The notes: generated by a model not told the origin, from the sequence alone. Numbered from the stretch's first letter, positions 1 to 64,000 are shown. The stretch is 64,000 bases of DNA from an uncultured bacterium (GCA_937951485.1 CALEDJ010000013.1:1-64000); one strand, 5' to 3'. Program-made: numbers and translations.

Positions 1-190
1 ACACCCTCTCCCTCCGGGAGAGGGGTGGGGTGAGGGGAAACAACACGGGACACCTTGGTAAAGGAGTCAATGATATCTCAGAAATCCCCAAGGAGTGGTT
101 TACACACAGGACAAGCCCGCCGGATCATCTTGATTCCACAGGATTCTCAAAGGGTTCCGGCCATAGCCTTCCATTTCCTTGACAATCTAT
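1..190. repeat. Dispersed repeat, copy A (runs off the window edge)
   Basis: A near-palindromic GAGAGGG/CCCTCTC hairpin is followed by about 150 bases that recur at 36873-37064. Shared blocks in the same order include GAGAGGGGTGGGGTGAGGGG, ACACCTTGGTA, AAGCCCGCC, TTGATTC and CAGGATT. The copy starts inside the hairpin at base 1, so more repeat may lie outside the window. It ends about 30 bases beyond the 3' end of the leftward gene at 222-2651. Short reading frames inside it are not supported as genes. Confidence 0.75.
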
Positions 191-221
191 TTTGGACAAC
201 ACTGACCCTGCATGTCTTTGT

Positions 222-2651
222 CTATGGCGCAGACAATTGAAACAGGCGGGTTTCGCCGCTTCTCATGCCGAAGACAAAACCGTCGCGGTTGATCCAGCCC
301 GTCGCGGGGTCAAAGAGGTCGATCACATTGAAGAGACCGTTCAGGGCGACCATGCGGTCGCCGGCGTTCCGGGCATGGATGGCGATGAGACGGCCGCCCG
401 CATGCACGGCGTCCACGGGGCCGCCCGTGGGCAGGTAGAGATGCTGGTCGAGCAGGCTGAGAATTTCCCGCAGCAATTCCGGCGTAAGGTTCGGTTCCGC
501 GCAGAACACGGAAGTCCACCCGGCATCCGTCTGGCGCATGGCCACGCTGGCGCGGTCGGTCTGCCGGTATTGCGCAAGCACATCGGCGTCGGGGTCCTGG
601 ATAAAGAACAACGGCTGAATCTCCAGTGCATTGCCGAATTCTTCGCCTTCGCGCATGCCGCGCCCCTGCAACACAAACAATGATCCGGTTCTTGCCGGGC
701 CGTCGAAGACGCCCACCTTCATGCCGACGGTCTTCGCCACATGCGCCGCGTCGGCGGTTCCGCTGATGTATCCCGGCGCATACAACCAGATCGCCGCAGC
801 GCCTTCCCGCGCGAGGCGCGCATGCAGGCGTTCCCTTTCCGGGGCGGTCAGGCGGAATGCATTCAGGAACAGATATACCGGCATGGGGTCCGCGATGTCA
901 TCCAGGACATCCTGCAGCAGACAGAATTGGAGGGGAAGGGCGGCGCGCACCGCCGCATCCCGCGCCGCGCACAGCAGAAGTTCGTTGAGACGGGGGTCCC
1001 CCTGCTGGTAGAAACGCGAAATTTCATCCACCACCACCATCAGACCGGAAGGCTGATCAAACCACGCTTCCAACATCTTGACGGCATCGTCTCCCACGTC
1101 ATACGCGTCACCGTCTTCGAAATGTCCTTCCTGGACGTCGGAAGTCCCCTTGTCGCTGTCCGGGAGAGGCATCTCATCTGCAGACATCGGCGTTGCAACT
1201 ACGGCATGCGCCTCAAAGCCCGGCGGCACAAACGGCCCGAAAAAAACATCCTCTTCGCTCTGCGCTTGCGCGTAGATTTGACGCATCTGCCCGATACGGT
1301 TCCAGATATCCGCATCGTGCAGCCAGCCTTCGCCCAGCGGGTCCGTGAAGGCGATGCCCATGCGATGCACGAGCGCCGCCGCGAAGTTCCGCCGCTGCAC
1401 GTTGAATACATCGTCCAGTACCAGCCCCTTCATGCGCACCGTCTGCCCGGCGGCGGGGTCCCAGGCTACGCCGGTGCGCGTGTCGTCGAGAAGCATCCAG
1501 GATTTTCCGTGATACCGGACAGTGTCCACCGGCCCCATCATGCCGCCGGCCCCGCCTACGCCGCGATCAATCGCGGATACGGGGCTGACAAAGCCGTCCA
1601 CCTCGCTCGACAACAGCACGCCGAGCGCGAAGTGCCCCGCGTCGTTGTTGGTCAACTCAAAAGCGTAGCCGTAGGGAACCAGGATGTTCACGGGGGTTTC
1701 CGCCACGCTGCGCACCAGCGCCGCAAACGTGGCGATGGCATCGGCGGTGATTTCGGAAATGAACCGCTGGTAATCAGCGACAGGCTGCATCTGCGGGAGC
1801 GTCAGAAAGACCGACTCGCCGGGGGCGGGGTCCGGCTTGCGAGGGATGGCCACAGCATCGAACGCTGCATCGGGTTCATTCCAGGCTTCGCGCAGGACCG
1901 CTTCTTCCCGGTAATTCCGGCGCAGCCATTGCCGGAAGGCCCGCAGGTTGGCGGGCGACTGGTCAAATCCCCCTTTGTTGGACCATCGCTCTTCCCCCAG
2001 TGCAGTCAGCAGATAGCCGAGAACGCGATTGGTGTGCGGACTGAGTTCCATGCCTGCAACGACTGCCGCAAGCACCTTGCCCGTTTCCTCTATCCAGACA
2101 CGGGATGCCGGCGTGGCATACGGGCGCGATTCCCCGCCGACCACCATGCGGTCTTCGGGATGAGTGGCGAGCCATTCTTCCGGCGGATTGAGGTTCAATT
2201 TCAGGAGAAATGCGGCGTGCGGGTCGGTGTTGATGACGGCCTCCACCAGTTGCATGGATTCTTCCAGTTCTCGTGGGCCGCCCCAGGGAAACGGAACTGG
2301 AAGCACATATTGATGCACCCCCGCATCCCGCGCCATGGACACCTGCTCCAAAATCAATGACAAGTTGCCTTCCGGAATTTCCCCAATGCAAAAGAAGATC
2401 GGCGGCGTCTCCTTTTCCGCGATCGTTTCTTCGGCTTCCATCATCGGTGCGGACGGCGGCGGAGACGGTTTTTCTGCGACGGGGGTCAAAGGGGCGAAAT
2501 CCGGCGCGGTCCAGCGCCCGAGCATCATGCCCAGAATACCCGCAAGCGCCAGGATCACGATAATCCCCGCCAATCGCAGGATCACGCTGTAATGGCTGTT
2601 TTTCCGGGGCATGCGATGCGCCTGTGCCGTTCTGCGGCGTGCGGATTGCAT
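222..2651 (-). CDS. Membrane-anchored glycoside hydrolase, GH42-like clan A barrel
   Basis: An 809-residue protein with a short basic N-terminus, one membrane segment (about residues 25-47), a Pro/Glu-rich linker, and a long globular region placed outside the cytoplasm. Around residues 215-265 it shows the GH42-like pattern of a glutamate-containing strand end (ALGEERW) followed by an FRQWLRRNY-type helix and a REAWNEPDAAF stretch. The C-terminal third looks like the accessory domains of such beta-galactosidase-like proteins. The substrate cannot be told. The start is uncertain: Met14 (position 2612) is an alternative and neither has a strong ribosome site. It follows the glycosyltransferase at 2773-4128 on the same strand after 121 bases. 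Confidence 0.6.
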   Translation of the reverse strand: MQSARRRTAQAHRMPRKNSHYSVILRLAGIIVILALAGILGMMLGRWTAPDFAPLTPVAEKPSPPPSAPMMEAEETIAEKETPPIFFCIGEIPEGNLSLILEQVSMARDAGVHQYVLPVPFPWGGPRELEESMQLVEAVINTDPHAAFLLKLNLNPPEEWLATHPEDRMVVGGESRPYATPASRVWIEETGKVLAAVVAGMELSPHTNRVLGYLLTALGEERWSNKGGFDQSPANLRAFRQWLRRNYREEAVLREAWNEPDAAFDAVAIPRKPDPAPGESVFLTLPQMQPVADYQRFISEITADAIATFAALVRSVAETPVNILVPYGYAFELTNNDAGHFALGVLLSSEVDGFVSPVSAIDRGVGGAGGMMGPVDTVRYHGKSWMLLDDTRTGVAWDPAAGQTVRMKGLVLDDVFNVQRRNFAAALVHRMGIAFTDPLGEGWLHDADIWNRIGQMRQIYAQAQSEEDVFFGPFVPPGFEAHAVVATPMSADEMPLPDSDKGTSDVQEGHFEDGDAYDVGDDAVKMLEAWFDQPSGLMVVVDEISRFYQQGDPRLNELLLCAARDAAVRAALPLQFCLLQDVLDDIADPMPVYLFLNAFRLTAPERERLHARLAREGAAAIWLYAPGYISGTADAAHVAKTVGMKVGVFDGPARTGSLFVLQGRGMREGEEFGNALEIQPLFFIQDPDADVLAQYRQTDRASVAMRQTDAGWTSVFCAEPNLTPELLREILSLLDQHLYLPTGGPVDAVHAGGRLIAIHARNAGDRMVALNGLFNVIDLFDPATGWINRDGFVFGMRSGETRLFQLSAP

Positions 2652-2772
2652 CCCGTGCCGCAGGGTTTCCGTTTCTCCAGCGGTAATACGCCCGCCGACG
2701 CATAGAGCGACACCTGCCGCCCCATACGCTTACTTAAGAACATCGCAATACCAGGACCGGCGCAGGGGAGAC

Positions 2773-4128
2773 TCACTTATCATTCTCCCGCGTCGCATCC
2801 AGTTGCGCGCCAAGGGTCTCGAGGCTTATCCAGCCGCCGATGTCCATGATTTCACCCGTATCCTCCGCAAAATAAATATGGTTTGATTCAAAGGTCAGGA
2901 GTCCAGCCGGCAAGTCCAATATGGTTTCTTCCATATCTGAAGTGGACAACGTGGCCACCGGGCTGCCAGCCACTTGCACGCGCACTTCTGTGGCGCCGAG
3001 TCGAGGGTAACAATTCGCATGCCGCACCCGCAATCGCCCGCCCGGAAAATCGAGGTCGGCGCGCGCACTGATGGGACGAAACGGCTTTCCCTGCACCATT
3101 CGCGTTGGATACCAACCCGCTTCGGGCAGGCAGAATCCGCGACAAAAAAGCGGCTCCCGGCGCACCAGATGCCAGAAACGACAGCCGGCAAACCCGGCAC
3201 GCCACCGACGGACACGCTCCGCGACAGCGCGGGGGAAACAGAGAACTCCGGCAAGCCATGCCCGCACATGACAGAAGGCGCGCCACGCCTCGCCGTCCAG
3301 CAGCGCCCGACCAATAGCCCGGCTTTCCGCCACGACCACCGCCAAGGCAATAGACAACGCGTGACGCGCAGGATAGTTGCGGAGAATGATGCGAAACCTG
3401 TTGCGGGTGTTCAAGTAATACTTGCGACGCGCGCGCGCGCCCTGCCCCAGCGTGGCGCTGAACTTGTGGCGCACCACCGCTTCCGGACAGGTCCAGATCG
3501 AATATCCCGCATTCCAGATGCGCAGGCACAGGTCAAGGTCGTCCAGGTATATCTCGAAGTCTTCCGGCAGCAGACCAGTCTTGCGCAGCGCCGCCGCCCG
3601 CAGAAAACACGCGCCCCCGCATACGCCGATCACCTGGGTGGGCCTATTCCATGCGGGCGCGTCGAGACGGCCCACGCCCCGGTCCCAGGCCGCCCCCGCC
3701 AGCGACGACTCCAGCCCGATGCTGTTGATCACGGCGGGATAATCGAAGAGCAGCATCTTCGGCGCAATAGCCCCCGTATCGGGAAGCGATTCCGCCATCG
3801 TCACCATCTTCTCCACCGCGTCCGGCGCAGTCCACGTGTCGTTGTTCAACAGAAACAAATAATCCGCGCCCGCATTGAGCGCCCGATACATCCCTGCGTT
3901 GTTGCCACCCGACCAGCCCAGGTTGCGGGGAAGGCAAAGCACCTCAAAACGAGGGTCATGGGCATAGCGTTCCCGGGCGAACGCCACGGACTCGTCTTCA
4001 CTTGCATTATCCACGAGAAGCACCCGGATATTCGCATAGGTCTGCGCCAGGACGGAATCCAGACACACGGCGAGATGTTCCAGGCCGTTCCAATTGATAA
4101 CGATTACATATACCTGCGGTGTATTCAT
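2773..4128 (-). CDS. Family 2 glycosyltransferase (rhamnosyltransferase-like)
   Basis: A 451-residue GT-A glycosyltransferase. It opens with VYVIVINWNG, the usual start of family 2 enzymes acting on polysaccharides or cell-surface glycans, followed by LLVDNASEDES (nucleotide binding) and LFLLNNDTW in the DXD position. Further on, GGACFLRAAALRKTG and EIYLDDLDLCLR match the acceptor-side motif of rhamnosyltransferase-like members. The last ~150 residues form an extra domain I do not recognise. No transmembrane helix is obvious, so it should act at the cytoplasmic membrane face. The sugar and acceptor are unknown. No strong ribosome site precedes the ATG. Confidence 0.85.
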   Translation of the reverse strand: MNTPQVYVIVINWNGLEHLAVCLDSVLAQTYANIRVLLVDNASEDESVAFARERYAHDPRFEVLCLPRNLGWSGGNNAGMYRALNAGADYLFLLNNDTWTAPDAVEKMVTMAESLPDTGAIAPKMLLFDYPAVINSIGLESSLAGAAWDRGVGRLDAPAWNRPTQVIGVCGGACFLRAAALRKTGLLPEDFEIYLDDLDLCLRIWNAGYSIWTCPEAVVRHKFSATLGQGARARRKYYLNTRNRFRIILRNYPARHALSIALAVVVAESRAIGRALLDGEAWRAFCHVRAWLAGVLCFPRAVAERVRRWRAGFAGCRFWHLVRREPLFCRGFCLPEAGWYPTRMVQGKPFRPISARADLDFPGGRLRVRHANCYPRLGATEVRVQVAGSPVATLSTSDMEETILDLPAGLLTFESNHIYFAEDTGEIMDIGGWISLETLGAQLDATRENDK

Positions 4129-4265
4129 ATCGGCAAAGAAGTATATCAGCCGACCTCCGCCCCTTGAAATTGACCGAGGGCATGTTCCATAGTAAAGCAG
4201 ATTCGATGGTGCCGGAATTGAAGCAGGTGCATGCGCAGCTTCGCAGGGGAAAGGGCCATTTAATC

Positions 4266-4706
4266 ATGTCAACCCAATCGGTGAAACGCAATATCTTTCA
4301 GCGCATTCTGGGTCTGTGTGCGACGCGGATTCCGGCGGACCCGGGATGTTGGCGATACGACGGCGGGGATATTGTCCTTGATTTAAGCCGAGTTCCGCAA
4401 CTCAACAGACCGGGCGGTGCTGTGCGCCTGGAGGGTCGGGGTTTGCCGCATCGCCTGGTGGTGTGCCGTGGAATGGATAACGCTATTCATGTGTTTGTAA
4501 ACCGGTGCGGGCATGCAGGGCGGCGGGTGGACCCGACGTCCGACGGCGCGACCATGCAATGTTGCAGCGTGGGCAAATCCACCTATGCGCTGAATGGCGA
4601 AGTCATCGCCGGACCGGCGCGAAACGGTCTGAGGAAATGCCCGGTGCGCGAGGATAAGGGAAAATTGTATATCGGATTTCCGAAAAAGAAAGGGGAACAA
4701 CCATGA
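4266..4706 (+). CDS. Rieske-fold-like protein with an incomplete cluster-binding site
   Basis: A 146-residue cytoplasmic-looking protein. Residues 81-83 are C-G-H in a Rieske-like setting (VNRCGHAGRRVDP), and residues 98-112 (QCCSVGKSTYALNGE) align with the second ligand loop and the following YxxxxGE turn. The second loop should be C-x-x-H, but Val102 or Gly103 stands where the histidine belongs, so a normal [2Fe-2S] site is doubtful; three extra cysteines (99, 100, 125) are nearby. The ATG at 4266 follows AGGGGAAAGGG; an upstream in-frame ATG would overlap the divergent gene. It overlaps the next gene by 4 bases (ATGA), so the two are probably translated together. Confidence 0.6.
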   Translation: MSTQSVKRNIFQRILGLCATRIPADPGCWRYDGGDIVLDLSRVPQLNRPGGAVRLEGRGLPHRLVVCRGMDNAIHVFVNRCGHAGRRVDPTSDGATMQCCSVGKSTYALNGEVIAGPARNGLRKCPVREDKGKLYIGFPKKKGEQP

Positions 4707-5380
4707 GATCATACAGGCTTGTACTGGTGCTTCTGGGGGTTCTTGTGTTTGCTGCGGTCGAAGCGCAGGCGCACAAGCCCATCGTTATCAATGGCGGGCC
4801 GACCAACGCCGAGACGGCCTATCCCATCACCGACCCGGACGTCTCTCAAGTAGCCTATCACCACGTCAAACCGGGTCAGGAACAGATCTGGCTCTCTTTT
4901 CAGGCCGACGCGGGAAAAACGCTCTTTCTGCAGGCGGGCGTGCCGGTGATTGAACGCTACCGGCACATCCGGCCTGCCATCGCATTACTTGGACCTGGCC
5001 TGCCTGAAATATCGCTGCCCTTCGATTTCCCGGAGGGATTGGGCGGAATACTCTTTACTACGGACGCCGAAACGCCGACCTTTTTCCATGAGGAATTCAC
5101 CGGCACGGATTCATGGCAGTTTGAGGCGAATACGCCGCAAACCGTCGAAGAAGGGACGCATTACGTGGTTGCCTTCATTCCTGCGGGCGAAGAAGGAAAA
5201 ATCTGGGTGGCGATTGGCGAGCGCGAAGCCTTCACCATCGCTGACATCCTGCAACTGCCCATCACCCTGTTCAAAGTGCGCGCCTTTCACGAGATTGGCT
5301 TTGCCGGCGGCCTCTTGTTCTGGGCGGTCGTCGGTCTCTTCATGGCCTTGATATTGCTTGTCCTCGCGCTGGTCACATAA
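4703..5380 (+). CDS. Exported protein with C-terminal membrane anchor, unknown function
   Basis: A 225-residue protein with a clear signal peptide (about residues 1-23, ending AQA), a beta-rich middle, and a C-terminal hydrophobic helix (about residues 200-225), so the bulk should be periplasmic and tethered at its C-terminus. I recognise no family. The middle contains many Pro/Gly and aromatic residues (e.g. PGQEQIWLSFQAD, GTHYVVAFIPAGEEGKIW), like a small jelly-roll or sugar-binding module, but that is only an impression. It has a strong ribosome site (AGGGGAA, 4691-4697) and a 4-base overlap with the Rieske-like gene, suggesting a joint, possibly redox-related, envelope role. Confidence 0.7.
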   Translation: MRSYRLVLVLLGVLVFAAVEAQAHKPIVINGGPTNAETAYPITDPDVSQVAYHHVKPGQEQIWLSFQADAGKTLFLQAGVPVIERYRHIRPAIALLGPGLPEISLPFDFPEGLGGILFTTDAETPTFFHEEFTGTDSWQFEANTPQTVEEGTHYVVAFIPAGEEGKIWVAIGEREAFTIADILQLPITLFKVRAFHEIGFAGGLLFWAVVGLFMALILLVLALVT

Positions 5381-5502
5381 TTTTTTCGCGCCATCGCATC
5401 CTCATTTGGTGAAATCGAGTCGGTTCACCATCGCACCCATGTGCGACCACACGGCTGCAATTACTCCAGCATTTGTTGTTGTCCCCATGCCTGCATGTTT
5501 TT

Positions 5503-5531
5503 TTGACAAGCCGCGCCCCAAGGCTTAGGAT
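5503..5531 (+). promoter_or_regulatory. Sigma-70-type promoter for 5583-6608
   Basis: Perfect -35 TTGACA (5503-5508), 17-base spacer, then TAGGAT (5526-5531; four of six consensus bases). The expected start near 5538 leaves a leader of about 45 bases before the GTG at 5583. Confidence 0.65.
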
Positions 5532-5582
5532 AACTCCGAGCGGCGGGATGAATTCTGACAAACAATCACCGGAGCGCAGATT

Positions 5583-6608
5583 GTGAAAAAGATTCTTTTA
5601 GTCCTGGTTGGGGTAATCGCGGTGTTGCTGCTGGTTGCGGGTGCGGCTTTGGCCGTGATGTATCAACGCGCGAACCAGCGTTTCGGCCTGTCGGAGGCGG
5701 AGCCGGTATCACATGAGACCGTGGCCGACATGAGCACGCGGCTGCGCGTGGTGGCGCGGCCTGAGCAGGTGACGCCGCTGTTGCAGGCATATATCCCAAA
5801 GGACCGAATGCCGACATTGCCTTTTGTCTCGGCGCTGGGGCTGGATTTCAGCAAGGCGCTGGAGATGCTGATGCCGCGCGAAGTGGCGCTCTTGAGCGGG
5901 TCGGATTTCGGCCAAGGGCAGTTGCGGCTGACACTGTTTGTCAATGAGCGCCGGGGCGGTCCGGCAATTGCGGAGAACCTCGACTTGTCCGACTTGCTCG
6001 GCCGAATACCCGTGGTCGCGTGGACGGCTACACGCTTTCGGATGCCCCGGCGGGGCGTGCTGTTGTTGGATGGGCAGATTCCCATTCCCGAAGAGGTGGA
6101 GTCAGTGGTGCTGGAAAGTTGGTCGCACCGGATGGAGGGCGCGCCATTGTCGCTCAGCGGCGGGCATCTGCTGGAGGCGGTGTTGGATAACCGCAACGGA
6201 GAGTTGATGACGCTGGGAGCGTCCATCGCGCAGGGTTTGGGCGTGGATTGGCGGCAAGCGATGAAGCAGCCCCCGTTATCCATGGCCGGCCCGGTGGTGG
6301 AAAAGGTGCGGGAAATCCGTCTGCACGTGGACCCGGAGGGCCTGGACGCACTGACAGGAGAACTGCGCATCAGTGGACCGCCGGAAGTGGGAGGGCTGTC
6401 GTTTCTGATCAACATCGCCGTAGCCGAATACGTGGCCAAGCCGCTTAAGGAGGAGCACGGCATGGACCTGAGCGGGGAATGCGTGTGGGACCAGGCGCAG
6501 GAAGCGGTTATCGGGCGCTATCGCCTCGCCGGTCTGGACACCTATCTGCGGCGTCAAATCAATGCCATGTTCCCGGACGCGCCCAAACCTCCCCAAGTCG
6601 GCGGCTGA
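5583..6608 (+). CDS. Exported or membrane-anchored protein, unknown function
   Basis: A 341-residue protein starting at GTG 5583, 8 bases after GGAG (5571-5574). Residues 1-26 form a lysine-led hydrophobic signal or anchor (KKILLVLVGVIAVLLLVAG). The remainder is predicted to lie in the periplasm and shows no motif I recognise: alternating strands, several short hydrophobic stretches, no cysteine pairs and a single late Trp-rich patch (GECVWDQAQ). It is transcribed toward recR (convergent, 5 bases apart) and has its own promoter. It may be lineage-specific. Confidence 0.7.
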   Translation: MKKILLVLVGVIAVLLLVAGAALAVMYQRANQRFGLSEAEPVSHETVADMSTRLRVVARPEQVTPLLQAYIPKDRMPTLPFVSALGLDFSKALEMLMPREVALLSGSDFGQGQLRLTLFVNERRGGPAIAENLDLSDLLGRIPVVAWTATRFRMPRRGVLLLDGQIPIPEEVESVVLESWSHRMEGAPLSLSGGHLLEAVLDNRNGELMTLGASIAQGLGVDWRQAMKQPPLSMAGPVVEKVREIRLHVDPEGLDALTGELRISGPPEVGGLSFLINIAVAEYVAKPLKEEHGMDLSGECVWDQAQEAVIGRYRLAGLDTYLRRQINAMFPDAPKPPQVGG

Positions 6609-6613
6609 TAACC

Positions 6614-7216
6614 TCATCGCACAGGCGTGCGGCCCTCGATGGCATGGGCCAGGGTGGCATCGTCGGCGAATTCGAGGCCGCCGCCCATGGGTACGCCATG
6701 GGCGATGCGCGTGACGGCGATGCCGAGCGCGGCGATTTTCTGTGAGAGGTACGTCGCGGTCACTTCGCCCTCGGCGGTGGCGTTGGTCGCGAGAATCACT
6801 TCCCGAACCGCATCTTCTTCCAGGCGGCGCATGAGCCGGTCAATACGCAATTCGCTGGGGCCAATGCCTTCGATGGGGCTGAGGGCGCCGTGCAGCACGT
6901 GGTAGCGCCCGCGATACGCGCCGCCCTTCTCGATTGCCATCGCGCCGGCGGGGCGTTCCACCACGCAGATGGTCGCCGCATCGCGCCGATCATCGGCGCA
7001 CACGGGACACGGGTCGGTTTCAGTGAGGTTGCAGCACACAGAACACTGCCGCACACGCGCACGCGCTTCCAACACAGCCTCGCTCAGCAGTTGCGCCTCC
7101 TCCTCCGGCGCGCTGAGCAGGTGCAGCGCGAGCCGTTCCGCGGTCCGCTTGCCGATGCCGGGAAGCCGTCTGAAGGCTTCGACCAGCCGTTCTACAGAGG
7201 GTGCGCTGAAGAGCAT
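6614..7216 (-). CDS. recR: Recombination mediator RecR
   Basis: 200 residues, normal RecR length. RecR works with RecF/RecO to load RecA at gaps. Visible parts: an N-terminal helix-hairpin-helix (RRLPGIGKRTAERLALHLL), a C4 zinc finger (CSVC near 58-61 and CPVC near 70-73), and a Toprim domain starting at ICVVERPAGAMAIEKGGAYRG with EVILATNATAEGE as the acidic core. The family's C-terminal Walker-B-like strand follows (TRIAHGVPMGGGLEFAD). Its start lies inside the end of def (25-base overlap), so the two form an operon with def first. Confidence 0.97.
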   Translation of the reverse strand: MLFSAPSVERLVEAFRRLPGIGKRTAERLALHLLSAPEEEAQLLSEAVLEARARVRQCSVCCNLTETDPCPVCADDRRDAATICVVERPAGAMAIEKGGAYRGRYHVLHGALSPIEGIGPSELRIDRLMRRLEEDAVREVILATNATAEGEVTATYLSQKIAALGIAVTRIAHGVPMGGGLEFADDATLAHAIEGRTPVR

Positions 7217-7740
7217 GCGACACCCAGGCGCGATTGCGCCTCCTCCCGCATCCGCCGCCGCACTTCTTCAAACTCGTGCAGCACCTCTTCCCGCGAGAGA
7301 ATGTCCAGACGGTCTGGAAACACGATGCCGTCGAGGTGGTCGCATTCGTGCTGAATGATGCGCGCAAGAAAGTCTTCGGCCTCAAAGTCCAGCGGCGCGC
7401 CCCGCTCATCCAGCGCGCGCACATGAATCCGCACCGCGCGCGGCACCTTTGCGTACACATTCGGCAGACTCAGGCAGCCCTCTTCGCCCTCTACCCGGCC
7501 CTGCATATCCGTGATCTCCGGATTGACCAGGCATATCGGTTCCCCCTCCGGCGGATGCGCAACCAGAATGCGCCTGGATACTCCGACCTGGGGTCCTGCA
7601 AGCCCCACGCCGTCATAGGCCGCCATCGTTTCGTACATATCCGCCGCCAATTGGACCACTTCCGGGCCGACGGCGTCATACGGCGCAGCCTTTTTCGTCA
7701 ACGGATCGTCCGGATAAAGCACTATGTCCAACACAGCCAT
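7192..7740 (-). CDS. def: Peptide deformylase
   Basis: 182 residues from ATG 7740. Removes the formyl group from N-terminal methionine of new proteins; a cytoplasmic metalloenzyme. All three family motifs are present: GVGLAGPQVG (Gln ligand-side loop, with P for the usual A), EEGCLSLP (metal Cys) and QHECDHLDG (two metal His and the catalytic Glu). A longer frame would start at GTG 7752, but CTCCTC (7753-7758, read as GAGGAG on this strand) is the ribosome site and sits 12 bases before ATG 7740, so the shorter start is preferred. The 3' end overlaps recR. Confidence 0.96.
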   Translation of the reverse strand: MAVLDIVLYPDDPLTKKAAPYDAVGPEVVQLAADMYETMAAYDGVGLAGPQVGVSRRILVAHPPEGEPICLVNPEITDMQGRVEGEEGCLSLPNVYAKVPRAVRIHVRALDERGAPLDFEAEDFLARIIQHECDHLDGIVFPDRLDILSREEVLHEFEEVRRRMREEAQSRLGVACSSAHPL

Positions 7741-7889
7741 CGTCAAATACACTCCTCTCGCGGGTTATCCCTGATGCTAACACATTGGGCCGCTTTTCTC
7801 CAAAAAACAGCGCCTCAGTGCGACACTATTCCCCTTCCGTGAATGTATTTTCAGTGAGGATGCATCGCCCATTTAAGCAACAAAGGGAA

Positions 7890-7909
7890 GGCATCGCAAG
7901 TGCGATGCC
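7890..7909 (-). terminator. Hairpin downstream of dnaA, probable terminator
   Basis: A perfect inverted repeat, GGCATCGCA / TGCGATGCC (7890-7898 and 7901-7909), begins about 25 bases past the dnaA stop. On the dnaA strand a short pyrimidine-rich run (TTCCCTTTG) follows, weaker than a full T-tract. It may act as a terminator or only as an mRNA 3'-end stabiliser. Confidence 0.5.
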
Positions 7910-7933
7910 TGTGGGCGTGCCGGCGTGGATCGG

Positions 7934-9316
7934 TCAGGACTGGATACGTTTGGTGAGGGTTTCGATGGTCTTGCGCAGATCGCTGTTCTTTTGGGTCTCT
8001 TTGGCGACCTTTTCACAGGAATAGAGCACGGTGGTATGGTCTTTGCCGCCGAAGGCTTCTCCGATGTCACTCAATGAAAGACTAGGGATGAAATACTTGC
8101 ACAGGTACATGGCAATTTGCCGGGGATAGACTACTTGACGCTGGCGACTGCGCCCGCGCAAATCAGCGATGCGGACGTCAAAATACTCCGCAACAACACG
8201 CAACACTTGTTCGATCGTGATCGGTTTGATCTTCTCGCTGTCCACCAAATCCCGCAACACCTCTTCTGCGGTGGCCAGGGTAATCTTCTCATTGGTGAGT
8301 TTTGAATAAGCCAGCACCGTGATCAGCGCGCCTTCCAGTTCCCGGATATTGGTGGTAATGCATGTGGCGATGTAGCGCAGAATTTCCGGCGACACGCTCA
8401 GGTTCTCCTCGTGCGCTTTTTTATGCAGGATGGCGATGCGGGTTTCAAGATCCGGTGGTTGAATGTCGGTGACCAATCCCATTTCAAAGCGCGAGACAAG
8501 GCGCGCTTCGATCCCTTCGATTTCCTTCGGGCTGCGGTCGCTCGACAGCACAATCTGCTTGTGCATGTCGAACAGGACATTGAAAGTGTGGAAAAATTCC
8601 TCCTGAGTGCTTTCTTTTCCCGCGATGAAATGAATGTCGTCTATCAGCAACACATCCACTTTCCGGTATTTCGCGCGGAAACGGTCAGTGGATTTGTTCA
8701 TGATGCTTTGGATCAATTGATTGGTAAACTGCTCCGAAGAAATGTAAACCACCGCACAGTCCGGACTTTGCGTCAAGAGATCTTGGCCGATAGCCTGCAT
8801 CAGATGCGTCTTGCCCAATCCCGTGCCGCCATAAAGAAACAGCGGATTATACGCGCGCCCGGGCGATTCGGCCACCGCTTTGGCGGCCGCATGGGCGAAA
8901 CGGTTGCCTGAACCAATCACAAAACGGTCAAAGGTATAGCGATGGTTGAAACCGTTGAAACCGCCGACGGTCTTTGCCCACCGCGTTTTCGTGGTGGCCT
9001 CATGCCAGGAGGTCGCAACTGGACTGGATGATGCCGCAGCATTCTTCAGCGCCGTTGCGTCCTGCGAAGGAACAAACATCACCTCGCGGACCGCAGGCGC
9101 CACGTGGCGCGCCGCCTCGTAAATTTCATCTAAATAGTGTTCGCGCAGCCATTGGGCGAAAAACTCGCTGGGAACACCGACTGACAGCACATCTTCGCGC
9201 AAGGAAATGAAAACCGTCTGTGAAAACCAATTCTTGTAACTGTAATCGTCGAGTGTTTTCTGCAAGCGTTCCAGCACTTGCTTCCAAGGATCGGTCGGTA
9301 TTTGAACTCCCATCAT
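7934..9316 (-). CDS. dnaA: Chromosomal replication initiator DnaA
   Basis: About 460 residues from ATG 9316 (an ATG at 9331 and a longer frame to 9430 are possible; DPWKQVLERLQ is the usual DnaA beginning, so the long frame's extra 38 residues are unlikely). Domain I is followed by a short linker, then the AAA+ domain with Walker A GGTGLGKTH, Walker B LLIDDIHFI and the sensor/arginine-finger region RELEGAL. Domain IV carries the DnaA signature near its C-terminus (RGRSRQRQVVYPRQIAMYL, GGKDHTTVLY), which reads DnaA boxes. It initiates replication at oriC. A cluster of DnaA boxes sits 160-220 bases upstream. Confidence 0.98.
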   Translation of the reverse strand: MMGVQIPTDPWKQVLERLQKTLDDYSYKNWFSQTVFISLREDVLSVGVPSEFFAQWLREHYLDEIYEAARHVAPAVREVMFVPSQDATALKNAAASSSPVATSWHEATTKTRWAKTVGGFNGFNHRYTFDRFVIGSGNRFAHAAAKAVAESPGRAYNPLFLYGGTGLGKTHLMQAIGQDLLTQSPDCAVVYISSEQFTNQLIQSIMNKSTDRFRAKYRKVDVLLIDDIHFIAGKESTQEEFFHTFNVLFDMHKQIVLSSDRSPKEIEGIEARLVSRFEMGLVTDIQPPDLETRIAILHKKAHEENLSVSPEILRYIATCITTNIRELEGALITVLAYSKLTNEKITLATAEEVLRDLVDSEKIKPITIEQVLRVVAEYFDVRIADLRGRSRQRQVVYPRQIAMYLCKYFIPSLSLSDIGEAFGGKDHTTVLYSCEKVAKETQKNSDLRKTIETLTKRIQS

Positions 9317-9476
9317 TATCAGCAGCCCCATCGGTTTTATAAATGCCTTGCACAATTGAGCGCCGGGGCATCTCCTCCCAGCCCTGCACTCCCTGCGCGC
9401 CAAACAGGCATTCCCGTGGCGCGACGTCATCCCTTAATCCCCTTCCAACATCCTCCCGCGCTAAGGCTGTTTCAGT

Positions 9477-9539
9477 TTTTCCACCGCGTATCCACCGGAG
9501 AAACGAAGTCATGAACAATTTTTCCACACCTTATCCACA
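9477..9539 (+). promoter_or_regulatory. DnaA-box cluster upstream of dnaA (candidate oriC core)
   Basis: Four same-direction sites: TTTTCCACC (9477-9485), GTATCCACC (9488-9496), TTTTCCACA (9520-9528) and the perfect box TTATCCACA (9531-9539). They form two pairs, each with an 11-base start-to-start distance, about one helical turn. The position upstream of dnaA is typical of bacterial oriC or of dnaA self-control. No AT-rich unwinding element is seen directly beside the boxes; the nearest AT-rich island lies about 650 bases away beyond mazG. Confidence 0.65.
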
Positions 9540-9614
9540 CCTTCATTTCACCCTGTAAAAATGCGCCTTTTCGACGACCACGCCGCCGAGTCTGCAACAT
9601 CTCACTCGCCGTTG

Positions 9615-10025
9615 TCAAGGGGTGTTTTCAAGTGTATGGCGCTCACGCACTTTCGCCTCTCGCCAAAGCGCGTCAAGTTGATCAAGCGTGCACGTTTGCA
9701 TCGGAAGCCTCGCCTCCGCAGCCAACTTTTTCACCACCTCGAAACGCTGCGAGAAGCGCGCGTTTGCCGCGCGCAACGCTTGCGCCGGATCAATTTCAAG
9801 AAAACGGGCCGTGTTCACGGCCGCCAGGAGCAAATCGCCCAGTTCATGTCGCGCCTCTGCAACATCCCCGCGGCGAACTGCGTTGCGCAGTTCCGTCAAT
9901 TCCTCGGCAACCTTGTCCAGAACGCCCCCGACGTCCGGCCAGTCAAAGCCCAGCGCCGACGCCTCCGCCTGGATGGTCCAGGATTCATGCAATGCGTCGC
10001 GATCCAAGGCTTCCCGCTCCATCAA
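9615..10025 (-). CDS. MazG-type nucleoside triphosphate pyrophosphohydrolase (single domain)
   Basis: 136 residues, about half the length of full MazG, corresponding to one MazG domain. The metal-binding pattern is present: EELTEL (EExxE) followed by ELGDLLLAAVN (ExxD), then the family's ALRAANARFSQRF helix. Such enzymes hydrolyse non-canonical NTPs to NMP and pyrophosphate. It lies upstream of dnaA on the same strand with the DnaA boxes between them, and a promoter at 10173-10201 points into it. Start Met1 or Met2. Confidence 0.88.
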   Translation of the reverse strand: MMEREALDRDALHESWTIQAEASALGFDWPDVGGVLDKVAEELTELRNAVRRGDVAEARHELGDLLLAAVNTARFLEIDPAQALRAANARFSQRFEVVKKLAAEARLPMQTCTLDQLDALWREAKVRERHTLENTP

Positions 10026-10172
10026 AACCCTCCGTCCGCACGTCGCGCGGACACACTTCTCCCGCGTGACTCACTGCATGCTTTGTCAGCCCTCGCCCCA
10101 TGACGGCGCCCAGCATCCGCGCACTGATGACACCAAGGGATTCAATCGCTACCATTGCTCAGACATTCGTAA

Positions 10173-10201
10173 AGTATAGCAAAGATTCCCTGAATTAGCA
10201 A
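10173..10201 (-). promoter_or_regulatory. Promoter pointing toward mazG/dnaA
   Basis: On the minus strand: TTGCTA (10201-10196), 17-base spacer, TATACT (10178-10173), with TGC directly before the -10 (extended -10). The leader to mazG would be about 140 bases. Confidence 0.5.
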
Positions 10202-10420
10202 GCAAAAAATTCAGGTACATGCACCGAGCTTTCAATCACTGACAGGGAATGGGCATGAAAATTGCTCAAAAATCCCAATAAAATGGCAGATTTTTGGTGA
10301 ACAAACTTTACTAAAAATAAAGTTATTTCCAACAATATTAAAATATAAAACATATAAACTAAAAATATTATAATACTATCCTTTCCCCCGCCTTATTTTC
10401 TGAATAAGGATACAATACTG
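10189..10420. other. AT-rich island in the 414-base gap between mazG and the DUF1080 gene
   Basis: The 10026-10439 gap has no gene. From about 10180 to 10400 it becomes strikingly AT-rich, strongest at 10300-10380 (runs of A, TA and ATATT). This contrasts with the GC-rich surroundings. An 8-base inverted repeat (CCTGAATT at 10189-10196, AATTCAGG at 10208-10215) lies at its start. I found no consensus DnaA box inside. It could be a duplex-unwinding region belonging to the origin, or a bent promoter region. Confidence 0.5.
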
Positions 10421-10439
10421 AAGCGCAGGCGCTGCTCTT

Positions 10440-11120
10440 TCATTCCGCCGCGCCGCATGTGACCTTTTCTGCCGAGACCTCCGGAATCTCTCGGATCATG
10501 ATGTTGCGGTACCAGACTTTTCCGTGATCGCCCTGAAGCAGGATTGGACCTGGGTCACACAGTTTGCCGGGCAGCGCACCGCCGGTCACTTCGGTGAGTT
10601 TCTGCTTGTCATGAATGAGGACGCCGTTGAGCCGCACAGTGACCTCATCGCCGACAATGGTCGCTTCCAGTTGATTCCACTCGCCCGCCGGACGCGAAGC
10701 ATTGACCAACGGAGCGAATTGGCCATAGATCGCGCCGTTGTCCTGGTTCGTGATCTTCTCCTTGCCATAACTGTCGAGCACCTGGATTTCAATGCGGCCC
10801 CGCAGATACACACCGCTGTTTCCACCGGGCACCGTCTTGAATTCGAGTTTGAGATCAAAATCCCTGAAGCGCTTCACCGTCGCAATGTCGTTTCCGTGAT
10901 CAACATTGGTCATGGCGTTGTCTTCAATAAACCATTTGTTTTCCGCCCTGGGCGCGCGCGCATTGCGCCAGCCCTCAAGCGTGCTTCCGTCAAAAAGGCT
11001 TACCCATACCTCGTCTTCAGCGACGGCAGACGTTCCGGCAAGCAACGCGGGCGCGAGAAGACAGACAATAAGGGGGACGATGCGCAAGGCGCGACGGATT
11101 GTGGCAAATGCATTGAACAC
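10440..11120 (-). CDS. Secreted DUF1080 protein (3-keto-glycoside hydrolase-like lectin fold)
   Basis: 226 residues with a signal peptide (about 1-35, ending AVA). It is a single DUF1080/PF06439 domain: WVSLFDGSTLEGWRN at the start, KLEFKTVPGGNSGVYLRG in the middle, EWNQLEATIVGDEVTVRLNG and the closing GPILLQGDHGKVWYRNIMIRE, all hallmarks of the family. DUF1080 members are concanavalin-like, and some hydrolyse 3-keto-disaccharides. GTG start at 11120, after AAAGGG. Divergent from the gene at 11219. Confidence 0.88.
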   Translation of the reverse strand: MFNAFATIRRALRIVPLIVCLLAPALLAGTSAVAEDEVWVSLFDGSTLEGWRNARAPRAENKWFIEDNAMTNVDHGNDIATVKRFRDFDLKLEFKTVPGGNSGVYLRGRIEIQVLDSYGKEKITNQDNGAIYGQFAPLVNASRPAGEWNQLEATIVGDEVTVRLNGVLIHDKQKLTEVTGGALPGKLCDPGPILLQGDHGKVWYRNIMIREIPEVSAEKVTCGAAE

Positions 11121-11218
11121 GGCATGACCCTTTCTGTTTCTGGTTGTGGGGCGGCATTGTAGCGTAGTATGCCGGCAAATGCATCTTATTCTCCGGCGGC
11201 ATCCAAGGAGTCGAAGAA

Positions 11219-12340
11219 TTGCATTGTGATCCGAAACGACAGGGACAAAAGAAATCGGCCGTGGTCAGATGGGGGATCTGCGCATTGTCGGCGGCTCTGG
11301 CGCTGGTCTGGATGATGCCCCCTGTTCAGGCCAATGAAATCACACAATCACCATCGGAATTCCGCGTCGCACCGCTGATGCGCGGTACGTTATGGTGGGT
11401 GACGCCCGCCGACCCGAAGGTTTGGACGGAGGAGCGCATACGGGAAAGCATTGACGCGCAGTGCGCGGTGGGATTCGACATTCTCTGGCTGCTGAATACA
11501 CCCCGGTTATTGCGAACGGCACGCGACGATGCCGACATCCTGCGGCGCATTTTTGTCCTCGCAGACGCCAGGAACATGAAGGTCATTGTGGATTTGCCGG
11601 TGGGCGGGTGGTACGGCAAGACCTCACTTGCGGAGATGACTGCCGCGATTGCGGCGCACGCCGCCGCCATGGTCGAACGGTACGGGCGGCATGCGTCGCT
11701 CTGGGGTTGGTATATCAATCACGAAATCAATCCCATCGCCCCAGGAGACATTGAGGAAGGCGCTTTCTGGCGCGCCGTGTGGAAGCAGGCGGTTCAAGAC
11801 TGTCACGCGGCAAGGCCCGGCAGCGTGGTCACCATCTCCCCCTTTTTTCTGCTGGATAAGGCGCGGCGCAGGGGTTTTGTCTATCTCACGCCGGAACAGT
11901 ACGCCGCATGGTGGGGGGAAACATTGCGCGAAACAGGTATAGACATCCTGATGTTGCAGGATTCCGGCGAGCATCTCTCCTTTTTCACGCTGGAGCAGCG
12001 GGAACCGTTTTTTGTCGCCGTCGCGCGGGCATGCCGCGAAGCAGGCGCGCAATTCTGGGTCAACGTGGAAACCGGCGAGGCGCACGTCCGCGATTGGGAT
12101 GAATACCTGCTGCATTACGGCGAAAAAAACGCGCCGTGGCGCTTCACGCCGATGGATTGGCTGGAGCAGAAACTACAACTTGCCGCCCGTTATGCGGACG
12201 GAATCATCAATTGGGGATACTTTCCTTTCATGAATCCCCATCCGATCCCGGGGGAGGAAAGGCCGGGCCTGCGCGAAGCATATGAAGCCTATCGCGACTA
12301 CTACCTACGCGTGAAGGAAACGCAACAAAAGGAAGAGTGA
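11219..12340 (+). CDS. Secreted TIM-barrel protein, glycoside-hydrolase-like (DUF4434-type)
   Basis: 373 residues, TTG start at 11219, 8 bases after AAGGAG. Signal peptide about 1-39. The mature part reads as a (beta/alpha)8 barrel: MRGTLWWVTPADPKVWTEE, DAQCAVGFDILWLLN, MKVIVDLPVGGWYG, SLWGWYINHEIN (a strand end with Glu that could be catalytic), GIDILMLQDSGE, QFWVNVETGE. This order of a query-like barrel with GWYINHEIN fits DUF4434-type glycoside hydrolases; the exact family is a weak guess. It is transcribed away from the DUF1080 gene, suggesting a shared carbohydrate theme. Confidence 0.6.
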   Translation: MHCDPKRQGQKKSAVVRWGICALSAALALVWMMPPVQANEITQSPSEFRVAPLMRGTLWWVTPADPKVWTEERIRESIDAQCAVGFDILWLLNTPRLLRTARDDADILRRIFVLADARNMKVIVDLPVGGWYGKTSLAEMTAAIAAHAAAMVERYGRHASLWGWYINHEINPIAPGDIEEGAFWRAVWKQAVQDCHAARPGSVVTISPFFLLDKARRRGFVYLTPEQYAAWWGETLRETGIDILMLQDSGEHLSFFTLEQREPFFVAVARACREAGAQFWVNVETGEAHVRDWDEYLLHYGEKNAPWRFTPMDWLEQKLQLAARYADGIINWGYFPFMNPHPIPGEERPGLREAYEAYRDYYLRVKETQQKEE

Positions 12341-12491
12341 CCGGGGCGTGCGTTTGGACGCCACGAACGAAATGGACGACGTCCGATTTCTTCATTCAAT
12401 CCACGCCATCCACCTCGCCCCAAACGTCCACATCATCCCCGCTTTTCAAGGCTTCCGTCCCGGCATCTCTCCGGCATAACCGCCCTCACTA

Positions 12492-14054
12492 TCAGGCTTC
12501 TTCGGTCACCTTCCATCCCAAGGCGTCGGCCAAAGCAAAAACCGGCTCCTTAAGGTCGCCGTAGAACGTGACGCGGTGCCATCCCCATCGGTCCCATTCG
12601 GTGAAAAGTTTCTCAAAGTCACCTACAGGCTCTGCGCAAATCTTGGTGCGGCAGGCGCGGTCGTCGGAATCATTGCCGACCACCTTGGCCTGGTGGAAGA
12701 GGATTTCCTTGTTCTCCTGAGACACCTCAAGCGAGGTACTCATGTAACCTGCGGGCACGATGGAGCGCACGGCGGCACCCTGGCGGTCTTCGGAATGCGT
12801 CAGGATTTCATAGGGATTGGTCGGGCCGTCCGGCCCGAAAACCTTGTTGGACGCGACACAATGCGCATAGATGATCTGTCGCTTTGCGGTGTCCATAACC
12901 GGATCGGAGATGTATCCTGGGCGGCCCTTGGTGAGCGTCGTGAACGCGACCATGGTCGCGGCGGACCTGATGTCGCATTCACAGCCGCCGACAAGCCCCT
13001 GATTATTCAGTTCATGGAAACCAAGGCATGGGTAGGCGTGGATGTGGCCGCCATAGAAACCACCGAGACAATTGATCGTGATTGCATTGGCGTTGTGTTT
13101 TTGCAAGACAGCCTTTTCCGCCAGGTACATCGCCGCCGATTGATCGAGAACCTCGCGGGGAACATTCTCAAGCCTGGCGGCGTTCTGTTGCCAACGGTCT
13201 GCGATAGCGCGCGCCTCATCCATGTCCGCTGCCTTCCAGGCCTCGTTCAGTTCCTTGAACGGAACATATTCGACCGCGATACCCATGACGGGGTCCCCAG
13301 AACGGGCGTTCTCGTCGAGCACCGCCAGAATTCTGCATTCGGCAATGCGCGCTTTCCATTCCTCAATCGAGAGCACTTCGACCGGGTCGGGAAGACAGCC
13401 CAAATCGCCGGGCATTGGCGTACCGGCGATGCGCGTGCGCGCGACCGCTGCCGCAAATTCCGACGCCGCGCCGCTTTGAATCACCGGCGCAAAACACTTT
13501 GCCGCGGCGATCAGGTCTTGAAGATTCGAGGAGGCGACAAAGCCCAGGTTGGGCGTGTTCTGCCGCAAGAACCCGGCGGCATAGACGAGAAAACCGCCGC
13601 TGCCGCCGTACTGGAAATCGGCGTAAAGCACCGGCTTGCCCGTTGCCGCGATGGGGTGCACCACGCGGTTCCAGCAATTCAACTGATAGACAATATAGCC
13701 CGCAATATTGGCGGACGCGTCTTCATGCAGAATCTGTTGCGCCTGTTCTTCGCCATTCGCCTTCGCTGTCAGGAATTCGTATTCCGGACACGCCTGGAGC
13801 AACGCGTTCGTAATCCGCTCCATGACCGGACGAAAATCAAACCCCACATTCGGCCAATCCGGTCCCGGTTGCACATCGGCATGAAGCGAATACACAATGC
13901 GAATGCGCGGCTTGCCGGAAGCCTGCGCCCACGTCCGCCTCGGCGCAGCCATCAGTCCTACCGCCCCCGCGCACGCGGCGCAACCCGATGCCAGAAAACG
14001 CCGACGACTCATCCCGCAGCATCCACACCCCGTCAATCTCGTTTCATGATTCAT
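12492..14054 (-). CDS. Tat-exported L-fucose/arabinose isomerase-like protein
   Basis: 520 residues from ATG 14054 (GGAG about 9 bases upstream; the 32-residue longer frame lacks a ribosome site). The N-terminus has a twin-arginine signal (SRRRFLA, then a hydrophobic stretch ending in a probable AQA cleavage), so it is exported folded. The mature part resembles the fucose-isomerase-like fold: YPCLGFHELNNQG, GGCECDIRSAATM, IYAHCVASNKVFG and a C-terminal HRVTFYGD. The gene at 41971 is a clear paralogue with the same motif order. The cytoplasmic isomerase family is not normally exported, so the substrate may be an external free sugar or a bound intermediate. Activity is not shown by the sequence. 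Confidence 0.65.
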   Translation of the reverse strand: MNHETRLTGCGCCGMSRRRFLASGCAACAGAVGLMAAPRRTWAQASGKPRIRIVYSLHADVQPGPDWPNVGFDFRPVMERITNALLQACPEYEFLTAKANGEEQAQQILHEDASANIAGYIVYQLNCWNRVVHPIAATGKPVLYADFQYGGSGGFLVYAAGFLRQNTPNLGFVASSNLQDLIAAAKCFAPVIQSGAASEFAAAVARTRIAGTPMPGDLGCLPDPVEVLSIEEWKARIAECRILAVLDENARSGDPVMGIAVEYVPFKELNEAWKAADMDEARAIADRWQQNAARLENVPREVLDQSAAMYLAEKAVLQKHNANAITINCLGGFYGGHIHAYPCLGFHELNNQGLVGGCECDIRSAATMVAFTTLTKGRPGYISDPVMDTAKRQIIYAHCVASNKVFGPDGPTNPYEILTHSEDRQGAAVRSIVPAGYMSTSLEVSQENKEILFHQAKVVGNDSDDRACRTKICAEPVGDFEKLFTEWDRWGWHRVTFYGDLKEPVFALADALGWKVTEEA

Positions 14055-14179
14055 TGTTTTTTCTCCATTTTTGATGAACACCCCCTCTGTCCCCGTTAAT
14101 ACAATTATAGGCATTTGCGCGGATAGAGACAAGATATTTTTTCGAAACAATCAATGCAACGGCACAAATTCGGAAATAC

Positions 14180-15451
14180 TCAGGGGATGACTTCCTTCAG
14201 TGCGGCCATCATGGCGGGGCCGGCCTGTTCGCCGGGGGACATGCTGATCTGGTATTCGGCGAAGGGGATGCCCTTGGGATTCTCGAAGAAACTGGGCGGG
14301 CAGATGTACCCGAGATGGTCCAGGCCGAGACCGAGGATAAACTTCGGTCCGGTTTTCATGAGTTCCCGCGTCTGGAAACTGAAGATCGGGGCGGTTTCCC
14401 CGGGGTGTGTGGCGAATTGCGCAGTGCCGATGGCGAACCAGGCCACTTCGGTCGGGATGCCGTCATCGCGCATGTCACGGACCAGAAGGCCGGCGTCGCG
14501 CAATTGCCGAAAGCCTTCGTTCTCCATTGGCATGATGAAGCGTTTGCTTGCGGCGCGAATGGCGTGTTCATGCATCGGCACGGCGCTCTGGAGTGCGGCA
14601 AGGGTCTTTTCGGCAAGGTCGTTGCCGTATTTCTCCGCCAATGAGAAGGTCCGTTCCGGCGTCCTGGGCTGAATCCACGCACCGATAGCCCCCTGCAGGA
14701 ACAGGTGTTCGCCGGGAAGCGCCCCGGCCATGATCTTGTAGAACGCGCCGACCCAGTCCGCGCTGACCAGTGTGTTATTGCCGTCGAGCACCGTGGGATG
14801 GCAGGCGAAATTGGTCAGGGTGGCGATGCTTTTTCCCGATTCATCGAGGCATTGCAGGATGACGACGGAATTGTCCAGCACATCCGCTTCGCTGTCGTTG
14901 ACGGCCCACCCGGCGCACACGGTTTCCGCATAACGCAGCGTGGCGGGCCGCCGTGCGGCGGCGGCGCGCGCCACTTGCGCAGTGGCCATGCTGACAAGGC
15001 GCTTCATATACTGCGGATTCACACCGTTGGTGGCGGCATCGGGGCCGTAGATGCCGATGGTGTCGGGCGCGGCATGGGTGTGGGTCGCCTGAACGATGAT
15101 CCGTTCCGGGGTCAGGTTCAATTCCTGCACACTTTTCGAGGCCGCCTCGCGGATTTCCTGCACTGTAGGATATTGCAGGCTGACGGCGTCCACCACGACC
15201 AACGCCACCGGCGTCTTGCCGTCATCGAAAACCACGGCCTTGACGAACAAGTCATCATGCACGCCCGTGGAAGCCCGGCCGTGGCCGTATCCGGCAAGGC
15301 AGGTTCCATCTTCCGGATTGATGGCGGCAGATGCCGCGCCCACCAGCAACGGACGGGTTTCAATGGCCGACGAAGGGGAGAGGCCGGAACAACCCAGCGC
15401 CAGCAGAACCATCAGACACGATACGAGGACCCGCTTGGACAGCATTCTCAT
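14180..15451 (-). CDS. Neutral/alkaline ceramidase-like lipoprotein
   Basis: 423 residues from ATG 15451, with AAAAGGAAA 8 bases upstream; ATG 15469, which overlaps the stop of the PRPP synthetase gene as ATGA, is the alternative and would couple translation. The signal peptide ends LALGCSG, a lipobox, so it should be outer-surface or periplasmic lipid-anchored. The neutral ceramidase family motifs are QATHTHAAPD (zinc histidines), NFACHPTVL and SADWVGAF. Such enzymes cut the amide of ceramides or related N-acyl substrates. It is the last gene of an overlapping operon after GH2 and the PRPP synthetase. Confidence 0.8.
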   Translation of the reverse strand: MRMLSKRVLVSCLMVLLALGCSGLSPSSAIETRPLLVGAASAAINPEDGTCLAGYGHGRASTGVHDDLFVKAVVFDDGKTPVALVVVDAVSLQYPTVQEIREAASKSVQELNLTPERIIVQATHTHAAPDTIGIYGPDAATNGVNPQYMKRLVSMATAQVARAAAARRPATLRYAETVCAGWAVNDSEADVLDNSVVILQCLDESGKSIATLTNFACHPTVLDGNNTLVSADWVGAFYKIMAGALPGEHLFLQGAIGAWIQPRTPERTFSLAEKYGNDLAEKTLAALQSAVPMHEHAIRAASKRFIMPMENEGFRQLRDAGLLVRDMRDDGIPTEVAWFAIGTAQFATHPGETAPIFSFQTRELMKTGPKFILGLGLDHLGYICPPSFFENPKGIPFAEYQISMSPGEQAGPAMMAALKEVIP

Positions 15452-15465
15452 TGCACGTTTCCTTT

Positions 15466-16431
15466 TCATGCCGGGAACAGGACGCTGATACTTTCTCTGT
15501 TATGAATACGGCGAATCGCCTCGCCGAACAAGGGGGCCACGGACACGATCTGCACCTTAGCCGAAAAGGGTTCAGGCTGCGTTTCCACGGTATCGGTGAT
15601 CAGCATGGTGCGGATGGGGCTGTCGTCAATCCTGTTCATGGCGCCCGGGGAAAAGACGCCGTGGGTCACGGCGGCGATGATATCGTGCGCGCCGCGTTCC
15701 ACGAGTTTGTGCGCCACTTCGATCAGGGTGCCGCCGGAAATTGTGAAATCATCCACTACAAGCGCGGTCTTGCCCCGCACACGCCCGATGATTTCCATGA
15801 CTTCCGCCTTTTCATCATGCGCGACGCGCTCCTTGTCGCCGATGGCGAGAGATACGCCGAGATAGGAGGCGTATTTGCGCGCCTTCTTGGCAAAACCCGT
15901 ATCCGGAGATACCACCACAAGGTCAGACAGGCGCATGGCTTTCACCGCTTCGCACATGACGGGCAGCGCATACAGATCATCCACCGGTATGCGGAAAAAT
16001 CCCTGAATCTGCGCGGCGTGCAGGTCGAGGGTAACCACGCGGTCGGCCCCGGCCGCCTCGATGGCGTCCGCGCAGACCCGCGCCCGGATGGACACCCTCG
16101 GCTCGTCCTTTTTGTCGCCCTTTGCGTAAGAAAAATAGGGCATCAGGACCGTTACCGATGCTGCGCTTGCGCGCTTCAGCGCGTCCACAAAGAAAAGCAA
16201 TTCCATGAAATTGTCGTTTGCGGGGTACGCGGTGGACTGCACAAAATACACGTGCCGCCCGCGCACGTTTTCCAGGATACGCACAAAAAGGTTGCCTTCG
16301 GAAAAGCGCAGTGTTTCACTCCTGGCCACGGGGATGCCCAGGTAATCGGCGATCTTTTTCGCAAGTTTCGGGCTGCCTGAACCACCGAAAATCAACACTT
16401 CGTCCGCAGACATCTTTGGTTTCTTGTTCAC
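15466..16431 (-). CDS. Ribose-phosphate pyrophosphokinase, divergent
   Basis: 321 residues, close to the usual length. Makes PRPP from ribose 5-phosphate and ATP, in the cytoplasm. Visible: LRFSEGNLFVRI (ATP side), PYFSYAKGDKKDEPR, LDLHAAQIQGFF (136-146), VVVSPDTGFAKKARKYA, and a PRPP loop VVDDFTISGGT (225-235). The loop has the two Asp and GGT, but residues 230-232 (T-I-S) replace the common I-D-T, so it is not a canonical Prs loop. GTG start at 16431 overlaps the GH2 stop (GTGA). It lies between two exported enzymes, an unusual place for a core enzyme. It may be a specialised second PRPP synthetase. Confidence 0.85.
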   Translation of the reverse strand: MNKKPKMSADEVLIFGGSGSPKLAKKIADYLGIPVARSETLRFSEGNLFVRILENVRGRHVYFVQSTAYPANDNFMELLFFVDALKRASAASVTVLMPYFSYAKGDKKDEPRVSIRARVCADAIEAAGADRVVTLDLHAAQIQGFFRIPVDDLYALPVMCEAVKAMRLSDLVVVSPDTGFAKKARKYASYLGVSLAIGDKERVAHDEKAEVMEIIGRVRGKTALVVDDFTISGGTLIEVAHKLVERGAHDIIAAVTHGVFSPGAMNRIDDSPIRTMLITDTVETQPEPFSAKVQIVSVAPLFGEAIRRIHNRESISVLFPA

Positions 16432-18716
16432 CGCGCCACCGCCTTTCCAATCAGGAACGCCATGTCGAAATACTGCCCACCCTTGTCTTGATGCACATGG
16501 ACAGTCAAGGTGTTCTTGCCGGGAAGCAAGGCGTCACGAACCGCTTCCGTCACATCAAAGGCTTCATATCCGTCGTTCCACCGCGGGCGTTGCCAGATGC
16601 GCTTGCCATTGAGATGGACTACGGTGTCATCATCATGATGCAGCACGATGACTGCGGCGTCGAATGCCGTCTCATCACAAGTGAATTCCTGTCGCAACCA
16701 GATGTCGCTCGTGCGCCATCGGGTTCGGATTTTGTCGTTCCATTCACCCCCCTTGAACCCGAACGGGGCATGGCCCTGCGCCCAGTCGCCGTCATTATAT
16801 CCGGGCTGTTCCCATCCCTCCGGCGGCGCGGTTTCCTTATAGCGCCAGGTTCCCGTATTGGGTCCGTCGTGCAGGGACCCCACCAGCACGCGCCAGTCCA
16901 TCGCCCCGCGCTTGGCGACTTGCACCGGCGGCTTGTCCTCATAGGCCGCGCGTCGGGTCATGGCTGCGCGCAGGGGGGCCACGTCAAACTTGGGTGTCCG
17001 GTCATAGGCATAGAGGCCGTTCTGTTCCTGTTCGATGTCGGTCAACTGGGTGTAACACAGACCGAAAATGAAGCGGTTGTCGAGCAGGGCGTCGCTAAGT
17101 CCTTTGAACCGGTCATAGAATTCCTGGAGGTCTTCCGGGGTTTTGCCATAACCCCAGCCGCCTTCGCCGACAGCCCAGCCAATGCCGCCGTACTCGCTGA
17201 TGAAAAACGGGACGGATGAATTCTGGCGAACGCCGTAGCGCGCAGGCAGCGCGAACGCACCGAGCGGCGAATAACCGTCGGTCCACCGCGCGCGGAAGGA
17301 CGGCGGGTCCTGGTTGTAGTCATGCGCGTCGAGCACTTCGGGGTCGGCGAGGTGGTGGGTCCAGCCGCTGGTTTCAATCACGGGGCGCGACGGATCGAGC
17401 GCGCGCGTCATCCGCACGACGGCCGCCTGCAGCGCGCCCGCCTCCGGCGGCGTTTCGTTGAACGGACACCACCCGATGATGGACGGATGATTGCGGTCCC
17501 GCTGCACAATGGCCACCCACTCGTTCATGATCGGCACATTCACGGCGGGATTGCCGTAGTCCGCGCCGAAACTGGGAAATTCGCCCCATACCAGATAGCC
17601 CAGCCGGTCGGCCCAGTGCAGAAAGCGCGGCTCGAAGACCTTTTGGTGCAGCCGCGCGCCGTTGAAACCGCAGGACTGCGACAACTCTATGTCGCGCCGC
17701 AGGTCAGCATCCGTTGGGGCGGTCCATACCCCGTCGGGATAGAATCCCTGGTCCAGCACCAGCCGCTGGAAAACAGACTTGTCGTTCAGGAGGATGGCGG
17801 CGCCTTCTATGGTGATGCGGCGCATGCCAAAGTAACTCCGCATCGAATCCACCACCGCGTCGCCCCGATGCAATTCCAAGTCAAGGTCATAAAGGAACGG
17901 ATCTTCCACCGACCACAGGCGCGGATTGGGCACGGGCAAAACCAGCGTATTGTTGCGCCATTCTGCTGTGCTTTGAGTTTCGCCGATCACGCCGGCGTCG
18001 GTATGCGCGCGCAGCACAATGCTCAATCCGTCCACCGGGCCGTCCACTTCAACCTTCACCACGGCGCACTCGCGTTTGGGGTCGGGGTCAATTTGAAAAG
18101 CCCTGATGAACGAAGCCCCCACGCCTTCCAGCCAGACCGTCTGCCAGATGCCCGTGGTGCGGGTGTAAAAGATTCCGGTACTCGGGCCTTTCCGGGTCTG
18201 CTTGCCCAACGCCTGCAAGCCGCTCGCGCCGTCATCGAACGCATGAATCACCAGGCGGTTCTCGCCCGGGTGCAGGGCGTCAGTGATATCGAACGCAAAG
18301 GCCACATTGCCACCAACGTGTTCGCCGACAGGCTGGCCGTTGACCCAGGCGCGCGTGCGCCAGTCGCATGCGCCGATATGCAGCCGGACGCGCGGGCTTT
18401 TCCAGTCCGCCGGCACGGTGAAGGAACGCCGATACCAGACGTTCTTCACCAGTTCCGTCCGCTCCAGTCCCGACAGGCGGCTTTCACGGCAGAACGGCAC
18501 CACGATGCGGTCAGGATAAGGGACATCGCCCAGGAAGGACACATCCCCATCGTCATCAGTCTCTGCAAACTCCCAGACCCCGTTCAGGTTCAGCCACTCC
18601 GCCCGTACATTCTGCGGCAGCGGATGCTCCGGTCGCGGTAGCGGTTCCGCTGCGCCGCCACCGGAGACGCCCGCCGTTGTCGCCAATACGAGCGCAATCC
18701 GCAATGCATTGTGCAT
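16428..18716 (-). CDS. Exported glycoside hydrolase family 2 protein
   Basis: 762 residues with a signal peptide (1-22, ending GAAEP) and a good GGAG ribosome site. Order: sugar-binding jelly roll (about 35-200, LNGVWEF to GIWQTVWLEGV), immunoglobulin-like domain (200-310), and TIM barrel. In the barrel, GWCPFNE has the acid/base at about Glu421, and ISEYGG has the nucleophile at about Glu508, so both catalytic residues are present. The end (about 610-760) is an extra beta-sandwich with a DDTVVHLNGKR-type lectin-like fold. A beta-galactosidase- or beta-glucuronidase-like activity is likely; the exact sugar is unknown. First gene of the overlapping operon with the PRPP synthetase. Confidence 0.9.
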   Translation of the reverse strand: MHNALRIALVLATTAGVSGGGAAEPLPRPEHPLPQNVRAEWLNLNGVWEFAETDDDGDVSFLGDVPYPDRIVVPFCRESRLSGLERTELVKNVWYRRSFTVPADWKSPRVRLHIGACDWRTRAWVNGQPVGEHVGGNVAFAFDITDALHPGENRLVIHAFDDGASGLQALGKQTRKGPSTGIFYTRTTGIWQTVWLEGVGASFIRAFQIDPDPKRECAVVKVEVDGPVDGLSIVLRAHTDAGVIGETQSTAEWRNNTLVLPVPNPRLWSVEDPFLYDLDLELHRGDAVVDSMRSYFGMRRITIEGAAILLNDKSVFQRLVLDQGFYPDGVWTAPTDADLRRDIELSQSCGFNGARLHQKVFEPRFLHWADRLGYLVWGEFPSFGADYGNPAVNVPIMNEWVAIVQRDRNHPSIIGWCPFNETPPEAGALQAAVVRMTRALDPSRPVIETSGWTHHLADPEVLDAHDYNQDPPSFRARWTDGYSPLGAFALPARYGVRQNSSVPFFISEYGGIGWAVGEGGWGYGKTPEDLQEFYDRFKGLSDALLDNRFIFGLCYTQLTDIEQEQNGLYAYDRTPKFDVAPLRAAMTRRAAYEDKPPVQVAKRGAMDWRVLVGSLHDGPNTGTWRYKETAPPEGWEQPGYNDGDWAQGHAPFGFKGGEWNDKIRTRWRTSDIWLRQEFTCDETAFDAAVIVLHHDDDTVVHLNGKRIWQRPRWNDGYEAFDVTEAVRDALLPGKNTLTVHVHQDKGGQYFDMAFLIGKAVAR

Positions 18717-19007
18717 GGTCTATTTCTCCTTCCTTGAAACAGTTTCTGAACCCGAAAAAACCATGGATAAAATCAAGTATGCTATGCAAAAGAGTCGGAA
18801 TCAAGCGCGGGCCGCAAGACAGTTTTTGTTCCGTTTCAGCGAAGTGGCATATCGCCGAAAATATCACGATTTCTCTTTATACCTCCGGCGCCTTGCGCCG
18901 ACAGTCCCTGACATTCCGCAAATGTATTGCCTGTTTTGCATCGCGTTGCTCCTGTCCTTTCGGTATCTGATAAGATAGCCGGGTAAAAACCCCATGGAGG
19001 ACATTTC

Positions 19008-20138
19008 ATGAATGTTATGACGGGAGTGTTGTTGCTGGCCGGGGCGACTTCGGCGGACGGAGCCGTTCCGATGGACGTTCACCATGTGAAGGTGTACTAC
19101 GAGCCCGGGCGTTTCGGCGGCTGGCCGGCCAATCACGGCGTCTGGCAATGGGGCGATGAAATCCTGGTGGGGTTCAGCCGGGGATACTACAAAGACCTCG
19201 GCGACCGCCATCACATTGACCGGGAAAAACCGGAAGAGCACTGGCTCGCCCGGAGTCTTGACGGCGGGGAAACATGGACCCTGGAGCACCCCGCAGAGAA
19301 GGGATTCCTCATCCCGCAAGGCGAAGCCCTGCATGGAATTGAAACTCCCGGGCTGCCCATTCCCGAATCCAGGCCATGTCCCGGCGGTATCCGCTTCGAC
19401 CACCCGGATTTCGCCATGACCGTCCGCATGTCGTCGAAAGATGCCGGATTCTCCCGTTTCTACTACTCCTGCGACCGTGGCCACACATGGGAAGGCCCGT
19501 TTCTCCTTCCACAATTCGACACCGCCGGTATCGCCGCACGGACCGACTATATCGTGGACGGCCCGGACACCTGCACCCTGTTTCTGACCGCAGCCAAACC
19601 GGATGGCAATGAAGGACGTCCACTGTGCGTGCGCACGGAAGACGGCGGCGCCACCTGGAAATTCCTGTCGTGGATCGGTCCGGAGCCGAAACAATATGCC
19701 ATCATGCCCGCCACAGTCCGTCTGTCGGAGAACGTGCTGATCACCGTGATTCGCAAGCGCGAGGGGCCGATTGGCTGGCTGGACGCCTACCGTTCAGAGG
19801 ACAACGGGCTTTCGTGGGAATTGTGCAGCACACCGGCGGACAATCTCGGCCCCGGCAATCCCGGCGCGATGATTCGTCTCAAGGATGGCCGCGTATGCCT
19901 CACCTACGGCAACCGCGCCGCGCCGTACACCATCCGCGCCCGGCTCTCCGATGACGGCGGACGATCCTGGGGTCCCGAAATCATCCTCCGCGACAACGGT
20001 CTCAGCCAGGACATCGGATATCCGCGCACGGTCCAGCGTCCCGACGGACGCATCGTGACAGTCTATTATTTCTGCGACCCGGAAACCGGTCCGGAACGCT
20101 ATATCGCCGCGACCATCTGGACCCCGCCCACACCCTAG
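19008..20138 (+). CDS. Sialidase-like Asp-box beta-propeller, probably secreted
   Basis: 376 residues starting 10 bases after GGAGG. The N-terminus is only weakly hydrophobic (MTGVLLLAGATSADGAV), possibly a short signal peptide. At least five Asp-box motifs are visible: SLDGGETWTLE, SCDRGHTWEGP, TEDGGATWKF, SEDNGLSWEL and SDDGGRSWGPE, the repeats of six-bladed sialidase/BNR propellers. The canonical arginine triad was not confirmed. It may be an exo-sialidase or a propeller glycosidase with another substrate. It is transcribed toward 20276-21343, another Asp-box gene. Confidence 0.78.
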   Translation: MNVMTGVLLLAGATSADGAVPMDVHHVKVYYEPGRFGGWPANHGVWQWGDEILVGFSRGYYKDLGDRHHIDREKPEEHWLARSLDGGETWTLEHPAEKGFLIPQGEALHGIETPGLPIPESRPCPGGIRFDHPDFAMTVRMSSKDAGFSRFYYSCDRGHTWEGPFLLPQFDTAGIAARTDYIVDGPDTCTLFLTAAKPDGNEGRPLCVRTEDGGATWKFLSWIGPEPKQYAIMPATVRLSENVLITVIRKREGPIGWLDAYRSEDNGLSWELCSTPADNLGPGNPGAMIRLKDGRVCLTYGNRAAPYTIRARLSDDGGRSWGPEIILRDNGLSQDIGYPRTVQRPDGRIVTVYYFCDPETGPERYIAATIWTPPTP

Positions 20139-20221
20139 AAACCCCTTTGGCGGGGGTGCCATTGCACAAAGCGCATCTGCGTTGCGCAATGCACAACCGC
20201 GCCCACCAATTCCCAATCCGT

Positions 20222-20257
20222 CCGTCTGACCCGTCTGACTCGTCCGACCCATCCGAC
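20222..20257. repeat. 9-base tandem repeat
   Basis: Four copies in a row: CCGTCTGAC, CCGTCTGAC, TCGTCCGAC, CCATCCGAC. It sits in the short gap between the two sialidase-like genes, just past the stop of one and before the stop of the other. No coding role is seen. Confidence 0.6.
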
Positions 20258-20275
20258 AAACGAAAGACCCCAAAT

Positions 20276-21343
20276 TCAATCTTTCAAAATGGCCTCCTCA
20301 TCGAACACGGCAAGATTGATGACAGTCCGGGAATCAGACGTAAAAATGAGATATACCTTGTCATCTTTGCCCTGAAATGCATAGGGGTAGGCGTACACAC
20401 CCGGCCCGGTAAAGAGGTCTTTCTTGACCGGCCATGTCTGGCCGCCGTCCATGGATATCGCCACCGAAAGGGGACAGCGCCGGGTCATGCTGTTGTTGTA
20501 GATCAACATAAGATGGCCATTGCGCAGACGCACCAGGTCCACTGCAGCATTGGGATTGGGGAATTCCGAGTCCACGCCCTCGCTCCAAGTATGGCCCCCG
20601 TCATGGGATTCCGCGCGTACCAGCCAGCCATCGGTGACGGGGCCATAACCGCCGCCCCGCCGACAAAAGCAGATGAGGTAATCATCCGTAATTTGCGCGG
20701 GCGCCGGCTGCAGGTTGCCCTGACGCGATCGGATGCGGCTGCTTTCGGTCCATTCACGCGTCTTCGGATTGTGTCGCAGGAAAAGAGAAGTGGTGTCGGC
20801 GCCCACCATTTCGCGGTCATGTCCGGTTTCATGATAAACCGGCAGCAGGTAGTCGCCGTTGCGCAACACGATGGGTTTGTTGCGAACCATCATACCCAGT
20901 TCCGCGGCCAGCAGCATGGAATCCGACCAGGTCTGTGCGCCGTCCCTGGAGATTTTCGCGTGGATGCGCGATTCGGACCAGGTTTCACCGTAGCGTACCA
21001 CGTAAAACAGCCAGACCAATCCATCGGGCGCCTGCCAGACCACCGGGTTCCCGGCGGAACGGAAGGGTTGTTCCGCAATGACTTCAGGTGTACTGAATTT
21101 TTCCTCGCCCGGACGCCGGCGCGCCCCGAAGACCTTGGTATCCACCCCGTATTCGCCGGACCCGCCGTAATACGCCACGTACAGGTCGCCATTGTCCAGT
21201 TCCGTGATGGCTGCCGGATGTTTGTAATCGCCCGGGGCTTCCGGCCCGAAAATGCGCATCGCTTCCACACCGGGAATGGCCGGCGTTATCGGGTCCGCGC
21301 CGGCACACGTCGCCAACACACAGACGATCAGATTCGACACCAT
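20276..21343 (-). CDS. Sialidase family protein, exported
   Basis: 355 residues from ATG 21343. A longer frame starts at 21358, but GGAGGA between them is a perfect ribosome site for 21343, so the shorter start is chosen. Signal peptide MVSNLIVCVLATCAGA, then a propeller with Asp boxes SRDGAQTWSD, SHDGGHTWSEG and SMDGGQTWPVK, and GDLYVAYYGG and NKPIVLRNGDYLLPVYHETG strands typical of exo-sialidase-like proteins. Catalytic arginines cannot be settled by eye. It has its own extended -10 promoter at 21387-21395. Confidence 0.78.
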   Translation of the reverse strand: MVSNLIVCVLATCAGADPITPAIPGVEAMRIFGPEAPGDYKHPAAITELDNGDLYVAYYGGSGEYGVDTKVFGARRRPGEEKFSTPEVIAEQPFRSAGNPVVWQAPDGLVWLFYVVRYGETWSESRIHAKISRDGAQTWSDSMLLAAELGMMVRNKPIVLRNGDYLLPVYHETGHDREMVGADTTSLFLRHNPKTREWTESSRIRSRQGNLQPAPAQITDDYLICFCRRGGGYGPVTDGWLVRAESHDGGHTWSEGVDSEFPNPNAAVDLVRLRNGHLMLIYNNSMTRRCPLSVAISMDGGQTWPVKKDLFTGPGVYAYPYAFQGKDDKVYLIFTSDSRTVINLAVFDEEAILKD

Positions 21344-21386
21344 TGTTTTTTCCTCCATATCCTTCGGCGTTTCCCAAGCCCCCTAC

Positions 21387-21395
21387 ACTATAGCA
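21387..21395 (-). promoter_or_regulatory. Extended -10 promoter for 20276-21343
   Basis: TGC-TATAGT on the minus strand. The 17-base-upstream hexamer (GCGATT) is poor, so it relies on the extended -10. The expected start, near 21380, leaves about 37 bases before the ATG. Confidence 0.45.
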
Positions 21396-21459
21396 TGATG
21401 CGATGGAGGAATCGCCTTGTTTTTAACGATTTTCGTAATCCAGTGATTCCGGATTGGGC

Positions 21460-21488
21460 TTTACAACCAGGCGCAAACATGCTACCAT
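21460..21488 (+). promoter_or_regulatory. Promoter of the 47-residue gene
   Basis: TTTACA (21460-21465), 17-base spacer, TACCAT (21483-21488), with TGC ahead of the -10. The leader of about 79 bases holds a hairpin, GCGGGC (21504-21509) and GCCCGC (21518-21523). Confidence 0.6.
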
Positions 21489-21573
21489 CACGATAAATTT
21501 CCTGCGGGCGACGGGTTGCCCGCCGTGAAAAGAAAACTGGAACTCGGTAGGATGTCCAGGAGGAGGAGGGACA

Positions 21574-21717
21574 ATGCAAACATCGTTGATCATCGAATCG
21601 AATGGTTCCGGCAAGGAAAAATTGGACAAGTTGCTGAACGAAGGGTGGACCGTTGTTTCGATTACGGCCAACCACGGCAAGAGTTACAACGATTTTCTGA
21701 TCATCCTTGAGAAATGA
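21574..21717 (+). CDS. 47-residue DUF4177-like protein
   Basis: A small gene too short for usual ORF limits, but with all the hallmarks of expression: AGGAGGAGG before the ATG, its own promoter (21460-21488) and a strong terminator (21734-21769). The protein is mostly charged and one domain long: KLDKLLNEGWTVVSITANH resembles the core of DUF4177 (a short alpha/beta protein with an L-N-x-x-GW-x-x-V-S pattern). It has no signal or membrane segment, so it should be cytoplasmic. DUF4177 members have no firmly known role. The neighbours on both sides are unrelated. Confidence 0.75.
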   Translation: MQTSLIIESNGSGKEKLDKLLNEGWTVVSITANHGKSYNDFLIILEK

Positions 21718-21733
21718 CCTGCGCGTAAGCGCA

Positions 21734-21769
21734 GGAACCCGGCCGGGTACGCCCGGCCGGTTCCTTTTT
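21734..21769 (+). terminator. Strong intrinsic terminator of the small gene
   Basis: GGAACCCGGCCGGG / CCCGGCCGGTTCC stem (one bulged C) with a TACG loop, then TTTTT, 16 bases past the stop codon. It closes the small transcription unit. Confidence 0.85.
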
Positions 21770-21943
21770 ATCCACGTTTCACAACAAGAGGACCGTCGCG
21801 CCAAGATACGGACGATGCTGGAGGTCGCACGCCGGATTTCACATTTCACATGAACATAGCGCCTGTGTTGCGCCTCTCGCAAACATCCGAGTTTTTCCCT
21901 TCATCCATTTTCGCCGATGGGATTGTATCGAAAGGAAAATGCC

Positions 21944-23173
21944 ATGACACCCAGAGAACGCGTACTGACTGCGCTCAATCATCAGGAACCCGACCGCGTT
22001 CCGATTGACTTCTCCGGACACCGGTCCTCGGGCATTGCCGCCATGGCCTATGTAAGATTGCGTGAGTTTCTGGGATTGCCACCCAAGCCGATCCGCGTCT
22101 ACGACATTATCCAACAGTTGGCCATTGTTGATGACGACGTGCTGGATCGGTTCGGCGTGGACGCCATTGAACTGGGACGGGGCACCGCCCTCGGCAATTC
22201 GCACTGGGCGGACTGGACATTGCCGGACGGCACGCCGTGCCAGGTGCCGGTCTGGGCATTGCCCGAATGGGAAGAAGACAAATGGGTCATCCGCTCCGAC
22301 AGCGGACGTATCCTGGCCGTGATGCCGCCAGGTGCGCTGTATTTCGAGCAGGTCTATTGGCCGTTTTATGAGGAAGACGACAACCCAGAACGCATCCGGC
22401 AGGCGATGGGGGAATCCATGTGGACGGCGATCCCCACGCCGCCGGGACCGCTTGCCGCCGGACCCACAGGGCGCAAGGTGCTGGCGACGGACGCGCATCT
22501 GCTGCGCCAGCATACCGACCGCGCCATTCTCGGCCTTTTCGGCGGCAATCTGCTGGAAGTGGGCCAGTTCTTCTACCGCAACGACCGGTTCCTGCAACTA
22601 CTGGCCGAAGACGGCGCGCGCATTCATCGCTTCCTGGACAAACTTGTCGAATTCCACCTGCATAACCTTGAAAAATTTCTGGAAACGGTTGGCAAGCACA
22701 TTGATATTATCGTCTTCGGCGACGATCTCGGCATGCAGAACGGCCCACAAATCTCTCCGGCCATGTACCGGGAGTTTTTCAAGCCGCGCCACGCCGCCAT
22801 GTGGCGACGCGCCAAGGAACTGGCCAATGTCAAGGTCATGCTCCACTGCTGCGGCGGGGTGCGCGAACTCCTGCCCGACCTTATAGACGCCGGGCTGGAC
22901 GCCATCAACCCCGTGCAGATTTCCTGCCGGGGCATGGACGCCGAGGAACTGAAGCGCGATTTCGGCGCGGACATCACCTTCTGGGGCGGCGGTTGCGACA
23001 CGCAGCACATCCTGCCCGATGCCACGCCGGAACAAGTGGCGGCACACGTGCGTCGTCAGGTGGAAATCCTCAAGCCTGGCGGCGGTTTTGTCTTCCAGCA
23101 GGTCCACAACATCCTGGCCAACGTGCCCCCGGAGAACATCGTCGCCATGTTCGACGCGGTGTTGGCGGGGTAG
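21944..23173 (+). CDS. Uroporphyrinogen-decarboxylase-family methyltransferase-like protein
   Basis: 409 residues from ATG 21944, with AAAGGAAA in front; an ATG at 21917 has no ribosome site. It starts MTPRERVLTALNHQEPDRVP, typical of the URO-D-like methyltransferase branch (MtaA/MtbA/CmuA-like) rather than HemE. The late motifs VMLHCCGGV and WGGGCDTQHILP supply His/Cys residues that could bind zinc for methyl transfer to a thiol. No signal or membrane segment is seen, so it is cytoplasmic. The corrinoid partner or substrate is not encoded nearby. Confidence 0.85.
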   Translation: MTPRERVLTALNHQEPDRVPIDFSGHRSSGIAAMAYVRLREFLGLPPKPIRVYDIIQQLAIVDDDVLDRFGVDAIELGRGTALGNSHWADWTLPDGTPCQVPVWALPEWEEDKWVIRSDSGRILAVMPPGALYFEQVYWPFYEEDDNPERIRQAMGESMWTAIPTPPGPLAAGPTGRKVLATDAHLLRQHTDRAILGLFGGNLLEVGQFFYRNDRFLQLLAEDGARIHRFLDKLVEFHLHNLEKFLETVGKHIDIIVFGDDLGMQNGPQISPAMYREFFKPRHAAMWRRAKELANVKVMLHCCGGVRELLPDLIDAGLDAINPVQISCRGMDAEELKRDFGADITFWGGGCDTQHILPDATPEQVAAHVRRQVEILKPGGGFVFQQVHNILANVPPENIVAMFDAVLAG

Positions 23174-23181
23174 GGGAGGGC

Positions 23182-25146
23182 TCAGAGAACGGGCTTGTCC
23201 TGCGCGCCGAATTGGGTTTCGTAGAGGCGGGTATAGATGCCGCCGCGCTGGAGCAGTTCCTGATGCGTGCCGACTTCGGCGACGCGGCCATCGTCGAGCA
23301 CGACGATGCGGTCGGCGCGGCGGACGGTGGAAAGCCGGTGGGCGATCACGATGGCGGTGCGGCCCGCGACGAATTCGTCGAGCGCCTGCTGAATGAGCCG
23401 CTCGCTTTCGGAATCGAGACTGGATGTCGCTTCGTCAAGGATCAGTATCGCCGGGTCTTTGATGATGGCGCGGGCGATGGCGAGACGTTGGCGTTCGCCG
23501 CCGGAAAGCGAAGATCCCGACTCCCCAATGACGGTGTCGTATTGGTGTTCCAATTTGGCAATGAACTCTTCGGCATGGGCCGCGCGCGCGGCGGCGCGGA
23601 TACGATCCTCGGTGTAATCTTCGCACCCATAGGCGATGTTGTCGCGAATGCTTACGGCAAAAAGGACGGTGTTCTGGGTGACGATGCTCATCTGGCGGCG
23701 CAGGCTGGCGAAGGTGGCGCGGCGGATGTCCACGCCGTCAATGGTGATCGCGCCCCCGCTTACATCATAAAAGCGGGGGACAAGTTTTGCGAGCGTGCTC
23801 TTGCCCGCGCCGCTGAACCCCACAATCGCCACCATTTCCCCTTTACGGATGACCAGGTCAATCCCCTTGAGCACCTCCGTCCGGCCGTCGTAGGAAAAGT
23901 GGATCTTCTCGAAACGCAATTCCTCGCGCAAGGGGGGGATGTCCACGGCGTCGGGGGCTTCCACAATATCCGGCTTCATGTCAATGAACTCGAAAACGCG
24001 TTCGGCGCTGGCGACGCTGGTCTGGATCAGGTTGTTGACGGACGAGAGTTTGCGCACCGGGTCGAGCAGCATGCCCAACGCCACGAAAAGTTGCACCAGA
24101 TCGCCTGGGGCGAGACGGCCGGAAATGACCCGCTGACCGCTCATAATGACGAACGCGGCCACGCCCAACACGAGCAGGAACTCCGTAATCGGGCCGGTGG
24201 CGGCATCGAGGCTGACCATTCTACGCAGGAATCGCCGGAGTTTCCTGATTTCCTGGCGCACCCGGCCGATTTCGTAGTCCTCCATCGTGTAACCCTTCAC
24301 GATGGCGATGCCCACCACGGTCTCATTGATGACCGAGGTCATGGAAGCGATTTTCTGTAATGAACGTCGCACGCTGCGCCGCATTTTTCGACCAATCACC
24401 ATCAGGATATAGGCAACGGGCGGCAGCACGCACAGCCCCACCAACGTCAACCACAAATCCACCGAAAACGCCACGGCGAGAAATGTGATTGCTTTGATCG
24501 GTTCGCGCATGAGTTTGACGAAAACGCCGGCCAGGCCGCGGTTGACGGTGAAAATGTCATTGGCGAAGCGGGCCAGAATCTCGCCGGACGGCCGCGCCTC
24601 GAAAAAGCCCACAGATTGCCGCATCAGGTTCTCGAACATCTCCTGGCCGAGGTCCGTGCTGATGTTCGCGCCGATGGTGCCGGCATAGTATTCCTGCAGA
24701 TAGCGCGTCACATTGATGAAAAAGGCCATGAGGACCACCAGCGCACAGAGAATGATCAGGGCGCGCATTTTTTCCGCGCGCATGCGCGCCACCAGGTCCA
24801 GAAATACGTCGCGCAATCCGTCCGGCGCCCAGCCCACAATGGACCGCATCTGGCGGTTGAAGTGGTCAATTCTATCGGCCAGTTTAATGGCCGGGTCGGG
24901 TTTGGCGGGCGCGGCACTCCCCGCTTCGGGTGGCTGATAGAAAGTAAGATCAACAACCGTACCCATTCCCACCAGCATCGTGCCGAAAGACGCCGCAATC
25001 AGCAGCGCAAACACGAGCGACAGCGACAAACGCACTTTGTAGCGCCAGGCGTAGCCGACCAGGCGCAGATACACCTGCGCAGCGGAACCCTTGGGTTTGG
25101 CACTGCGCCCCGCAATGAAACTGGAATTGGGAGTCAGGTCTGCCAT
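23182..25146 (-). CDS. MsbA-type ABC exporter (fused permease and ATPase)
   Basis: 654 residues. The N-terminal half has six hydrophobic segments (about 35-380, with an unusually long loop after the first one); the C-terminal half is the ATPase: Walker A GFSGAGKST, Q-loop VTQNTVLF, signature LSGGERQRLAIARA, Walker B ILILDEATSSLD and H-loop IAHRLST. All nucleotide-site residues are intact. Homodimeric exporters of this kind flip lipids such as lipid A core, or export drugs. The neighbouring ceramidase-like gene (same strand, 80 bases away) hints at a lipid substrate, but this is only context. Confidence 0.9.
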   Translation of the reverse strand: MADLTPNSSFIAGRSAKPKGSAAQVYLRLVGYAWRYKVRLSLSLVFALLIAASFGTMLVGMGTVVDLTFYQPPEAGSAAPAKPDPAIKLADRIDHFNRQMRSIVGWAPDGLRDVFLDLVARMRAEKMRALIILCALVVLMAFFINVTRYLQEYYAGTIGANISTDLGQEMFENLMRQSVGFFEARPSGEILARFANDIFTVNRGLAGVFVKLMREPIKAITFLAVAFSVDLWLTLVGLCVLPPVAYILMVIGRKMRRSVRRSLQKIASMTSVINETVVGIAIVKGYTMEDYEIGRVRQEIRKLRRFLRRMVSLDAATGPITEFLLVLGVAAFVIMSGQRVISGRLAPGDLVQLFVALGMLLDPVRKLSSVNNLIQTSVASAERVFEFIDMKPDIVEAPDAVDIPPLREELRFEKIHFSYDGRTEVLKGIDLVIRKGEMVAIVGFSGAGKSTLAKLVPRFYDVSGGAITIDGVDIRRATFASLRRQMSIVTQNTVLFAVSIRDNIAYGCEDYTEDRIRAAARAAHAEEFIAKLEHQYDTVIGESGSSLSGGERQRLAIARAIIKDPAILILDEATSSLDSESERLIQQALDEFVAGRTAIVIAHRLSTVRRADRIVVLDDGRVAEVGTHQELLQRGGIYTRLYETQFGAQDKPVL

Positions 25147-25226
25147 GGAAGCCTTCCGCCGATCTCAGGGGAATACAAGCATGCTATCACACGGTGTTTG
25201 CGGGGCGCAAAGGGTGGTGTCAGGCA

Positions 25227-26612
25227 TCAGGGACGCAGCAAACCCCGAATCGCCCCCATCAACACCTCCTCCACCTCCGGGGCGACCTTGCTGGCCCGCT
25301 CGCTGGTTTCGTAGCCGCCCTCGGCGTAGGCGGCAGCAGTGCCGATGTACCCGGTGCCGTAATCGCCATATGCGGCCATGGCGACAAACAGATCCGGGCG
25401 TTCCGTTTTTGCAGCCAATTGATATTCCACGAAAAGTTCACCGGGCATGTGCAGCACGCGGGCCCTTCCCAAAGCAAGGCAGGCAATATCCATCTTGTGG
25501 CCTTCCTTGCATCGGCGCAGCCATGCCAGGCTGGACGCGGCGGCGGTGCGCTCGGCAACGGGCGCTTCGGGATTTCGGATGACGGCTTCCAGTTTCTCGA
25601 TGTCCAGGTGTTTGGCAGTGGGCAGGGCCACCGGCGTGACGCTCCAACTGACATCTGCGGGACTGACCGCGACCTTCTCCATGCTTTCCCAGGCGCGGCG
25701 CATGCCGTCGGCGAGGCGTTCGGCGAGGAACAGACGGTTCTCCTTCGCCCCGTCGTTGTACTTACCCGCCCCGATGTTCCCGCCCGCGCCGGTGAAATGA
25801 ATGTGCAGCGCGTCCGGCACGGCGAGTTCGCGGAAAAAGCGCGCCACCCCAGGAAAGTCCGGGTTGGCAATGCCGGTGCGGTAGTAACTCTGCGGATGCG
25901 TGGCGTAATAACTGAGCACCGCGGCAGGCCGCTCCCCGTTGAACAAACCGATCACCGAGACCACGGGATCGATCAGGCCCTCCGGTTCGGCGCGCAGGGC
26001 CGGGTCCGGGCAGGACGTGAAGCGCATCGCCCGCACCTTGCCGTCCGATCCCAGGATGCGGCGGTTGGAGGCCACTTCGCGCACCTCGGCTTCGCCCAGG
26101 CCGATATGCGTCAGCGGTTGTGCGCTTTCCAGCACGCCTGCCACGGTCTTTTCCAGTTCCACAAGCACTTCGCGCGCAAACGCCCCGTCGTAGCGCGTCA
26201 TCTCGATGGCATGCTCCCGAAGAATGGCTTCCGTGGTGAAATCATACCCCGGCGCGTCGTGCTGGTGCAGCGCATGCACGGCCACCCGTTCGCGGGAAGT
26301 GCCCGCCGCGCGGGCGAGCGCGTCGCGAAAGGCGTCATGCGCCTCATTTGCCAGGCCAATCCAGTCTATGGCGCAGATCACGATCGGCGCATCCGCGCCC
26401 AGCAGCACGACGCCCCGCGCGCGCAGCCCCAGTTCCCACTGCTTCACCACGGGGTCGTAGGCCATATGCACGCCCACGGGCGGCGTTACATCCATATCGA
26501 AGACGGCCACGCGCAGCGAAGCGGGCGGTTCCTGCGCCGATTCGCCGGTTTCGGCAAAGGATACGGCACAGACACAAAGGATTGCCGATGAAAGAAGGCA
26601 CCAATACTTCAC
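25227..26612 (-). CDS. Exported neutral ceramidase-like protein
   Basis: 461 residues from GTG 26612, preceded by CAGGAG at 9 bases; the longer frame to 26648 has no such site. A signal peptide follows (KYWCLLSSAILCVCAVSFA). The rest keeps the ceramidase-like order: FDMDVTPPVG, VAVHALHQHDAPG (metal His), YYATHPQSYY, HIHFTGAGGNIGAGKYNDG and a C-terminal VAMAAYGDYGTGYIGT, close to the family ending. Family members split N-acyl lipids, but some homologues cut other amides or esters. A second gene of the family lies at 14180. Context: last of a run with Gfo/Idh, DegT and Gfo/Idh genes. Confidence 0.75.
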   Translation of the reverse strand: MKYWCLLSSAILCVCAVSFAETGESAQEPPASLRVAVFDMDVTPPVGVHMAYDPVVKQWELGLRARGVVLLGADAPIVICAIDWIGLANEAHDAFRDALARAAGTSRERVAVHALHQHDAPGYDFTTEAILREHAIEMTRYDGAFAREVLVELEKTVAGVLESAQPLTHIGLGEAEVREVASNRRILGSDGKVRAMRFTSCPDPALRAEPEGLIDPVVSVIGLFNGERPAAVLSYYATHPQSYYRTGIANPDFPGVARFFRELAVPDALHIHFTGAGGNIGAGKYNDGAKENRLFLAERLADGMRRAWESMEKVAVSPADVSWSVTPVALPTAKHLDIEKLEAVIRNPEAPVAERTAAASSLAWLRRCKEGHKMDIACLALGRARVLHMPGELFVEYQLAAKTERPDLFVAMAAYGDYGTGYIGTAAAYAEGGYETSERASKVAPEVEEVLMGAIRGLLRP

Positions 26613-26665
26613 TAGACAGGTCTCCTGTTGACGGAAGCGGTGTTGCACCGCTTCTGTGTTTTCGA

Positions 26666-27703
26666 TCAGTCCAGCATCACCTTTTTGCCGGTCTTGGCGC
26701 TTTCATAGCAGGCGGCAAGGACTTTCTGACTCCACAGCCCCGCAGCGCCGTTGACCGGCGGCTCGGTGTTTTCAACAACCGCCCCGGCGAAGGCTTCGAC
26801 CTCTGCGCGGTACATGTTCACGGGGGGCGGATTGATCGTCATGCCCTCGCCGGTGTCACGATTTTGTTGCGCCACATATCCGCCCGGGTCCGATTCGAGG
26901 CGCGCCGTCATGGTTCCGGCCTCGCCCTGTCCAATGGTGCCTTCGGCGAGGATGCTGCCCCGCGTGCCGTAGAGTTCCAGGCGGTTCAGCGAACTGGCAT
27001 CCGGCACGTTGAACAGGCAGTCCACCGCGCCCTTCGCGCCGGAGTCGAACTCCAGCAGCGCCACCGCCGTGTCTTCGCTCGCATAGTCATGCACCAGCCG
27101 GTCGGTAACGCATTGCACGGTTTTCGCGCGGCCCAGGAACAGTTCAAGCAGGTCTATGCAGTGGCCGCCAAGGTCCATCAGGCTGCCGCCGCCGCCCTGC
27201 TCCGGCGTCTGCCGCCACGCGCCCGGAATGGGGGGGTACCAGCAGGAGAGTTGTGCGCGGCCAAAGACCATTTTGCCCAGTCGGCCTTCGCGCACGAGGC
27301 GCAATGCCGCCTGATGCTGCGCGTGAAAGCGCATCATAAACCCGACGCCCAGTTTCACTCCGGCGTTGGCGCACGCTTCAATCATGCGCACGCCTTCCTC
27401 GACAGTCATGCCCAGTGGCTTTTCGCAGATCACGTGCTTCCCGGCGGCGGCGACGCGCAGGACCTGATCGCAATGCAGCCACGCGGGCGTGGCGATATAG
27501 ACAATGTCCACATCCGATGCAAGCAATTCCTCTTCACTCGCGCAGGCCTTGGCGCCGAATTCGGCCGCGACATCGGCATTGGCCTGTGCATCCACATCAT
27601 AGACCGCGGTCAGGATGCAGTTTTCGGCACGCGCAATGCCCTCGGGAATAGTTCTCCGCCGCGCAATCCCGCCCGCGCCCAAAACGCCCCACTTGGTTTT
27701 CAT
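26666..27703 (-). CDS. Gfo/Idh/MocA-family oxidoreductase
   Basis: 345 residues from ATG 27703, following a GGGAGG site; the longer frame to 27784 is not supported. N-terminal Rossmann fold with WGVLGAGGIARR (NAD-binding G-x-G-x-x-A) and KHVICEKPLGMT (the family's E-K-P motif). The C-terminal domain has GGGSLMDLGGHCIDLLELF, with the active-site D-x-x-x-H. No signal peptide, so it is cytoplasmic. It oxidises or reduces a sugar or inositol-like hydroxyl with NAD(P). Partner of the DegT gene directly upstream (13 bases). Confidence 0.9.
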   Translation of the reverse strand: MKTKWGVLGAGGIARRRTIPEGIARAENCILTAVYDVDAQANADVAAEFGAKACASEEELLASDVDIVYIATPAWLHCDQVLRVAAAGKHVICEKPLGMTVEEGVRMIEACANAGVKLGVGFMMRFHAQHQAALRLVREGRLGKMVFGRAQLSCWYPPIPGAWRQTPEQGGGGSLMDLGGHCIDLLELFLGRAKTVQCVTDRLVHDYASEDTAVALLEFDSGAKGAVDCLFNVPDASSLNRLELYGTRGSILAEGTIGQGEAGTMTARLESDPGGYVAQQNRDTGEGMTINPPPVNMYRAEVEAFAGAVVENTEPPVNGAAGLWSQKVLAACYESAKTGKKVMLD

Positions 27704-27716
27704 GGCCCGGCCTCCC

Positions 27717-28991
27717 TCATGCGGCAAAAGCCGCAATGACTTTCCTGATGCCCGCGGCGATGCCGCGCATGTGCTCTTCTTCATAGGTGGGAAAGATGAA
27801 TGTGATGAATGTGCGCGTCTGATGCCACAGCGCGTTGGGCACTTCCACCTTCGTGTAATCCACCGATTCGGGGTCGGCGTACTCCCTCGACTTGAACGGG
27901 AACCCGGAATTGCCGAAGGCCCGGTGTTTCTGGAACGCTTCTTCCGTGTGGCACTGCGGCCAGAAAACCTTCCAGCAGGGGACGCCTTCCGCGCCGAGGG
28001 CCTCCAGAAATGTCGTCATGTCGCAGTTCATATTGTCAATATCGAGCGTAATCGGGAACACATACCAGCCGTTCCGCCGTTCCGGCGCGTCCACGGGCAG
28101 ATGCAGAATTTGCGGCAGGCCGGACAATTCCTCCAGCAGAATGCCGGCATTGCGGCGGCGACGCGGCATGTTCCATGTGTCCATCCGGTCCAGTTCCGCC
28201 AGGCCGATGGCCGACTGCATCTCGGTCATCCGGTAATTGAAGCCGACCATGGTGTGGATATATGGGAGTCTCTGCTCCATTTCGAGCAGGCGCAGCCGTT
28301 CGCGCACGTCGTAGCCGTGATCGCGGAAACTGCGGCAGCGCCAGGCAACCTCCTCGTCGTCGGTGGTGACCATGCCGCCCTCGCCGCCCGTGGTGAAGGT
28401 CTTGTTCTGGCAGAAACTGCACGCGCCCACATGGCCGATGCTTCCAGTCTTCCGGCCTTTATAAGAACCGCCGAAAGCCTCCGCGTTATCCTCGATGACA
28501 TAGAGGTGATGCGCCCGCGCCAGTTCCAGCAAAGGGTCCATGTCAACCACATTCCCATAGAGGTGGACCGGCATGATTGCTTTGGTCCGCTTTGTGATCA
28601 GGTTCGCCGCGCTCTCCACGCTGATGCAGTGATCCTCGCGGTTAACGTCGGCGAAGCGCGGCACGGCCCCCGCCTGCACGATGGAGAAGGAACTGGCGAT
28701 GAAGGTGTAACTCGGCACGATGACCTCATCGCCCGGGCCGATGCCGAGACCCGCAAGCGCGGTGTGCAGCGCGCTCGTGCCGTTGGTGGTGCTGATGGCG
28801 AAACGCGACCCCTGCCACTCGGCAAAGCGCTTCTCAAATTCCATGCCCCGGTTGCCGGTCCAGTAATTCACCTTCCCGCTGCGCAGTGTTTCCGTGACCG
28901 CTTCAATCGCCGCCTCATCCAGACATGGCCATGGCGGCAGCGGCCCCTCCAGCGACTTTCTCCCCCCGTGAATGGCCAGTTTTTCTGTCAT
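27717..28991 (-). CDS. DegT/DnrJ/EryC1-type aminotransferase
   Basis: 424 residues from ATG 28991, with GGAGAAGGA upstream; the frame extends to 29165 but the extra part overlaps the upstream gene. A PLP-dependent sugar aminotransferase: Asp168 (YVIEDNAEAFGG) and the Schiff-base Lys197 (CSFCQNKTFTTGGEGGMV) are present, along with TNGTSALHTAL and PSYTFIASSFS. It usually transfers an amino group from Glu/Gln to a keto-sugar. Flanked on both sides by Gfo/Idh oxidoreductases, which could make and reduce the keto-sugar, so a three-step amino-sugar pathway is likely. Confidence 0.93.
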   Translation of the reverse strand: MTEKLAIHGGRKSLEGPLPPWPCLDEAAIEAVTETLRSGKVNYWTGNRGMEFEKRFAEWQGSRFAISTTNGTSALHTALAGLGIGPGDEVIVPSYTFIASSFSIVQAGAVPRFADVNREDHCISVESAANLITKRTKAIMPVHLYGNVVDMDPLLELARAHHLYVIEDNAEAFGGSYKGRKTGSIGHVGACSFCQNKTFTTGGEGGMVTTDDEEVAWRCRSFRDHGYDVRERLRLLEMEQRLPYIHTMVGFNYRMTEMQSAIGLAELDRMDTWNMPRRRRNAGILLEELSGLPQILHLPVDAPERRNGWYVFPITLDIDNMNCDMTTFLEALGAEGVPCWKVFWPQCHTEEAFQKHRAFGNSGFPFKSREYADPESVDYTKVEVPNALWHQTRTFITFIFPTYEEEHMRGIAAGIRKVIAAFAA

Positions 28992-29013
28992 GGTACAAAT
29001 CCTTCTCCCGGGG

Positions 29014-30126
29014 TCATTCGTTCCATTCCACCAGTTCGGGAAGCGGCAGCCGCACGGGCCGGCCCGTTTCATAACAGCGCAAGGCGGCAAAGGCGACGGC
29101 GTGCGTGTGAACGGCATCGGCGAGGTTGCAGTGCGATTCCCTGTCGTTAAGGATGCAGTCCACAAAATGATTCATCTGCCCCTGGAAGGGGTGATGAGAC
29201 ACATCGGCGCTGTCGGGCAAAATGGTGGGGATGGTGACCCAGTTCTTCTGCCCGGGGAATTTGTGCGACCAGACGCGGTTGTCCCGGATGCTGCCGCGCG
29301 TGCCGAAGACTTCAATGGGGAATGTATAGGGCATGACGCAGCCGAAATTGACGGAAACCTTGCTCATGGCCCCGTTGCTGTACCGCACAAGCACCACTTC
29401 GAGGTCGTCATACTCCAGCGGCGGCGCTTGCTGCCAGGTGTTTGCAAAATAGTTGTATTCAATCTCCAGGCCCTTGCGGTAGCCGCCGGAATAACCGAAG
29501 ACCTCCACGGGAATCGCGGCCTTGCCAGGGTCCTTTTCGGCGAACCACCTTGCTGCATCCAGGGCGTGGCAGCCCCCCACCAGCATCGCGCTGACCCCCA
29601 GCGATTTCTTGCGTGCATCCTCGTAGCCCGTCCACCAACTGGAAATGTCGTGCTGGTAATCCGTCTCGGTGAAATAGATGTCGCCGAGCGCGTCATCCGC
29701 GATCATCGCCTTGACCGTTTCAAAGAGCGGATTCCAGCGCAGCACAAAACTGACGACCGTCTTGACCCTTGCCTTGTTCACCGCCGCGAGCATCGCCCGC
29801 ATCTCCTCCGGGCTGTTGGCAATGGGTTTCTCGATGACAATGTGTTTGCCCGCTTCCGCCGCGGCGATGGTGTTCTCCGCGTGATGCTGTTGCGGCGTGC
29901 AGACCGATACGATATCCACCCCTTCATGCGCCAGCGCCTTCTCGTAGTCGGTATAGAAGGCAATGCCTTCCAGACCCGCCTCCTCCGCGCGCCGCCGACA
30001 ACTCTCCACTTTACGGCTGGATATCGCCACCACACGCGTATGGGGATTGTTCTTGAAGGCCTTGATGTGCTCCCCGGCCACCCAGCCCGCACCATGCACC
30101 AGAACCCCAAGTGTCCTATCGCTCAT
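29014..30126 (-). CDS. Gfo/Idh/MocA-family oxidoreductase
   Basis: 370 residues. N-terminal GVLVHGAGWVAGEHIKAF (nucleotide loop), then SVCTPQQHHAE and KHIVIEKPIANSPEEM, which hold the family's E-K-P. The C-terminal half has VGGCHALDAARWF, close to the G-x-H-x-x-D active-site pattern. No signal peptide. First gene of the 30126-to-25227 run, 22 bases before the DegT gene, so probably co-transcribed with it. Substrate unknown; a keto-sugar fits the aminotransferase neighbour. Confidence 0.9.
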   Translation of the reverse strand: MSDRTLGVLVHGAGWVAGEHIKAFKNNPHTRVVAISSRKVESCRRRAEEAGLEGIAFYTDYEKALAHEGVDIVSVCTPQQHHAENTIAAAEAGKHIVIEKPIANSPEEMRAMLAAVNKARVKTVVSFVLRWNPLFETVKAMIADDALGDIYFTETDYQHDISSWWTGYEDARKKSLGVSAMLVGGCHALDAARWFAEKDPGKAAIPVEVFGYSGGYRKGLEIEYNYFANTWQQAPPLEYDDLEVVLVRYSNGAMSKVSVNFGCVMPYTFPIEVFGTRGSIRDNRVWSHKFPGQKNWVTIPTILPDSADVSHHPFQGQMNHFVDCILNDRESHCNLADAVHTHAVAFAALRCYETGRPVRLPLPELVEWNE

Positions 30127-30413
30127 GTCGCAGTCCTCCTTCAGGCCACTCCCGATGATTCCCGTATCGCCCGATGCTGAACCATGTCAGGTCGCGAAAA
30201 CAACCGACACACCCACGGGCATTTGCACAATGGACCGTTCCTTACCCGGTGAACGGGCAAGAGAGAGGGACCGACGACCCAGGCATCCAATGCGCCCGTT
30301 TCCCCACGGCCTCACTCCTGAAATCGTTATATCTGAAGCACAGCGGCAATCGATTCTTTCACTGCTGTCCACGCCGTTTTCCTCGTCGTCTTTCCCCGGG
30401 GCTTGCATCCAAA

Positions 30414-31619
30414 CTACGATAAAATGCCTTTTTGCCTCTTGTATGCAAAAATTTCATCCACCGCCCGCCGGTATCCCCCTGCATCCCGCAACGATTGCCC
30501 CAGTTTTCGACTGTTTTGACGGTATCTTTCATCGTGTAGCAGCAACAACACCGCTTCGCGCAGCCGCCCGGGCATCATCCTGTTCCTGGGGAGCACCACC
30601 CCCGCCCCCAGCGCCGCCACATGATTGGCATTCAACACTTGCTCGGCGGTTTGCGGCACAACCACCAGCGGAACGCCGAAACAAAGCCCCTCGTTCACGC
30701 TGTTCATCCCGCCGTGGGTGACAAACACCGACGCCCGTTCCAGTACGCGCAACTGGGGCACGTACCGTTCGGCAATGCAGTGCACCGACAAGGCGGCGAT
30801 TTCCTCATCAGTGATTTTGTCGCCGACCGATATCGCGACCTGTACCCTCTCGCGCGAGAATGCTTCGATACAGGCGCGGTAGAAATCCATCCGTGCGTTC
30901 AGCACTGTACCGAAGGAAACATATACCAAGGGGCGCCCGTCCAGTTTTTCCCACGGAAAATACGTGTCCTCCAAGCGTTCATCAAGCGATGACCCGACAA
31001 AGCGGTAACGATCGTCAAAAAAGGCCGCATGGGGTTGAAAAGCACGCGAGGTATAGACCAGATTCATCTCTTCATCGGCAAAAAAACAATCAAAAAGAGT
31101 AAAACGCGGTAAACCGTAGCGTTGCGCAATTTTTCCCGAATCCCGCCAATATCGCCAGAGATCAGGCATAGCGGTAGGAATCATGCTCAGGCATTCGACC
31201 AGAAAGCCACTGTCTGCCCATACGCTTTTTTTTCGGAAGGCAAACGTGGTGATGCTTGAAACCGCCGGGATGCCGAGCACGCAGGCGAATAGTTTTCCCC
31301 AGGCCGCCAGAGAATCATGGATGATATAATCCGGCTGCGAGGCACGAACGGTTTCCAGATGCACCTCCGCAACGGCCAGACAATCCGCCATGATCCACGC
31401 CGGCAGCGTCAGCAGGTTGGGTGGCGCCTCCGTCGGAAGGCGTTCCAACGCGTTCCCATAACTGTGAAATGTCGCTCCCGTCTTTTCGATCAGTGACTTG
31501 AACGCATCCACGGAAAAATACTCCACACGCTCGCCGCGCGCGACCAACTCGCGCACTACAGGCAGCGTAGGATAGGTGTGTCCCCTCGCAGGCACATTGA
31601 AAAAAAGTACTTTTGACAT
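30414..31619 (-). CDS. GT1/MGT-type UDP-glycosyltransferase
   Basis: 401 residues, usual length. The N-terminus KVLFFNVPARGHTYPTLPV is the acceptor-side start of macrolide/sterol-type glycosyltransferases, and FVTHGGMNSVNEGLCFGVP is the donor-sugar motif with VVVPQTAEQVLNA. LVYVSFGTVL is the inter-domain strand. No membrane segment is seen; such enzymes glycosylate small lipophilic acceptors such as carotenoids, sterols or hopanoids. It stands alone, with about 290 bases to the Gfo/Idh gene on the same strand. Confidence 0.9.
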   Translation of the reverse strand: MSKVLFFNVPARGHTYPTLPVVRELVARGERVEYFSVDAFKSLIEKTGATFHSYGNALERLPTEAPPNLLTLPAWIMADCLAVAEVHLETVRASQPDYIIHDSLAAWGKLFACVLGIPAVSSITTFAFRKKSVWADSGFLVECLSMIPTAMPDLWRYWRDSGKIAQRYGLPRFTLFDCFFADEEMNLVYTSRAFQPHAAFFDDRYRFVGSSLDERLEDTYFPWEKLDGRPLVYVSFGTVLNARMDFYRACIEAFSRERVQVAISVGDKITDEEIAALSVHCIAERYVPQLRVLERASVFVTHGGMNSVNEGLCFGVPLVVVPQTAEQVLNANHVAALGAGVVLPRNRMMPGRLREAVLLLLHDERYRQNSRKLGQSLRDAGGYRRAVDEIFAYKRQKGILS

Positions 31620-31902
31620 GGCCTTTTTCCCAAAGCGCTACGTGACTGCTCGGTGTTTCTCCTCCGCCTCTTTTTCGACAGCGCCGCTCCCATGCCCTGT
31701 CACTCACACGCAGGAACTGCCCCGGAAGCCCTGCCAGGAACACTGCGTACAGTATAACCGGCCTGATCTTTCATTTCACATCAGATATCGGCAAGGCTTT
31801 CTGGTGCGTCTCGATGCCTAAACTCGACGATATTTCCGAATACGACCTTGTCCCGGACAAGATAAAAAGACGCATTTTGCAAACGCTTCTCCCATTGTCC
31901 AG
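31620..31902. other. Divergent gap before the DUF6807 gene, no gene seen
   Basis: Between the start of the glycosyltransferase gene (leftward) and the DUF6807 promoter. There is no conserved reading frame; a 39-codon frame from 31814 was considered and rejected. A TATACT-like block on the minus strand near 31750 might serve the glycosyltransferase gene, but no good -35 accompanies it. Confidence 0.4.
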
Positions 31903-31931
31903 TTGCGACCATGATCCGCATGTGCTACCAT
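31903..31931 (+). promoter_or_regulatory. Promoter of the DUF6807 gene
   Basis: TTGCGA (31903-31908), 17-base spacer, TACCAT (31926-31931), with TGC ahead of the -10. Leader of about 58 bases to the ATG at 31996. Confidence 0.5.
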
Positions 31932-31995
31932 GAACGCGCAAATCACAACCTTTGACAGCCCCAGCATCGGAGGCGCACAAACCGGAGGGAATTCC

Positions 31996-33237
31996 ATGAA
32001 AACAATGCCATATGTTCTTGTTTTCGCCATAATCACCACCTTGGCTTCGGGCGTCGTGGCCCAGTCGCTGGACGGCAGGAAGATTGTGATGAAGGCAGGA
32101 GAAATCAAAAGCCTCCATCCGATTGTTGAGATTCCCTGCGATGTCCCGCAAACAGACGCCGTGATCCGTGTCTTTCATGAGGCGACCGCAAAGACCTTTC
32201 CCGCGACGTTGCGCAACGGGGAATTGGTGTTTATCCCCGAAGGCGCAATGCCCGGCGCAGAACTGACATTTACGGTCCGGGTGGAGGAGAAAACCGCCGA
32301 CTATGCGCCACGGGTGCAGGTGCGCAAGGTGGACGGTGCAAAGATTCTTGAGGTGCTGCTTGATGACGTGCACTTCACGTCTTACCACTACTCCGAGGAT
32401 TACAAGAAGCCGTTTTTATGGCCGGTGAAGGCCGAGGGCGGCGTCCATATTACCCGTGATTTTCCCATGGATGTGGAAAGCACGCCGCGTTCTGCGCGGG
32501 ACCATCCACATCACAAATCCCTCTGGACAGCCTATGGCGAAGTGAACGGCGTGGACCTCTGGGGTGAAGGCGGCAATTCGGGTGTGCAGAAAAGCGGAGA
32601 ACCCACGTGGGGTTCCGGCGACGCCTATGGCTGGATTGCCGTCGCCAACATCTGGCAGGACAAGGACGGCAACCCGATCATCACCGAAGCGCGCGAGTAT
32701 CGCTTTTACGCCACGCCGGAAAAGGCACGGATGCTCGACGCCCGGATTACATTCACCGCGGATTACGGCGAGGTAATCTTCACCGACACCAAGGAGGGCG
32801 GCATCATGGCCGTGCGCATGGCCCCGGAAATTTCCGGCGCGCGCGCCGTGATCACCAACGCGCACGGCGACCAGGGCGAGGCCCGGTGCTGGGGCAAGCC
32901 GTCCCCGTGGTGCGATTACTCCGGCGAGATTGCGGAGGTGGGCTGGCGCGGTCTGGCGATTTTCGACCATCCAGCGAATCTGCGGCACCCGACCTCCTGG
33001 CATGTACGCGGCTATGGACTGATGGGCGCCAACTGCTTCGGATGGTCCTATTTCTCGGAAAAGGACTACAACAAGGGGCTGTTCCCGGCGGAACGCGGCG
33101 ACTACACTTTCGCCGCGGGCGACAGCCTCACGTTCAATTACCGTGTCTATGTGCATTCCGGCGATGTAGAGGCGGCCGCCGTAGCGGACCGCTATGCGGA
33201 TTACGCCACGGCGCCTGCGGTGCGTTGGGCGGAATGA
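31996..33237 (+). CDS. Secreted DUF6807 (PmoA-like) protein
   Basis: 413 residues from ATG 31996, which follows GGAGGGAA; the frame extends back to 31930 without a ribosome site. Signal peptide 1-23 ending VVAQS. The rest fits the DUF6807/PmoA-like family: DHPHHKSLWTAYGEVNGVD, ARMLDARITFTADYGEVIF, ISGARAVITNAHGDQGEARCW, SGEIAEVGWRGLAIFDHP and HVRGYGLMGANCFGWSYF. The family's name derives from a loose methane-oxygenase annotation; real functions are unknown, and most members sit near sugar-degrading genes. An XRE-cupin regulator follows at 65 bases on the same strand. Confidence 0.85.
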   Translation: MKTMPYVLVFAIITTLASGVVAQSLDGRKIVMKAGEIKSLHPIVEIPCDVPQTDAVIRVFHEATAKTFPATLRNGELVFIPEGAMPGAELTFTVRVEEKTADYAPRVQVRKVDGAKILEVLLDDVHFTSYHYSEDYKKPFLWPVKAEGGVHITRDFPMDVESTPRSARDHPHHKSLWTAYGEVNGVDLWGEGGNSGVQKSGEPTWGSGDAYGWIAVANIWQDKDGNPIITEAREYRFYATPEKARMLDARITFTADYGEVIFTDTKEGGIMAVRMAPEISGARAVITNAHGDQGEARCWGKPSPWCDYSGEIAEVGWRGLAIFDHPANLRHPTSWHVRGYGLMGANCFGWSYFSEKDYNKGLFPAERGDYTFAAGDSLTFNYRVYVHSGDVEAAAVADRYADYATAPAVRWAE

Positions 33238-33301
33238 GAGCCGATGTTTGGGTGTGAAAATGCCGATGCGGACGCGTCAAAGCGTCCGGGAGAATCGAAT
33301 C

Positions 33302-33877
33302 ATGCATGACAAGACGCGGGTGGGGGAGAGGATTCGTGAAATCCGGGAGAACCAGGACTTCTCGGTGGCGGAATTAGCCGAACGCAGCCAGTGCAGCCCG
33401 GAAGTGATTGAGCAGCTGGAGGCCGGACAAATGACGCCTTCCCTGGCCCCATTGCTGAAAATTGCGCGCGGACTGGGCGTGCGCCTCGGCGCATTGCTTG
33501 ATGATGATCCCCATCCCGGCGCAATCGTGGTGCGCGCGGGGCAATCCGAAAATGTGGTGCGCTTTTCCGGCATCCGCACGGCCAGTATGAGTACGCTGGA
33601 TTTTCACCCCCTCGCCCAGAACAAACAGGACCGCCACATGGAGCCGTTTGTGATTGACGTGCATCCCACCGTGGACGAGGACTGCCTCTTGTCCGCCCAC
33701 GAAGGCGAGGAATTCATTTATGTGCTGTCCGGCCAGATTGAGGTGACCTATGGCAAGGACATGCACCGGCTCTCCTCCGGCGACAGCATCTACTACGATT
33801 CCGTCGTGCCCCATGAGGTGCGCGCCGCCGGCGATGCGCCGGCCAAGATTGTAGCCGTGGTCTACACCCCCGTATAG
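33302..33877 (+). CDS. XRE-type transcriptional regulator with C-terminal cupin
   Basis: 191 residues from ATG 33302, after GGGAGA. Residues 5-65 are a lambda-repressor-like helix-turn-helix (IREIRENQDFSVAELAERSQ, QMTPSLAPLLKIARGLGV). Residues 115-185 are a single cupin (EGEEFIYVLSGQIEVTYG, LSSGDSIYYDSVVPHEVRA) holding the usual Glu and His pair for a metal. Such proteins sense small molecules through the cupin and bind DNA as dimers. It may control the DUF6807 gene in front of it. Convergent with the SLC13 gene. Confidence 0.88.
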   Translation: MHDKTRVGERIREIRENQDFSVAELAERSQCSPEVIEQLEAGQMTPSLAPLLKIARGLGVRLGALLDDDPHPGAIVVRAGQSENVVRFSGIRTASMSTLDFHPLAQNKQDRHMEPFVIDVHPTVDEDCLLSAHEGEEFIYVLSGQIEVTYGKDMHRLSSGDSIYYDSVVPHEVRAAGDAPAKIVAVVYTPV

Positions 33878-33987
33878 GGCGTGCGGGGGCCGCTCTGCTG
33901 CATCGGCGCTGCAAGACTGTCATGCGTGGTGCGCGATGCGGCGTCGTCCATGCGGTGAGAATGTCGCCCACGATACCACAGCGGTAT

Positions 33988-35787
33988 TCAGAACGGCCAA
34001 ACCAAGGGGATCAGCACCATAGCGGCCAGGAACAAGACCAGGTGCAACGGCATGCCGACGCGAAGAAAGTCGCTGAACTTGTAGCCGCCGGGGCCGAACA
34101 CCATGAGATTAGTCTGGTATCCGATGGGGGTGACAAAACTTGCCGACGCGGCGAACGTGATGGCCATGACCAGTGGTCGCGGGGAAACCGCGCTGCGCTC
34201 AGCGATGGCCAGCGCAAAAGGAAACACAAGGGCGGCGGCCGCATTGTTCGTGATCAACTCCGTGAAAACCCCGGTCATGAGGTAGACGCCCGCGAGCACG
34301 GCATACGGTCCCCAATGCCCCATGGATGCCACCGTGTATTCCGCGATCACCTCGACGAATCCGGACGCCATTAACGCCTTGCCCACACCGAAGGCCGCCC
34401 CGATGGTCACCAGAGTCCGCCAATCCACACTCTGGCGGGCGTCGGCCACCGAAATACACCGTGTCAGCAGCATCAATCCGGCCACCACAAACGCCGCCAT
34501 CACGATGTCCACAACCCCCGATGCCATCAGTACAAGAAGCAACACGAGCAGGCCCAGCGATATGGCCGCCTTGTCATAACGGAACGGACGCGCATCCTCG
34601 ATGCCGCCTACCAACAGAAAGTCGCGATTGTTGCGGTTGGCGCGCACGAAGTGCGCCCCCGCCTGGAGCAATAACGTGTCGCCGGGACGCAACACGATGT
34701 CGCCCACCCGTCCATGGAGCCGCTCGCCCCCGCGATGCACCGCCACAATCGCCGCATTGTAGCGCGCCCGGAAATCAGCATCGCGCACCGTCTTGCCCAA
34801 CACAGGCGATACGCCCGACACCACCGCCTCACACAGCACCTGGTCCCGCTGTTGCATGGAAACCGATGCGTAACTCGCATCCGCCACCGGCGACAAACCC
34901 TTGATTCGCTCCAAATCAACAATTGTGCTCACCACCCCTGTAAAGGTAAGAATGTCGCCGACGCGCAGTTTCTGGTCCGGCGTGACAGGCGCGATAATGT
35001 CGCCTTGCCGCTGAATTTCAATTAGAAACAGTCCTGGCAGATGACGCAGCCCCGCTTCTTCCACACCCTTGCCAGCGAGGCTGCACCCTTCCTCCACCCG
35101 CAGATTCACCAGATATTCCCGCGACCGTTGCGACAACTGCTCCAGAAACCCCTCGCGGTCGGGCAGGAGCCTGCGGCCCAGCCACAGCATATACGCCACG
35201 CCGATAATGGCATACGGCACCCCCACATAACTCAACTCAAAAAGCCGCATCGGGCGAAGCGTCTCCGATAAACCCGGATCACGCGCCGCCGCATCAATCA
35301 TCAGGCCGTTCACCACAAGGTTCGTGCTCGTTCCGATCAGGGTGCACGTGCCGCCCAGAATGCAGAAGTACGACAGCGGCAACAGCAAGCGCGACGGCGA
35401 TACCTGCCGCCGCTTGCACCACTCCTGCACAATCGGAATGAACATGCTCACAATCGGCGTGTTGTTCAAAAACGCCGACATGCCCGTCACACTCAACGCC
35501 ATCCGCACCATCGCGCCCCGTTCCGTCTGCGCGCGGCCCAACACCCATGAACCAATCCTGCTCAACGTGCCCGTCTCACGAAGCCCCGCCGCCACCACAT
35601 ACAGCGCCCCCACCGTCAACATACCCGTATTCGAAAACCCGTGAAACGCATCCTCCGGCGTAATCACTCCTGCCAGCGCAAACGCCACCACCGCCCCCAC
35701 AAGCAGCGCATCCGGCGCAAGGTTCGCCGCCAGACCGGCAAAAACAGCCACCAGCACCCCAACACTGAACCACGCTTCCCAGCCCAT
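33988..35787 (-). CDS. SLC13/DASS-type transporter with internal TrkA-C domains
   Basis: 599 residues. About 12 membrane helices in two halves; between them (about 215-385) sits a cytoplasmic insert with two TrkA-C-like units (VEEGCSLAGKGVEEAGLRHL, VSPVLGKTVRDADFRARY). Family signatures are TSTNLVVNG in the first half and YQTNLMVFGPGGY in the second. Relatives carry dicarboxylates, sulfate or arsenite with Na+. TrkA-C inserts usually mean regulation by ligand binding. Substrate not deducible here. Convergent with the XRE-cupin gene. Confidence 0.88.
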   Translation of the reverse strand: MGWEAWFSVGVLVAVFAGLAANLAPDALLVGAVVAFALAGVITPEDAFHGFSNTGMLTVGALYVVAAGLRETGTLSRIGSWVLGRAQTERGAMVRMALSVTGMSAFLNNTPIVSMFIPIVQEWCKRRQVSPSRLLLPLSYFCILGGTCTLIGTSTNLVVNGLMIDAAARDPGLSETLRPMRLFELSYVGVPYAIIGVAYMLWLGRRLLPDREGFLEQLSQRSREYLVNLRVEEGCSLAGKGVEEAGLRHLPGLFLIEIQRQGDIIAPVTPDQKLRVGDILTFTGVVSTIVDLERIKGLSPVADASYASVSMQQRDQVLCEAVVSGVSPVLGKTVRDADFRARYNAAIVAVHRGGERLHGRVGDIVLRPGDTLLLQAGAHFVRANRNNRDFLLVGGIEDARPFRYDKAAISLGLLVLLLVLMASGVVDIVMAAFVVAGLMLLTRCISVADARQSVDWRTLVTIGAAFGVGKALMASGFVEVIAEYTVASMGHWGPYAVLAGVYLMTGVFTELITNNAAAALVFPFALAIAERSAVSPRPLVMAITFAASASFVTPIGYQTNLMVFGPGGYKFSDFLRVGMPLHLVLFLAAMVLIPLVWPF

Positions 35788-35989
35788 GCAGGCATCCTTC
35801 CCATCGTCTTGAAATAATGGACGTAATCCTAGTCATTCCAATGCGCCACCGTCAATTTGCATTCAATCCGACGAGACTGATAAGGTTCCAGATTATGCGC
35901 GCCGCGACGGCGGTAATCCGGACAACAAGAGCACTTTCTCGCGCCGCAGCGCCACATTTCCATTGAACTGTCCCGGAAAGCACCGCGCC

Positions 35990-36066
35990 GGGCGGTTAGC
36001 TCAGTCGGCTAGAGCACCTGCCTTACACGCAGGGTGTCGCAGGTTCGAATCCTGCACCGCCCACCA
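35990..36066 (+). tRNA. tRNA-Val (anticodon UAC)
   Basis: 77 bases. Acceptor GGGCGGT pairs with ACCGCCC; D arm GCTCAGTCGGCTAGAGC; anticodon stem CCTGC/GCAGG around loop CTTACAC, giving anticodon TAC at 36024-36026; T arm GCAGG-TTCGAAT-CCTGC. The discriminator A is followed by an encoded CCA (36064-36066). Confidence 0.97.
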
Positions 36067-36712
36067 TTTTGCTTTCACTCGAAATTCTCTATCCGTAAAA
36101 CCTCGGCGGTGTGCGCGTCCATCCCAATGGATCGCACACCGCCCTTTATTTACGGGATTTTTTCGATGTGCCCTCCCTGACACCGCACCGGTTTCAACTC
36201 GCCCCCCGATCACACATCTGTCCCTATATGGACATGCCCTCGGCGACTTCCGGCGCTCACCCTGGAAGATATGGCCATCTTTCCCTGTATGGACAGGCCC
36301 GCGACTGTGTTGAAGCGACGCGGCTTGCTCTCCCGTTCCAACTCGCCGGACATAGTGAAAACATACGGTTCCTGAATTGCCGAATCTGCGCTGATCATTG
36401 CAGGCACTTGTTCCAAACCCAAGTCTGGGAGATGCCGTACCAGAGAGCATGGATAAAGGCAAGTGGAATCCACAGTCATCCCATAGGTTCTGATTTTCCG
36501 TTGTAAGCCCTTTGTTTTCATTGCCTGAATGGTGTTTTGAGCACATAGGGTGTTCATAATTTTCTCTAATCTGCGTGTGGGCTTTGTCAAGAACGGTCAT
36601 GTGCTGTCCCACAGCATTGTTGGTGAGAAAGGTCATCTCCACCCCGCGCTGTCCAAAATATTCTTAGCATTGAGAATAGCCTTCGATCATGTTGGATTTC
36701 CCCCTCACCCCA
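36067..36712. other. Gene-free stretch after tRNA-Val
   Basis: About 650 bases without a supported gene. Reading frames here are short, overlap the tRNA on the opposite strand, or lack ribosome sites and recognisable sequence. Two near copies of TATGGACA in a CCCT-TATATGGACATGCCC / CCCTGTATGGACAGGCCC setting (36224 and 36285) are seen, but no clear element. Confidence 0.5.
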
Positions 36713-36900
36713 CCCCTCTCCCGGAGGGAGAGGGAGCGACAGCATTACGCAGGTTGCGCGGTAAACACCCTCTCCCGGAGGGAGAGGGAGCGACAGCATT
36801 CCTCAGGTTGCGCGGTAAACACCCTCTCCCGCTGGTAGAGGGCGCAACAGCATTCCTCAGGTGGCGCGGTAAACACCCTCTCCCATTGGGAGAGGGGTGG
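36713..36900. repeat. 54-base tandem repeat, three to four units, each with a hairpin
   Basis: Units start near 36713, 36767, 36821 and 36875, exactly 54 bases apart from the second unit on. Each begins with ACCCTCTCCC and the mirrored GGGAGAGGG (a hairpin), followed by AGCGACAGCATT-CTCAGGTTGCGCGGT with a few changes. The last unit runs into the dispersed repeat at 36873. Reading frames exist only because 54 is divisible by 3; their periodic peptide is a by-product of the repeat. Confidence 0.85.
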
Positions 36901-37064
36901 GGTGAGGGGAAAAAAAACAGAACACCTTGGTACACGGGTCAATGACGTCTCAGGAATCCCACGGAGAGGTTTGCGTATAAGATAAGCCCGCCACATTATT
37001 TTGATTCAACAGGATTTTCCAAGGGTTTCGGGCATGGTCTTTCATCTTCTTAATAATATATTTA
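36873..37064. repeat. Dispersed repeat, copy B
   Basis: The second copy of the element at 1-190, in the same orientation and again just downstream of a leftward gene (the kinase ending at 37122). Shared blocks run in the same order over about 190 bases with scattered substitutions and small gaps. It is fused to the 54-base tandem array at its left end. Confidence 0.8.
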
Positions 37065-37121
37065 GCACAAAAATAATAAAATATATATATGCAAAATTGT
37101 ACTTTTCGTGCTGAGGTTTCC

Positions 37122-39293
37122 TCAGAAACGAATTGCTTCCAGTCGCACCATGACCACGCTTGGCGACCGGGGCGCGGGAACGAGGGCATAATGTCCGTCT
37201 TCGGAGAGGATAAGCCCCTGCCTTACCCCGCTGTCGAGGAAAGTCAACTGCTTTCTGGCGTGCGGCGGAACCGCATCCATCGCCCAAACCTGGAGGCGAT
37301 TAGCGTGGTCCAGGGCCGGCGCCACGCAATAGTCCCCCTGCGGCCGCCAGACCGCTTCTTCTCCGGGACCCAACGCGGCGAGGGTCGCCCCGTCAGCAAG
37401 GTTGATTTGGCGAATCATGCGCGGTCCATCCACAGATTGCACGGCGCAAAGCAGGCTTTGTCCATCGGGATGGAAAGGCGATTGGGCCATTTGAATATCC
37501 CCATCCAGTAGAATCCTGCTTTCCATGCGCCTCCCATGGATTTCACCCAGCCGGAGTTCCTTGCGGCCATGCGACTCCCCGCAGAGATAGACAACGGCGC
37601 TTCCGTCCGCGCGCAGCGCGACCTGGCGAATGGAAGATGTATGCGCAACCAATTCCGTATTCTTCGATATGCCTTCGAGGGCAGTGGTCTCGATGACCCA
37701 ATGATGCGCCTCAAGTCGGCGCACCAACATCATTTCGTCGCCCTTCGGCGACGCCGCCAGCGCTGCTGCCGGATAATCTGCAACGGTCCGCATCGTGCCG
37801 CCGGTCAATCCCAAGAATAGCGTCCTGCTCCCTGTGGCGAGATATGCGCCCGGCTCCCCATTGCCCGCGGCGCCGCCTGCAAGCAAGCGAAACGACGCGA
37901 CGTGCCCATCCGGAAGGGGTGCTAACATGACGGCGGCATCCTGGACGGATGGATTCGTTACGGCGATCATCCGCTGTCCCTGTCGGGGCGTATTGGGCAG
38001 GCCCGTAAACTCGATCACGGCATCCGCAAAGCCGCCCGCCCAGTACATGCCGGCGACCTCAAAATCGGGCAGGGAAAAATGGGCCACCGAGACAGCGGCA
38101 GTTTCTTCCTTGAATCGCGCCACGGGCGGCGCGTGAAACCAGCGGCTTGCATCCTGAGCCGCCTTCAAATCCGGAATGAGGCCGCTGCGCGCGGCGATCA
38201 TGTGTTCCGCCACTGGTTTCAGCAGCATCGTGGCGGATACCACGATCAGCAGCAATGTGACACCAGCAACAGCCAAGCGCACTGCTTTGCTCAATTCAAA
38301 CCAGCGTCGCCGCAATCGGTTGAGGATTTTCGTCCTGGGACGCATCTCGGTGGTCGTTTCGCGACGCAACGCATGCGCGGGCGTATGCGGCAAAGAACTA
38401 CGGAAAGCCGCGATGGCATTGCTCATCTGGTCGGCCTGTTCATCCAGCGGCAGTCCTTGCAGGACGCGTTCAATCGCATGCTGCAATGCCCGCGCGTTTT
38501 TCGGGCGATCCAGGGGGTTCTTCTCGATCATGTGGGCGATGAGGCGTTCGACCGAATCGGGCACGTCCGGAGCATAGGTCCGCAGTCTGGCCGGCGGCAT
38601 ATGCGCGATCTTCTGGACCAGTTCCACCGGGTTGGCGGCTTCAAAAGGCAATCTTCCGGAGATGCATTGAAACAACAATACACCCAGCGAGTAGATGTCG
38701 CTGGCGGGGGAGACCTCTTTGTTCCGGCAGCGTTCCGGGCACATGTATTGTGGCGTGCCCAGTCGCATTCCGTCCTGGGTGAGTTGCGAGGACGCATTGA
38801 GGATTTTCGCGATCCCGAAATCCGTCACATGCGCCTTGCCGGTCCTGTCAATAATGATGTTCGCGGGCTTGATGTCGCGGTGAATGATCATGGCGTCATG
38901 CGCGCAGGCCAGGGCGGCGGCCACCTGCGCGCCAATTTCCAGGGCTTCGCGCCAGGGCATGGGGCCGTTGGCCGTCAGCATGTCGCTGAGGGAAACGCCC
39001 TCGATGAATTCCATGGCGATATAAGGAATCCTGCCCACCGTTCCCACGGAATACACGCGGACGATATTGGGATGGTCCAATTGCGCAAATGCCTTTGCCT
39101 CTTGCTTGAACCGCGCGATGATCTGGGGCTGCGCACGGAATTCGTCTCGCAGAATTTTCAGCGCAACCGTCCGGCCGAGGGTCAGGTCAACGGCGCGATA
39201 GACCACGCCCATCCCCCCCGATCCCGTGGTCTCCAGAATTTCATAGCCCCCGAAGACGTAGCGTTCCGGCGCGTGGCTGATGCCTCTGCTCAT
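37122..39293 (-). CDS. Membrane Ser/Thr protein kinase with propeller-like sensor
   Basis: 723 residues. Kinase domain about 15-275: P-loop GSGGMGVVY, Lys46, HRDIKPANIII, TDFGIAK and YMCPERC; all catalytic residues present. A linker is followed by one membrane helix (about 335-360, VRLAVAGVTLLLIVVSATML), then a 350-residue external region with WD40/TolB-like strands (SPFHPDGQSLLCAV, ALRADGSAVVYLCG). A transmembrane sensor kinase is the likely role. Its ATG is 27 bases after the stop of the kinase at 39321, so the two are co-transcribed. A small hairpin overlaps its stop codon. Confidence 0.92.
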   Translation of the reverse strand: MSRGISHAPERYVFGGYEILETTGSGGMGVVYRAVDLTLGRTVALKILRDEFRAQPQIIARFKQEAKAFAQLDHPNIVRVYSVGTVGRIPYIAMEFIEGVSLSDMLTANGPMPWREALEIGAQVAAALACAHDAMIIHRDIKPANIIIDRTGKAHVTDFGIAKILNASSQLTQDGMRLGTPQYMCPERCRNKEVSPASDIYSLGVLLFQCISGRLPFEAANPVELVQKIAHMPPARLRTYAPDVPDSVERLIAHMIEKNPLDRPKNARALQHAIERVLQGLPLDEQADQMSNAIAAFRSSLPHTPAHALRRETTTEMRPRTKILNRLRRRWFELSKAVRLAVAGVTLLLIVVSATMLLKPVAEHMIAARSGLIPDLKAAQDASRWFHAPPVARFKEETAAVSVAHFSLPDFEVAGMYWAGGFADAVIEFTGLPNTPRQGQRMIAVTNPSVQDAAVMLAPLPDGHVASFRLLAGGAAGNGEPGAYLATGSRTLFLGLTGGTMRTVADYPAAALAASPKGDEMMLVRRLEAHHWVIETTALEGISKNTELVAHTSSIRQVALRADGSAVVYLCGESHGRKELRLGEIHGRRMESRILLDGDIQMAQSPFHPDGQSLLCAVQSVDGPRMIRQINLADGATLAALGPGEEAVWRPQGDYCVAPALDHANRLQVWAMDAVPPHARKQLTFLDSGVRQGLILSEDGHYALVPAPRSPSVVMVRLEAIRF

Positions 39294-39320
39294 ATCGTCG
39301 GTGCTCCCGGCGGCGATGAT

Positions 39321-41612
39321 TTACGCCGCAAACAAAACCATGCTCAAGTCCACGAATACAATGTGCTGTGATCCCGGTACGCCGGTTACTGTGGCCGCCC
39401 AGCGTCCATCGCGGGATACGGCCCCGCCTCCCTGCACGCCTTCCGTCAATCGGGTGATTCGGCGGCGCGGATGCGGTGCAGTGCATGCAACCGCCCAGAG
39501 TTGGTCGCGGTCCGTCTCCGCATCATATGCAGTGAGAATGAGATAGCGCCCCGTGGGATGCCAGCATTCAGGGAAAATCCTGCCTTCGCCGAGCCGGGCT
39601 TCGGTTTCGCCGGTGTCGGTGCGAATCAATAAGACATGGTCCGCGCCGCCGGCTGTCGTGTGATGCACTGCGAGAAGCGGCGAAGAAGGATGGAACACGG
39701 CGGTCTCGCCAAGCCGGCCGGACGCGATCAATCGCGTATTCCGCGTCGTCACGCCGGAGGCCGCCACCCAAAGTTCCCTGTTGCCATCATCTTTGCGGCG
39801 CATGTAGGCGATTTCGGCGCCATCCGGCGCATAATGCGCGGTGCCGGGGATGATGGGAAGTCCCGGCGCAGCGATGCGCACGCCGCCTTCATGGGGCGAT
39901 TCCCCGGCGATCTCGGATTCCACGAGATAATTGGCGCGGGCCGCCGCATCCCACAAAAGCAGGCAAACAGTGCGCCCGTCAGGATGCACAGCGGCCCCGC
40001 CTAATACGGCGTTTTGCCAAGGGGCTTCCAGCAACGGCGCGGCCTCCTCGATGACTGCCCGATGCAATGCCTTGCGACGCGGCGCGGCTTCGTTCAGTCG
40101 CTGGGCCGCCGTGTACAACACGCCCCCGGTGCGGTCTTCCGATGTGGCCAAGTATTGTACGGGCAACGCGCCATGGAACGGCGCAGACTCCGGGCAATCG
40201 GGAATCTCGCCGGAAATCAGGACGGGAATGCGTCCCCGCCAGTATGCGTCGTCCATGATGGCGCTTGTCGGGGCGCGCAGGCTCCAGGCGCTTTCCGTGA
40301 TGGGATTGACCGCGAGCAATCCGCGCGCGCCATGGGCCATGGACCCCGGCAAACCTTCCAATTCCGCGACGACAACGTGGTCTTTGCCGGCCCAATGCAA
40401 CCCTGTCACCGTCCATGGCGCAGGCGGCAACACCGCCGCAATACCATCATCCAGCGTCCGAAATGCAATACCCAGCGCCGGCGCGGCCCGAACGACTTCC
40501 GTCGCGCCCACATAGCGCCAATAGCCCGCCCCGGCAAACGCCGTGATCAGCATCAGCGCCACGACAATTTTGGAATACACGCTGATGGGCATCCAATAAC
40601 GCCGCCGCTGATAGGTGAGTCTGGGGCGGGTCCGCATTCGCGACAGGGGCGTCGGCGTGTCCGCCCGCAATGTTCGGGGGCGTGTTTCTTCACGAATAAA
40701 CGCATTCAAAGCCTCCGGCAAGGCCGATGCACCGCCGTTTTCCTTCTGTAGCCTGCGAATCTGTTCGCTGACATGCTTCGCGGACGCTGGTCTTTTGGCG
40801 GGGTCTTTTTCCAGCAGATGCGCCACCAGCCGGGCCACATCATCGGGAATCGCCGGGTCCAACTGCGACAAACGCGGCGGATCTTCCGTCATGATGCTGT
40901 TCATGAGCGCAACGGTGGAGCGCCCTGTGAAAGGCATGCGCCCGGAAAGCATCTGATAGAGTGTGACCCCCAGCGAAAACAAATCGCAGGCGGGGCCGAT
41001 ATCCACGGCGCCCATGCATTGTTCCGGCGCCATGTAATCCGGCGTGCCTGTAATGTGCGCAACACCACCCCGCTCCGCAGGGCGGTCTCCCGCGATGGCG
41101 TCTTCCTCGCAGGCGTTGGCGATCCCAAAATCAGTCAGCCGCACCCGGCCCTGATGGTCCAAGAGTATATTCGCCGGTTTCACGTCTCTGTGCACAATCC
41201 CATGCGCATGCGCGCAGGCCAGCGCCTCAGCCACCTGGTGCGCAATATGCAGGGCGTTCTGCCATTTCAGCGTCGCGCCGCGACGCCGCAAAAATCGGTC
41301 CAGCGGTTCGCCTTCCACATATTCCATGGCAATATAAGGCGTCCCCCCGCGAATGCCCGCTTCGTACATCGCCACGATGTTTGGATGACGCAACGGCGCC
41401 GCTGCCTGCGCCTCCCGCTGAAAGCGACGCACCTGGTCAGGGTTGCGCGCAAGACTTCCGAGCAGCACTTTCAACGCCACGGGACGCCCAAGCGCCTCGT
41501 CCCGCGCCAGGTACACCGCGCCCATCGCGCCACGCCCGATCAACGCTTTGACCGCATAATTCCCCAGCGACTTCCCAATGAGGGATGCCTGCCCACTCCC
41601 AGACGCCACCAT
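39321..41612 (-). CDS. Membrane Ser/Thr protein kinase with propeller-like sensor
   Basis: 763 residues from ATG 41612 (GGAG 9 bases upstream; the frame to 41672 would start upstream of the transcription start). Kinase domain about 17-275 with GRGAMGAVY, VALKVL (Lys), HRDVKPANILL, TDFGIAN and YMAPEQC. One membrane helix at about 350-375 separates it from a C-terminal region of TolB/WD40-like repeats (VHPDGRTVCLLLWD, YAPDGAEIAYMRRK). It is arranged like the next kinase, probably from duplication. First gene of the pair, with a near-consensus promoter at 41663-41691. Confidence 0.92.
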   Translation of the reverse strand: MVASGSGQASLIGKSLGNYAVKALIGRGAMGAVYLARDEALGRPVALKVLLGSLARNPDQVRRFQREAQAAAPLRHPNIVAMYEAGIRGGTPYIAMEYVEGEPLDRFLRRRGATLKWQNALHIAHQVAEALACAHAHGIVHRDVKPANILLDHQGRVRLTDFGIANACEEDAIAGDRPAERGGVAHITGTPDYMAPEQCMGAVDIGPACDLFSLGVTLYQMLSGRMPFTGRSTVALMNSIMTEDPPRLSQLDPAIPDDVARLVAHLLEKDPAKRPASAKHVSEQIRRLQKENGGASALPEALNAFIREETRPRTLRADTPTPLSRMRTRPRLTYQRRRYWMPISVYSKIVVALMLITAFAGAGYWRYVGATEVVRAAPALGIAFRTLDDGIAAVLPPAPWTVTGLHWAGKDHVVVAELEGLPGSMAHGARGLLAVNPITESAWSLRAPTSAIMDDAYWRGRIPVLISGEIPDCPESAPFHGALPVQYLATSEDRTGGVLYTAAQRLNEAAPRRKALHRAVIEEAAPLLEAPWQNAVLGGAAVHPDGRTVCLLLWDAAARANYLVESEIAGESPHEGGVRIAAPGLPIIPGTAHYAPDGAEIAYMRRKDDGNRELWVAASGVTTRNTRLIASGRLGETAVFHPSSPLLAVHHTTAGGADHVLLIRTDTGETEARLGEGRIFPECWHPTGRYLILTAYDAETDRDQLWAVACTAPHPRRRITRLTEGVQGGGAVSRDGRWAATVTGVPGSQHIVFVDLSMVLFAA

Positions 41613-41662
41613 GGATTGTGCTCCGAGTACGAAATTATTCCCATATATGGTATTATGAGAAC

Positions 41663-41691
41663 AAGATAGCATGAAATATTATTTTTGTCAA
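41663..41691 (-). promoter_or_regulatory. Promoter of the kinase pair
   Basis: Minus strand: perfect TTGACA (41691-41686), exactly 17 bases, TATCTT (41668-41663), with TGC before the -10. The predicted start near 41655 gives a leader of about 43 bases and supports the choice of ATG 41612. Confidence 0.75.
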
Positions 41692-41970
41692 GAATTTATT
41701 TACGGGTAACGCTTGTAAAGTATCCCTTTGCGCGCATACGCGGTGGATTATGGAAACAGGGCCGATTTGGGACATCGCAGCAGGCAAGTACACGCGGCAT
41801 CCTGCCGCGTTCCTCACGTGTGGATTTGGGAGGGAGGCTGGCTGTTCTTTCCTGTGCGGAGGGGATATACTATGGGGCATTCGGAAGTGGTTGCCTCGGG
41901 GAGACGCATCACACCTGCGGGGACTGCAAGCGTTACGTAAGGGTCATCTCTGACCAAGGAGGATACAGCG
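41692..41970. other. Divergent leader region before the Tat-exported isomerase-like gene
   Basis: About 280 bases with no supported gene: overlapping short frames on both strands have no ribosome sites. A small stem GGTCA-TCTC-TGACC (about 41942-41955) lies just upstream of the GGAGG ribosome site of the gene at 41971. No clear promoter for that gene was found. Confidence 0.45.
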
Positions 41971-43404
41971 ATGTGTGAGCACTGTACGCGGAGGGAGTTT
42001 TTTGGAATGGGCGCGGCAGGCGGGCTGTTGCTGGCCGGAGCGGCGTGGTCATATGCCTGGGCTTCCGAGTCGCCGCCGGTCCGTGCGCGCGGCAAGTCGC
42101 GCATCGGCGTCCTCTTCACGGGGAATCCCCAACCTGCGGACCGCAATTGGGGAGCGGATGCCGGACAGATCAACGCGATACGCGCGCGGCTTGCGGAAGC
42201 GGAAAAGCGTCTGGGCAATATCGAACTGATGATTGGTGAATCGCGCAGCCCGGCGGATACCGAGGCATTTCTGGATCAGACCGGACAGAATGCGCCCATT
42301 CTGGCGATCAACGTGGAGAACTTCGCGCTGACGCGCGTGGTCGGCCCGATTCTGAAAGCGGGCCGTCCCATGGCCGTGTTTTCCTTGCCTGCGAGCGGCC
42401 ACGATTGGATGTACGCGCCAAGGTGGCTCCGGTCGGGGCACCGTGTGGCGTTGTTGGCCAGCAGCGATTACGACGAGTTGGAACGCGCGCTGCGTGTGCT
42501 GCGCGTGATTCCCATGATGCAAGAGACCCGGATTCTGCTCTTTCCGCCCGCACGGGGCACCAAGGCGGCGTGTTCGCCCGATGAAGTCAAGAAGCGCCTG
42601 GGCGCGGATGTGGTGGCGGTGGAGGAAAAAGTTTTCGACGACCTCATCACCGCTGCGGACGAAGCGGCCGTCCGTGCAGAGATCGAAGCGTGGACCAAGG
42701 GCGCAAAGGAAATTCTCGAACCGACCGCGGAAGACATCGAGAAAGCGGCGCGGGTCAGCGTTGCCCTTGACCGGCTCATGGACCAGCAGCAGGCCGACGC
42801 CCTGGCCATCGGCACGTGCATGGGCTGGCTGCCGCGCGGGTTCCCCTGCCTGGGGTTCGCGCGACTGCGCGATCGCGGCCTGCCGGCGGCCTGTGAGGGT
42901 GACATGGATTCCCTGCTGACCATGCTGCTCTTCCAGTATGCGACAGACAAGCCGGGATTCCAAGGGAACGCCACCTTTGACACCGCACGAAATGCCCTGT
43001 GGACCGCCCACTGCACCGCGCCGTTGAAGATGGACGGCCCGGACGGCGAAGCGGCGCCATATTTACTGCGCGGCCATTCCGAGGTCGGCGGCAGCGGCTG
43101 CGTGCCCGAAGTGCAGTACCGCGTCGGCGAAGTGATCACCCGAACCAAACTGGTAAATCTCGACACCATCCTGGCATCCACGGGCAAGATCATCGAGGTG
43201 CCCGAGCGGGCCGTGCACGGCTGCCGCACGCAAATCGTCACCGAGGTGCGCGACGCTGCCACGATGGCCGCGAACTGGAGCAGCGCGCTGGAAACAGAGG
43301 ACGCCATGACGCTGCTGCACCGCGTGGTGTTTTATGGCGACCACATGCAAAGTCTGCGCCACCTCGCCAACCTGATGGGCCTTCAGGTCATCGAGGAAGG
43401 CTGA
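41971..43404 (+). CDS. Tat-exported L-fucose/arabinose isomerase-like protein
   Basis: 477 residues. AAGGAGG precedes the ATG. Twin-arginine signal CTRREFFGMGAAGG and a hydrophobic run ending in AWASE. The mature part has the fucose-isomerase-like order FPCLGFARLRDRG, ACEGDMDSLLTMLL, ALWTAHCTAPLKMDG, RGHSEVGGSG and HRVVFYGDHMQ, matching its paralogue at 12492 block by block. The C-E-G-D and A-H-C blocks could hold the metal ligands of isomerases, but the export signal argues for a different, external substrate. Alone on its strand; lpxK follows convergently. Confidence 0.65.
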   Translation: MCEHCTRREFFGMGAAGGLLLAGAAWSYAWASESPPVRARGKSRIGVLFTGNPQPADRNWGADAGQINAIRARLAEAEKRLGNIELMIGESRSPADTEAFLDQTGQNAPILAINVENFALTRVVGPILKAGRPMAVFSLPASGHDWMYAPRWLRSGHRVALLASSDYDELERALRVLRVIPMMQETRILLFPPARGTKAACSPDEVKKRLGADVVAVEEKVFDDLITAADEAAVRAEIEAWTKGAKEILEPTAEDIEKAARVSVALDRLMDQQQADALAIGTCMGWLPRGFPCLGFARLRDRGLPAACEGDMDSLLTMLLFQYATDKPGFQGNATFDTARNALWTAHCTAPLKMDGPDGEAAPYLLRGHSEVGGSGCVPEVQYRVGEVITRTKLVNLDTILASTGKIIEVPERAVHGCRTQIVTEVRDAATMAANWSSALETEDAMTLLHRVVFYGDHMQSLRHLANLMGLQVIEEG

Positions 43405-43438
43405 CCGCACCGGCGGTTCTTGAGCGATACTGCCGGCG

Positions 43439-43468
43439 CGGCCACATGCTGTTGTGGCCGGTCTCCTG
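43439..43468. repeat. Hairpin and GGCCACA-family repeat unit
   Basis: GGCCACA (43440-43446) and TGTGGCC (43453-43459) form a hairpin between the convergent genes. TGTGGCCGGTCTCCTG (43453-43468) is the reverse complement of a block found twice at 44896-44986, so the hairpin belongs to a dispersed intergenic repeat family. It might also help end both transcripts. Confidence 0.6.
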
Positions 43469-43574
43469 CGTGTCCGCCGTAGCCTTCACGCGAAGGCGGG
43501 GGCACGTCAATATGCACAACCGAAGGTCTCCAAAGATGATCGTGGGATACCCGGCGTGTTGAGGCGCGAACACG

Positions 43575-44597
43575 TCACAAATCACGAAGAGTCACCGCCA
43601 GCGCGACGATATTATCGCGCGTGGCGCGCAAGCGCACGGCGTCTTTTTCGGTAATGATTACCCATCCGCTTGTTGGAAGGGTATCGGCGGGAATGTCGGC
43701 ATGGTCTGGGAAGATTCTGCGGGAAGCGATCGTGATTCCCAGGGATTCCAAAGTTCTGAAGAAAGACTCCGGATTCCCTATGGCGCACACGGCATGCACC
43801 GGCTCCCGGCACAGCGTGTCCAGCGGCACCGCCGCGCCGTCCGCCACGCGGTGGAATCCCTCCGGCGCGTGGCGTGTGAGCCGGATGGGCGCGTCGGGAT
43901 GCAGCGCGCGCACGCGCTGCACGAGCGCATCGAGGTCCGCACACTGATCGCAGCGCGTCAATATGATGGCGGTGGCGCGCCGGACGGCGTGGAGCGGTTC
44001 CCGCAGGATGCCACGCGGGATCAGGTGTCCGTTTCCGAACGGATTAACGGCATCAATGATCAGGATGTTCTCATCGCGTTCAAGGGCGACATGCTGGAAG
44101 CCATCGTCCATGATCAGCGTGTCGCACCCAAACTGCGCGACAGCCAGACGCGCCCCGGCAACGCGTTTGGCGGCCTTGACCACAATGACGCCCGGCACGC
44201 GGCGCAGAATGAGCGCCGCTTCATCGCCGATCCGATCCGCAATGTCATCGGCAAGGTCTTGCGAAGATACCGCCAGCGGTTCGGGCGTTCTTTGCGCGCG
44301 ATAGCCCCGGGTAATCACCGCCACCTTTCGCCCGGCGGCCAGTTCCAGTCCGGCCCGCTCGATGACCGCAGGCGTCTTGCCGGCGCCGCCCGCCGTGATG
44401 TTGCCGAAACTGACGACCCGTGCATCCACACGGGTACGGGGACCGTGCAGGCGAAGCCACATTCCCACGCGAGGGAAAACGGTTGCGGCCTGAAGCGCGG
44501 CGGCGAGGACAGGGGGGAGGGGATCACCCCGGCGAACGCGCTCCGCCCAGTCCTGCATGAAAGAACAAGAACTTATTGAAAGGCTGGAATTATTCAT
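43575..44597 (-). CDS. lpxK: Tetraacyldisaccharide 4'-kinase LpxK
   Basis: 340 residues, normal length. Adds the 4'-phosphate to the lipid A precursor at the inner membrane. Walker A-like GNITAGGAGKTP, VITRGYRAQ, the family block DDGFQHVALERD and the C-terminal ITEKDAVRL are all there. AGGA lies 5 bases before the ATG at 44597. The window holds no other lipid A gene. It shows that the organism makes LPS or at least lipid A. Confidence 0.95.
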   Translation of the reverse strand: MNNSSLSISSCSFMQDWAERVRRGDPLPPVLAAALQAATVFPRVGMWLRLHGPRTRVDARVVSFGNITAGGAGKTPAVIERAGLELAAGRKVAVITRGYRAQRTPEPLAVSSQDLADDIADRIGDEAALILRRVPGVIVVKAAKRVAGARLAVAQFGCDTLIMDDGFQHVALERDENILIIDAVNPFGNGHLIPRGILREPLHAVRRATAIILTRCDQCADLDALVQRVRALHPDAPIRLTRHAPEGFHRVADGAAVPLDTLCREPVHAVCAIGNPESFFRTLESLGITIASRRIFPDHADIPADTLPTSGWVIITEKDAVRLRATRDNIVALAVTLRDL

Positions 44598-45091
44598 AAA
44601 ATTCCTGCCCTCGCCGCGGGGAGCGGTGCATTCCGTTCTCGTTCAAAAAACTCGTTTAGATGAAGACAAGAAATGACTGTCCATATTACATCCCCCAACC
44701 GGCTGTCACCGGTCACCCTCTTCGAAGGGGGATTTGCCTGGGCATTCCTGGATGATAAACGACGCGTTGGCTGTTTTCTTTTTCTGGATGTTGCCGTCGT
44801 GACCGGTCTCCCGACCGCGCCACAGCGCCGAGCGAAGGTCTCCATCACAGAATAATGTACAGTGGGGGAAAGCCCCGGGGTCTCATGCCCGGTTCGGTCA
44901 GGAGACCGGCCACAACAGAAGCAGTGTTCGACAAAGTACGGAGCGTCGCAAAAGGCGACCGTAAGCGGGTCAGGAGACCGGCCACACCGGAAGTATTGTT
45001 CGACACCACAAAACGCGCATGAATCCCCCTTTGAAGGGGGTGGCGCGAAGCGCCGGGGGATGTGAAAATTGGAAGTCATTTCAAGGGATTC
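44598..45091. repeat. Gene-free stretch with an inverted-repeat element and direct repeats
   Basis: Ends 44688-44734 and 45022-45063 are inverted copies of one block: ACATCCCCC, a GC-rich centre, then an AAGGGGGATT edge. Between them, GGTCAGGAGACCGGCCACA occurs twice (44896-44914 and 44968-44986, 72 bases apart); a looser inverted relative is near 44801. Short frames inside lack ribosome sites. The whole looks like a non-coding, MITE-like element of about 375 bases, between lpxK and dprA. Confidence 0.65.
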
Positions 45092-46297
45092 TCATCGCGG
45101 GGCGAATCGCTTACCGCTGAACTGCCGGACCAGCCCCTTCAATTCCAGCATGGTCAGGGAACTCAGCGCCTCGGACACGGAAATGCGGCAGGCCATGGCA
45201 ATTTCATCCACAAAGGATCCATCAGGCGACAACACGGACAGCACGTCTTGTTCCGTGGGGGAAACCGACGGCACGGGAGCAGGCGGCTTTGAGTGAGTGG
45301 CAGGGATCGCCCCGGCTTGCATGGCCGCTGCAGGCGCAGGGGGCGCGGCGGACAGTTTCGGCGCGGATTCCGGCATCGGCGATTGTTCGGATTGGGCGGG
45401 GCGGATGGGCTGACGCGCCGATGCGGGCACGTCCAATTCCACAAGGATATCTTCGACCGTTTCGACCAGTTTTGCGCCTTCGCGGATGAGCGAATGCGGC
45501 CCCATGCTGTTGCGCTGTCCCACCTGACCGGGCACGGCATAAACCTCGCGGCCCTGTTCCGCCGCATGCCGAGCGGTAAGCAGCGATCCGCTGCCGGGCG
45601 GCGCTTCCACCACGACGGTCCCCAGCGAAATCCCGCTGATGATCCGGTTGCGCTGCGGGAAATTGCCCTTGAGCGGTTTCATGCCCATCGGAAAGGGCGA
45701 CAACACGCAGCCCTGTCTGATGATTCGCTGCATCAGGTCAGCATGCTCGGCGGGAAACACGATGTCCACGCCGCTGCCCAGCACGGCGATGGTGCGGCCG
45801 CCGGCCTCCAGCGCGCCGCGATGCGCCGCCGCGTCAATGCCCTGCGCCATGCCGCTGACCACCGTAATGCTGCGTGCGGCCAGTTCGCCGCCCAGGCGCT
45901 CCGCCATGCGCAGGCCATAGGCCGTGGCTTTGCGCGTGCCGACAATCGCGACGCAATGCTGATCGGATTCGTACAATTCTCCGCGAACAAAGAGTGCCAG
46001 TGGGGGATCATAGATTTCCGCGAGGCGGGTCGGATACAGGGAGTCATCCAGTGATACGAAGCGCGCCTGGTATTTTGCCAACGCCTGCTCCTGCGCCTCC
46101 ACATTCACCACCTGTTTGTAACCCCGGATGCGTTGCGCCAGCCGGTCGCCGACCACCTCGGCCAGCGCCGCCTCGGATGCGCGCAATACCGATCCCGGCG
46201 TGCCGAACCGCGCCAGCAGCCGCACAAACAACGTCGTTCCGACTCCGGGCGTCAGCGTCAGCGCAAGCCATTCGCGTTGTTCGTCTGTGAGTGGCAT
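45092..46297 (-). CDS. dprA: DNA-processing protein DprA
   Basis: 401 residues from ATG 46297. DprA protects incoming single-stranded DNA and loads RecA in transformation. Helix-hairpin-helix-like TPGVGTTLFVRLLARFG near the start, then the Rossmann core: SVVGTRKATAYG-type region VAIVGTRKATAYG, VSGMAQGIDAAAHRGAL, TIAVLGSGVDIVFP and VVVEAPPGSGSLLTA. A Pro/Ala linker (about 305-340) leads to a C-terminal winged helix (SLTMLELKGLVRQFSGKRF). The upstream promoter places the transcription start at this very ATG, so the mRNA seems leaderless. Confidence 0.95.
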   Translation of the reverse strand: MPLTDEQREWLALTLTPGVGTTLFVRLLARFGTPGSVLRASEAALAEVVGDRLAQRIRGYKQVVNVEAQEQALAKYQARFVSLDDSLYPTRLAEIYDPPLALFVRGELYESDQHCVAIVGTRKATAYGLRMAERLGGELAARSITVVSGMAQGIDAAAHRGALEAGGRTIAVLGSGVDIVFPAEHADLMQRIIRQGCVLSPFPMGMKPLKGNFPQRNRIISGISLGTVVVEAPPGSGSLLTARHAAEQGREVYAVPGQVGQRNSMGPHSLIREGAKLVETVEDILVELDVPASARQPIRPAQSEQSPMPESAPKLSAAPPAPAAAMQAGAIPATHSKPPAPVPSVSPTEQDVLSVLSPDGSFVDEIAMACRISVSEALSSLTMLELKGLVRQFSGKRFAPR

Positions 46298-46303
46298 GCG
46301 GAT

Positions 46304-46312
46304 ACTATAGCA
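46304..46312 (-). promoter_or_regulatory. Extended -10 promoter of dprA (leaderless)
   Basis: TGC-TATAGT on the minus strand, ending 6 bases before the ATG at 46297, so a standard start would fall on the A of ATG. The -35 region is weak (TTGCAT at an 19-base spacing). Confidence 0.5.
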
Positions 46313-46469
46313 TTCTCCTGCATCGCCAATGCAATTGCGGAAGACCGGCAAGAAAAAGAAAAGCAGTCGGAGAGGCCCATGTAAAACTCTCTGTTATAAA
46401 TATAGAAAAGCAATACTGCCGGTATTTCAAGGGCGAGACGTTCATGCCATGGAAGGTTTTGCAGGAGCC

Positions 46470-46964
46470 TCAGGAATCCGGATGATAGGTTTCCACAATG
46501 ACGCGGTTGGAGGAAACGCGCCATTTCGCCGCATAGGACCGCTCATAGTATTTGTCGTTCAGTTGATGGATGAGGTCTGCCGATGCAGCCAAATCATGCT
46601 CCATCACATCCCGCATCGAAAGCAGCCCCATGATTTCGCCTTCCTTGCCAACGACCAGCAGATGCCGCACCTTGTTCATGTGCATCAGGGCTTTGGCAAG
46701 ATTGATGTCGTCGTTGATGTGGACGGTGATGGGATTGCGGCTCATCACGTCTTCCACAAGAACCTCATCGGGATTCAGCCTCTTATGGATGACGCGGTGC
46801 ATCAGGTCGCGTTCCGAAAAGACCCCCACGACTTCATCCTCCACTTTGACCACGACTGCGCCCACCCTGTTCTTGCAGAGACAATCAACGGCCTCCCGAA
46901 CGGTGTTTTTCGGTGTGACCCAAAACATCTCGCGCCCTTCCAGGAAATCCTTCAAGCGTTCCAT
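46470..46964 (-). CDS. Two-CBS-domain protein
   Basis: 164 residues from ATG 46964, with GGAGGA in front; the frame to 47006 is longer without need. Two CBS units: about 10-65 (NTVREAVDCLCKNRVGAVVV, VVGVFSERDLMHRVI) and 78-135 (DVMSRNPITVHINDDI, RHLLVVGKEGEIMGLLSMRDVM). CBS pairs bind adenosine nucleotides and regulate partners. No other domain is attached and no partner is adjacent. A short tail (WRVSSNRVIVETY) follows. Confidence 0.92.
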   Translation of the reverse strand: MERLKDFLEGREMFWVTPKNTVREAVDCLCKNRVGAVVVKVEDEVVGVFSERDLMHRVIHKRLNPDEVLVEDVMSRNPITVHINDDINLAKALMHMNKVRHLLVVGKEGEIMGLLSMRDVMEHDLAASADLIHQLNDKYYERSYAAKWRVSSNRVIVETYHPDS

Positions 46965-47167
46965 GGCCTTGTCCTCCTGGCGTTGTTTTGTTGCCCGTCT
47001 TAACATCCCGGAACAGCATCATATTCCATCCTGTTTCAAATCTCGCACACTTTATTGTAACAGAATCAAGACGGAATGGCGGCTTGTTTGTGAAGGGGTG
47101 CAGCGGTCATAATTCCACAGCCGACAGCAACTTGGAACAAAGACGTGGAAAATAAGGAGAATTTGTT

Positions 47168-48382
47168 TTGACCATCGGAAAACCAAAGCAACTGGCGTTG
47201 TTCGGGGGCGACCCCGTGCGCGGCCCGGAAAAGACATGGCCGTCCTGGCCCATTCACGATGATCTGGAACGGACCGCGGTCCTGGAGGTCTTGGAAAGCG
47301 GCAAATGGTTCTTCGGGGAGCGCGTGAGGCGATTCGAGCGGGAATACGCCGCCTTCCAGGATGCGCAACATTGCGTTTCCTGCACCAGCGGCACCACGGC
47401 AGCGGAGGTGATTCTGCAGGCACTGGGGATTGGACCGGGCGATGAGGTGATTGTGCCGCCCTATACGTTCATCGCCACGGCGTCGGCGGTCATGCGGCGG
47501 GGGGCCACGCCGGTCTTTGTGGATGTGGACAAGTCCTGGTGTCTGGACCCCAACCTGATCGAGCAGGCCATCACGCCGCGCACGCGGGCGATTATGCCGG
47601 TGCACTTCGGGGGGCGCATATGCGACATTGACCGCATCCGGGCACTTGCGCAGCGACACAAACTCACATTCATCGAGGATGCGTGCCATTCCTGGGGCGG
47701 CAAATGGGAAGGAAAGGGGACGGGGGCATTGGGACATTGCGGTTTTTTCAGTTTCCAGTACTCCAAGAACATCACAGCGGGCGAGGGCGGAGCGATCCTG
47801 ACGGATGATCCGGACCTGGCCGCCTTGTGTCGGTCCATTGTAAATTGCGGGCGGGTGGAAGGCGCCCCTTGGTATCACCACGAGAATCTGGGAACCAATG
47901 CCCGCATGACGGAAATGGCCGCCGCCATTCTCAGCATGCAACTCACACGCCTCGAAGAACAGACTCTCCGCAGGGAATGCAATGCCGCGTACCTGAACGC
48001 GGAACTTGGTGAAATTGAGGGTTTGACACCGCAACCCGCCAGCAATCGCATTACCCGGCGCGCATATCACCTTTACTGCCTGCGAATTGACGAAGAAAGA
48101 TTTGGCTGTTCCCGCAAACGTTTCATTGAAGCCGCAAATGCAGAAGGACTCCCGATTGGCGCAGGCTATCCGATCCCCCTGTACCGGCAGCCTGTCTTTG
48201 CGAAGTTTTCCCATCACGATTACAGCGCCTGCGAATGCCCGGTAGCGGAAGACCTCTGCGCCAGGAGCGGCATGTGGTTCGCCCATCAATTGCTGCTGGC
48301 GGAAGAGGAAGACATGCGGGACATTGTACGTATCATAATCAAGATTAAAGAAAATGTATCGGCGTTGCGGGAAGAACAATGA
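47168..48382 (+). CDS. DegT/DnrJ/EryC1-type aminotransferase
   Basis: 404 residues from TTG 47168, with AAGGAGA upstream. A PLP-dependent aminotransferase fold: CTSGTTAAEVILQAL, PPYTFIATASAVMRRG, Asp171 in FIEDACHSWGG and the PLP Lys200 in FFSFQYSKNITAGEGGAI. Usual substrates are keto-sugars for nucleotide- or antibiotic-sugar paths. It is about 28% similar by eye to the DegT gene at 27717, with a different Lys context (FQYSK against CQNK), so a different substrate is likely. Alone on its strand. Confidence 0.9.
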   Translation: MTIGKPKQLALFGGDPVRGPEKTWPSWPIHDDLERTAVLEVLESGKWFFGERVRRFEREYAAFQDAQHCVSCTSGTTAAEVILQALGIGPGDEVIVPPYTFIATASAVMRRGATPVFVDVDKSWCLDPNLIEQAITPRTRAIMPVHFGGRICDIDRIRALAQRHKLTFIEDACHSWGGKWEGKGTGALGHCGFFSFQYSKNITAGEGGAILTDDPDLAALCRSIVNCGRVEGAPWYHHENLGTNARMTEMAAAILSMQLTRLEEQTLRRECNAAYLNAELGEIEGLTPQPASNRITRRAYHLYCLRIDEERFGCSRKRFIEAANAEGLPIGAGYPIPLYRQPVFAKFSHHDYSACECPVAEDLCARSGMWFAHQLLLAEEEDMRDIVRIIIKIKENVSALREEQ

Positions 48383-48520
48383 TATCGTCCGCGCTTGGCA
48401 TTCAAGAACAATCACGGCGATCCGGATTCGATCTCTTTTCTCGACTTCTGTGCGGCAAACGCATATGTTTGATGAATGTTGTCATCTGCCATGTCGTGAG
48501 TAACTTTTTTTACCTCAAGA

Positions 48521-48610
48521 CCCGTCACCCCCGCGAAAGCGGGGACCCGGATAAAACCGAAGGTCTCGTAAATTTGATTATTGGGTTTCCGCCTGCGCGG
48601 GAATGACGGG
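48521..48610. repeat. Paired REP-like inverted repeats (BIME-like)
   Basis: CCCGTCA at 48521 and TGACGGG ending at 48610 frame a 90-base unit whose two ends are inverted relatives: GTCACCCCCGCGAAAGCGGG and the complement of TTTCCGCCTGCGCGGGAATG. This is a common palindromic intergenic repeat; the middle is AT-richer. It lies in the gap before the zinc-ribbon gene. Confidence 0.75.
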
Positions 48611-48688
48611 TGCAGTGGCCTTGGGTGCGATATCCAATGCACGTGGTTTCATCTGCGCCGCATCAGGCATACAATGCGAGAGGAGTAC

Positions 48689-48874
48689 GTGTCGCTGTTG
48701 ACCAGTTCAGGGGAAAAAGCCAACCGAAAAACGAAAAAAGCACAGGTCGCATCCAAAAGGGAAGCAGCATCCGCCTCAACGGTGACCTGTCCGCATTGTC
48801 GCTACGAGCGTCCCGCCGCCGATTCCTGCTGCCGCATCTGCGGCTATCCGTGGCGATGGGGCGGAAAATCTTGA
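48689..48874 (+). CDS. Small zinc-ribbon protein upstream of pilT
   Basis: 61 residues from GTG 48689, preceded by GAGAGGAG; an in-frame ATG at 48674 (66 residues) lacks a ribosome site. The N-terminal half is Lys/Ala/Ser-rich. Residues about 39-57 hold CPHC...CRIC, a four-Cys zinc ribbon (VTCPHCRYE, SCCRICGYPW). It ends 69 bases before pilT on the same strand, so it may share a transcript with it. Function unknown; the ribbon could bind nucleic acid or a protein partner. Confidence 0.6.
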   Translation: MSLLTSSGEKANRKTKKAQVASKREAASASTVTCPHCRYERPAADSCCRICGYPWRWGGKS

Positions 48875-48943
48875 ATCCACGGGGATGATGCGATTCTGCT
48901 GTTGTGGTACGATAATGGCCGGGAATGAAGGAGGAAATGGGTC

Positions 48944-50041
48944 ATGTCGCTGCTGCGGAAAATACTGGAACACGCGGTGAGGCACGGCGCTTCCGATGTG
49001 CACCTGGCGGTGGGTAGTCCGCCCGCAGTGCGCATTGACGGTGAAATCCGCTTCGTTCAGGCGGAGAATCTCACCCCTGCCGACACAATGGCATTTCTGG
49101 ATGAAATCATGAATGATCGCCAGAAAGAGGCGTTCCTGAATTCCGGAGACGCCGACCTCGCGCACAGTGTGCCGGGGCTGGGGCGTTTCCGCGTGAACGT
49201 ACTGCGCCAGCGGGGTTCCGTGGGCATTATCATGCGGCATGTGCGCGGGAAAATTCTGGACTTTGCGACCTTGAACCTCCCTCCCGCGATGAATCGCATA
49301 GCAGACCTCCCGCGCGGACTGGTCCTGATCACCGGCACGACCGGCAGCGGCAAATCAACGACATTAGCGTCCATGATTGACTGGATCAATCAGCGTAAAC
49401 GCATGCACATCATCACCCTGGAAGACCCGATTGAATTCCTGCATACAAACAAAAAAAGCCTGATCAATCAGCGGGAAATCCTGATTGACACCAAAGATTT
49501 CTATGTGGCGCTGCGCGCCGCCATGCGCGAAGACCCCGATGTTATTCTCATCGGCGAAATGCGCGACGCCGAAACGTTCCAGGCCGCCATCTCCGCCTCG
49601 GAGACGGGCCATATCGTTTTCTCCACCCTGCACACCACCAACGCCATGCTGACCCTCGACCGTATCCTCGACATGTTTCCCTCGACCATGCACCAGCAGG
49701 TGCGGTCCCAGATTTCCCTGCAACTGAAGGCGTGCGTGTCGCAGCGCCTGCTCCCGTCCGCCGACGGCACGGGACGGGTGCCCGCCGTCGAGGTCATGTT
49801 CAACAATCCCGGCATCGCCATGCTGATCAAGGAGAACAACCTGAAGCAGATTCCCACCGCGATCGCCAATGGCCAGGAGGAAGGCATGCAAACCTTCAAC
49901 ATGAGCCTGACCCGGCTGATCAAAAGCGGACTGGTCAAGGAAAGCGATGCCATGGTGGCATCCGACAACCCGGACGAGTTAAAGATGATGCTTCAGGGCA
50001 TCCACCTCAGCACCGGACGCGGCGGCATTCTGAAACGCTGA
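48944..50041 (+). CDS. pilT: Type IV pilus retraction ATPase (PilT-type)
   Basis: 365 residues, normal length, strong AAGGAGG ribosome site. Hexameric ATPase that pulls back type IV pili and drives twitching or DNA uptake. N-terminal PAS-like part with RHGASDVHLAVGSPPAVRIDG; Walker A GTTGSGKST at 131-139; Asp box HIITLEDPIEFLH; Walker B PDVILIGEMRD; His box STLHTTNAMLTLDRIL. The C-terminus (LTRLIKSGLV) differs from the usual AIRNLIRE motif, so a PilU-like role is possible. dprA nearby fits a link with DNA uptake. Confidence 0.9.
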   Translation: MSLLRKILEHAVRHGASDVHLAVGSPPAVRIDGEIRFVQAENLTPADTMAFLDEIMNDRQKEAFLNSGDADLAHSVPGLGRFRVNVLRQRGSVGIIMRHVRGKILDFATLNLPPAMNRIADLPRGLVLITGTTGSGKSTTLASMIDWINQRKRMHIITLEDPIEFLHTNKKSLINQREILIDTKDFYVALRAAMREDPDVILIGEMRDAETFQAAISASETGHIVFSTLHTTNAMLTLDRILDMFPSTMHQQVRSQISLQLKACVSQRLLPSADGTGRVPAVEVMFNNPGIAMLIKENNLKQIPTAIANGQEEGMQTFNMSLTRLIKSGLVKESDAMVASDNPDELKMMLQGIHLSTGRGGILKR

Positions 50042-50064
50042 AATGTCTTGTTCTTGATAACTGC

Positions 50065-51426
50065 TCAGGAGCCGCTGGCTTGGGCGGTATCCGCGTCCTT
50101 TTGCGCCACGGGATCATAGGCGCGGCCCTCCGTCGGAAACGTCTTGGGGATGACGGTCATTTCTGTGCAGGACCCGAAATTCATGCCGATATCGCCGGGA
50201 AATTGCACTTCAATGTAGAACGCTTTCCAGCCGGTTTCAGGCGGTTCCATGCGTACGGAAGCCTTTTTCACGCCCTCCAGGGCGGTACTGGTCCAAGTGG
50301 AGGAACGAAAGTCACGGTTGGGGGAATGCGCCTGCCACAGGATCGCCTTCCCATCTTCCCGATCCCACATCACCTCCAGGGCGCCTTGTCCGTCTGAATT
50401 CCAGGAGATCTTCGGGAACGGCTTTCCGGTCAGAAATGACACATAGAAATGAATCAGCGTTGAGACACCATCCAGGTTGACATCGTGGCCGACATTCGCC
50501 TGATAGTAGAGGTGCTTCTCACCCTTCAGTCCGGGGAAATAGAAATTGGCGGCGTCCACTGTCCAATAGGGGTCATTGGTCCCCAGTAAGATAAGTTTCG
50601 GGATGGTGATCTTTTCCCGATAGGCGTAGGGGTCAACAATACTCAAAAGTCTCTGTCCCTCCGGGGTGTCCATGTGACTCTGAACGCTGAGATCGGTGTA
50701 TTCATCAATCTGTTCACTGTAGCCGCCGTAACACGCCAGTTGATGCTCCATCTGCGGCTTCATGTTGAGCACATCAATGACGCCTGGGGCGATGGCCTGA
50801 ACACGCGGATCGCCTGAGGCCGCCGCCAGCCAGGTGGTCCAGCCGCGCTTGGAACCGCCCGTCAATAGAAATCCCGTTACCGCCTGGTCATGTTTCTCCT
50901 TCAGGATGGACTGGACAGCATCCATTGCGCGGACGGCGCTCTTGACCATGGGCAACAGCAGCGGCCAGTCATCGCCCTGCCCGCGAAGAAACCTGTCATA
51001 GGTCAAAGCGATGATTTCATCCTCTTTCAATCCATCAAAGAGCGGTTGATTGGGCACTTGAAACAGGGCGCAGACGACGGATTTGGTCTGGGCGGCGACC
51101 ATGCCGATGATTTCCGCCTCCCGGTTCTGAAAAGCCGGCGGCACATCACGGTTATCCCCGCCACCGATGAGCATCAGGGCCTTGTCGGGGTGAACGATCT
51201 CTGGTGGCCGCACCATGACAAGCCAGTGCTTCCAGACAATGCCCTGCCACGTCTGCGAGGTCAATCGTATCACATCAATGGTGTTTTCCCCCTGCGCGCG
51301 GGTTTCCACAATTTCATATGCATAGACGTCATCCGCTCGCTGAACATATTCGGAGAGTACAGCCGTCGCACTGCCGGAAATCAACATCACCGCAATGAAC
51401 AACATTGTCATCCGCTTCACAAGCAT
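50065..51426 (-). CDS. PhoPQ-activated pathogenicity-related family hydrolase, exported
   Basis: 453 residues from ATG 51426, with AAAGGAG 7 bases upstream; the longer frame to 51456 is unnecessary. Signal peptide about 1-22. Alpha/beta-hydrolase features: TGFLLTGGSKRGWTTWL with the nucleophile Ser in G-x-S-x-x-G, KLILLGTNDPYW (Asp) and QANVGHD (His). This matches the PhoPQ-related family (PF10142), which also occurs in non-pathogens with no link to the PhoPQ system. Probably periplasmic esterase-like. Convergent with pilT. Confidence 0.88.
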   Translation of the reverse strand: MLVKRMTMLFIAVMLISGSATAVLSEYVQRADDVYAYEIVETRAQGENTIDVIRLTSQTWQGIVWKHWLVMVRPPEIVHPDKALMLIGGGDNRDVPPAFQNREAEIIGMVAAQTKSVVCALFQVPNQPLFDGLKEDEIIALTYDRFLRGQGDDWPLLLPMVKSAVRAMDAVQSILKEKHDQAVTGFLLTGGSKRGWTTWLAAASGDPRVQAIAPGVIDVLNMKPQMEHQLACYGGYSEQIDEYTDLSVQSHMDTPEGQRLLSIVDPYAYREKITIPKLILLGTNDPYWTVDAANFYFPGLKGEKHLYYQANVGHDVNLDGVSTLIHFYVSFLTGKPFPKISWNSDGQGALEVMWDREDGKAILWQAHSPNRDFRSSTWTSTALEGVKKASVRMEPPETGWKAFYIEVQFPGDIGMNFGSCTEMTVIPKTFPTEGRAYDPVAQKDADTAQASGS

Positions 51427-51616
51427 CTCAAAACTCCTTTCTCGTTGGTTTTTCATCTATGACTGTTCTTATGCCTTTCGCGTACAAAGAGCAACGATGT
51501 TTCAGCCTGTCACATGCTCTGGAGTCCAGGCTTCCGCCTGCCGAATGCAGGCGTGACGCCTGCGCGCAAGTTCTTGTGCATCAGCAAATCCAGACCATGT
51601 TTCCCTATACGAAGTT

Positions 51617-52741
51617 TCACGATTCATCGGGTGTTGGCGCGTCGGGAGTTTTTGCGCGAAACCCGATTCGTCCCGGTGTGATCCCCATATCGGATTCCAG
51701 ACTGGCGCGCACGCGGAGATAGGAATCATAGCGCAATCTCGGGAGGCGCCCGTCATCAAGCGCGGCGCGCACCGCACATTGGGGTTCATGGGTATGGGTG
51801 CAATCCCGGAAACGACACCCCTCCGCCACTTCGGCGATTTCGGGAAAATAGTACGCAATCTCCTCCGGGGAAACGCCCCACAGTCCCAAAGCGCGTATAC
51901 CGGGCGTATCAATGATCCGAATGCCATCAGACAGTTCATACAACCGCGCTGTGGAGGTGGTATGGCGGCCCTTCTGAGTGGCCTGGCTGACCTCGCTGAC
52001 CGGCGCACGCAGACTGGGTTCCAGCGCATTCAACAAAGAGGTTTTTCCCACGCCGCTGTGGCCGCTCAAAACACTGATTCTGTCCCTGAGCAGTTCGCGC
52101 AGCGCTGGGATGCCCTCGCCGGTAACGCAACTCGTGGGAATGACCTGGACCCCCAACGCGCGATACAACGCCGCTTCTTCCGGCAACGCTTCACAGAGGT
52201 CAATCTTGTTGATACACAGGATGGGCTCAACGCCGCCAATCTGCGCAGCGATCAGAAACCGGTCCACCAGGCCCGGTCGGAAACGCGGCTGGGCCACGGA
52301 AGCCACAACAATCAAAGCGTCAATATTCGCGGCGAAAACCTGTTCGGCCACCTGCTTATGGATGTTGGCGGGACGACACAGTTTTGTGCGCCGTGGAGCA
52401 ATTCCCCTGATGACTGCGTCATCGCCTTCGCTTTCCACAAGCACATGGTCGCCCGGAGCCAGCAAAGTGGCATTCGGGGCCTTCAGGCGTTCGTCAATTC
52501 GACACATCCTGTCCTCCCCGCCGATGCGCACAAAAGCCCATTTCTTTGCATGTGAAACGACAACGGCATTGGGCGTGAATTCGGTTGGCAACGGCGATTC
52601 GGCAGCGGGAGATTGCGGCAATTTCGCCAAGGCGCGCCGGTGCTTGATGCGATCATGCGTAAACGCATATTCATGTTTGCGTTCCCAATCGCGCTCGCGC
52701 ACATCCTTGCGCTTTTTTTTTTCGAGTTTTTTCTTCTTCAT
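51617..52741 (-). CDS. rsgA: Ribosome small-subunit GTPase RsgA
   Basis: 374 residues from the ATG at 52741; other in-frame starts (to 52792) cannot be excluded, since none has a good ribosome site. A late 30S assembly factor. A lysine-rich head, an OB-fold, then a circularly permuted GTPase: G4 NKIDL first, then G1 GHSGVGKTS, then G3 DTPG. A zinc finger CRFRDCTHTHEPQC follows at about 320, and the C-terminal helical tail is present. Upstream neighbour is a methyltransferase gene overlapping or abutting its start. Confidence 0.95.
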   Translation of the reverse strand: MKKKKLEKKKRKDVRERDWERKHEYAFTHDRIKHRRALAKLPQSPAAESPLPTEFTPNAVVVSHAKKWAFVRIGGEDRMCRIDERLKAPNATLLAPGDHVLVESEGDDAVIRGIAPRRTKLCRPANIHKQVAEQVFAANIDALIVVASVAQPRFRPGLVDRFLIAAQIGGVEPILCINKIDLCEALPEEAALYRALGVQVIPTSCVTGEGIPALRELLRDRISVLSGHSGVGKTSLLNALEPSLRAPVSEVSQATQKGRHTTSTARLYELSDGIRIIDTPGIRALGLWGVSPEEIAYYFPEIAEVAEGCRFRDCTHTHEPQCAVRAALDDGRLPRLRYDSYLRVRASLESDMGITPGRIGFRAKTPDAPTPDES

Positions 52742-52778
52742 GGCACCATTTAATTCATATTTCATCCGCGTTGATTCA

Positions 52779-53513
52779 TCAACGGCGACCATGAATTATG
52801 ACGGATTCCAATGTGATTGTGAAATCCAGGACGCCGTCTTTTTCGACGTCCCGCCGCAGTCGGGCAAGTCCTTCCGAAAATTCCCGCCGGGGAATCAGTT
52901 CGTAGGTGGAAATGAATTTCGCCGCCACCTGTTCCGCATAGGCCGCATCCACCGGGCGTGGTTGCCCATGGACGATTGTGCACGCAACATCCATGAAACC
53001 GGCGCGCCGCATCGCCTCGGCCACGGCGTCCTCATGCGGAAAGCGGGCGCAGTCCACCGCTGAAAAACTCGGAAAGTACCTGTTCATGGGATGATGGACA
53101 ATAAAGGAATGCGACGCAGTGACAAAGACGGCGCAACCGCGCTCCAGCACGCGATATGACTCCGACATGAGTCTGTCGAGGGCCGGAACATGATGGATAA
53201 CATAGACCGCCAGAAGAAAATCAAAAACGCCGCTCTTAAAAGGCAGTGCGGTTGCGTCGCCCTGCGTCAAGCGTATGTGCAATCGTTTTTCTCGGGCTTG
53301 CCTGAGCATGCCTGCGGACCGGTCCAGGGCGGTCACGCGAGCAGGATGGGCAGCCAGCAAAGCCGCCGTGCAATTTCCTGTTCCGGCGCCCACTTCCAGG
53401 ATACTCTGCGCGGCGCATCGCCGCGCCAATTCGATGATGGGCGCCATATAGGGATTCACACTTCTGCGATGCGCATCATAGCCAACGGCAATGCGATCGT
53501 AGTCCACGTCCAT
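52779..53513 (-). CDS. Class I SAM-dependent methyltransferase
   Basis: 244 residues. Motif I ILEVGAGTGNCTAALL, acidic ALDRSAG at the end of strand 2, QGDATALPF (motif II region) and FDFLLAVYVIHHVPAL (post II), a UbiE/Methyltransf_11-like arrangement. No signal or membrane segment. The C-terminal ~60 residues are extra. The substrate is unknown: small molecule, lipid or menaquinone-type are all possible. It is on the same strand as rsgA, its stop near the rsgA start, so probably one operon. Confidence 0.88.
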   Translation of the reverse strand: MDVDYDRIAVGYDAHRRSVNPYMAPIIELARRCAAQSILEVGAGTGNCTAALLAAHPARVTALDRSAGMLRQAREKRLHIRLTQGDATALPFKSGVFDFLLAVYVIHHVPALDRLMSESYRVLERGCAVFVTASHSFIVHHPMNRYFPSFSAVDCARFPHEDAVAEAMRRAGFMDVACTIVHGQPRPVDAAYAEQVAAKFISTYELIPRREFSEGLARLRRDVEKDGVLDFTITLESVIIHGRR

Positions 53514-53553
53514 GGCTGTGGTCCGTCCGGAAAGGCGCGCCCCCGGCGCCTGC

Positions 53554-54849
53554 TCAGTCCTGATCGAAGGAAATCCTCTTGCCGATGTACTCCGCCACTT
53601 CCTCCATGGGCACGCGGACTTGCTCCATGCTGTCGCGCTCGCGGATGGTCACCGTGCCGTTTTCCCTGGTCTCAAAATCAACACAGATGCCGAACGGCGT
53701 CCCGATTTCATCCATGCGACGGTAGCGGCGGCCAATGGCGCCTGAATGATCATAGACAGTGGGAAATTTCCTGCGCAGTTTTCTCTCCAGTTCCTCAGCG
53801 ATTTCCGCCAATCCTTCCTTTTTCACCAAGGGAAACACGCCGGCCTTGATCGGGGCAAGTTTGGGATGGAAACGCATGACGACCCGTTTTTCGCCATTGA
53901 CCTCATCCTCGTCATAAGCGTCGCACAGCACCGCCAGCGCAGTTCGATCGACGCCGGCAGACGGCTCAATCACCGTGGGGATGAACCGCTCGTTTTTCTC
54001 CTGATCAAAGAATGAGAGGTCCTTCCCGGAATGCCTGGAATGCTGGGTGAGATCATAGGTCCCGCGATTGGCCAATCCCTGGAGTTCACCCCATCCGAAG
54101 GGGAACTCATATTCCACATCCACCGTGCGTTTGGAATAATGCGCCAGCGATTCCTTGGGGTGCTCGTACCAGCGCAGTCTGGATTCGCGGATTCCCAGGT
54201 TGACATACCATTTCCAAATATCTTCCTGCCAGCGTTCAAACCAGAATTCTTCATCTTCCTCCCGGCAGAAAAACTCGATTTCCATCTGCTCAAATTCGCG
54301 GCTGCGGAAAATGAAATTGCGCGGATTGACTTCATTGCGAAAACTCTTCCCGATCTGCGCGATGCCGAACGGAATTTTCACGCGCGAGGAGGAGTATATC
54401 TCTTTGAAATCCACAAAAATGGACTGGCAGGTCTCCGGGCGCAGATAGGTGTCCACGGCGGTGTCGTCGCTGACGCCCAGGCGTGTGCGCAACATGCTGT
54501 TAAAAGCGCGCGGCTCGGTGAGTTCGCCGCCACAGTCCGGGCACCTGTCGCCTTCCAGGTGGTCTTCCCGGAAGCGCTTCTTGCATTCCTTGCAGTCCAC
54601 CAGCATGTCGTGGAAAGCCTCGACATGGCCGCTGGCAACCCATACCTGCGGGTGCATGATGATGCTGGCGTCCAGCCCCACCATGTCGTCGCGAACCTGC
54701 ACGAAGTGGTACCACCAGTCATCCTTCAGATTGCGCTTCAACTCAACGCCCAGCGGGCCGAAATCCCAGCATCCGTTGATGCCGCCGTAGATGCCGCTGG
54801 ATTGAAAGATAAAACCCTTCCGCTTGCACAGGCTGACCAGTTTGTCCAC
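53554..54849 (-). CDS. glyS: Glycyl-tRNA synthetase, class II, homodimer type
   Basis: 431 residues from GTG 54849; the frame extends to 54894, but GGGAG stands 6 bases before this GTG, and DKLVSLCKRKGFIFQSS is the standard GlyRS beginning. It charges tRNA-Gly. Motif 2 FRNEVNPRNFIFRSREFEQME and motif 3 VIEPSAGVDRTALAVL are complete. A C4 zinc site-like insertion (CKECKKRF, CPDCGGEL) lies at about 86-113. This is the single-chain type, unlike the alpha2beta2 enzyme of many bacteria. Confidence 0.96.
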   Translation of the reverse strand: MDKLVSLCKRKGFIFQSSGIYGGINGCWDFGPLGVELKRNLKDDWWYHFVQVRDDMVGLDASIIMHPQVWVASGHVEAFHDMLVDCKECKKRFREDHLEGDRCPDCGGELTEPRAFNSMLRTRLGVSDDTAVDTYLRPETCQSIFVDFKEIYSSSRVKIPFGIAQIGKSFRNEVNPRNFIFRSREFEQMEIEFFCREEDEEFWFERWQEDIWKWYVNLGIRESRLRWYEHPKESLAHYSKRTVDVEYEFPFGWGELQGLANRGTYDLTQHSRHSGKDLSFFDQEKNERFIPTVIEPSAGVDRTALAVLCDAYDEDEVNGEKRVVMRFHPKLAPIKAGVFPLVKKEGLAEIAEELERKLRRKFPTVYDHSGAIGRRYRRMDEIGTPFGICVDFETRENGTVTIRERDSMEQVRVPMEEVAEYIGKRISFDQD

Positions 54850-54914
54850 GTTGTTCTCCCGGAAATCAACAAAACCACAGATTACATTTGACACACAGAC
54901 GCATCTGCATCAAT

Positions 54915-54940
54915 GTCACTCCCGCTATCGCGGGCATGAC
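54915..54940. repeat. REP-like palindrome
   Basis: GTCACTCCCGC-TAT-CGCGGGCATGAC, an imperfect hairpin of the same family as 48521-48610, in the gap upstream of glyS. Confidence 0.6.
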
Positions 54941-55079
54941 AAATTAGAGCACAGTGAAGACTCACCTTCCGAGTATTCACTGGAATGCAATGGAGGAGTC
55001 AGCGACAGATTCTAGCCGCTGAAGCGCCGGAAAGTCAAAGGACCATAAAATTTCCGGTAGTCTAAACGGCAATAAAGCC

Positions 55080-55268
55080 TTACCAGCGCCAGACAAAATG
55101 CGCTGAAAAACCGCCATCATCCCCGGCGCCGGGGTTGCCATCAAAACGGATGGCAATGGCATAGCCGCTTGAGTCTTCATCAAAGCCCAGCGAGGGGCAC
55201 CCGGAAAACAGAACCGCGCATGCAAGGGCCAGCATAGCCACGGCGACAATATGCTTGATGCGTTTCAT
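55080..55268 (-). CDS. Small predicted lipoprotein (62 residues)
   Basis: A short gene with good support: AGGAG stands 8 bases before the ATG, and a TATAAT box (55310-55305) stands about 36 bases above. The signal peptide (KRIKHIVAVAMLALACAVLFSGC) ends in a lipobox, so Cys23 should be lipidated. The mature part is only about 40 residues, ending FSAHFVWRW. I do not recognise it. Neighbours are glyS and an SDR gene on the same strand. Confidence 0.7.
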   Translation of the reverse strand: MKRIKHIVAVAMLALACAVLFSGCPSLGFDEDSSGYAIAIRFDGNPGAGDDGGFSAHFVWRW

Positions 55269-55335
55269 GACAGTGACTCCTGAATCTATTGCGACCGCAT
55301 GTATATTATACGCCGCAATTTTTAATAAACATACC

Positions 55336-56124
55336 CTATAGTCGTTTCACACTGAAGCCACCACCAACTTCGATGACTGCGCCGGTGGCGTAATCGAAAT
55401 AGCCTTCTGCAAGCGCGGCGACGACTTTCCCGACATCTTCCGGCGTTCCCCAGCGTTTCTGGAGCAACAGACCGGACTGAATCAGCGCGTCATATTTTTC
55501 GCGCACGGCGGCGGTCATGTCGGTGGCAATGATGCCGGGGCGCACGTCATAGACATTGATGCCGCATTCCGCAAGACGCACGGCGAAACTGGCGGCGGCC
55601 ATGCTCAGTCCCGCTTTGCTTATGCAGTATTCGGTGCGGTTCGGGCTGGCCGTGTCGGAAGAAATACTTGTAATAAACACAATCGCGGGCTTCGGGCGGC
55701 CGCCTTCGCGCACCTGCAGGATCATCTGTCTGGCCACCGCCTGCGTGAAAAACAGGGGGCCACGCAGGTTGATGCCCATGACCCGATCGTAACTTTCCGG
55801 CGCGCAATCGAGTATATCCATCCGCTGGAGTGGTGCAACACCCGCGTTGTTCACCAGCAGGTCAATTCCGCCGAAGCGGTCCAGGGCCTCCTGAATCATG
55901 CGGTGATGCTGTTCCAAATCGGCGATGTCGCCGGCCACAGGAAGACATTCCCGGCCCAGTTCCTCCACGCGCGCCTTGACCTCATAATTGCCTTTGCACG
56001 TGTTGGCGGGATCGCTTTTCGTGGCCGCCGCGACAATGTCATAGCCATGCTTCGCGAGTTCCAAGGCAATACCCCTGCCGATGCCGCGTCCTGCGCCGGT
56101 AATGAATGCCACACCTTTGCTCAT
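55336..56124 (-). CDS. SDR-family oxidoreductase
   Basis: 262 residues, classical short-chain dehydrogenase. GAGRGIGRG nucleotide loop at 10-18, NNAG at about 92-95, catalytic Ser in ITSISSD and YCISK (Tyr-x-x-x-Lys) at about 163-167, and the conserved PG of VRPGIIATDM. It resembles 3-ketoacyl-ACP reductases, though an A-T-K-S stretch after the beta2 strand suggests a choice of NADPH. A perfect TATAAT (56179-56174) lies about 43 bases above the ATG. The substrate is unknown. Confidence 0.9.
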   Translation of the reverse strand: MSKGVAFITGAGRGIGRGIALELAKHGYDIVAAATKSDPANTCKGNYEVKARVEELGRECLPVAGDIADLEQHHRMIQEALDRFGGIDLLVNNAGVAPLQRMDILDCAPESYDRVMGINLRGPLFFTQAVARQMILQVREGGRPKPAIVFITSISSDTASPNRTEYCISKAGLSMAAASFAVRLAECGINVYDVRPGIIATDMTAAVREKYDALIQSGLLLQKRWGTPEDVGKVVAALAEGYFDYATGAVIEVGGGFSVKRL

Positions 56125-56261
56125 GTTTTTCCGTTATCCTCTGTGCATATCTTCGAATAGTCCGAGTTTTGCCATTATACCGAAGTTGAATCCGGTTTGA
56201 CATGAAAGCCCGTGGAATGCCACGCTTTCCGCGTCATCTGCGGGAAAACCAAGGGTGTTCT

Positions 56262-57011
56262 ATGCTGCGTGCCGAGGCGCTCAAGAAGATCTTTCATGCG
56301 ACGGGGGGGAAGACCGTCGAGGCGGTGCGCAACGCCACATTTTCCGTGTCGGGGGGGGAAGTCTTCGGGCTGCTTGGTCCCAATGGCGCGGGAAAAACGA
56401 CGTTGCTCCGCATGCTCGGCACCATCATCACCCCCACCTCCGGGCATTGCTGGGTGGACGGGGTGCGGACGGATGAAGCGCCCGACGCCATCCGAGCGAA
56501 TATCGGGTTTCTTTCCGGCAACACCCGGCTTTACGGACGCCTGACCGGGCGGGAGGTCCTCCGGTATTTTGGACGACTCTATTCGATGCCGGAACAGACG
56601 ATTCAATCGAGAATTGACACGCTTTCAGAAATGCTGGACATGGATGACTTTCTCGACCGCCGATGCGAAACCCTGTCCACAGGCCAGACGCAGAAGGTGT
56701 CCATCGCACGCGTGATGCTTCACGATCCCAAGGTGTTGATCCTCGACGAGCCGACATTGGGCTTGGACATTTTGACCAGCAGGACCATTCTCGAATTCAT
56801 TCTTGATGCGCGCCGCCGGGAGCGCTGCATCATTTTCTCGACGCATTACATGACGGAGGCGCAGTTGCTGTGTAATCGGCTCGCGCTGATGCACCAGGGC
56901 GAAATCATGGCCATCGGCACTCAACAGGCGTTGTGCGCCGCGACCGGTACGGAGAATCTGCATGACGCCTTTATTCACATGATAGACGCCCCGGAGCGCG
57001 CAATCCCATGA
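56262..57011 (+). CDS. NatA-type ABC transporter ATP-binding protein
   Basis: 249 residues from ATG 56262, which fits the usual MLRAEALKKIF start better than the 20-residue longer frame. Walker A GPNGAGKTT, signature LSTGQTQKV (an unusual T-G-Q in place of S-G-G-Q), Walker B VLILDEPTLGLD and FSTHYM (H-loop) are complete. With the permease directly following (ATGA overlap) it forms an ABC-2 exporter resembling the NatAB sodium efflux pump. Substrate unproven. Confidence 0.9.
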   Translation: MLRAEALKKIFHATGGKTVEAVRNATFSVSGGEVFGLLGPNGAGKTTLLRMLGTIITPTSGHCWVDGVRTDEAPDAIRANIGFLSGNTRLYGRLTGREVLRYFGRLYSMPEQTIQSRIDTLSEMLDMDDFLDRRCETLSTGQTQKVSIARVMLHDPKVLILDEPTLGLDILTSRTILEFILDARRRERCIIFSTHYMTEAQLLCNRLALMHQGEIMAIGTQQALCAATGTENLHDAFIHMIDAPERAIP

Positions 57012-59068
57012 AATTGCGCACCGTCAACACCATCTTCCGCAAGGAAATCCTGGATACGATTCGAGACAAGCGCACCGTGATCATGATGATCGGTCTGCCC
57101 ATCGTGTTGTATCCGGCGATGTTGCTGATCGGCCTGCAGGCGGCAATCGTCCAGCATCAGCGTCTCGAAGCATCCATCTCCCGGATTGCAATCAAGGCGG
57201 ATGCGCCACGGACAATTGAACCCTGGTTTGACGGCATCTCCAAGATGGAGGTGGTGCCGTCAAACGACCCCGAAGGCGATTTGGCGCGAAACGAGGTGGA
57301 CGCGGTGCTGGTGGTGCGGGGGGACGTCGAAAAAATCCTGGCTGAAGGGCGCTCCCTGATCGTTGAGGTGTTATATGACATTACCGAATTTTCTTCACGT
57401 GAGGCTGTAGGGCGTCTCGAAGACATGTTGGACACAATGCGCAAGACGCTGCTTGCCGAACGGCTGAGCCGATCCGGAATCGAGGAACACTATATCCGCC
57501 CGATTGAAATACGCCGGCGCGATGTGGCCAGTCCCGCGAAAACCACGGGAACGATGCTCGGCTTGATTCTTCCCCTGCTGATGGTCTTCATGATCGCATT
57601 GGGCGCATTCTATCCCGCCATTGATCTGACCGCAGGGGAAAAAGAACGCGGCACTTTTGAAACGCTGCTTTCCACGCCGGCATCCAAGATAGAGATCGTT
57701 GCAGGAAAATTTCTCACGGTGTTTTGTCTGGCCATGTTGACGGGAATTCTCAATCTGGCGAGCATGGCCGCCACTTTTGTCTTCATGCTGTCCCAAATAT
57801 CCGTGCTCCTGAATGACACAGTCCTGCTGCAGATGCGTCTTCCCTTCGAGGCATTCCTGATCGTGCTCGTGGTGATCATTCCGCTGGCGTTTTTTATTTC
57901 CGCCATGATGATGTCGGTGGCTGTATTCGCGCGGAGTTTCAAGGAAGCGCAGAACTACATCACGCCATTCCTTTTGGTCATCACGATCCCGGCCGTGATC
58001 GCCGGTTTTCCCGGATCACGGCTCACCGCGGCCGCGCAGTTCGTCCCCATTGCCAATGTCGTGCTGCTCTTCAAAGACTTGATGAAGGGACATGCCGGCA
58101 TCGAGCCTGTGTTCTCGGTATTTCTCAGCAACGCCGTGTACGCCGGGCTTGCGCTGCTTTTCGCCTCATGGCTGTTCCAAAGAGAGGAAGTGGTGCTTTC
58201 CGAAGAGCGAGGCATCCCCTTGTCGTTGCGGCGATTCTCTTTCGCACCTCGTTCCACGCTTACGCCCGCATCGGCGTTCGGACTGTACGCGACCATTCTT
58301 GTTGCCATTTTCTATCTGGGAAGCCTTGCCCAGCAATGGCACATCGTTTCCGGGCTGCTGATTACGGAATGGGGGCTGATTCTGCTGCCCACCCTGCTGC
58401 TGCTCTGGTTCTTACGCATCGACTTCAAGGAATCATGCTATTTGCACCGGCTTTCCAGCGGAGATGTCGCCGGAAGCGCGTTGACGGCCCTGTCCTGTCT
58501 GGTGCTGGCGCTTCATTTTGGGTTCTTGCATAACAAGGTGCTGCCGATCCCAGAAGATTATCAGCAGTTTTTCAAAGACTTCTTCGCGCGCGGTGAAACG
58601 CCCGGCGGCCTCGTTACGCTCTTGCTGGCAGCGGCGCTTTCCCCCGCCATCTGCGAAGAAATGCTCTTTCGCGGGGCGATGTTGTCGGGAGTGCGCCAAC
58701 GCTTGCGGCCCTGGGCGAGCGTATTGCTGATTGCCATATTATTCGGGCTGTTTCACATCAGCATCTATCGCATCGTGCCGACAGCACTCCTCGGCATCAT
58801 GCTTGGATATCTGGTGCTGCGTACAGGTTCCATCTTTTCCGGCATGCTGGCGCATGGGCTGGTCAATGCTGCGGCCATCCTCTTGGCCGCCGATCGCATG
58901 CCTTCGCATCTGGTGCGATGGCTGGCGCTGGAACACGTCGAGCGGGAAGGGCTGCCCTGGGAAATACTGGCCATTGCCGGTATCGGCGCTTTCGCCGGCA
59001 TCGCGCTTGTCGAGATTTCCCACGCGCACAGAACGCATGCAAACAAGGTGAATCCCGGTGCGGGATAA
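57008..59068 (+). CDS. ABC-2 permease (NatB-like) fused to a CPBP intramembrane protease
   Basis: 686 residues. The first ~400 match NatB-like ABC-2 permeases: one helix near residue 20, a long external loop (25-175) and five helices (180-395, with LTAGEKERGTFETLLSTPA between). The last ~250 are a CPBP/CAAX-protease-like membrane domain: EEMLFRG at about 550 (E-E-x-x-x-R), FGLFHIS and LAHGLVNA with the two His. All metal-site residues are intact. The fusion suggests substrate processing on transport, perhaps of a lipopeptide or a bacteriocin-like peptide. Translation starts inside the natA stop. Confidence 0.88.
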   Translation: MKLRTVNTIFRKEILDTIRDKRTVIMMIGLPIVLYPAMLLIGLQAAIVQHQRLEASISRIAIKADAPRTIEPWFDGISKMEVVPSNDPEGDLARNEVDAVLVVRGDVEKILAEGRSLIVEVLYDITEFSSREAVGRLEDMLDTMRKTLLAERLSRSGIEEHYIRPIEIRRRDVASPAKTTGTMLGLILPLLMVFMIALGAFYPAIDLTAGEKERGTFETLLSTPASKIEIVAGKFLTVFCLAMLTGILNLASMAATFVFMLSQISVLLNDTVLLQMRLPFEAFLIVLVVIIPLAFFISAMMMSVAVFARSFKEAQNYITPFLLVITIPAVIAGFPGSRLTAAAQFVPIANVVLLFKDLMKGHAGIEPVFSVFLSNAVYAGLALLFASWLFQREEVVLSEERGIPLSLRRFSFAPRSTLTPASAFGLYATILVAIFYLGSLAQQWHIVSGLLITEWGLILLPTLLLLWFLRIDFKESCYLHRLSSGDVAGSALTALSCLVLALHFGFLHNKVLPIPEDYQQFFKDFFARGETPGGLVTLLLAAALSPAICEEMLFRGAMLSGVRQRLRPWASVLLIAILFGLFHISIYRIVPTALLGIMLGYLVLRTGSIFSGMLAHGLVNAAAILLAADRMPSHLVRWLALEHVEREGLPWEILAIAGIGAFAGIALVEISHAHRTHANKVNPGAG

Positions 59069-59083
59069 TGAGCCGCTGTTGCC

Positions 59084-60337
59084 TTACATGATTTCGTTCT
59101 GGACGATCTGCTGCAGGGTCTGCCGTCTCCGAATCAACGCAAGTGTCCCGTCGGGTTCCAGCAATACTTCTGCGCATTCGGGGAAGGAATTGTAATTTTT
59201 CGACGCCATGGAAGCGCAGTAAGCGCCCGCCCCTTCGATAACTACAATGTCGCCAATCCGGGCTTCCGTGAGCAGGCGCTGCAGAAGCCCTTCCGGGTTG
59301 CCGGGTTCCGGGGTCAGGATGTCGCCGCTCTCGCAGCAATGCCCCACAACAAGGTAATGCCCTTGTCCTCGCGGTTCCGGCCGGTCGGGAACAACGATGA
59401 TGGGATGCTGCGCGCCGTACATGCTGGGCCGTGCAATCTCCGTCATGCCGGAATTGACTTTGATGAATGTGTAGCCGTCTTTACCGGTATCCACGACATC
59501 AATGACAGAACACACCAAAGCCCCGGCATTCGCGGTCAGATAGGTTCCCGGTTCGATTTCAAGATGCAATGCGCGCCCCGTTTTCTGCGCAAATGCCTCA
59601 AATTCCGGGCGGATGCGCCGCCCGATTTCCTGCAAGTCCGCGCTGCGCTCCACGGCCATCCGGGCCACTTTGAAGCCGCCTCCCAGACTGAGACGCCGCA
59701 CTTCGGGAAGCCGCTCCGCAATCCCCAGCGACAACTGCGCGCAATGCAGCCAGATTTCCGGGTCGGTCCCTGACCCGATATGTGAGTGCATACCGGAAAG
59801 GCGCAGCGCATGTTTGGCGGCAAGCGACAGGATTTCTTCCCTATGCTCATGCCATATTCCAAAACTGGCGGAGGGACCGCCCACATTTGTGCGATTGCTG
59901 TGGCCGGACCCCAGACCCGGATTGATGCGAACGGAAATTTCGGTTCCGGGAAAAAGACGGCCATAGACTTCCAGTTGATGCAGGGAGCATGCGTTGAATC
60001 GAACACCTCTGGCAATCAATGCTTCCAGGTTTTCCGGCAATTCCTGCGCCGTAACCTGGATATGATCGGGAGCAATTCCCGCCAGCATGGCGCGATCCGC
60101 TTCGAAGCCGCTGCTGGCGTCAATGTGCAGCCCCATCCCGGAAAAAATGCGCAACACCGCGGCGGTTGGCAGCGCCTTCATTGCATAACGCACGGTCAAT
60201 CCGAAAGCATTGGGAAAGGCCAGCGCTTCCCGTGCGCGCCGTTCCAACGTCCGGCGGTCATACACAAAAACCGGCGTGCCGAATTCACGCCGTACAGCCC
60301 GCGCCTGATCCTCCGTCATAAATGACAACTGTTCCAT
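59084..60337 (-). CDS. Diaminopimelate-decarboxylase-like PLP enzyme
   Basis: 417 residues. Family III PLP decarboxylase: the PLP Lys54 is in RYAMKALPT, HSHIGSGT and GGGFKVARM follow, then the C-terminal beta-domain with CCESGDIL and EGAGAYCASMASKNYNSFP. The layout matches LysA, which makes lysine. Small differences (GSG in place of GSQ) leave room for a relative with another amino acid. AGGA is present before the ATG. Convergent with the permease gene, 15 bases away. Confidence 0.85.
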   Translation of the reverse strand: MEQLSFMTEDQARAVRREFGTPVFVYDRRTLERRAREALAFPNAFGLTVRYAMKALPTAAVLRIFSGMGLHIDASSGFEADRAMLAGIAPDHIQVTAQELPENLEALIARGVRFNACSLHQLEVYGRLFPGTEISVRINPGLGSGHSNRTNVGGPSASFGIWHEHREEILSLAAKHALRLSGMHSHIGSGTDPEIWLHCAQLSLGIAERLPEVRRLSLGGGFKVARMAVERSADLQEIGRRIRPEFEAFAQKTGRALHLEIEPGTYLTANAGALVCSVIDVVDTGKDGYTFIKVNSGMTEIARPSMYGAQHPIIVVPDRPEPRGQGHYLVVGHCCESGDILTPEPGNPEGLLQRLLTEARIGDIVVIEGAGAYCASMASKNYNSFPECAEVLLEPDGTLALIRRRQTLQQIVQNEIM

Positions 60338-60522
60338 AAATCCTGTCCTTATAGGAATGGGTGCGCGCAGAGGGTATCACGTTGCCGTATGGCGTGTCAT
60401 CCCGGCGCAATGAGAGCAATCATCAAGTGGCGCTGCCGGCCTTACATGCACTAAGATGTCGCTATTCCATCGGCGGGCAGGTTGCCTTGCGTGAAACAGT
60501 AACCCAAAAGGTTGATTGCAGT

Positions 60523-61995
60523 ATGTCGGATGAATGTTATGACGTCGCCATTATCGGGGCGGGAGCGACCGGGGCGGCGGTGGCGCGACGGCTTGCGGCG
60601 TATGAACTGCGGGTGGTCTTGCTGGAAAAATGCGTGGACGTCTGTTTTGGCGTATCCAAGGCCAATTCGGGAATCATCCACGCAGGTTTCCACCATCCCG
60701 TGACATCGCTGAAGGCCCGGCTTGAAATCCGCGGCAACCTGATGTTCGAACAGTTGCACCATGAATTGGGTTTTCCTTTCAAGCGGGTCGGCATCCTGGT
60801 CGCGGCCTTTTCCGAAGAGGAAATGAAGACGGTGCAACGCCTCTATCAACAGGGCATGGCCAACGGCGTGCCCCGACTGGAAATCTGCAGCAGTGAGCGC
60901 ATGCGCCTGCTGGAGCCGAAACTGAACCCCGATGTGGTCGGGGGCCTCTATGCGCCGACCGGCGGTATTATCGAACCCTATCGTTACGTCTTTGCGCTGG
61001 TGGAGAATGCGCAACGCAACGGCGTGACGCTCAAGACGGAATTCGAGGTCGCGGAAGCGCGCCATGACGGCGACGCATATACGATACTATCGCGGCGGGG
61101 CGACCGGATTCGTGCGGTGCGGGTCGTGAACGCGGCGGGATTGTACGCGGACGAGGTGTCGCGCATTTTCGGCGGCGAGGAATTCAAAATCATTCCGCGT
61201 AAAGGCGAAGAGTTTCTGCTGGAGCGTAACGCCGCCGGCCTGCCACGGCAGGTAATCTTCCCCGTGCCGGGCCGCCACACCAAGGGCATTCTCGTGATCC
61301 CGACCGTAGAGGGGACCATGATGGTCGGGCCGACCGCCACCGAGGTCGAGGACAAGGAAGACCGGGCAACCACCGCAGAGCATCTCGAAATGGTATTCGC
61401 ACAGGCCGTGCAAATGGTGCCGGTCATTTCAAGGCGCGAGATCATTACCTCATTTTCCGGGTCGCGGCCGGTGCTGGAAGGAAATGATTTTTTCATTGAT
61501 ATCTCCAAAAAGGCGCCGCATTTCATCCAGGCGGCGGGCATCCAGTCTCCCGGCCTGACCGCTTCGCCCGCCGTCGCGGAATACATCAAGGATTTGCTGA
61601 AGCAGGACGGCCTGGCGCTGGTCGAGAAGAGCGCCTTTGACCCCACGCTGCCGCCCGTGCCCCGGGTGCGCGAGATGTCCACGGCGCAACTGGCGGCAAT
61701 GGCCGCGCAGGACCCGCGTTACGGCCACATCGCGTGTCGCTGCGAGACGGTCTCCGAAGCGGAAATCGTGGAGGCCATCCGGCGCGGCCACGCCACGCTC
61801 GACGGTATCAAGTTCTACACGCGGGCGGGAATGGGACGCTGTCAGGGAGGTTTCTGCACCTATAAAGTGCTGAAGATCATCGCACGGGAGACTGGTCTCC
61901 CGATGGAAGCGATCACCAAGCGCGGCGATGGCAGTTACGTGCTCTCGCACCGTATCGCGCCGGACATGCTGGCAGGGGAGGTGGGCCATGCGTGA
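60523..61995 (+). CDS. FAD-dependent oxidoreductase with C-terminal [2Fe-2S] domain (GlpA-like)
   Basis: 490 residues from ATG 60523; the frame extends to 60361 without a good start. N-terminal GAGATGAAVARRL FAD loop, then KANSGIIHAGFHHP (substrate-side, as in GlpA/LhgO-like enzymes). The C-terminus is a BFD-like [2Fe-2S] binding region: CRCETVSEAEI and RAGMGRCQGGFC give C-x-C and C-x4-C. It overlaps the next gene by 8 bases. The three-gene set resembles the Thermotoga/Firmicute GlpA-like complex oxidising glycerol 3-phosphate; other hydroxy-acids are possible. Confidence 0.85.
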   Translation: MSDECYDVAIIGAGATGAAVARRLAAYELRVVLLEKCVDVCFGVSKANSGIIHAGFHHPVTSLKARLEIRGNLMFEQLHHELGFPFKRVGILVAAFSEEEMKTVQRLYQQGMANGVPRLEICSSERMRLLEPKLNPDVVGGLYAPTGGIIEPYRYVFALVENAQRNGVTLKTEFEVAEARHDGDAYTILSRRGDRIRAVRVVNAAGLYADEVSRIFGGEEFKIIPRKGEEFLLERNAAGLPRQVIFPVPGRHTKGILVIPTVEGTMMVGPTATEVEDKEDRATTAEHLEMVFAQAVQMVPVISRREIITSFSGSRPVLEGNDFFIDISKKAPHFIQAAGIQSPGLTASPAVAEYIKDLLKQDGLALVEKSAFDPTLPPVPRVREMSTAQLAAMAAQDPRYGHIACRCETVSEAEIVEAIRRGHATLDGIKFYTRAGMGRCQGGFCTYKVLKIIARETGLPMEAITKRGDGSYVLSHRIAPDMLAGEVGHA

Positions 61996-63250
61996 ACGCC
62001 AATACGATGCTGTGGTGATTGGCGGCGGGGCCGCGGGCATGGCTGCCGCATTGCGTATCACGGGCGCGGGATATGCCACAGCCATCGTGGAGCGTGAGGA
62101 GGGGTTGGGCGGTATCCTGATGCAGTGCATCCACAATGGTTTCGGGTTGCATCGTTTCAAGGAAGAATTGACCGGCCCGGAGTTCGCCGAGCGTCTCATC
62201 GAACAGGTCAACACCTCCAAAATAGACGTTTTCCTCAAGACCACCGTCATGGAAATCACGCCGGACAAGGATTCCCGGAAACTGGTGGTCTGTGGGCCGG
62301 ACACGGGCGTCATGCAACTGAACGCGCGCGCGGTGGTGTTGGCCATGGGCTGTCGCGAACGCAACCGGGGCAACCTTGGCATCCCGGGTACGCGCCCATC
62401 GGGCATCTTCACCGCCGGACTGGCGCAGCGCCTGATCAACATCGAGGGCTACGTGCCGGGTCGGCGGGTGGTGATCATCGGCTCCGGCGACATCGGCTTG
62501 ATCATGGCGCGGCGGCTGCACTGGGTCGGCGCGGAGGTCTTGGGCGTGGTGGAGATTCTGCCCTATCCTTCCGGGATCACGCGCAATATCGTGCAGTGCC
62601 TCCAGGATTTCCACATACCGCTGTACCTGAGCCATGTCGTCACCCGGATTGACGGACGCGACCGCGTGGAAGGCGTGGAAGTGGCGCCACTCGAGAACGG
62701 CGCCCCCGACAAATCCCGCGCCTTCCCAATCGCCTGCGACACCGTGCTGCTTTCCGTGGGGCTGATTCCTGAAAACGAACTTTCACAACATGCCGGCGTG
62801 CGCATCGGCCACGACACCGGCGGCCCGGTGGTGGACGCGCGGCTGATGACCAACCTTGAAGGCGTCTTCGCGTGTGGCAATGTGCTGCATGTGCATGACC
62901 TCGTGGATTGGGTCGCAGAGGAGGCGGAACGCTGTGGCGACGGCGTCGTGGCGTATCTGGAGGCTGGGGCGGTCCCCATGAAACAGGGCGCTGTGACACC
63001 CGGCGCGAATGTGAAATATGTGGTGCCGCATCACTATCTGCCAGGGCAGGATGCACATTTCTCGCTGCGGGCGCTGATTGTAAAAGACCGCGCGGAACTG
63101 CTGGTGCGGCGTGCTGGGTCGGTGATCAAACGGCGCGTGTTGCGGCATGTCAAACCGGCGGAAATGATCTATTTCAAGATCAGCGGGGAGGAGTTGCCGC
63201 CGTCGCCTGCGCGGGAAGCCCCGGCCTCGCTGGAAATCGCGGTGGAATAG
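61988..63250 (+). CDS. FAD/NAD(P)-binding oxidoreductase, partner of the GlpA-like enzyme
   Basis: 420 residues from ATG 61988, overlapping the previous gene. GGGAAGMAAALRI (FAD), LAMGCRERNRG, and a second Rossmann VVIIGSGDIGLIMARRL (NAD(P)). FACGNVLHVHDLVDWV near the C-terminus is the FAD-flavin closing strand. No Fe-S cysteines are obvious. It should pass electrons between the GlpA-like subunit and NAD. Start chosen at the M-R-E-R-Q-Y-D position; the longer frame to 61928 is the GlpA-like gene's coding region. Confidence 0.85.
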   Translation: MRERQYDAVVIGGGAAGMAAALRITGAGYATAIVEREEGLGGILMQCIHNGFGLHRFKEELTGPEFAERLIEQVNTSKIDVFLKTTVMEITPDKDSRKLVVCGPDTGVMQLNARAVVLAMGCRERNRGNLGIPGTRPSGIFTAGLAQRLINIEGYVPGRRVVIIGSGDIGLIMARRLHWVGAEVLGVVEILPYPSGITRNIVQCLQDFHIPLYLSHVVTRIDGRDRVEGVEVAPLENGAPDKSRAFPIACDTVLLSVGLIPENELSQHAGVRIGHDTGGPVVDARLMTNLEGVFACGNVLHVHDLVDWVAEEAERCGDGVVAYLEAGAVPMKQGAVTPGANVKYVVPHHYLPGQDAHFSLRALIVKDRAELLVRRAGSVIKRRVLRHVKPAEMIYFKISGEELPPSPAREAPASLEIAVE

Positions 63251-63263
63251 CAAAGGAGTCCGA

Positions 63264-63662
63264 ATGACCGTGCCAAAGGAGATCATCTGCCTGGGATGTC
63301 CCAACGGCTGCCACATGACCTGCGAGCAGCACGCAGACGGCAGCGTGACAGTGACCGGCCACCAGTGCGAACGCGGCGAGGACTATGCCAGCGAGGAGTT
63401 GCTGGACCCCAAGCGGGTAGTGACCGCGGTCGTCGCGCTGGATGACGGGCCGATCCCCTTCGCGCCGGTCAAAACAGACAAACCGATTCCCGTGACCAAA
63501 ATCCATTCCTTGCTTAAAACCCTGTATCGGGCGCGCGCGACGCCTCCCATCCGATGCGGTGATATGTTGATTCGCGATTTTTCCGGCACCGGCGTCAATG
63601 TCACCTTCACACGAACCATCCCCGCCGACACGACAAAAAATAACAACCCCGGTTCCGGCTGA
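63264..63662 (+). CDS. DUF1667 protein, third member of the GlpA-like complex
   Basis: 132 residues, AAAGGAG before the ATG. Cysteines at 9, 12, 16, 20 and 35 (CLGCPNGCHMTC, HQCERGE) give the DUF1667 signature and could hold an Fe-S cluster or zinc. It lies 13 bases after the partner gene, the standard order for these complexes, with conserved RGEDYASEELLDPKRV in the middle. No membrane segment is seen. The role is probably electron transfer or complex assembly. Confidence 0.9.
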   Translation: MTVPKEIICLGCPNGCHMTCEQHADGSVTVTGHQCERGEDYASEELLDPKRVVTAVVALDDGPIPFAPVKTDKPIPVTKIHSLLKTLYRARATPPIRCGDMLIRDFSGTGVNVTFTRTIPADTTKNNNPGSG

Positions 63663-63877
63663 TCTCCGCCGCGCCCTGCTCCCTTGGCGTCGTTTCCCTT
63701 TTCAAAAAAGCGGCTGTGCACGGAAAATGAGCGTCTCCAGATTTTTGTTGACGATGCGATGATTGTTGAAATGGAATGTGGCATCGCCCCGCGCTGATGT
63801 ACTATCATCCCGCAACCCCCCTGAAATGCGTTGTTTCGTGCGGGTGCATTATGGTCACTGCTGTCGAAGGAGTACGG

Positions 63878-64000
63878 ATGATGGCAAAAGCCAAAGAAAA
63901 ATTGCGGGTCGGGCTGGTGGGTTCCGGGGCGATTGCCCAGGAACAGCATCTGCCATACTGGCGGGAACTGGAGGCGGAGGGCCGCGTCGAGGTGGCCGGC
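63878..64000 (+). CDS. Gfo/Idh/MocA-family oxidoreductase, cut by the window end
   Basis: Only the first ~41 residues lie in the window. After GAAGGAG come two adjacent ATGs (63878, 63881). KLRVGLVGSGAIAQEQHLPYW is the standard N-terminal NAD-binding loop (G-x-G-x-x-A) of Gfo/Idh/MocA enzymes. The third gene of this family in the window. A 215-base gap separates it from DUF1667, so a separate transcript is likely. Confidence 0.85.
   Translation, partial: MMAKAKEKLRVGLVGSGAIAQEQHLPYWRELEAEGRVEVAG

Follow-up and report, generated by a model that had tools for sequence, protein, structure and literature searches.

Genes A and B, which lie 27.9 kb apart in a 64,000-nucleotide window (the whole stretch of DNA that was analysed) from an uncultured bacterium, encode two proteins that share the fold of the L-arabinose isomerase AraA and the L-fucose isomerase FucI and that both begin with a twin-arginine (Tat) signal. 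On balance, we lean towards reading them as members of a Tat-exported, extracytoplasmic branch of the AraA/FucI group, in which A would be a metal-dependent isomerase acting on outside sugars and B an altered form. This reading draws on computed homology, fold, ligand-position conservation, a universal Tat motif and clade structure, from which we infer the identity of the metal, the time of its insertion, periplasmic residence, the isomerase reaction and the class of substrate. The known AraA and FucI are cytoplasmic, and every known sugar isomerase with this fold is, to our knowledge, a cytoplasmic enzyme that makes sugars ready for kinases. The fold and the superfamily are already known; the exported branch, which has no curated model, appears to be new, as it did not turn up in the literature covered. 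If the reading is true, several bacterial phyla would have members that rearrange sugars ahead of uptake, which current models of polysaccharide breakdown do not include.

The original prediction had placed two paralogous reading frames here, about 28 kb apart and sharing four sequence blocks in the same order, and all of this was recovered:

12492..14054, minus strand: gene A, 520 aa, ATG start, Tat-signal protein with the AraA/FucI fold
41971..43404, plus strand: gene B, 477 aa, Tat-signal protein with the AraA/FucI fold over its full length
14104..14132, minus strand: promoter-like site upstream of A, TTGTCT-17-TATAAT, 10 of 12 positions (a consensus match only)

The blocks PCLGF, CE-x-D, AHC and HRV-x-FYGD are found at residues 342, 358 (CECD), 397 and 493 (HRVTFYGD) of A and at residues 292, 308 (CEGD), 346 and 450 (HRVVFYGD) of B. 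A BLASTP comparison of the two proteins gives 110 bits (E 3e-30) with 29% identity over 406 aa, and their similarity is therefore beyond chance. On the minus strand of the window, ceramidase-like, PRPP synthetase and GH2 genes precede A, which has its own promoter-like site, while an AGGAGG sequence lies a little 5′ of the ATG of B. The three genes upstream of A (14180-18716) overlap by 4 bases each, and a gene for a DUF4434 protein adjoins A on the plus strand (11219-12340). The source genome (77 contigs, 4.5 Mb) carries more family members on other contigs, namely three Tat-signal paralogues (C33:14451, C45:143547 and C16:20507) and a weaker family match without a Tat signal (C33:55442). The view of A and B as a local pair therefore holds as to their homology but is too narrow, since there are several exported paralogues and the split is ancient.

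A twin-arginine start had been predicted for both genes, and is present in each:

13920..14054, minus strand: N-terminal signal region of A, residues 1-45, Cys-rich before and after SRRRFL, model pLDDT mostly <50
13992..14006, minus strand: twin-arginine core RRRFL of A, residues 17-21, within SRRRFL (R17, R18)
41989..42003, plus strand: twin-arginine core RREFF of B, residues 7-11, within TRREFF (R7, R8) and preceded by MCEHCT

Both proteins have the RRxF/L motif with a hydrophobic stretch behind it, and their genome encodes TatC. The RRxF motif is invariant in a whole-family alignment of 44 members and in an alignment of 64 members, and is found, followed by a hydrophobic stretch, in all full-length members of the exported clade examined, including those at loci L054, L104 and L136. 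Among A-type reading frames, 79 of 83 carry the Tat motif; three of the remaining four are cut by contig ends and the fourth is a fragment of a disrupted tandem copy (L082). From these signals we infer a periplasmic location for A and B, and metal loading before export. Signal cleavage in A near AQA is a guess.

Relatives of A are widespread in bacteria and occur in many phyla. A scan of one genome per species found 133 relatives among the stretches that matched, and the best 80 of these, with 57-77% identity, were kept; judged by record titles, these come from Planctomycetota, Hydrogenedentota, Verrucomicrobia, Aminicenantes, Acidobacteria, Bacteroidota, KSB1 and others, and the closest among the matches listed (77%) is from a Hydrogenedentota genome, which makes this the likely phylum of the source genome. 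Orthologues of B, with 73-83% identity, were found in 13 other genomes of the same phylum, of which 68 genomes were covered. A quick tree built from 67 members places A in one clade and B in another (SH-aLRT 100 for each), and the phylogeny called for by the original prediction sets the exported members apart from three cytoplasmic relatives, also with an SH-aLRT of 100; the deep branching order is uncertain because of long branches. Judged by these sequences, A and B are anciently separated members of one exported clade. A recent local duplication is ruled out, as they belong to separate clades, each with orthologues in other genomes. Adjacent exported paralogues occur in genomes of two families (L095:7094-11926, L096:5674-10512 and L098:3988-7151), those of L098 being close to a carbohydrate ABC transporter. 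In a Gemmatimonadota record (L051:8001-11022), an A orthologue and a second exported paralogue adjoin on one strand.

In fold comparisons of the AlphaFold2 models of A (pLDDT 91.0, pTM 0.87) and B (pLDDT 90.5, pTM 0.88), L-arabinose and L-fucose isomerases rank at the top for both proteins, with Z about 28 against 10.5-10.8 for the next rows. The best Foldseek matches of A are L-arabinose isomerases (E 1e-17 to 1e-14), followed by FucI (E about 1e-12). Superposition of A gives Z 27.8 with AraA (279 residues, 2.6 Å) and 26.9 with FucI, the next unrelated row being at 10.8, and the match spans residues 228-520, which correspond to the two C-terminal domains. B superposes on the isomerases with Z 28.3 over 412 residues and in all three domains (next row 10.5). 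The three-domain alpha/beta fold of AraA (E. coli NP_414604; PDB 4f2d, 2ajt) and FucI (E. coli NP_417282; PDB 1fui), for each of which Z is 27-28, is thus present in the two C-terminal domains of A and in all domains of B. Searched singly against the sequences of solved structures, neither A nor B had a relevant match, and the family profile reaches AraA among them at E 2e-4. When the family was compared by hhalign with the FucI-like protein that the source genome encodes, the only match was short and of low probability.

Neither A nor B reaches any of the Pfam or NCBIfam isomerase cut-offs, and the family has no curated model or name. Its genes are therefore likely to be unnamed or misnamed. 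Pfam PF02952 (Fucose_iso_C) matches neither protein, and its search of the same genome finds three other genes. With the L-arabinose isomerase models, A scores 19.3 bits for PF24856 (cut-off 24) and 18.2 for NF002795 (cut-off 622), and B has no match to either. The nearest curated model is that of the sulfoquinovose isomerase SftI/SqvD (NF048012), which 31 of 44 family members match at E up to 0.01, and for which A scores 42 bits (E 5e-11) and B 15.8 against an equivalog cut-off of 700 bits. SqvD is an aldose-ketose isomerase of the same superfamily; its role is in sulfoglycolysis, and a review of that subject (PMC9594981) describes no exported form. A literature search, whose coverage excluded most subscription journals, found no exported fucose or arabinose isomerase.

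The equivalents of the metal ligands are located as follows, those of A being given first:

12972..12983, minus strand: CECD block of A, C358-E359-x-D361; E359 corresponds to AraA E306 and to the metal ligand E337 of FucI
12903..12905, minus strand: Asp384 of A, corresponding to FucI D361 (metal ligand and acid/base) and also aligning with AraA D334
12858..12863, minus strand: AHC block of A, His398 and Cys399; His398 corresponds to AraA H350
12576..12578, minus strand: His493 of HRVTFYGD in A, corresponding to AraA H450 and to the metal ligand H528 of FucI
42892..42903, plus strand: CEGD block of B, C308-E309-x-D311
42967..42969, plus strand: Asn333 of B, replacing the ligand FucI D361 / A D384; Asn in all B orthologues examined
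43009..43014, plus strand: His347-Cys348 of B, AHC block
43318..43320, plus strand: His450 of HRVVFYGD in B

The Mn2+ of FucI is bound by Glu337, Asp361 and His528, and the first two of these also move the hydrogens (PMC6894278). Equivalence with the E. coli AraA and FucI sequences, taken from the K-12 record, was assigned by aligning sequences and profiles that share 11-20% identity, rather than by superposing coordinates. On this basis A keeps the full FucI ligand set, since E359, D384 and H493 align with those three residues, while B keeps two of the three (E309 and H450) and has Asn333 in place of the Asp. Neither a different fold nor a loss of all metal-ligand positions, the two outcomes against which the isomerase idea had been set, is seen in either protein. 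Across 139 family members, D361 and H398 are each conserved in 138, E359 in 134 (Asp in four) and H493 in 134 (four gaps); at the D384 position 110 members have Asp and 28 have Asn, a distribution that requires at least four changes on the tree.

The likeness to the known enzymes has limits. AraA shares 11-14% identity with A and B, and its E306, H350 and H450 are kept in A as E359, H398 and H493. Of its catalytic Glu pair, E306 is retained but E333 is not, aligning with Ser383 in A and Gly332 in B; it is the neighbouring D334, rather than E333 itself, that aligns with D384. FucI, of about 590 aa, shares 15-18% identity and differs in its substrate residues, Q300 aligning roughly with G335 in A and with an Arg in B. 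AraA and FucI are both cytoplasmic and have no Tat signal. As the FucI substrate residues are not kept, the substrate of A and B is probably neither fucose nor arabinose, and the Asn of B at the position of a metal-binding and catalytic Asp suggests that the two proteins probably do not do the same thing. The isomerase-like identity first proposed thus survives as regards fold and the metal-ligand positions of A, but not as regards L-fucose/L-arabinose isomerases proper, given 11-18% identity, scores below every cut-off, altered FucI substrate residues and a sulfoquinovose isomerase as the nearest curated model.

Under the favoured reading, A would fold in the cytoplasm and bind a divalent metal, probably Mn2+, at E359, D384 and H493, with H398 nearby. 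The Tat system would export it already folded, and outside the inner membrane it would interconvert an aldose and a ketose through ene-diol chemistry. Exported glycosidases, sulfatases and oxidoreductases would release its putative substrate, a free sugar or a modified one. B would be an anciently diverged paralogue whose second acid/base Asp has become Asn; its retention of the fold, of the Cys signature and of two ligands makes it probable that a related sugar is bound, the isomerase chemistry being altered or lost.

The gene contexts of the family, at A loci and around the cytoplasmic relatives, all point to sugars. Among 80 loci no conserved operon surrounds A, the commonest neighbour family being found in 10. 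Sulfatases recur at 10 loci, xylose-isomerase-like TIM barrels at 7 and Gfo/Idh/MocA oxidoreductases also at 7, counts that are small and to be read with the frequency of sulfatases in these phyla in mind; several of the oxidoreductase and TIM-barrel isomerase neighbours carry Tat signals. In the cultured Seramator thermalis m5 (L061:302-11357), the A orthologue lies within a same-strand run of genes in the order GH43-CBM6, class II aldolase, beta-helix protein, an unidentified gene, GH9, AGE epimerase, A and FAD oxidoreductase. This cultured carrier makes the question of an exported isomerase testable. The cytoplasmic relatives, annotated as "L-fucose/L-arabinose isomerase family protein" in Sodalis and Chlorohelix and present in the source genome (C33:55346 and C58), share C329, C343, C358-E-x-D, H-C and the C-terminal His with A and B but lack a signal peptide. 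The annotated ones sit with kinase, transketolase, ABC transporter or phosphofructokinase genes: that of Sodalis is found with a sugar ABC transporter, a transketolase and an FGGY kinase. A relative without a Tat signal in the source genome (L103:5815-9751, contig C33) is flanked by aldolase-like and FGGY-kinase-like genes, labels given by reading the sequences and not by model match. On a Chlorohelix plasmid (L170:1-6173), a cytoplasmic relative occurs with a PPi-type phosphofructokinase, and sulfite reductase and siroheme genes adjoin; this gene set may be a sulfosugar pathway.

Besides the metal-ligand positions, the family shares a set of cysteines:

13068..13070, minus strand: Cys329 of A, invariant in 139 of 139 members
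13026..13028, minus strand: Cys343 of A, PCLGF block, 138 of 139, one residue undetermined
12651..12653, minus strand: Cys468 of A, 134 of 139, four gaps
42817..42819, plus strand: Cys283 of B, corresponding to A Cys329
42847..42849, plus strand: Cys293 of B, corresponding to A Cys343
43222..43224, plus strand: Cys418 of B, corresponding to A Cys468

C358 is conserved in all 139 members and C399 in 138. In the secondary structure of the model, C329, C358 and C399 lie at or just past the strand ends of the central domain of A, beside E359 and H398, and the cysteines may meet at the active site. Their only counterpart in AraA or FucI is AraA C355, which aligns with C399. As a mark of export the core cysteines are ruled out: four of the five are present in the cytoplasmic relatives, including those of Sodalis and Chlorohelix, and they therefore mark a wider group.

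Because these cysteines lie outside the known AraA/FucI mechanism, they limit the predicted isomerase reading and lend some weight to an alternative that we regard as possible, if rather unlikely: that A and B are exported metal enzymes of the same fold, with invariant cysteines in the active site, that catalyse another sugar reaction. Candidates would be epimerisation, dehydration or lyase-type chemistry on keto-sugars produced by exported Gfo/Idh/MocA oxidoreductases. The invariance of C329, C343, C358 and C399 in A, three of which follow or end strands next to E359 and H398, is consistent with such a role, as is the recurrence of the oxidoreductase and TIM-barrel neighbours, several of which carry Tat signals. 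However, where cytoplasmic relatives carry these cysteines, their genes neighbour those for sugar kinases, aldolases or transketolase, a setting typical of isomerases, and the superfamily also includes SqvD, an aldose-ketose isomerase (PMC9594981). A bolder and doubtful extension supposes an unrecognised active site in the exported branch, where the invariant cysteines beside Glu, Asp and His would hold a cofactor inserted before Tat export, and where the enzyme, together with exported oxidoreductases and TIM-barrel isomerases, would make up a pathway that rearranges sugars on the outer side of the inner membrane.

It is also unlikely that A, B or both are non-catalytic, sugar-binding pseudo-isomerases that keep the fold and serve, for example, as periplasmic sensors or buffers. 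Such a role would fit the Asn that is fixed at the catalytic Asp position in B, and the variability of the gene neighbourhood; for B it is most plausible. The N-terminal domain does resemble periplasmic sugar-binding proteins (Z about 10), but this likeness reflects a common Rossmann-like arrangement. A, moreover, keeps all the FucI ligands, and across the 139 members, which come from many phyla, the Glu, the two His and the cysteines are almost always retained, more than fold or binding would need.

That A and B are cytoplasmic isomerases like the known AraA and FucI, with a chance or vestigial N-terminal Arg pair, is very improbable, as RRxF and the hydrophobic stretch found throughout the full-length exported clade are absent from all three cytoplasmic relatives, the signals of nine A-type members end in lipobox-like sites, and the low-confidence N-terminus of the A model is signal-peptide-like. 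The Tat signals themselves, as in A (13920-14054) and B (41971-42003), often contain cysteine. A Cys within nine residues before the twin Arg is found in 85 of 104 family members and in 9 of 40 other Tat-signal proteins from the same loci, a test that is inflated because family members are kin, and a CxxC just after RRxF occurs in 51 of the 104 and in none of the 40.
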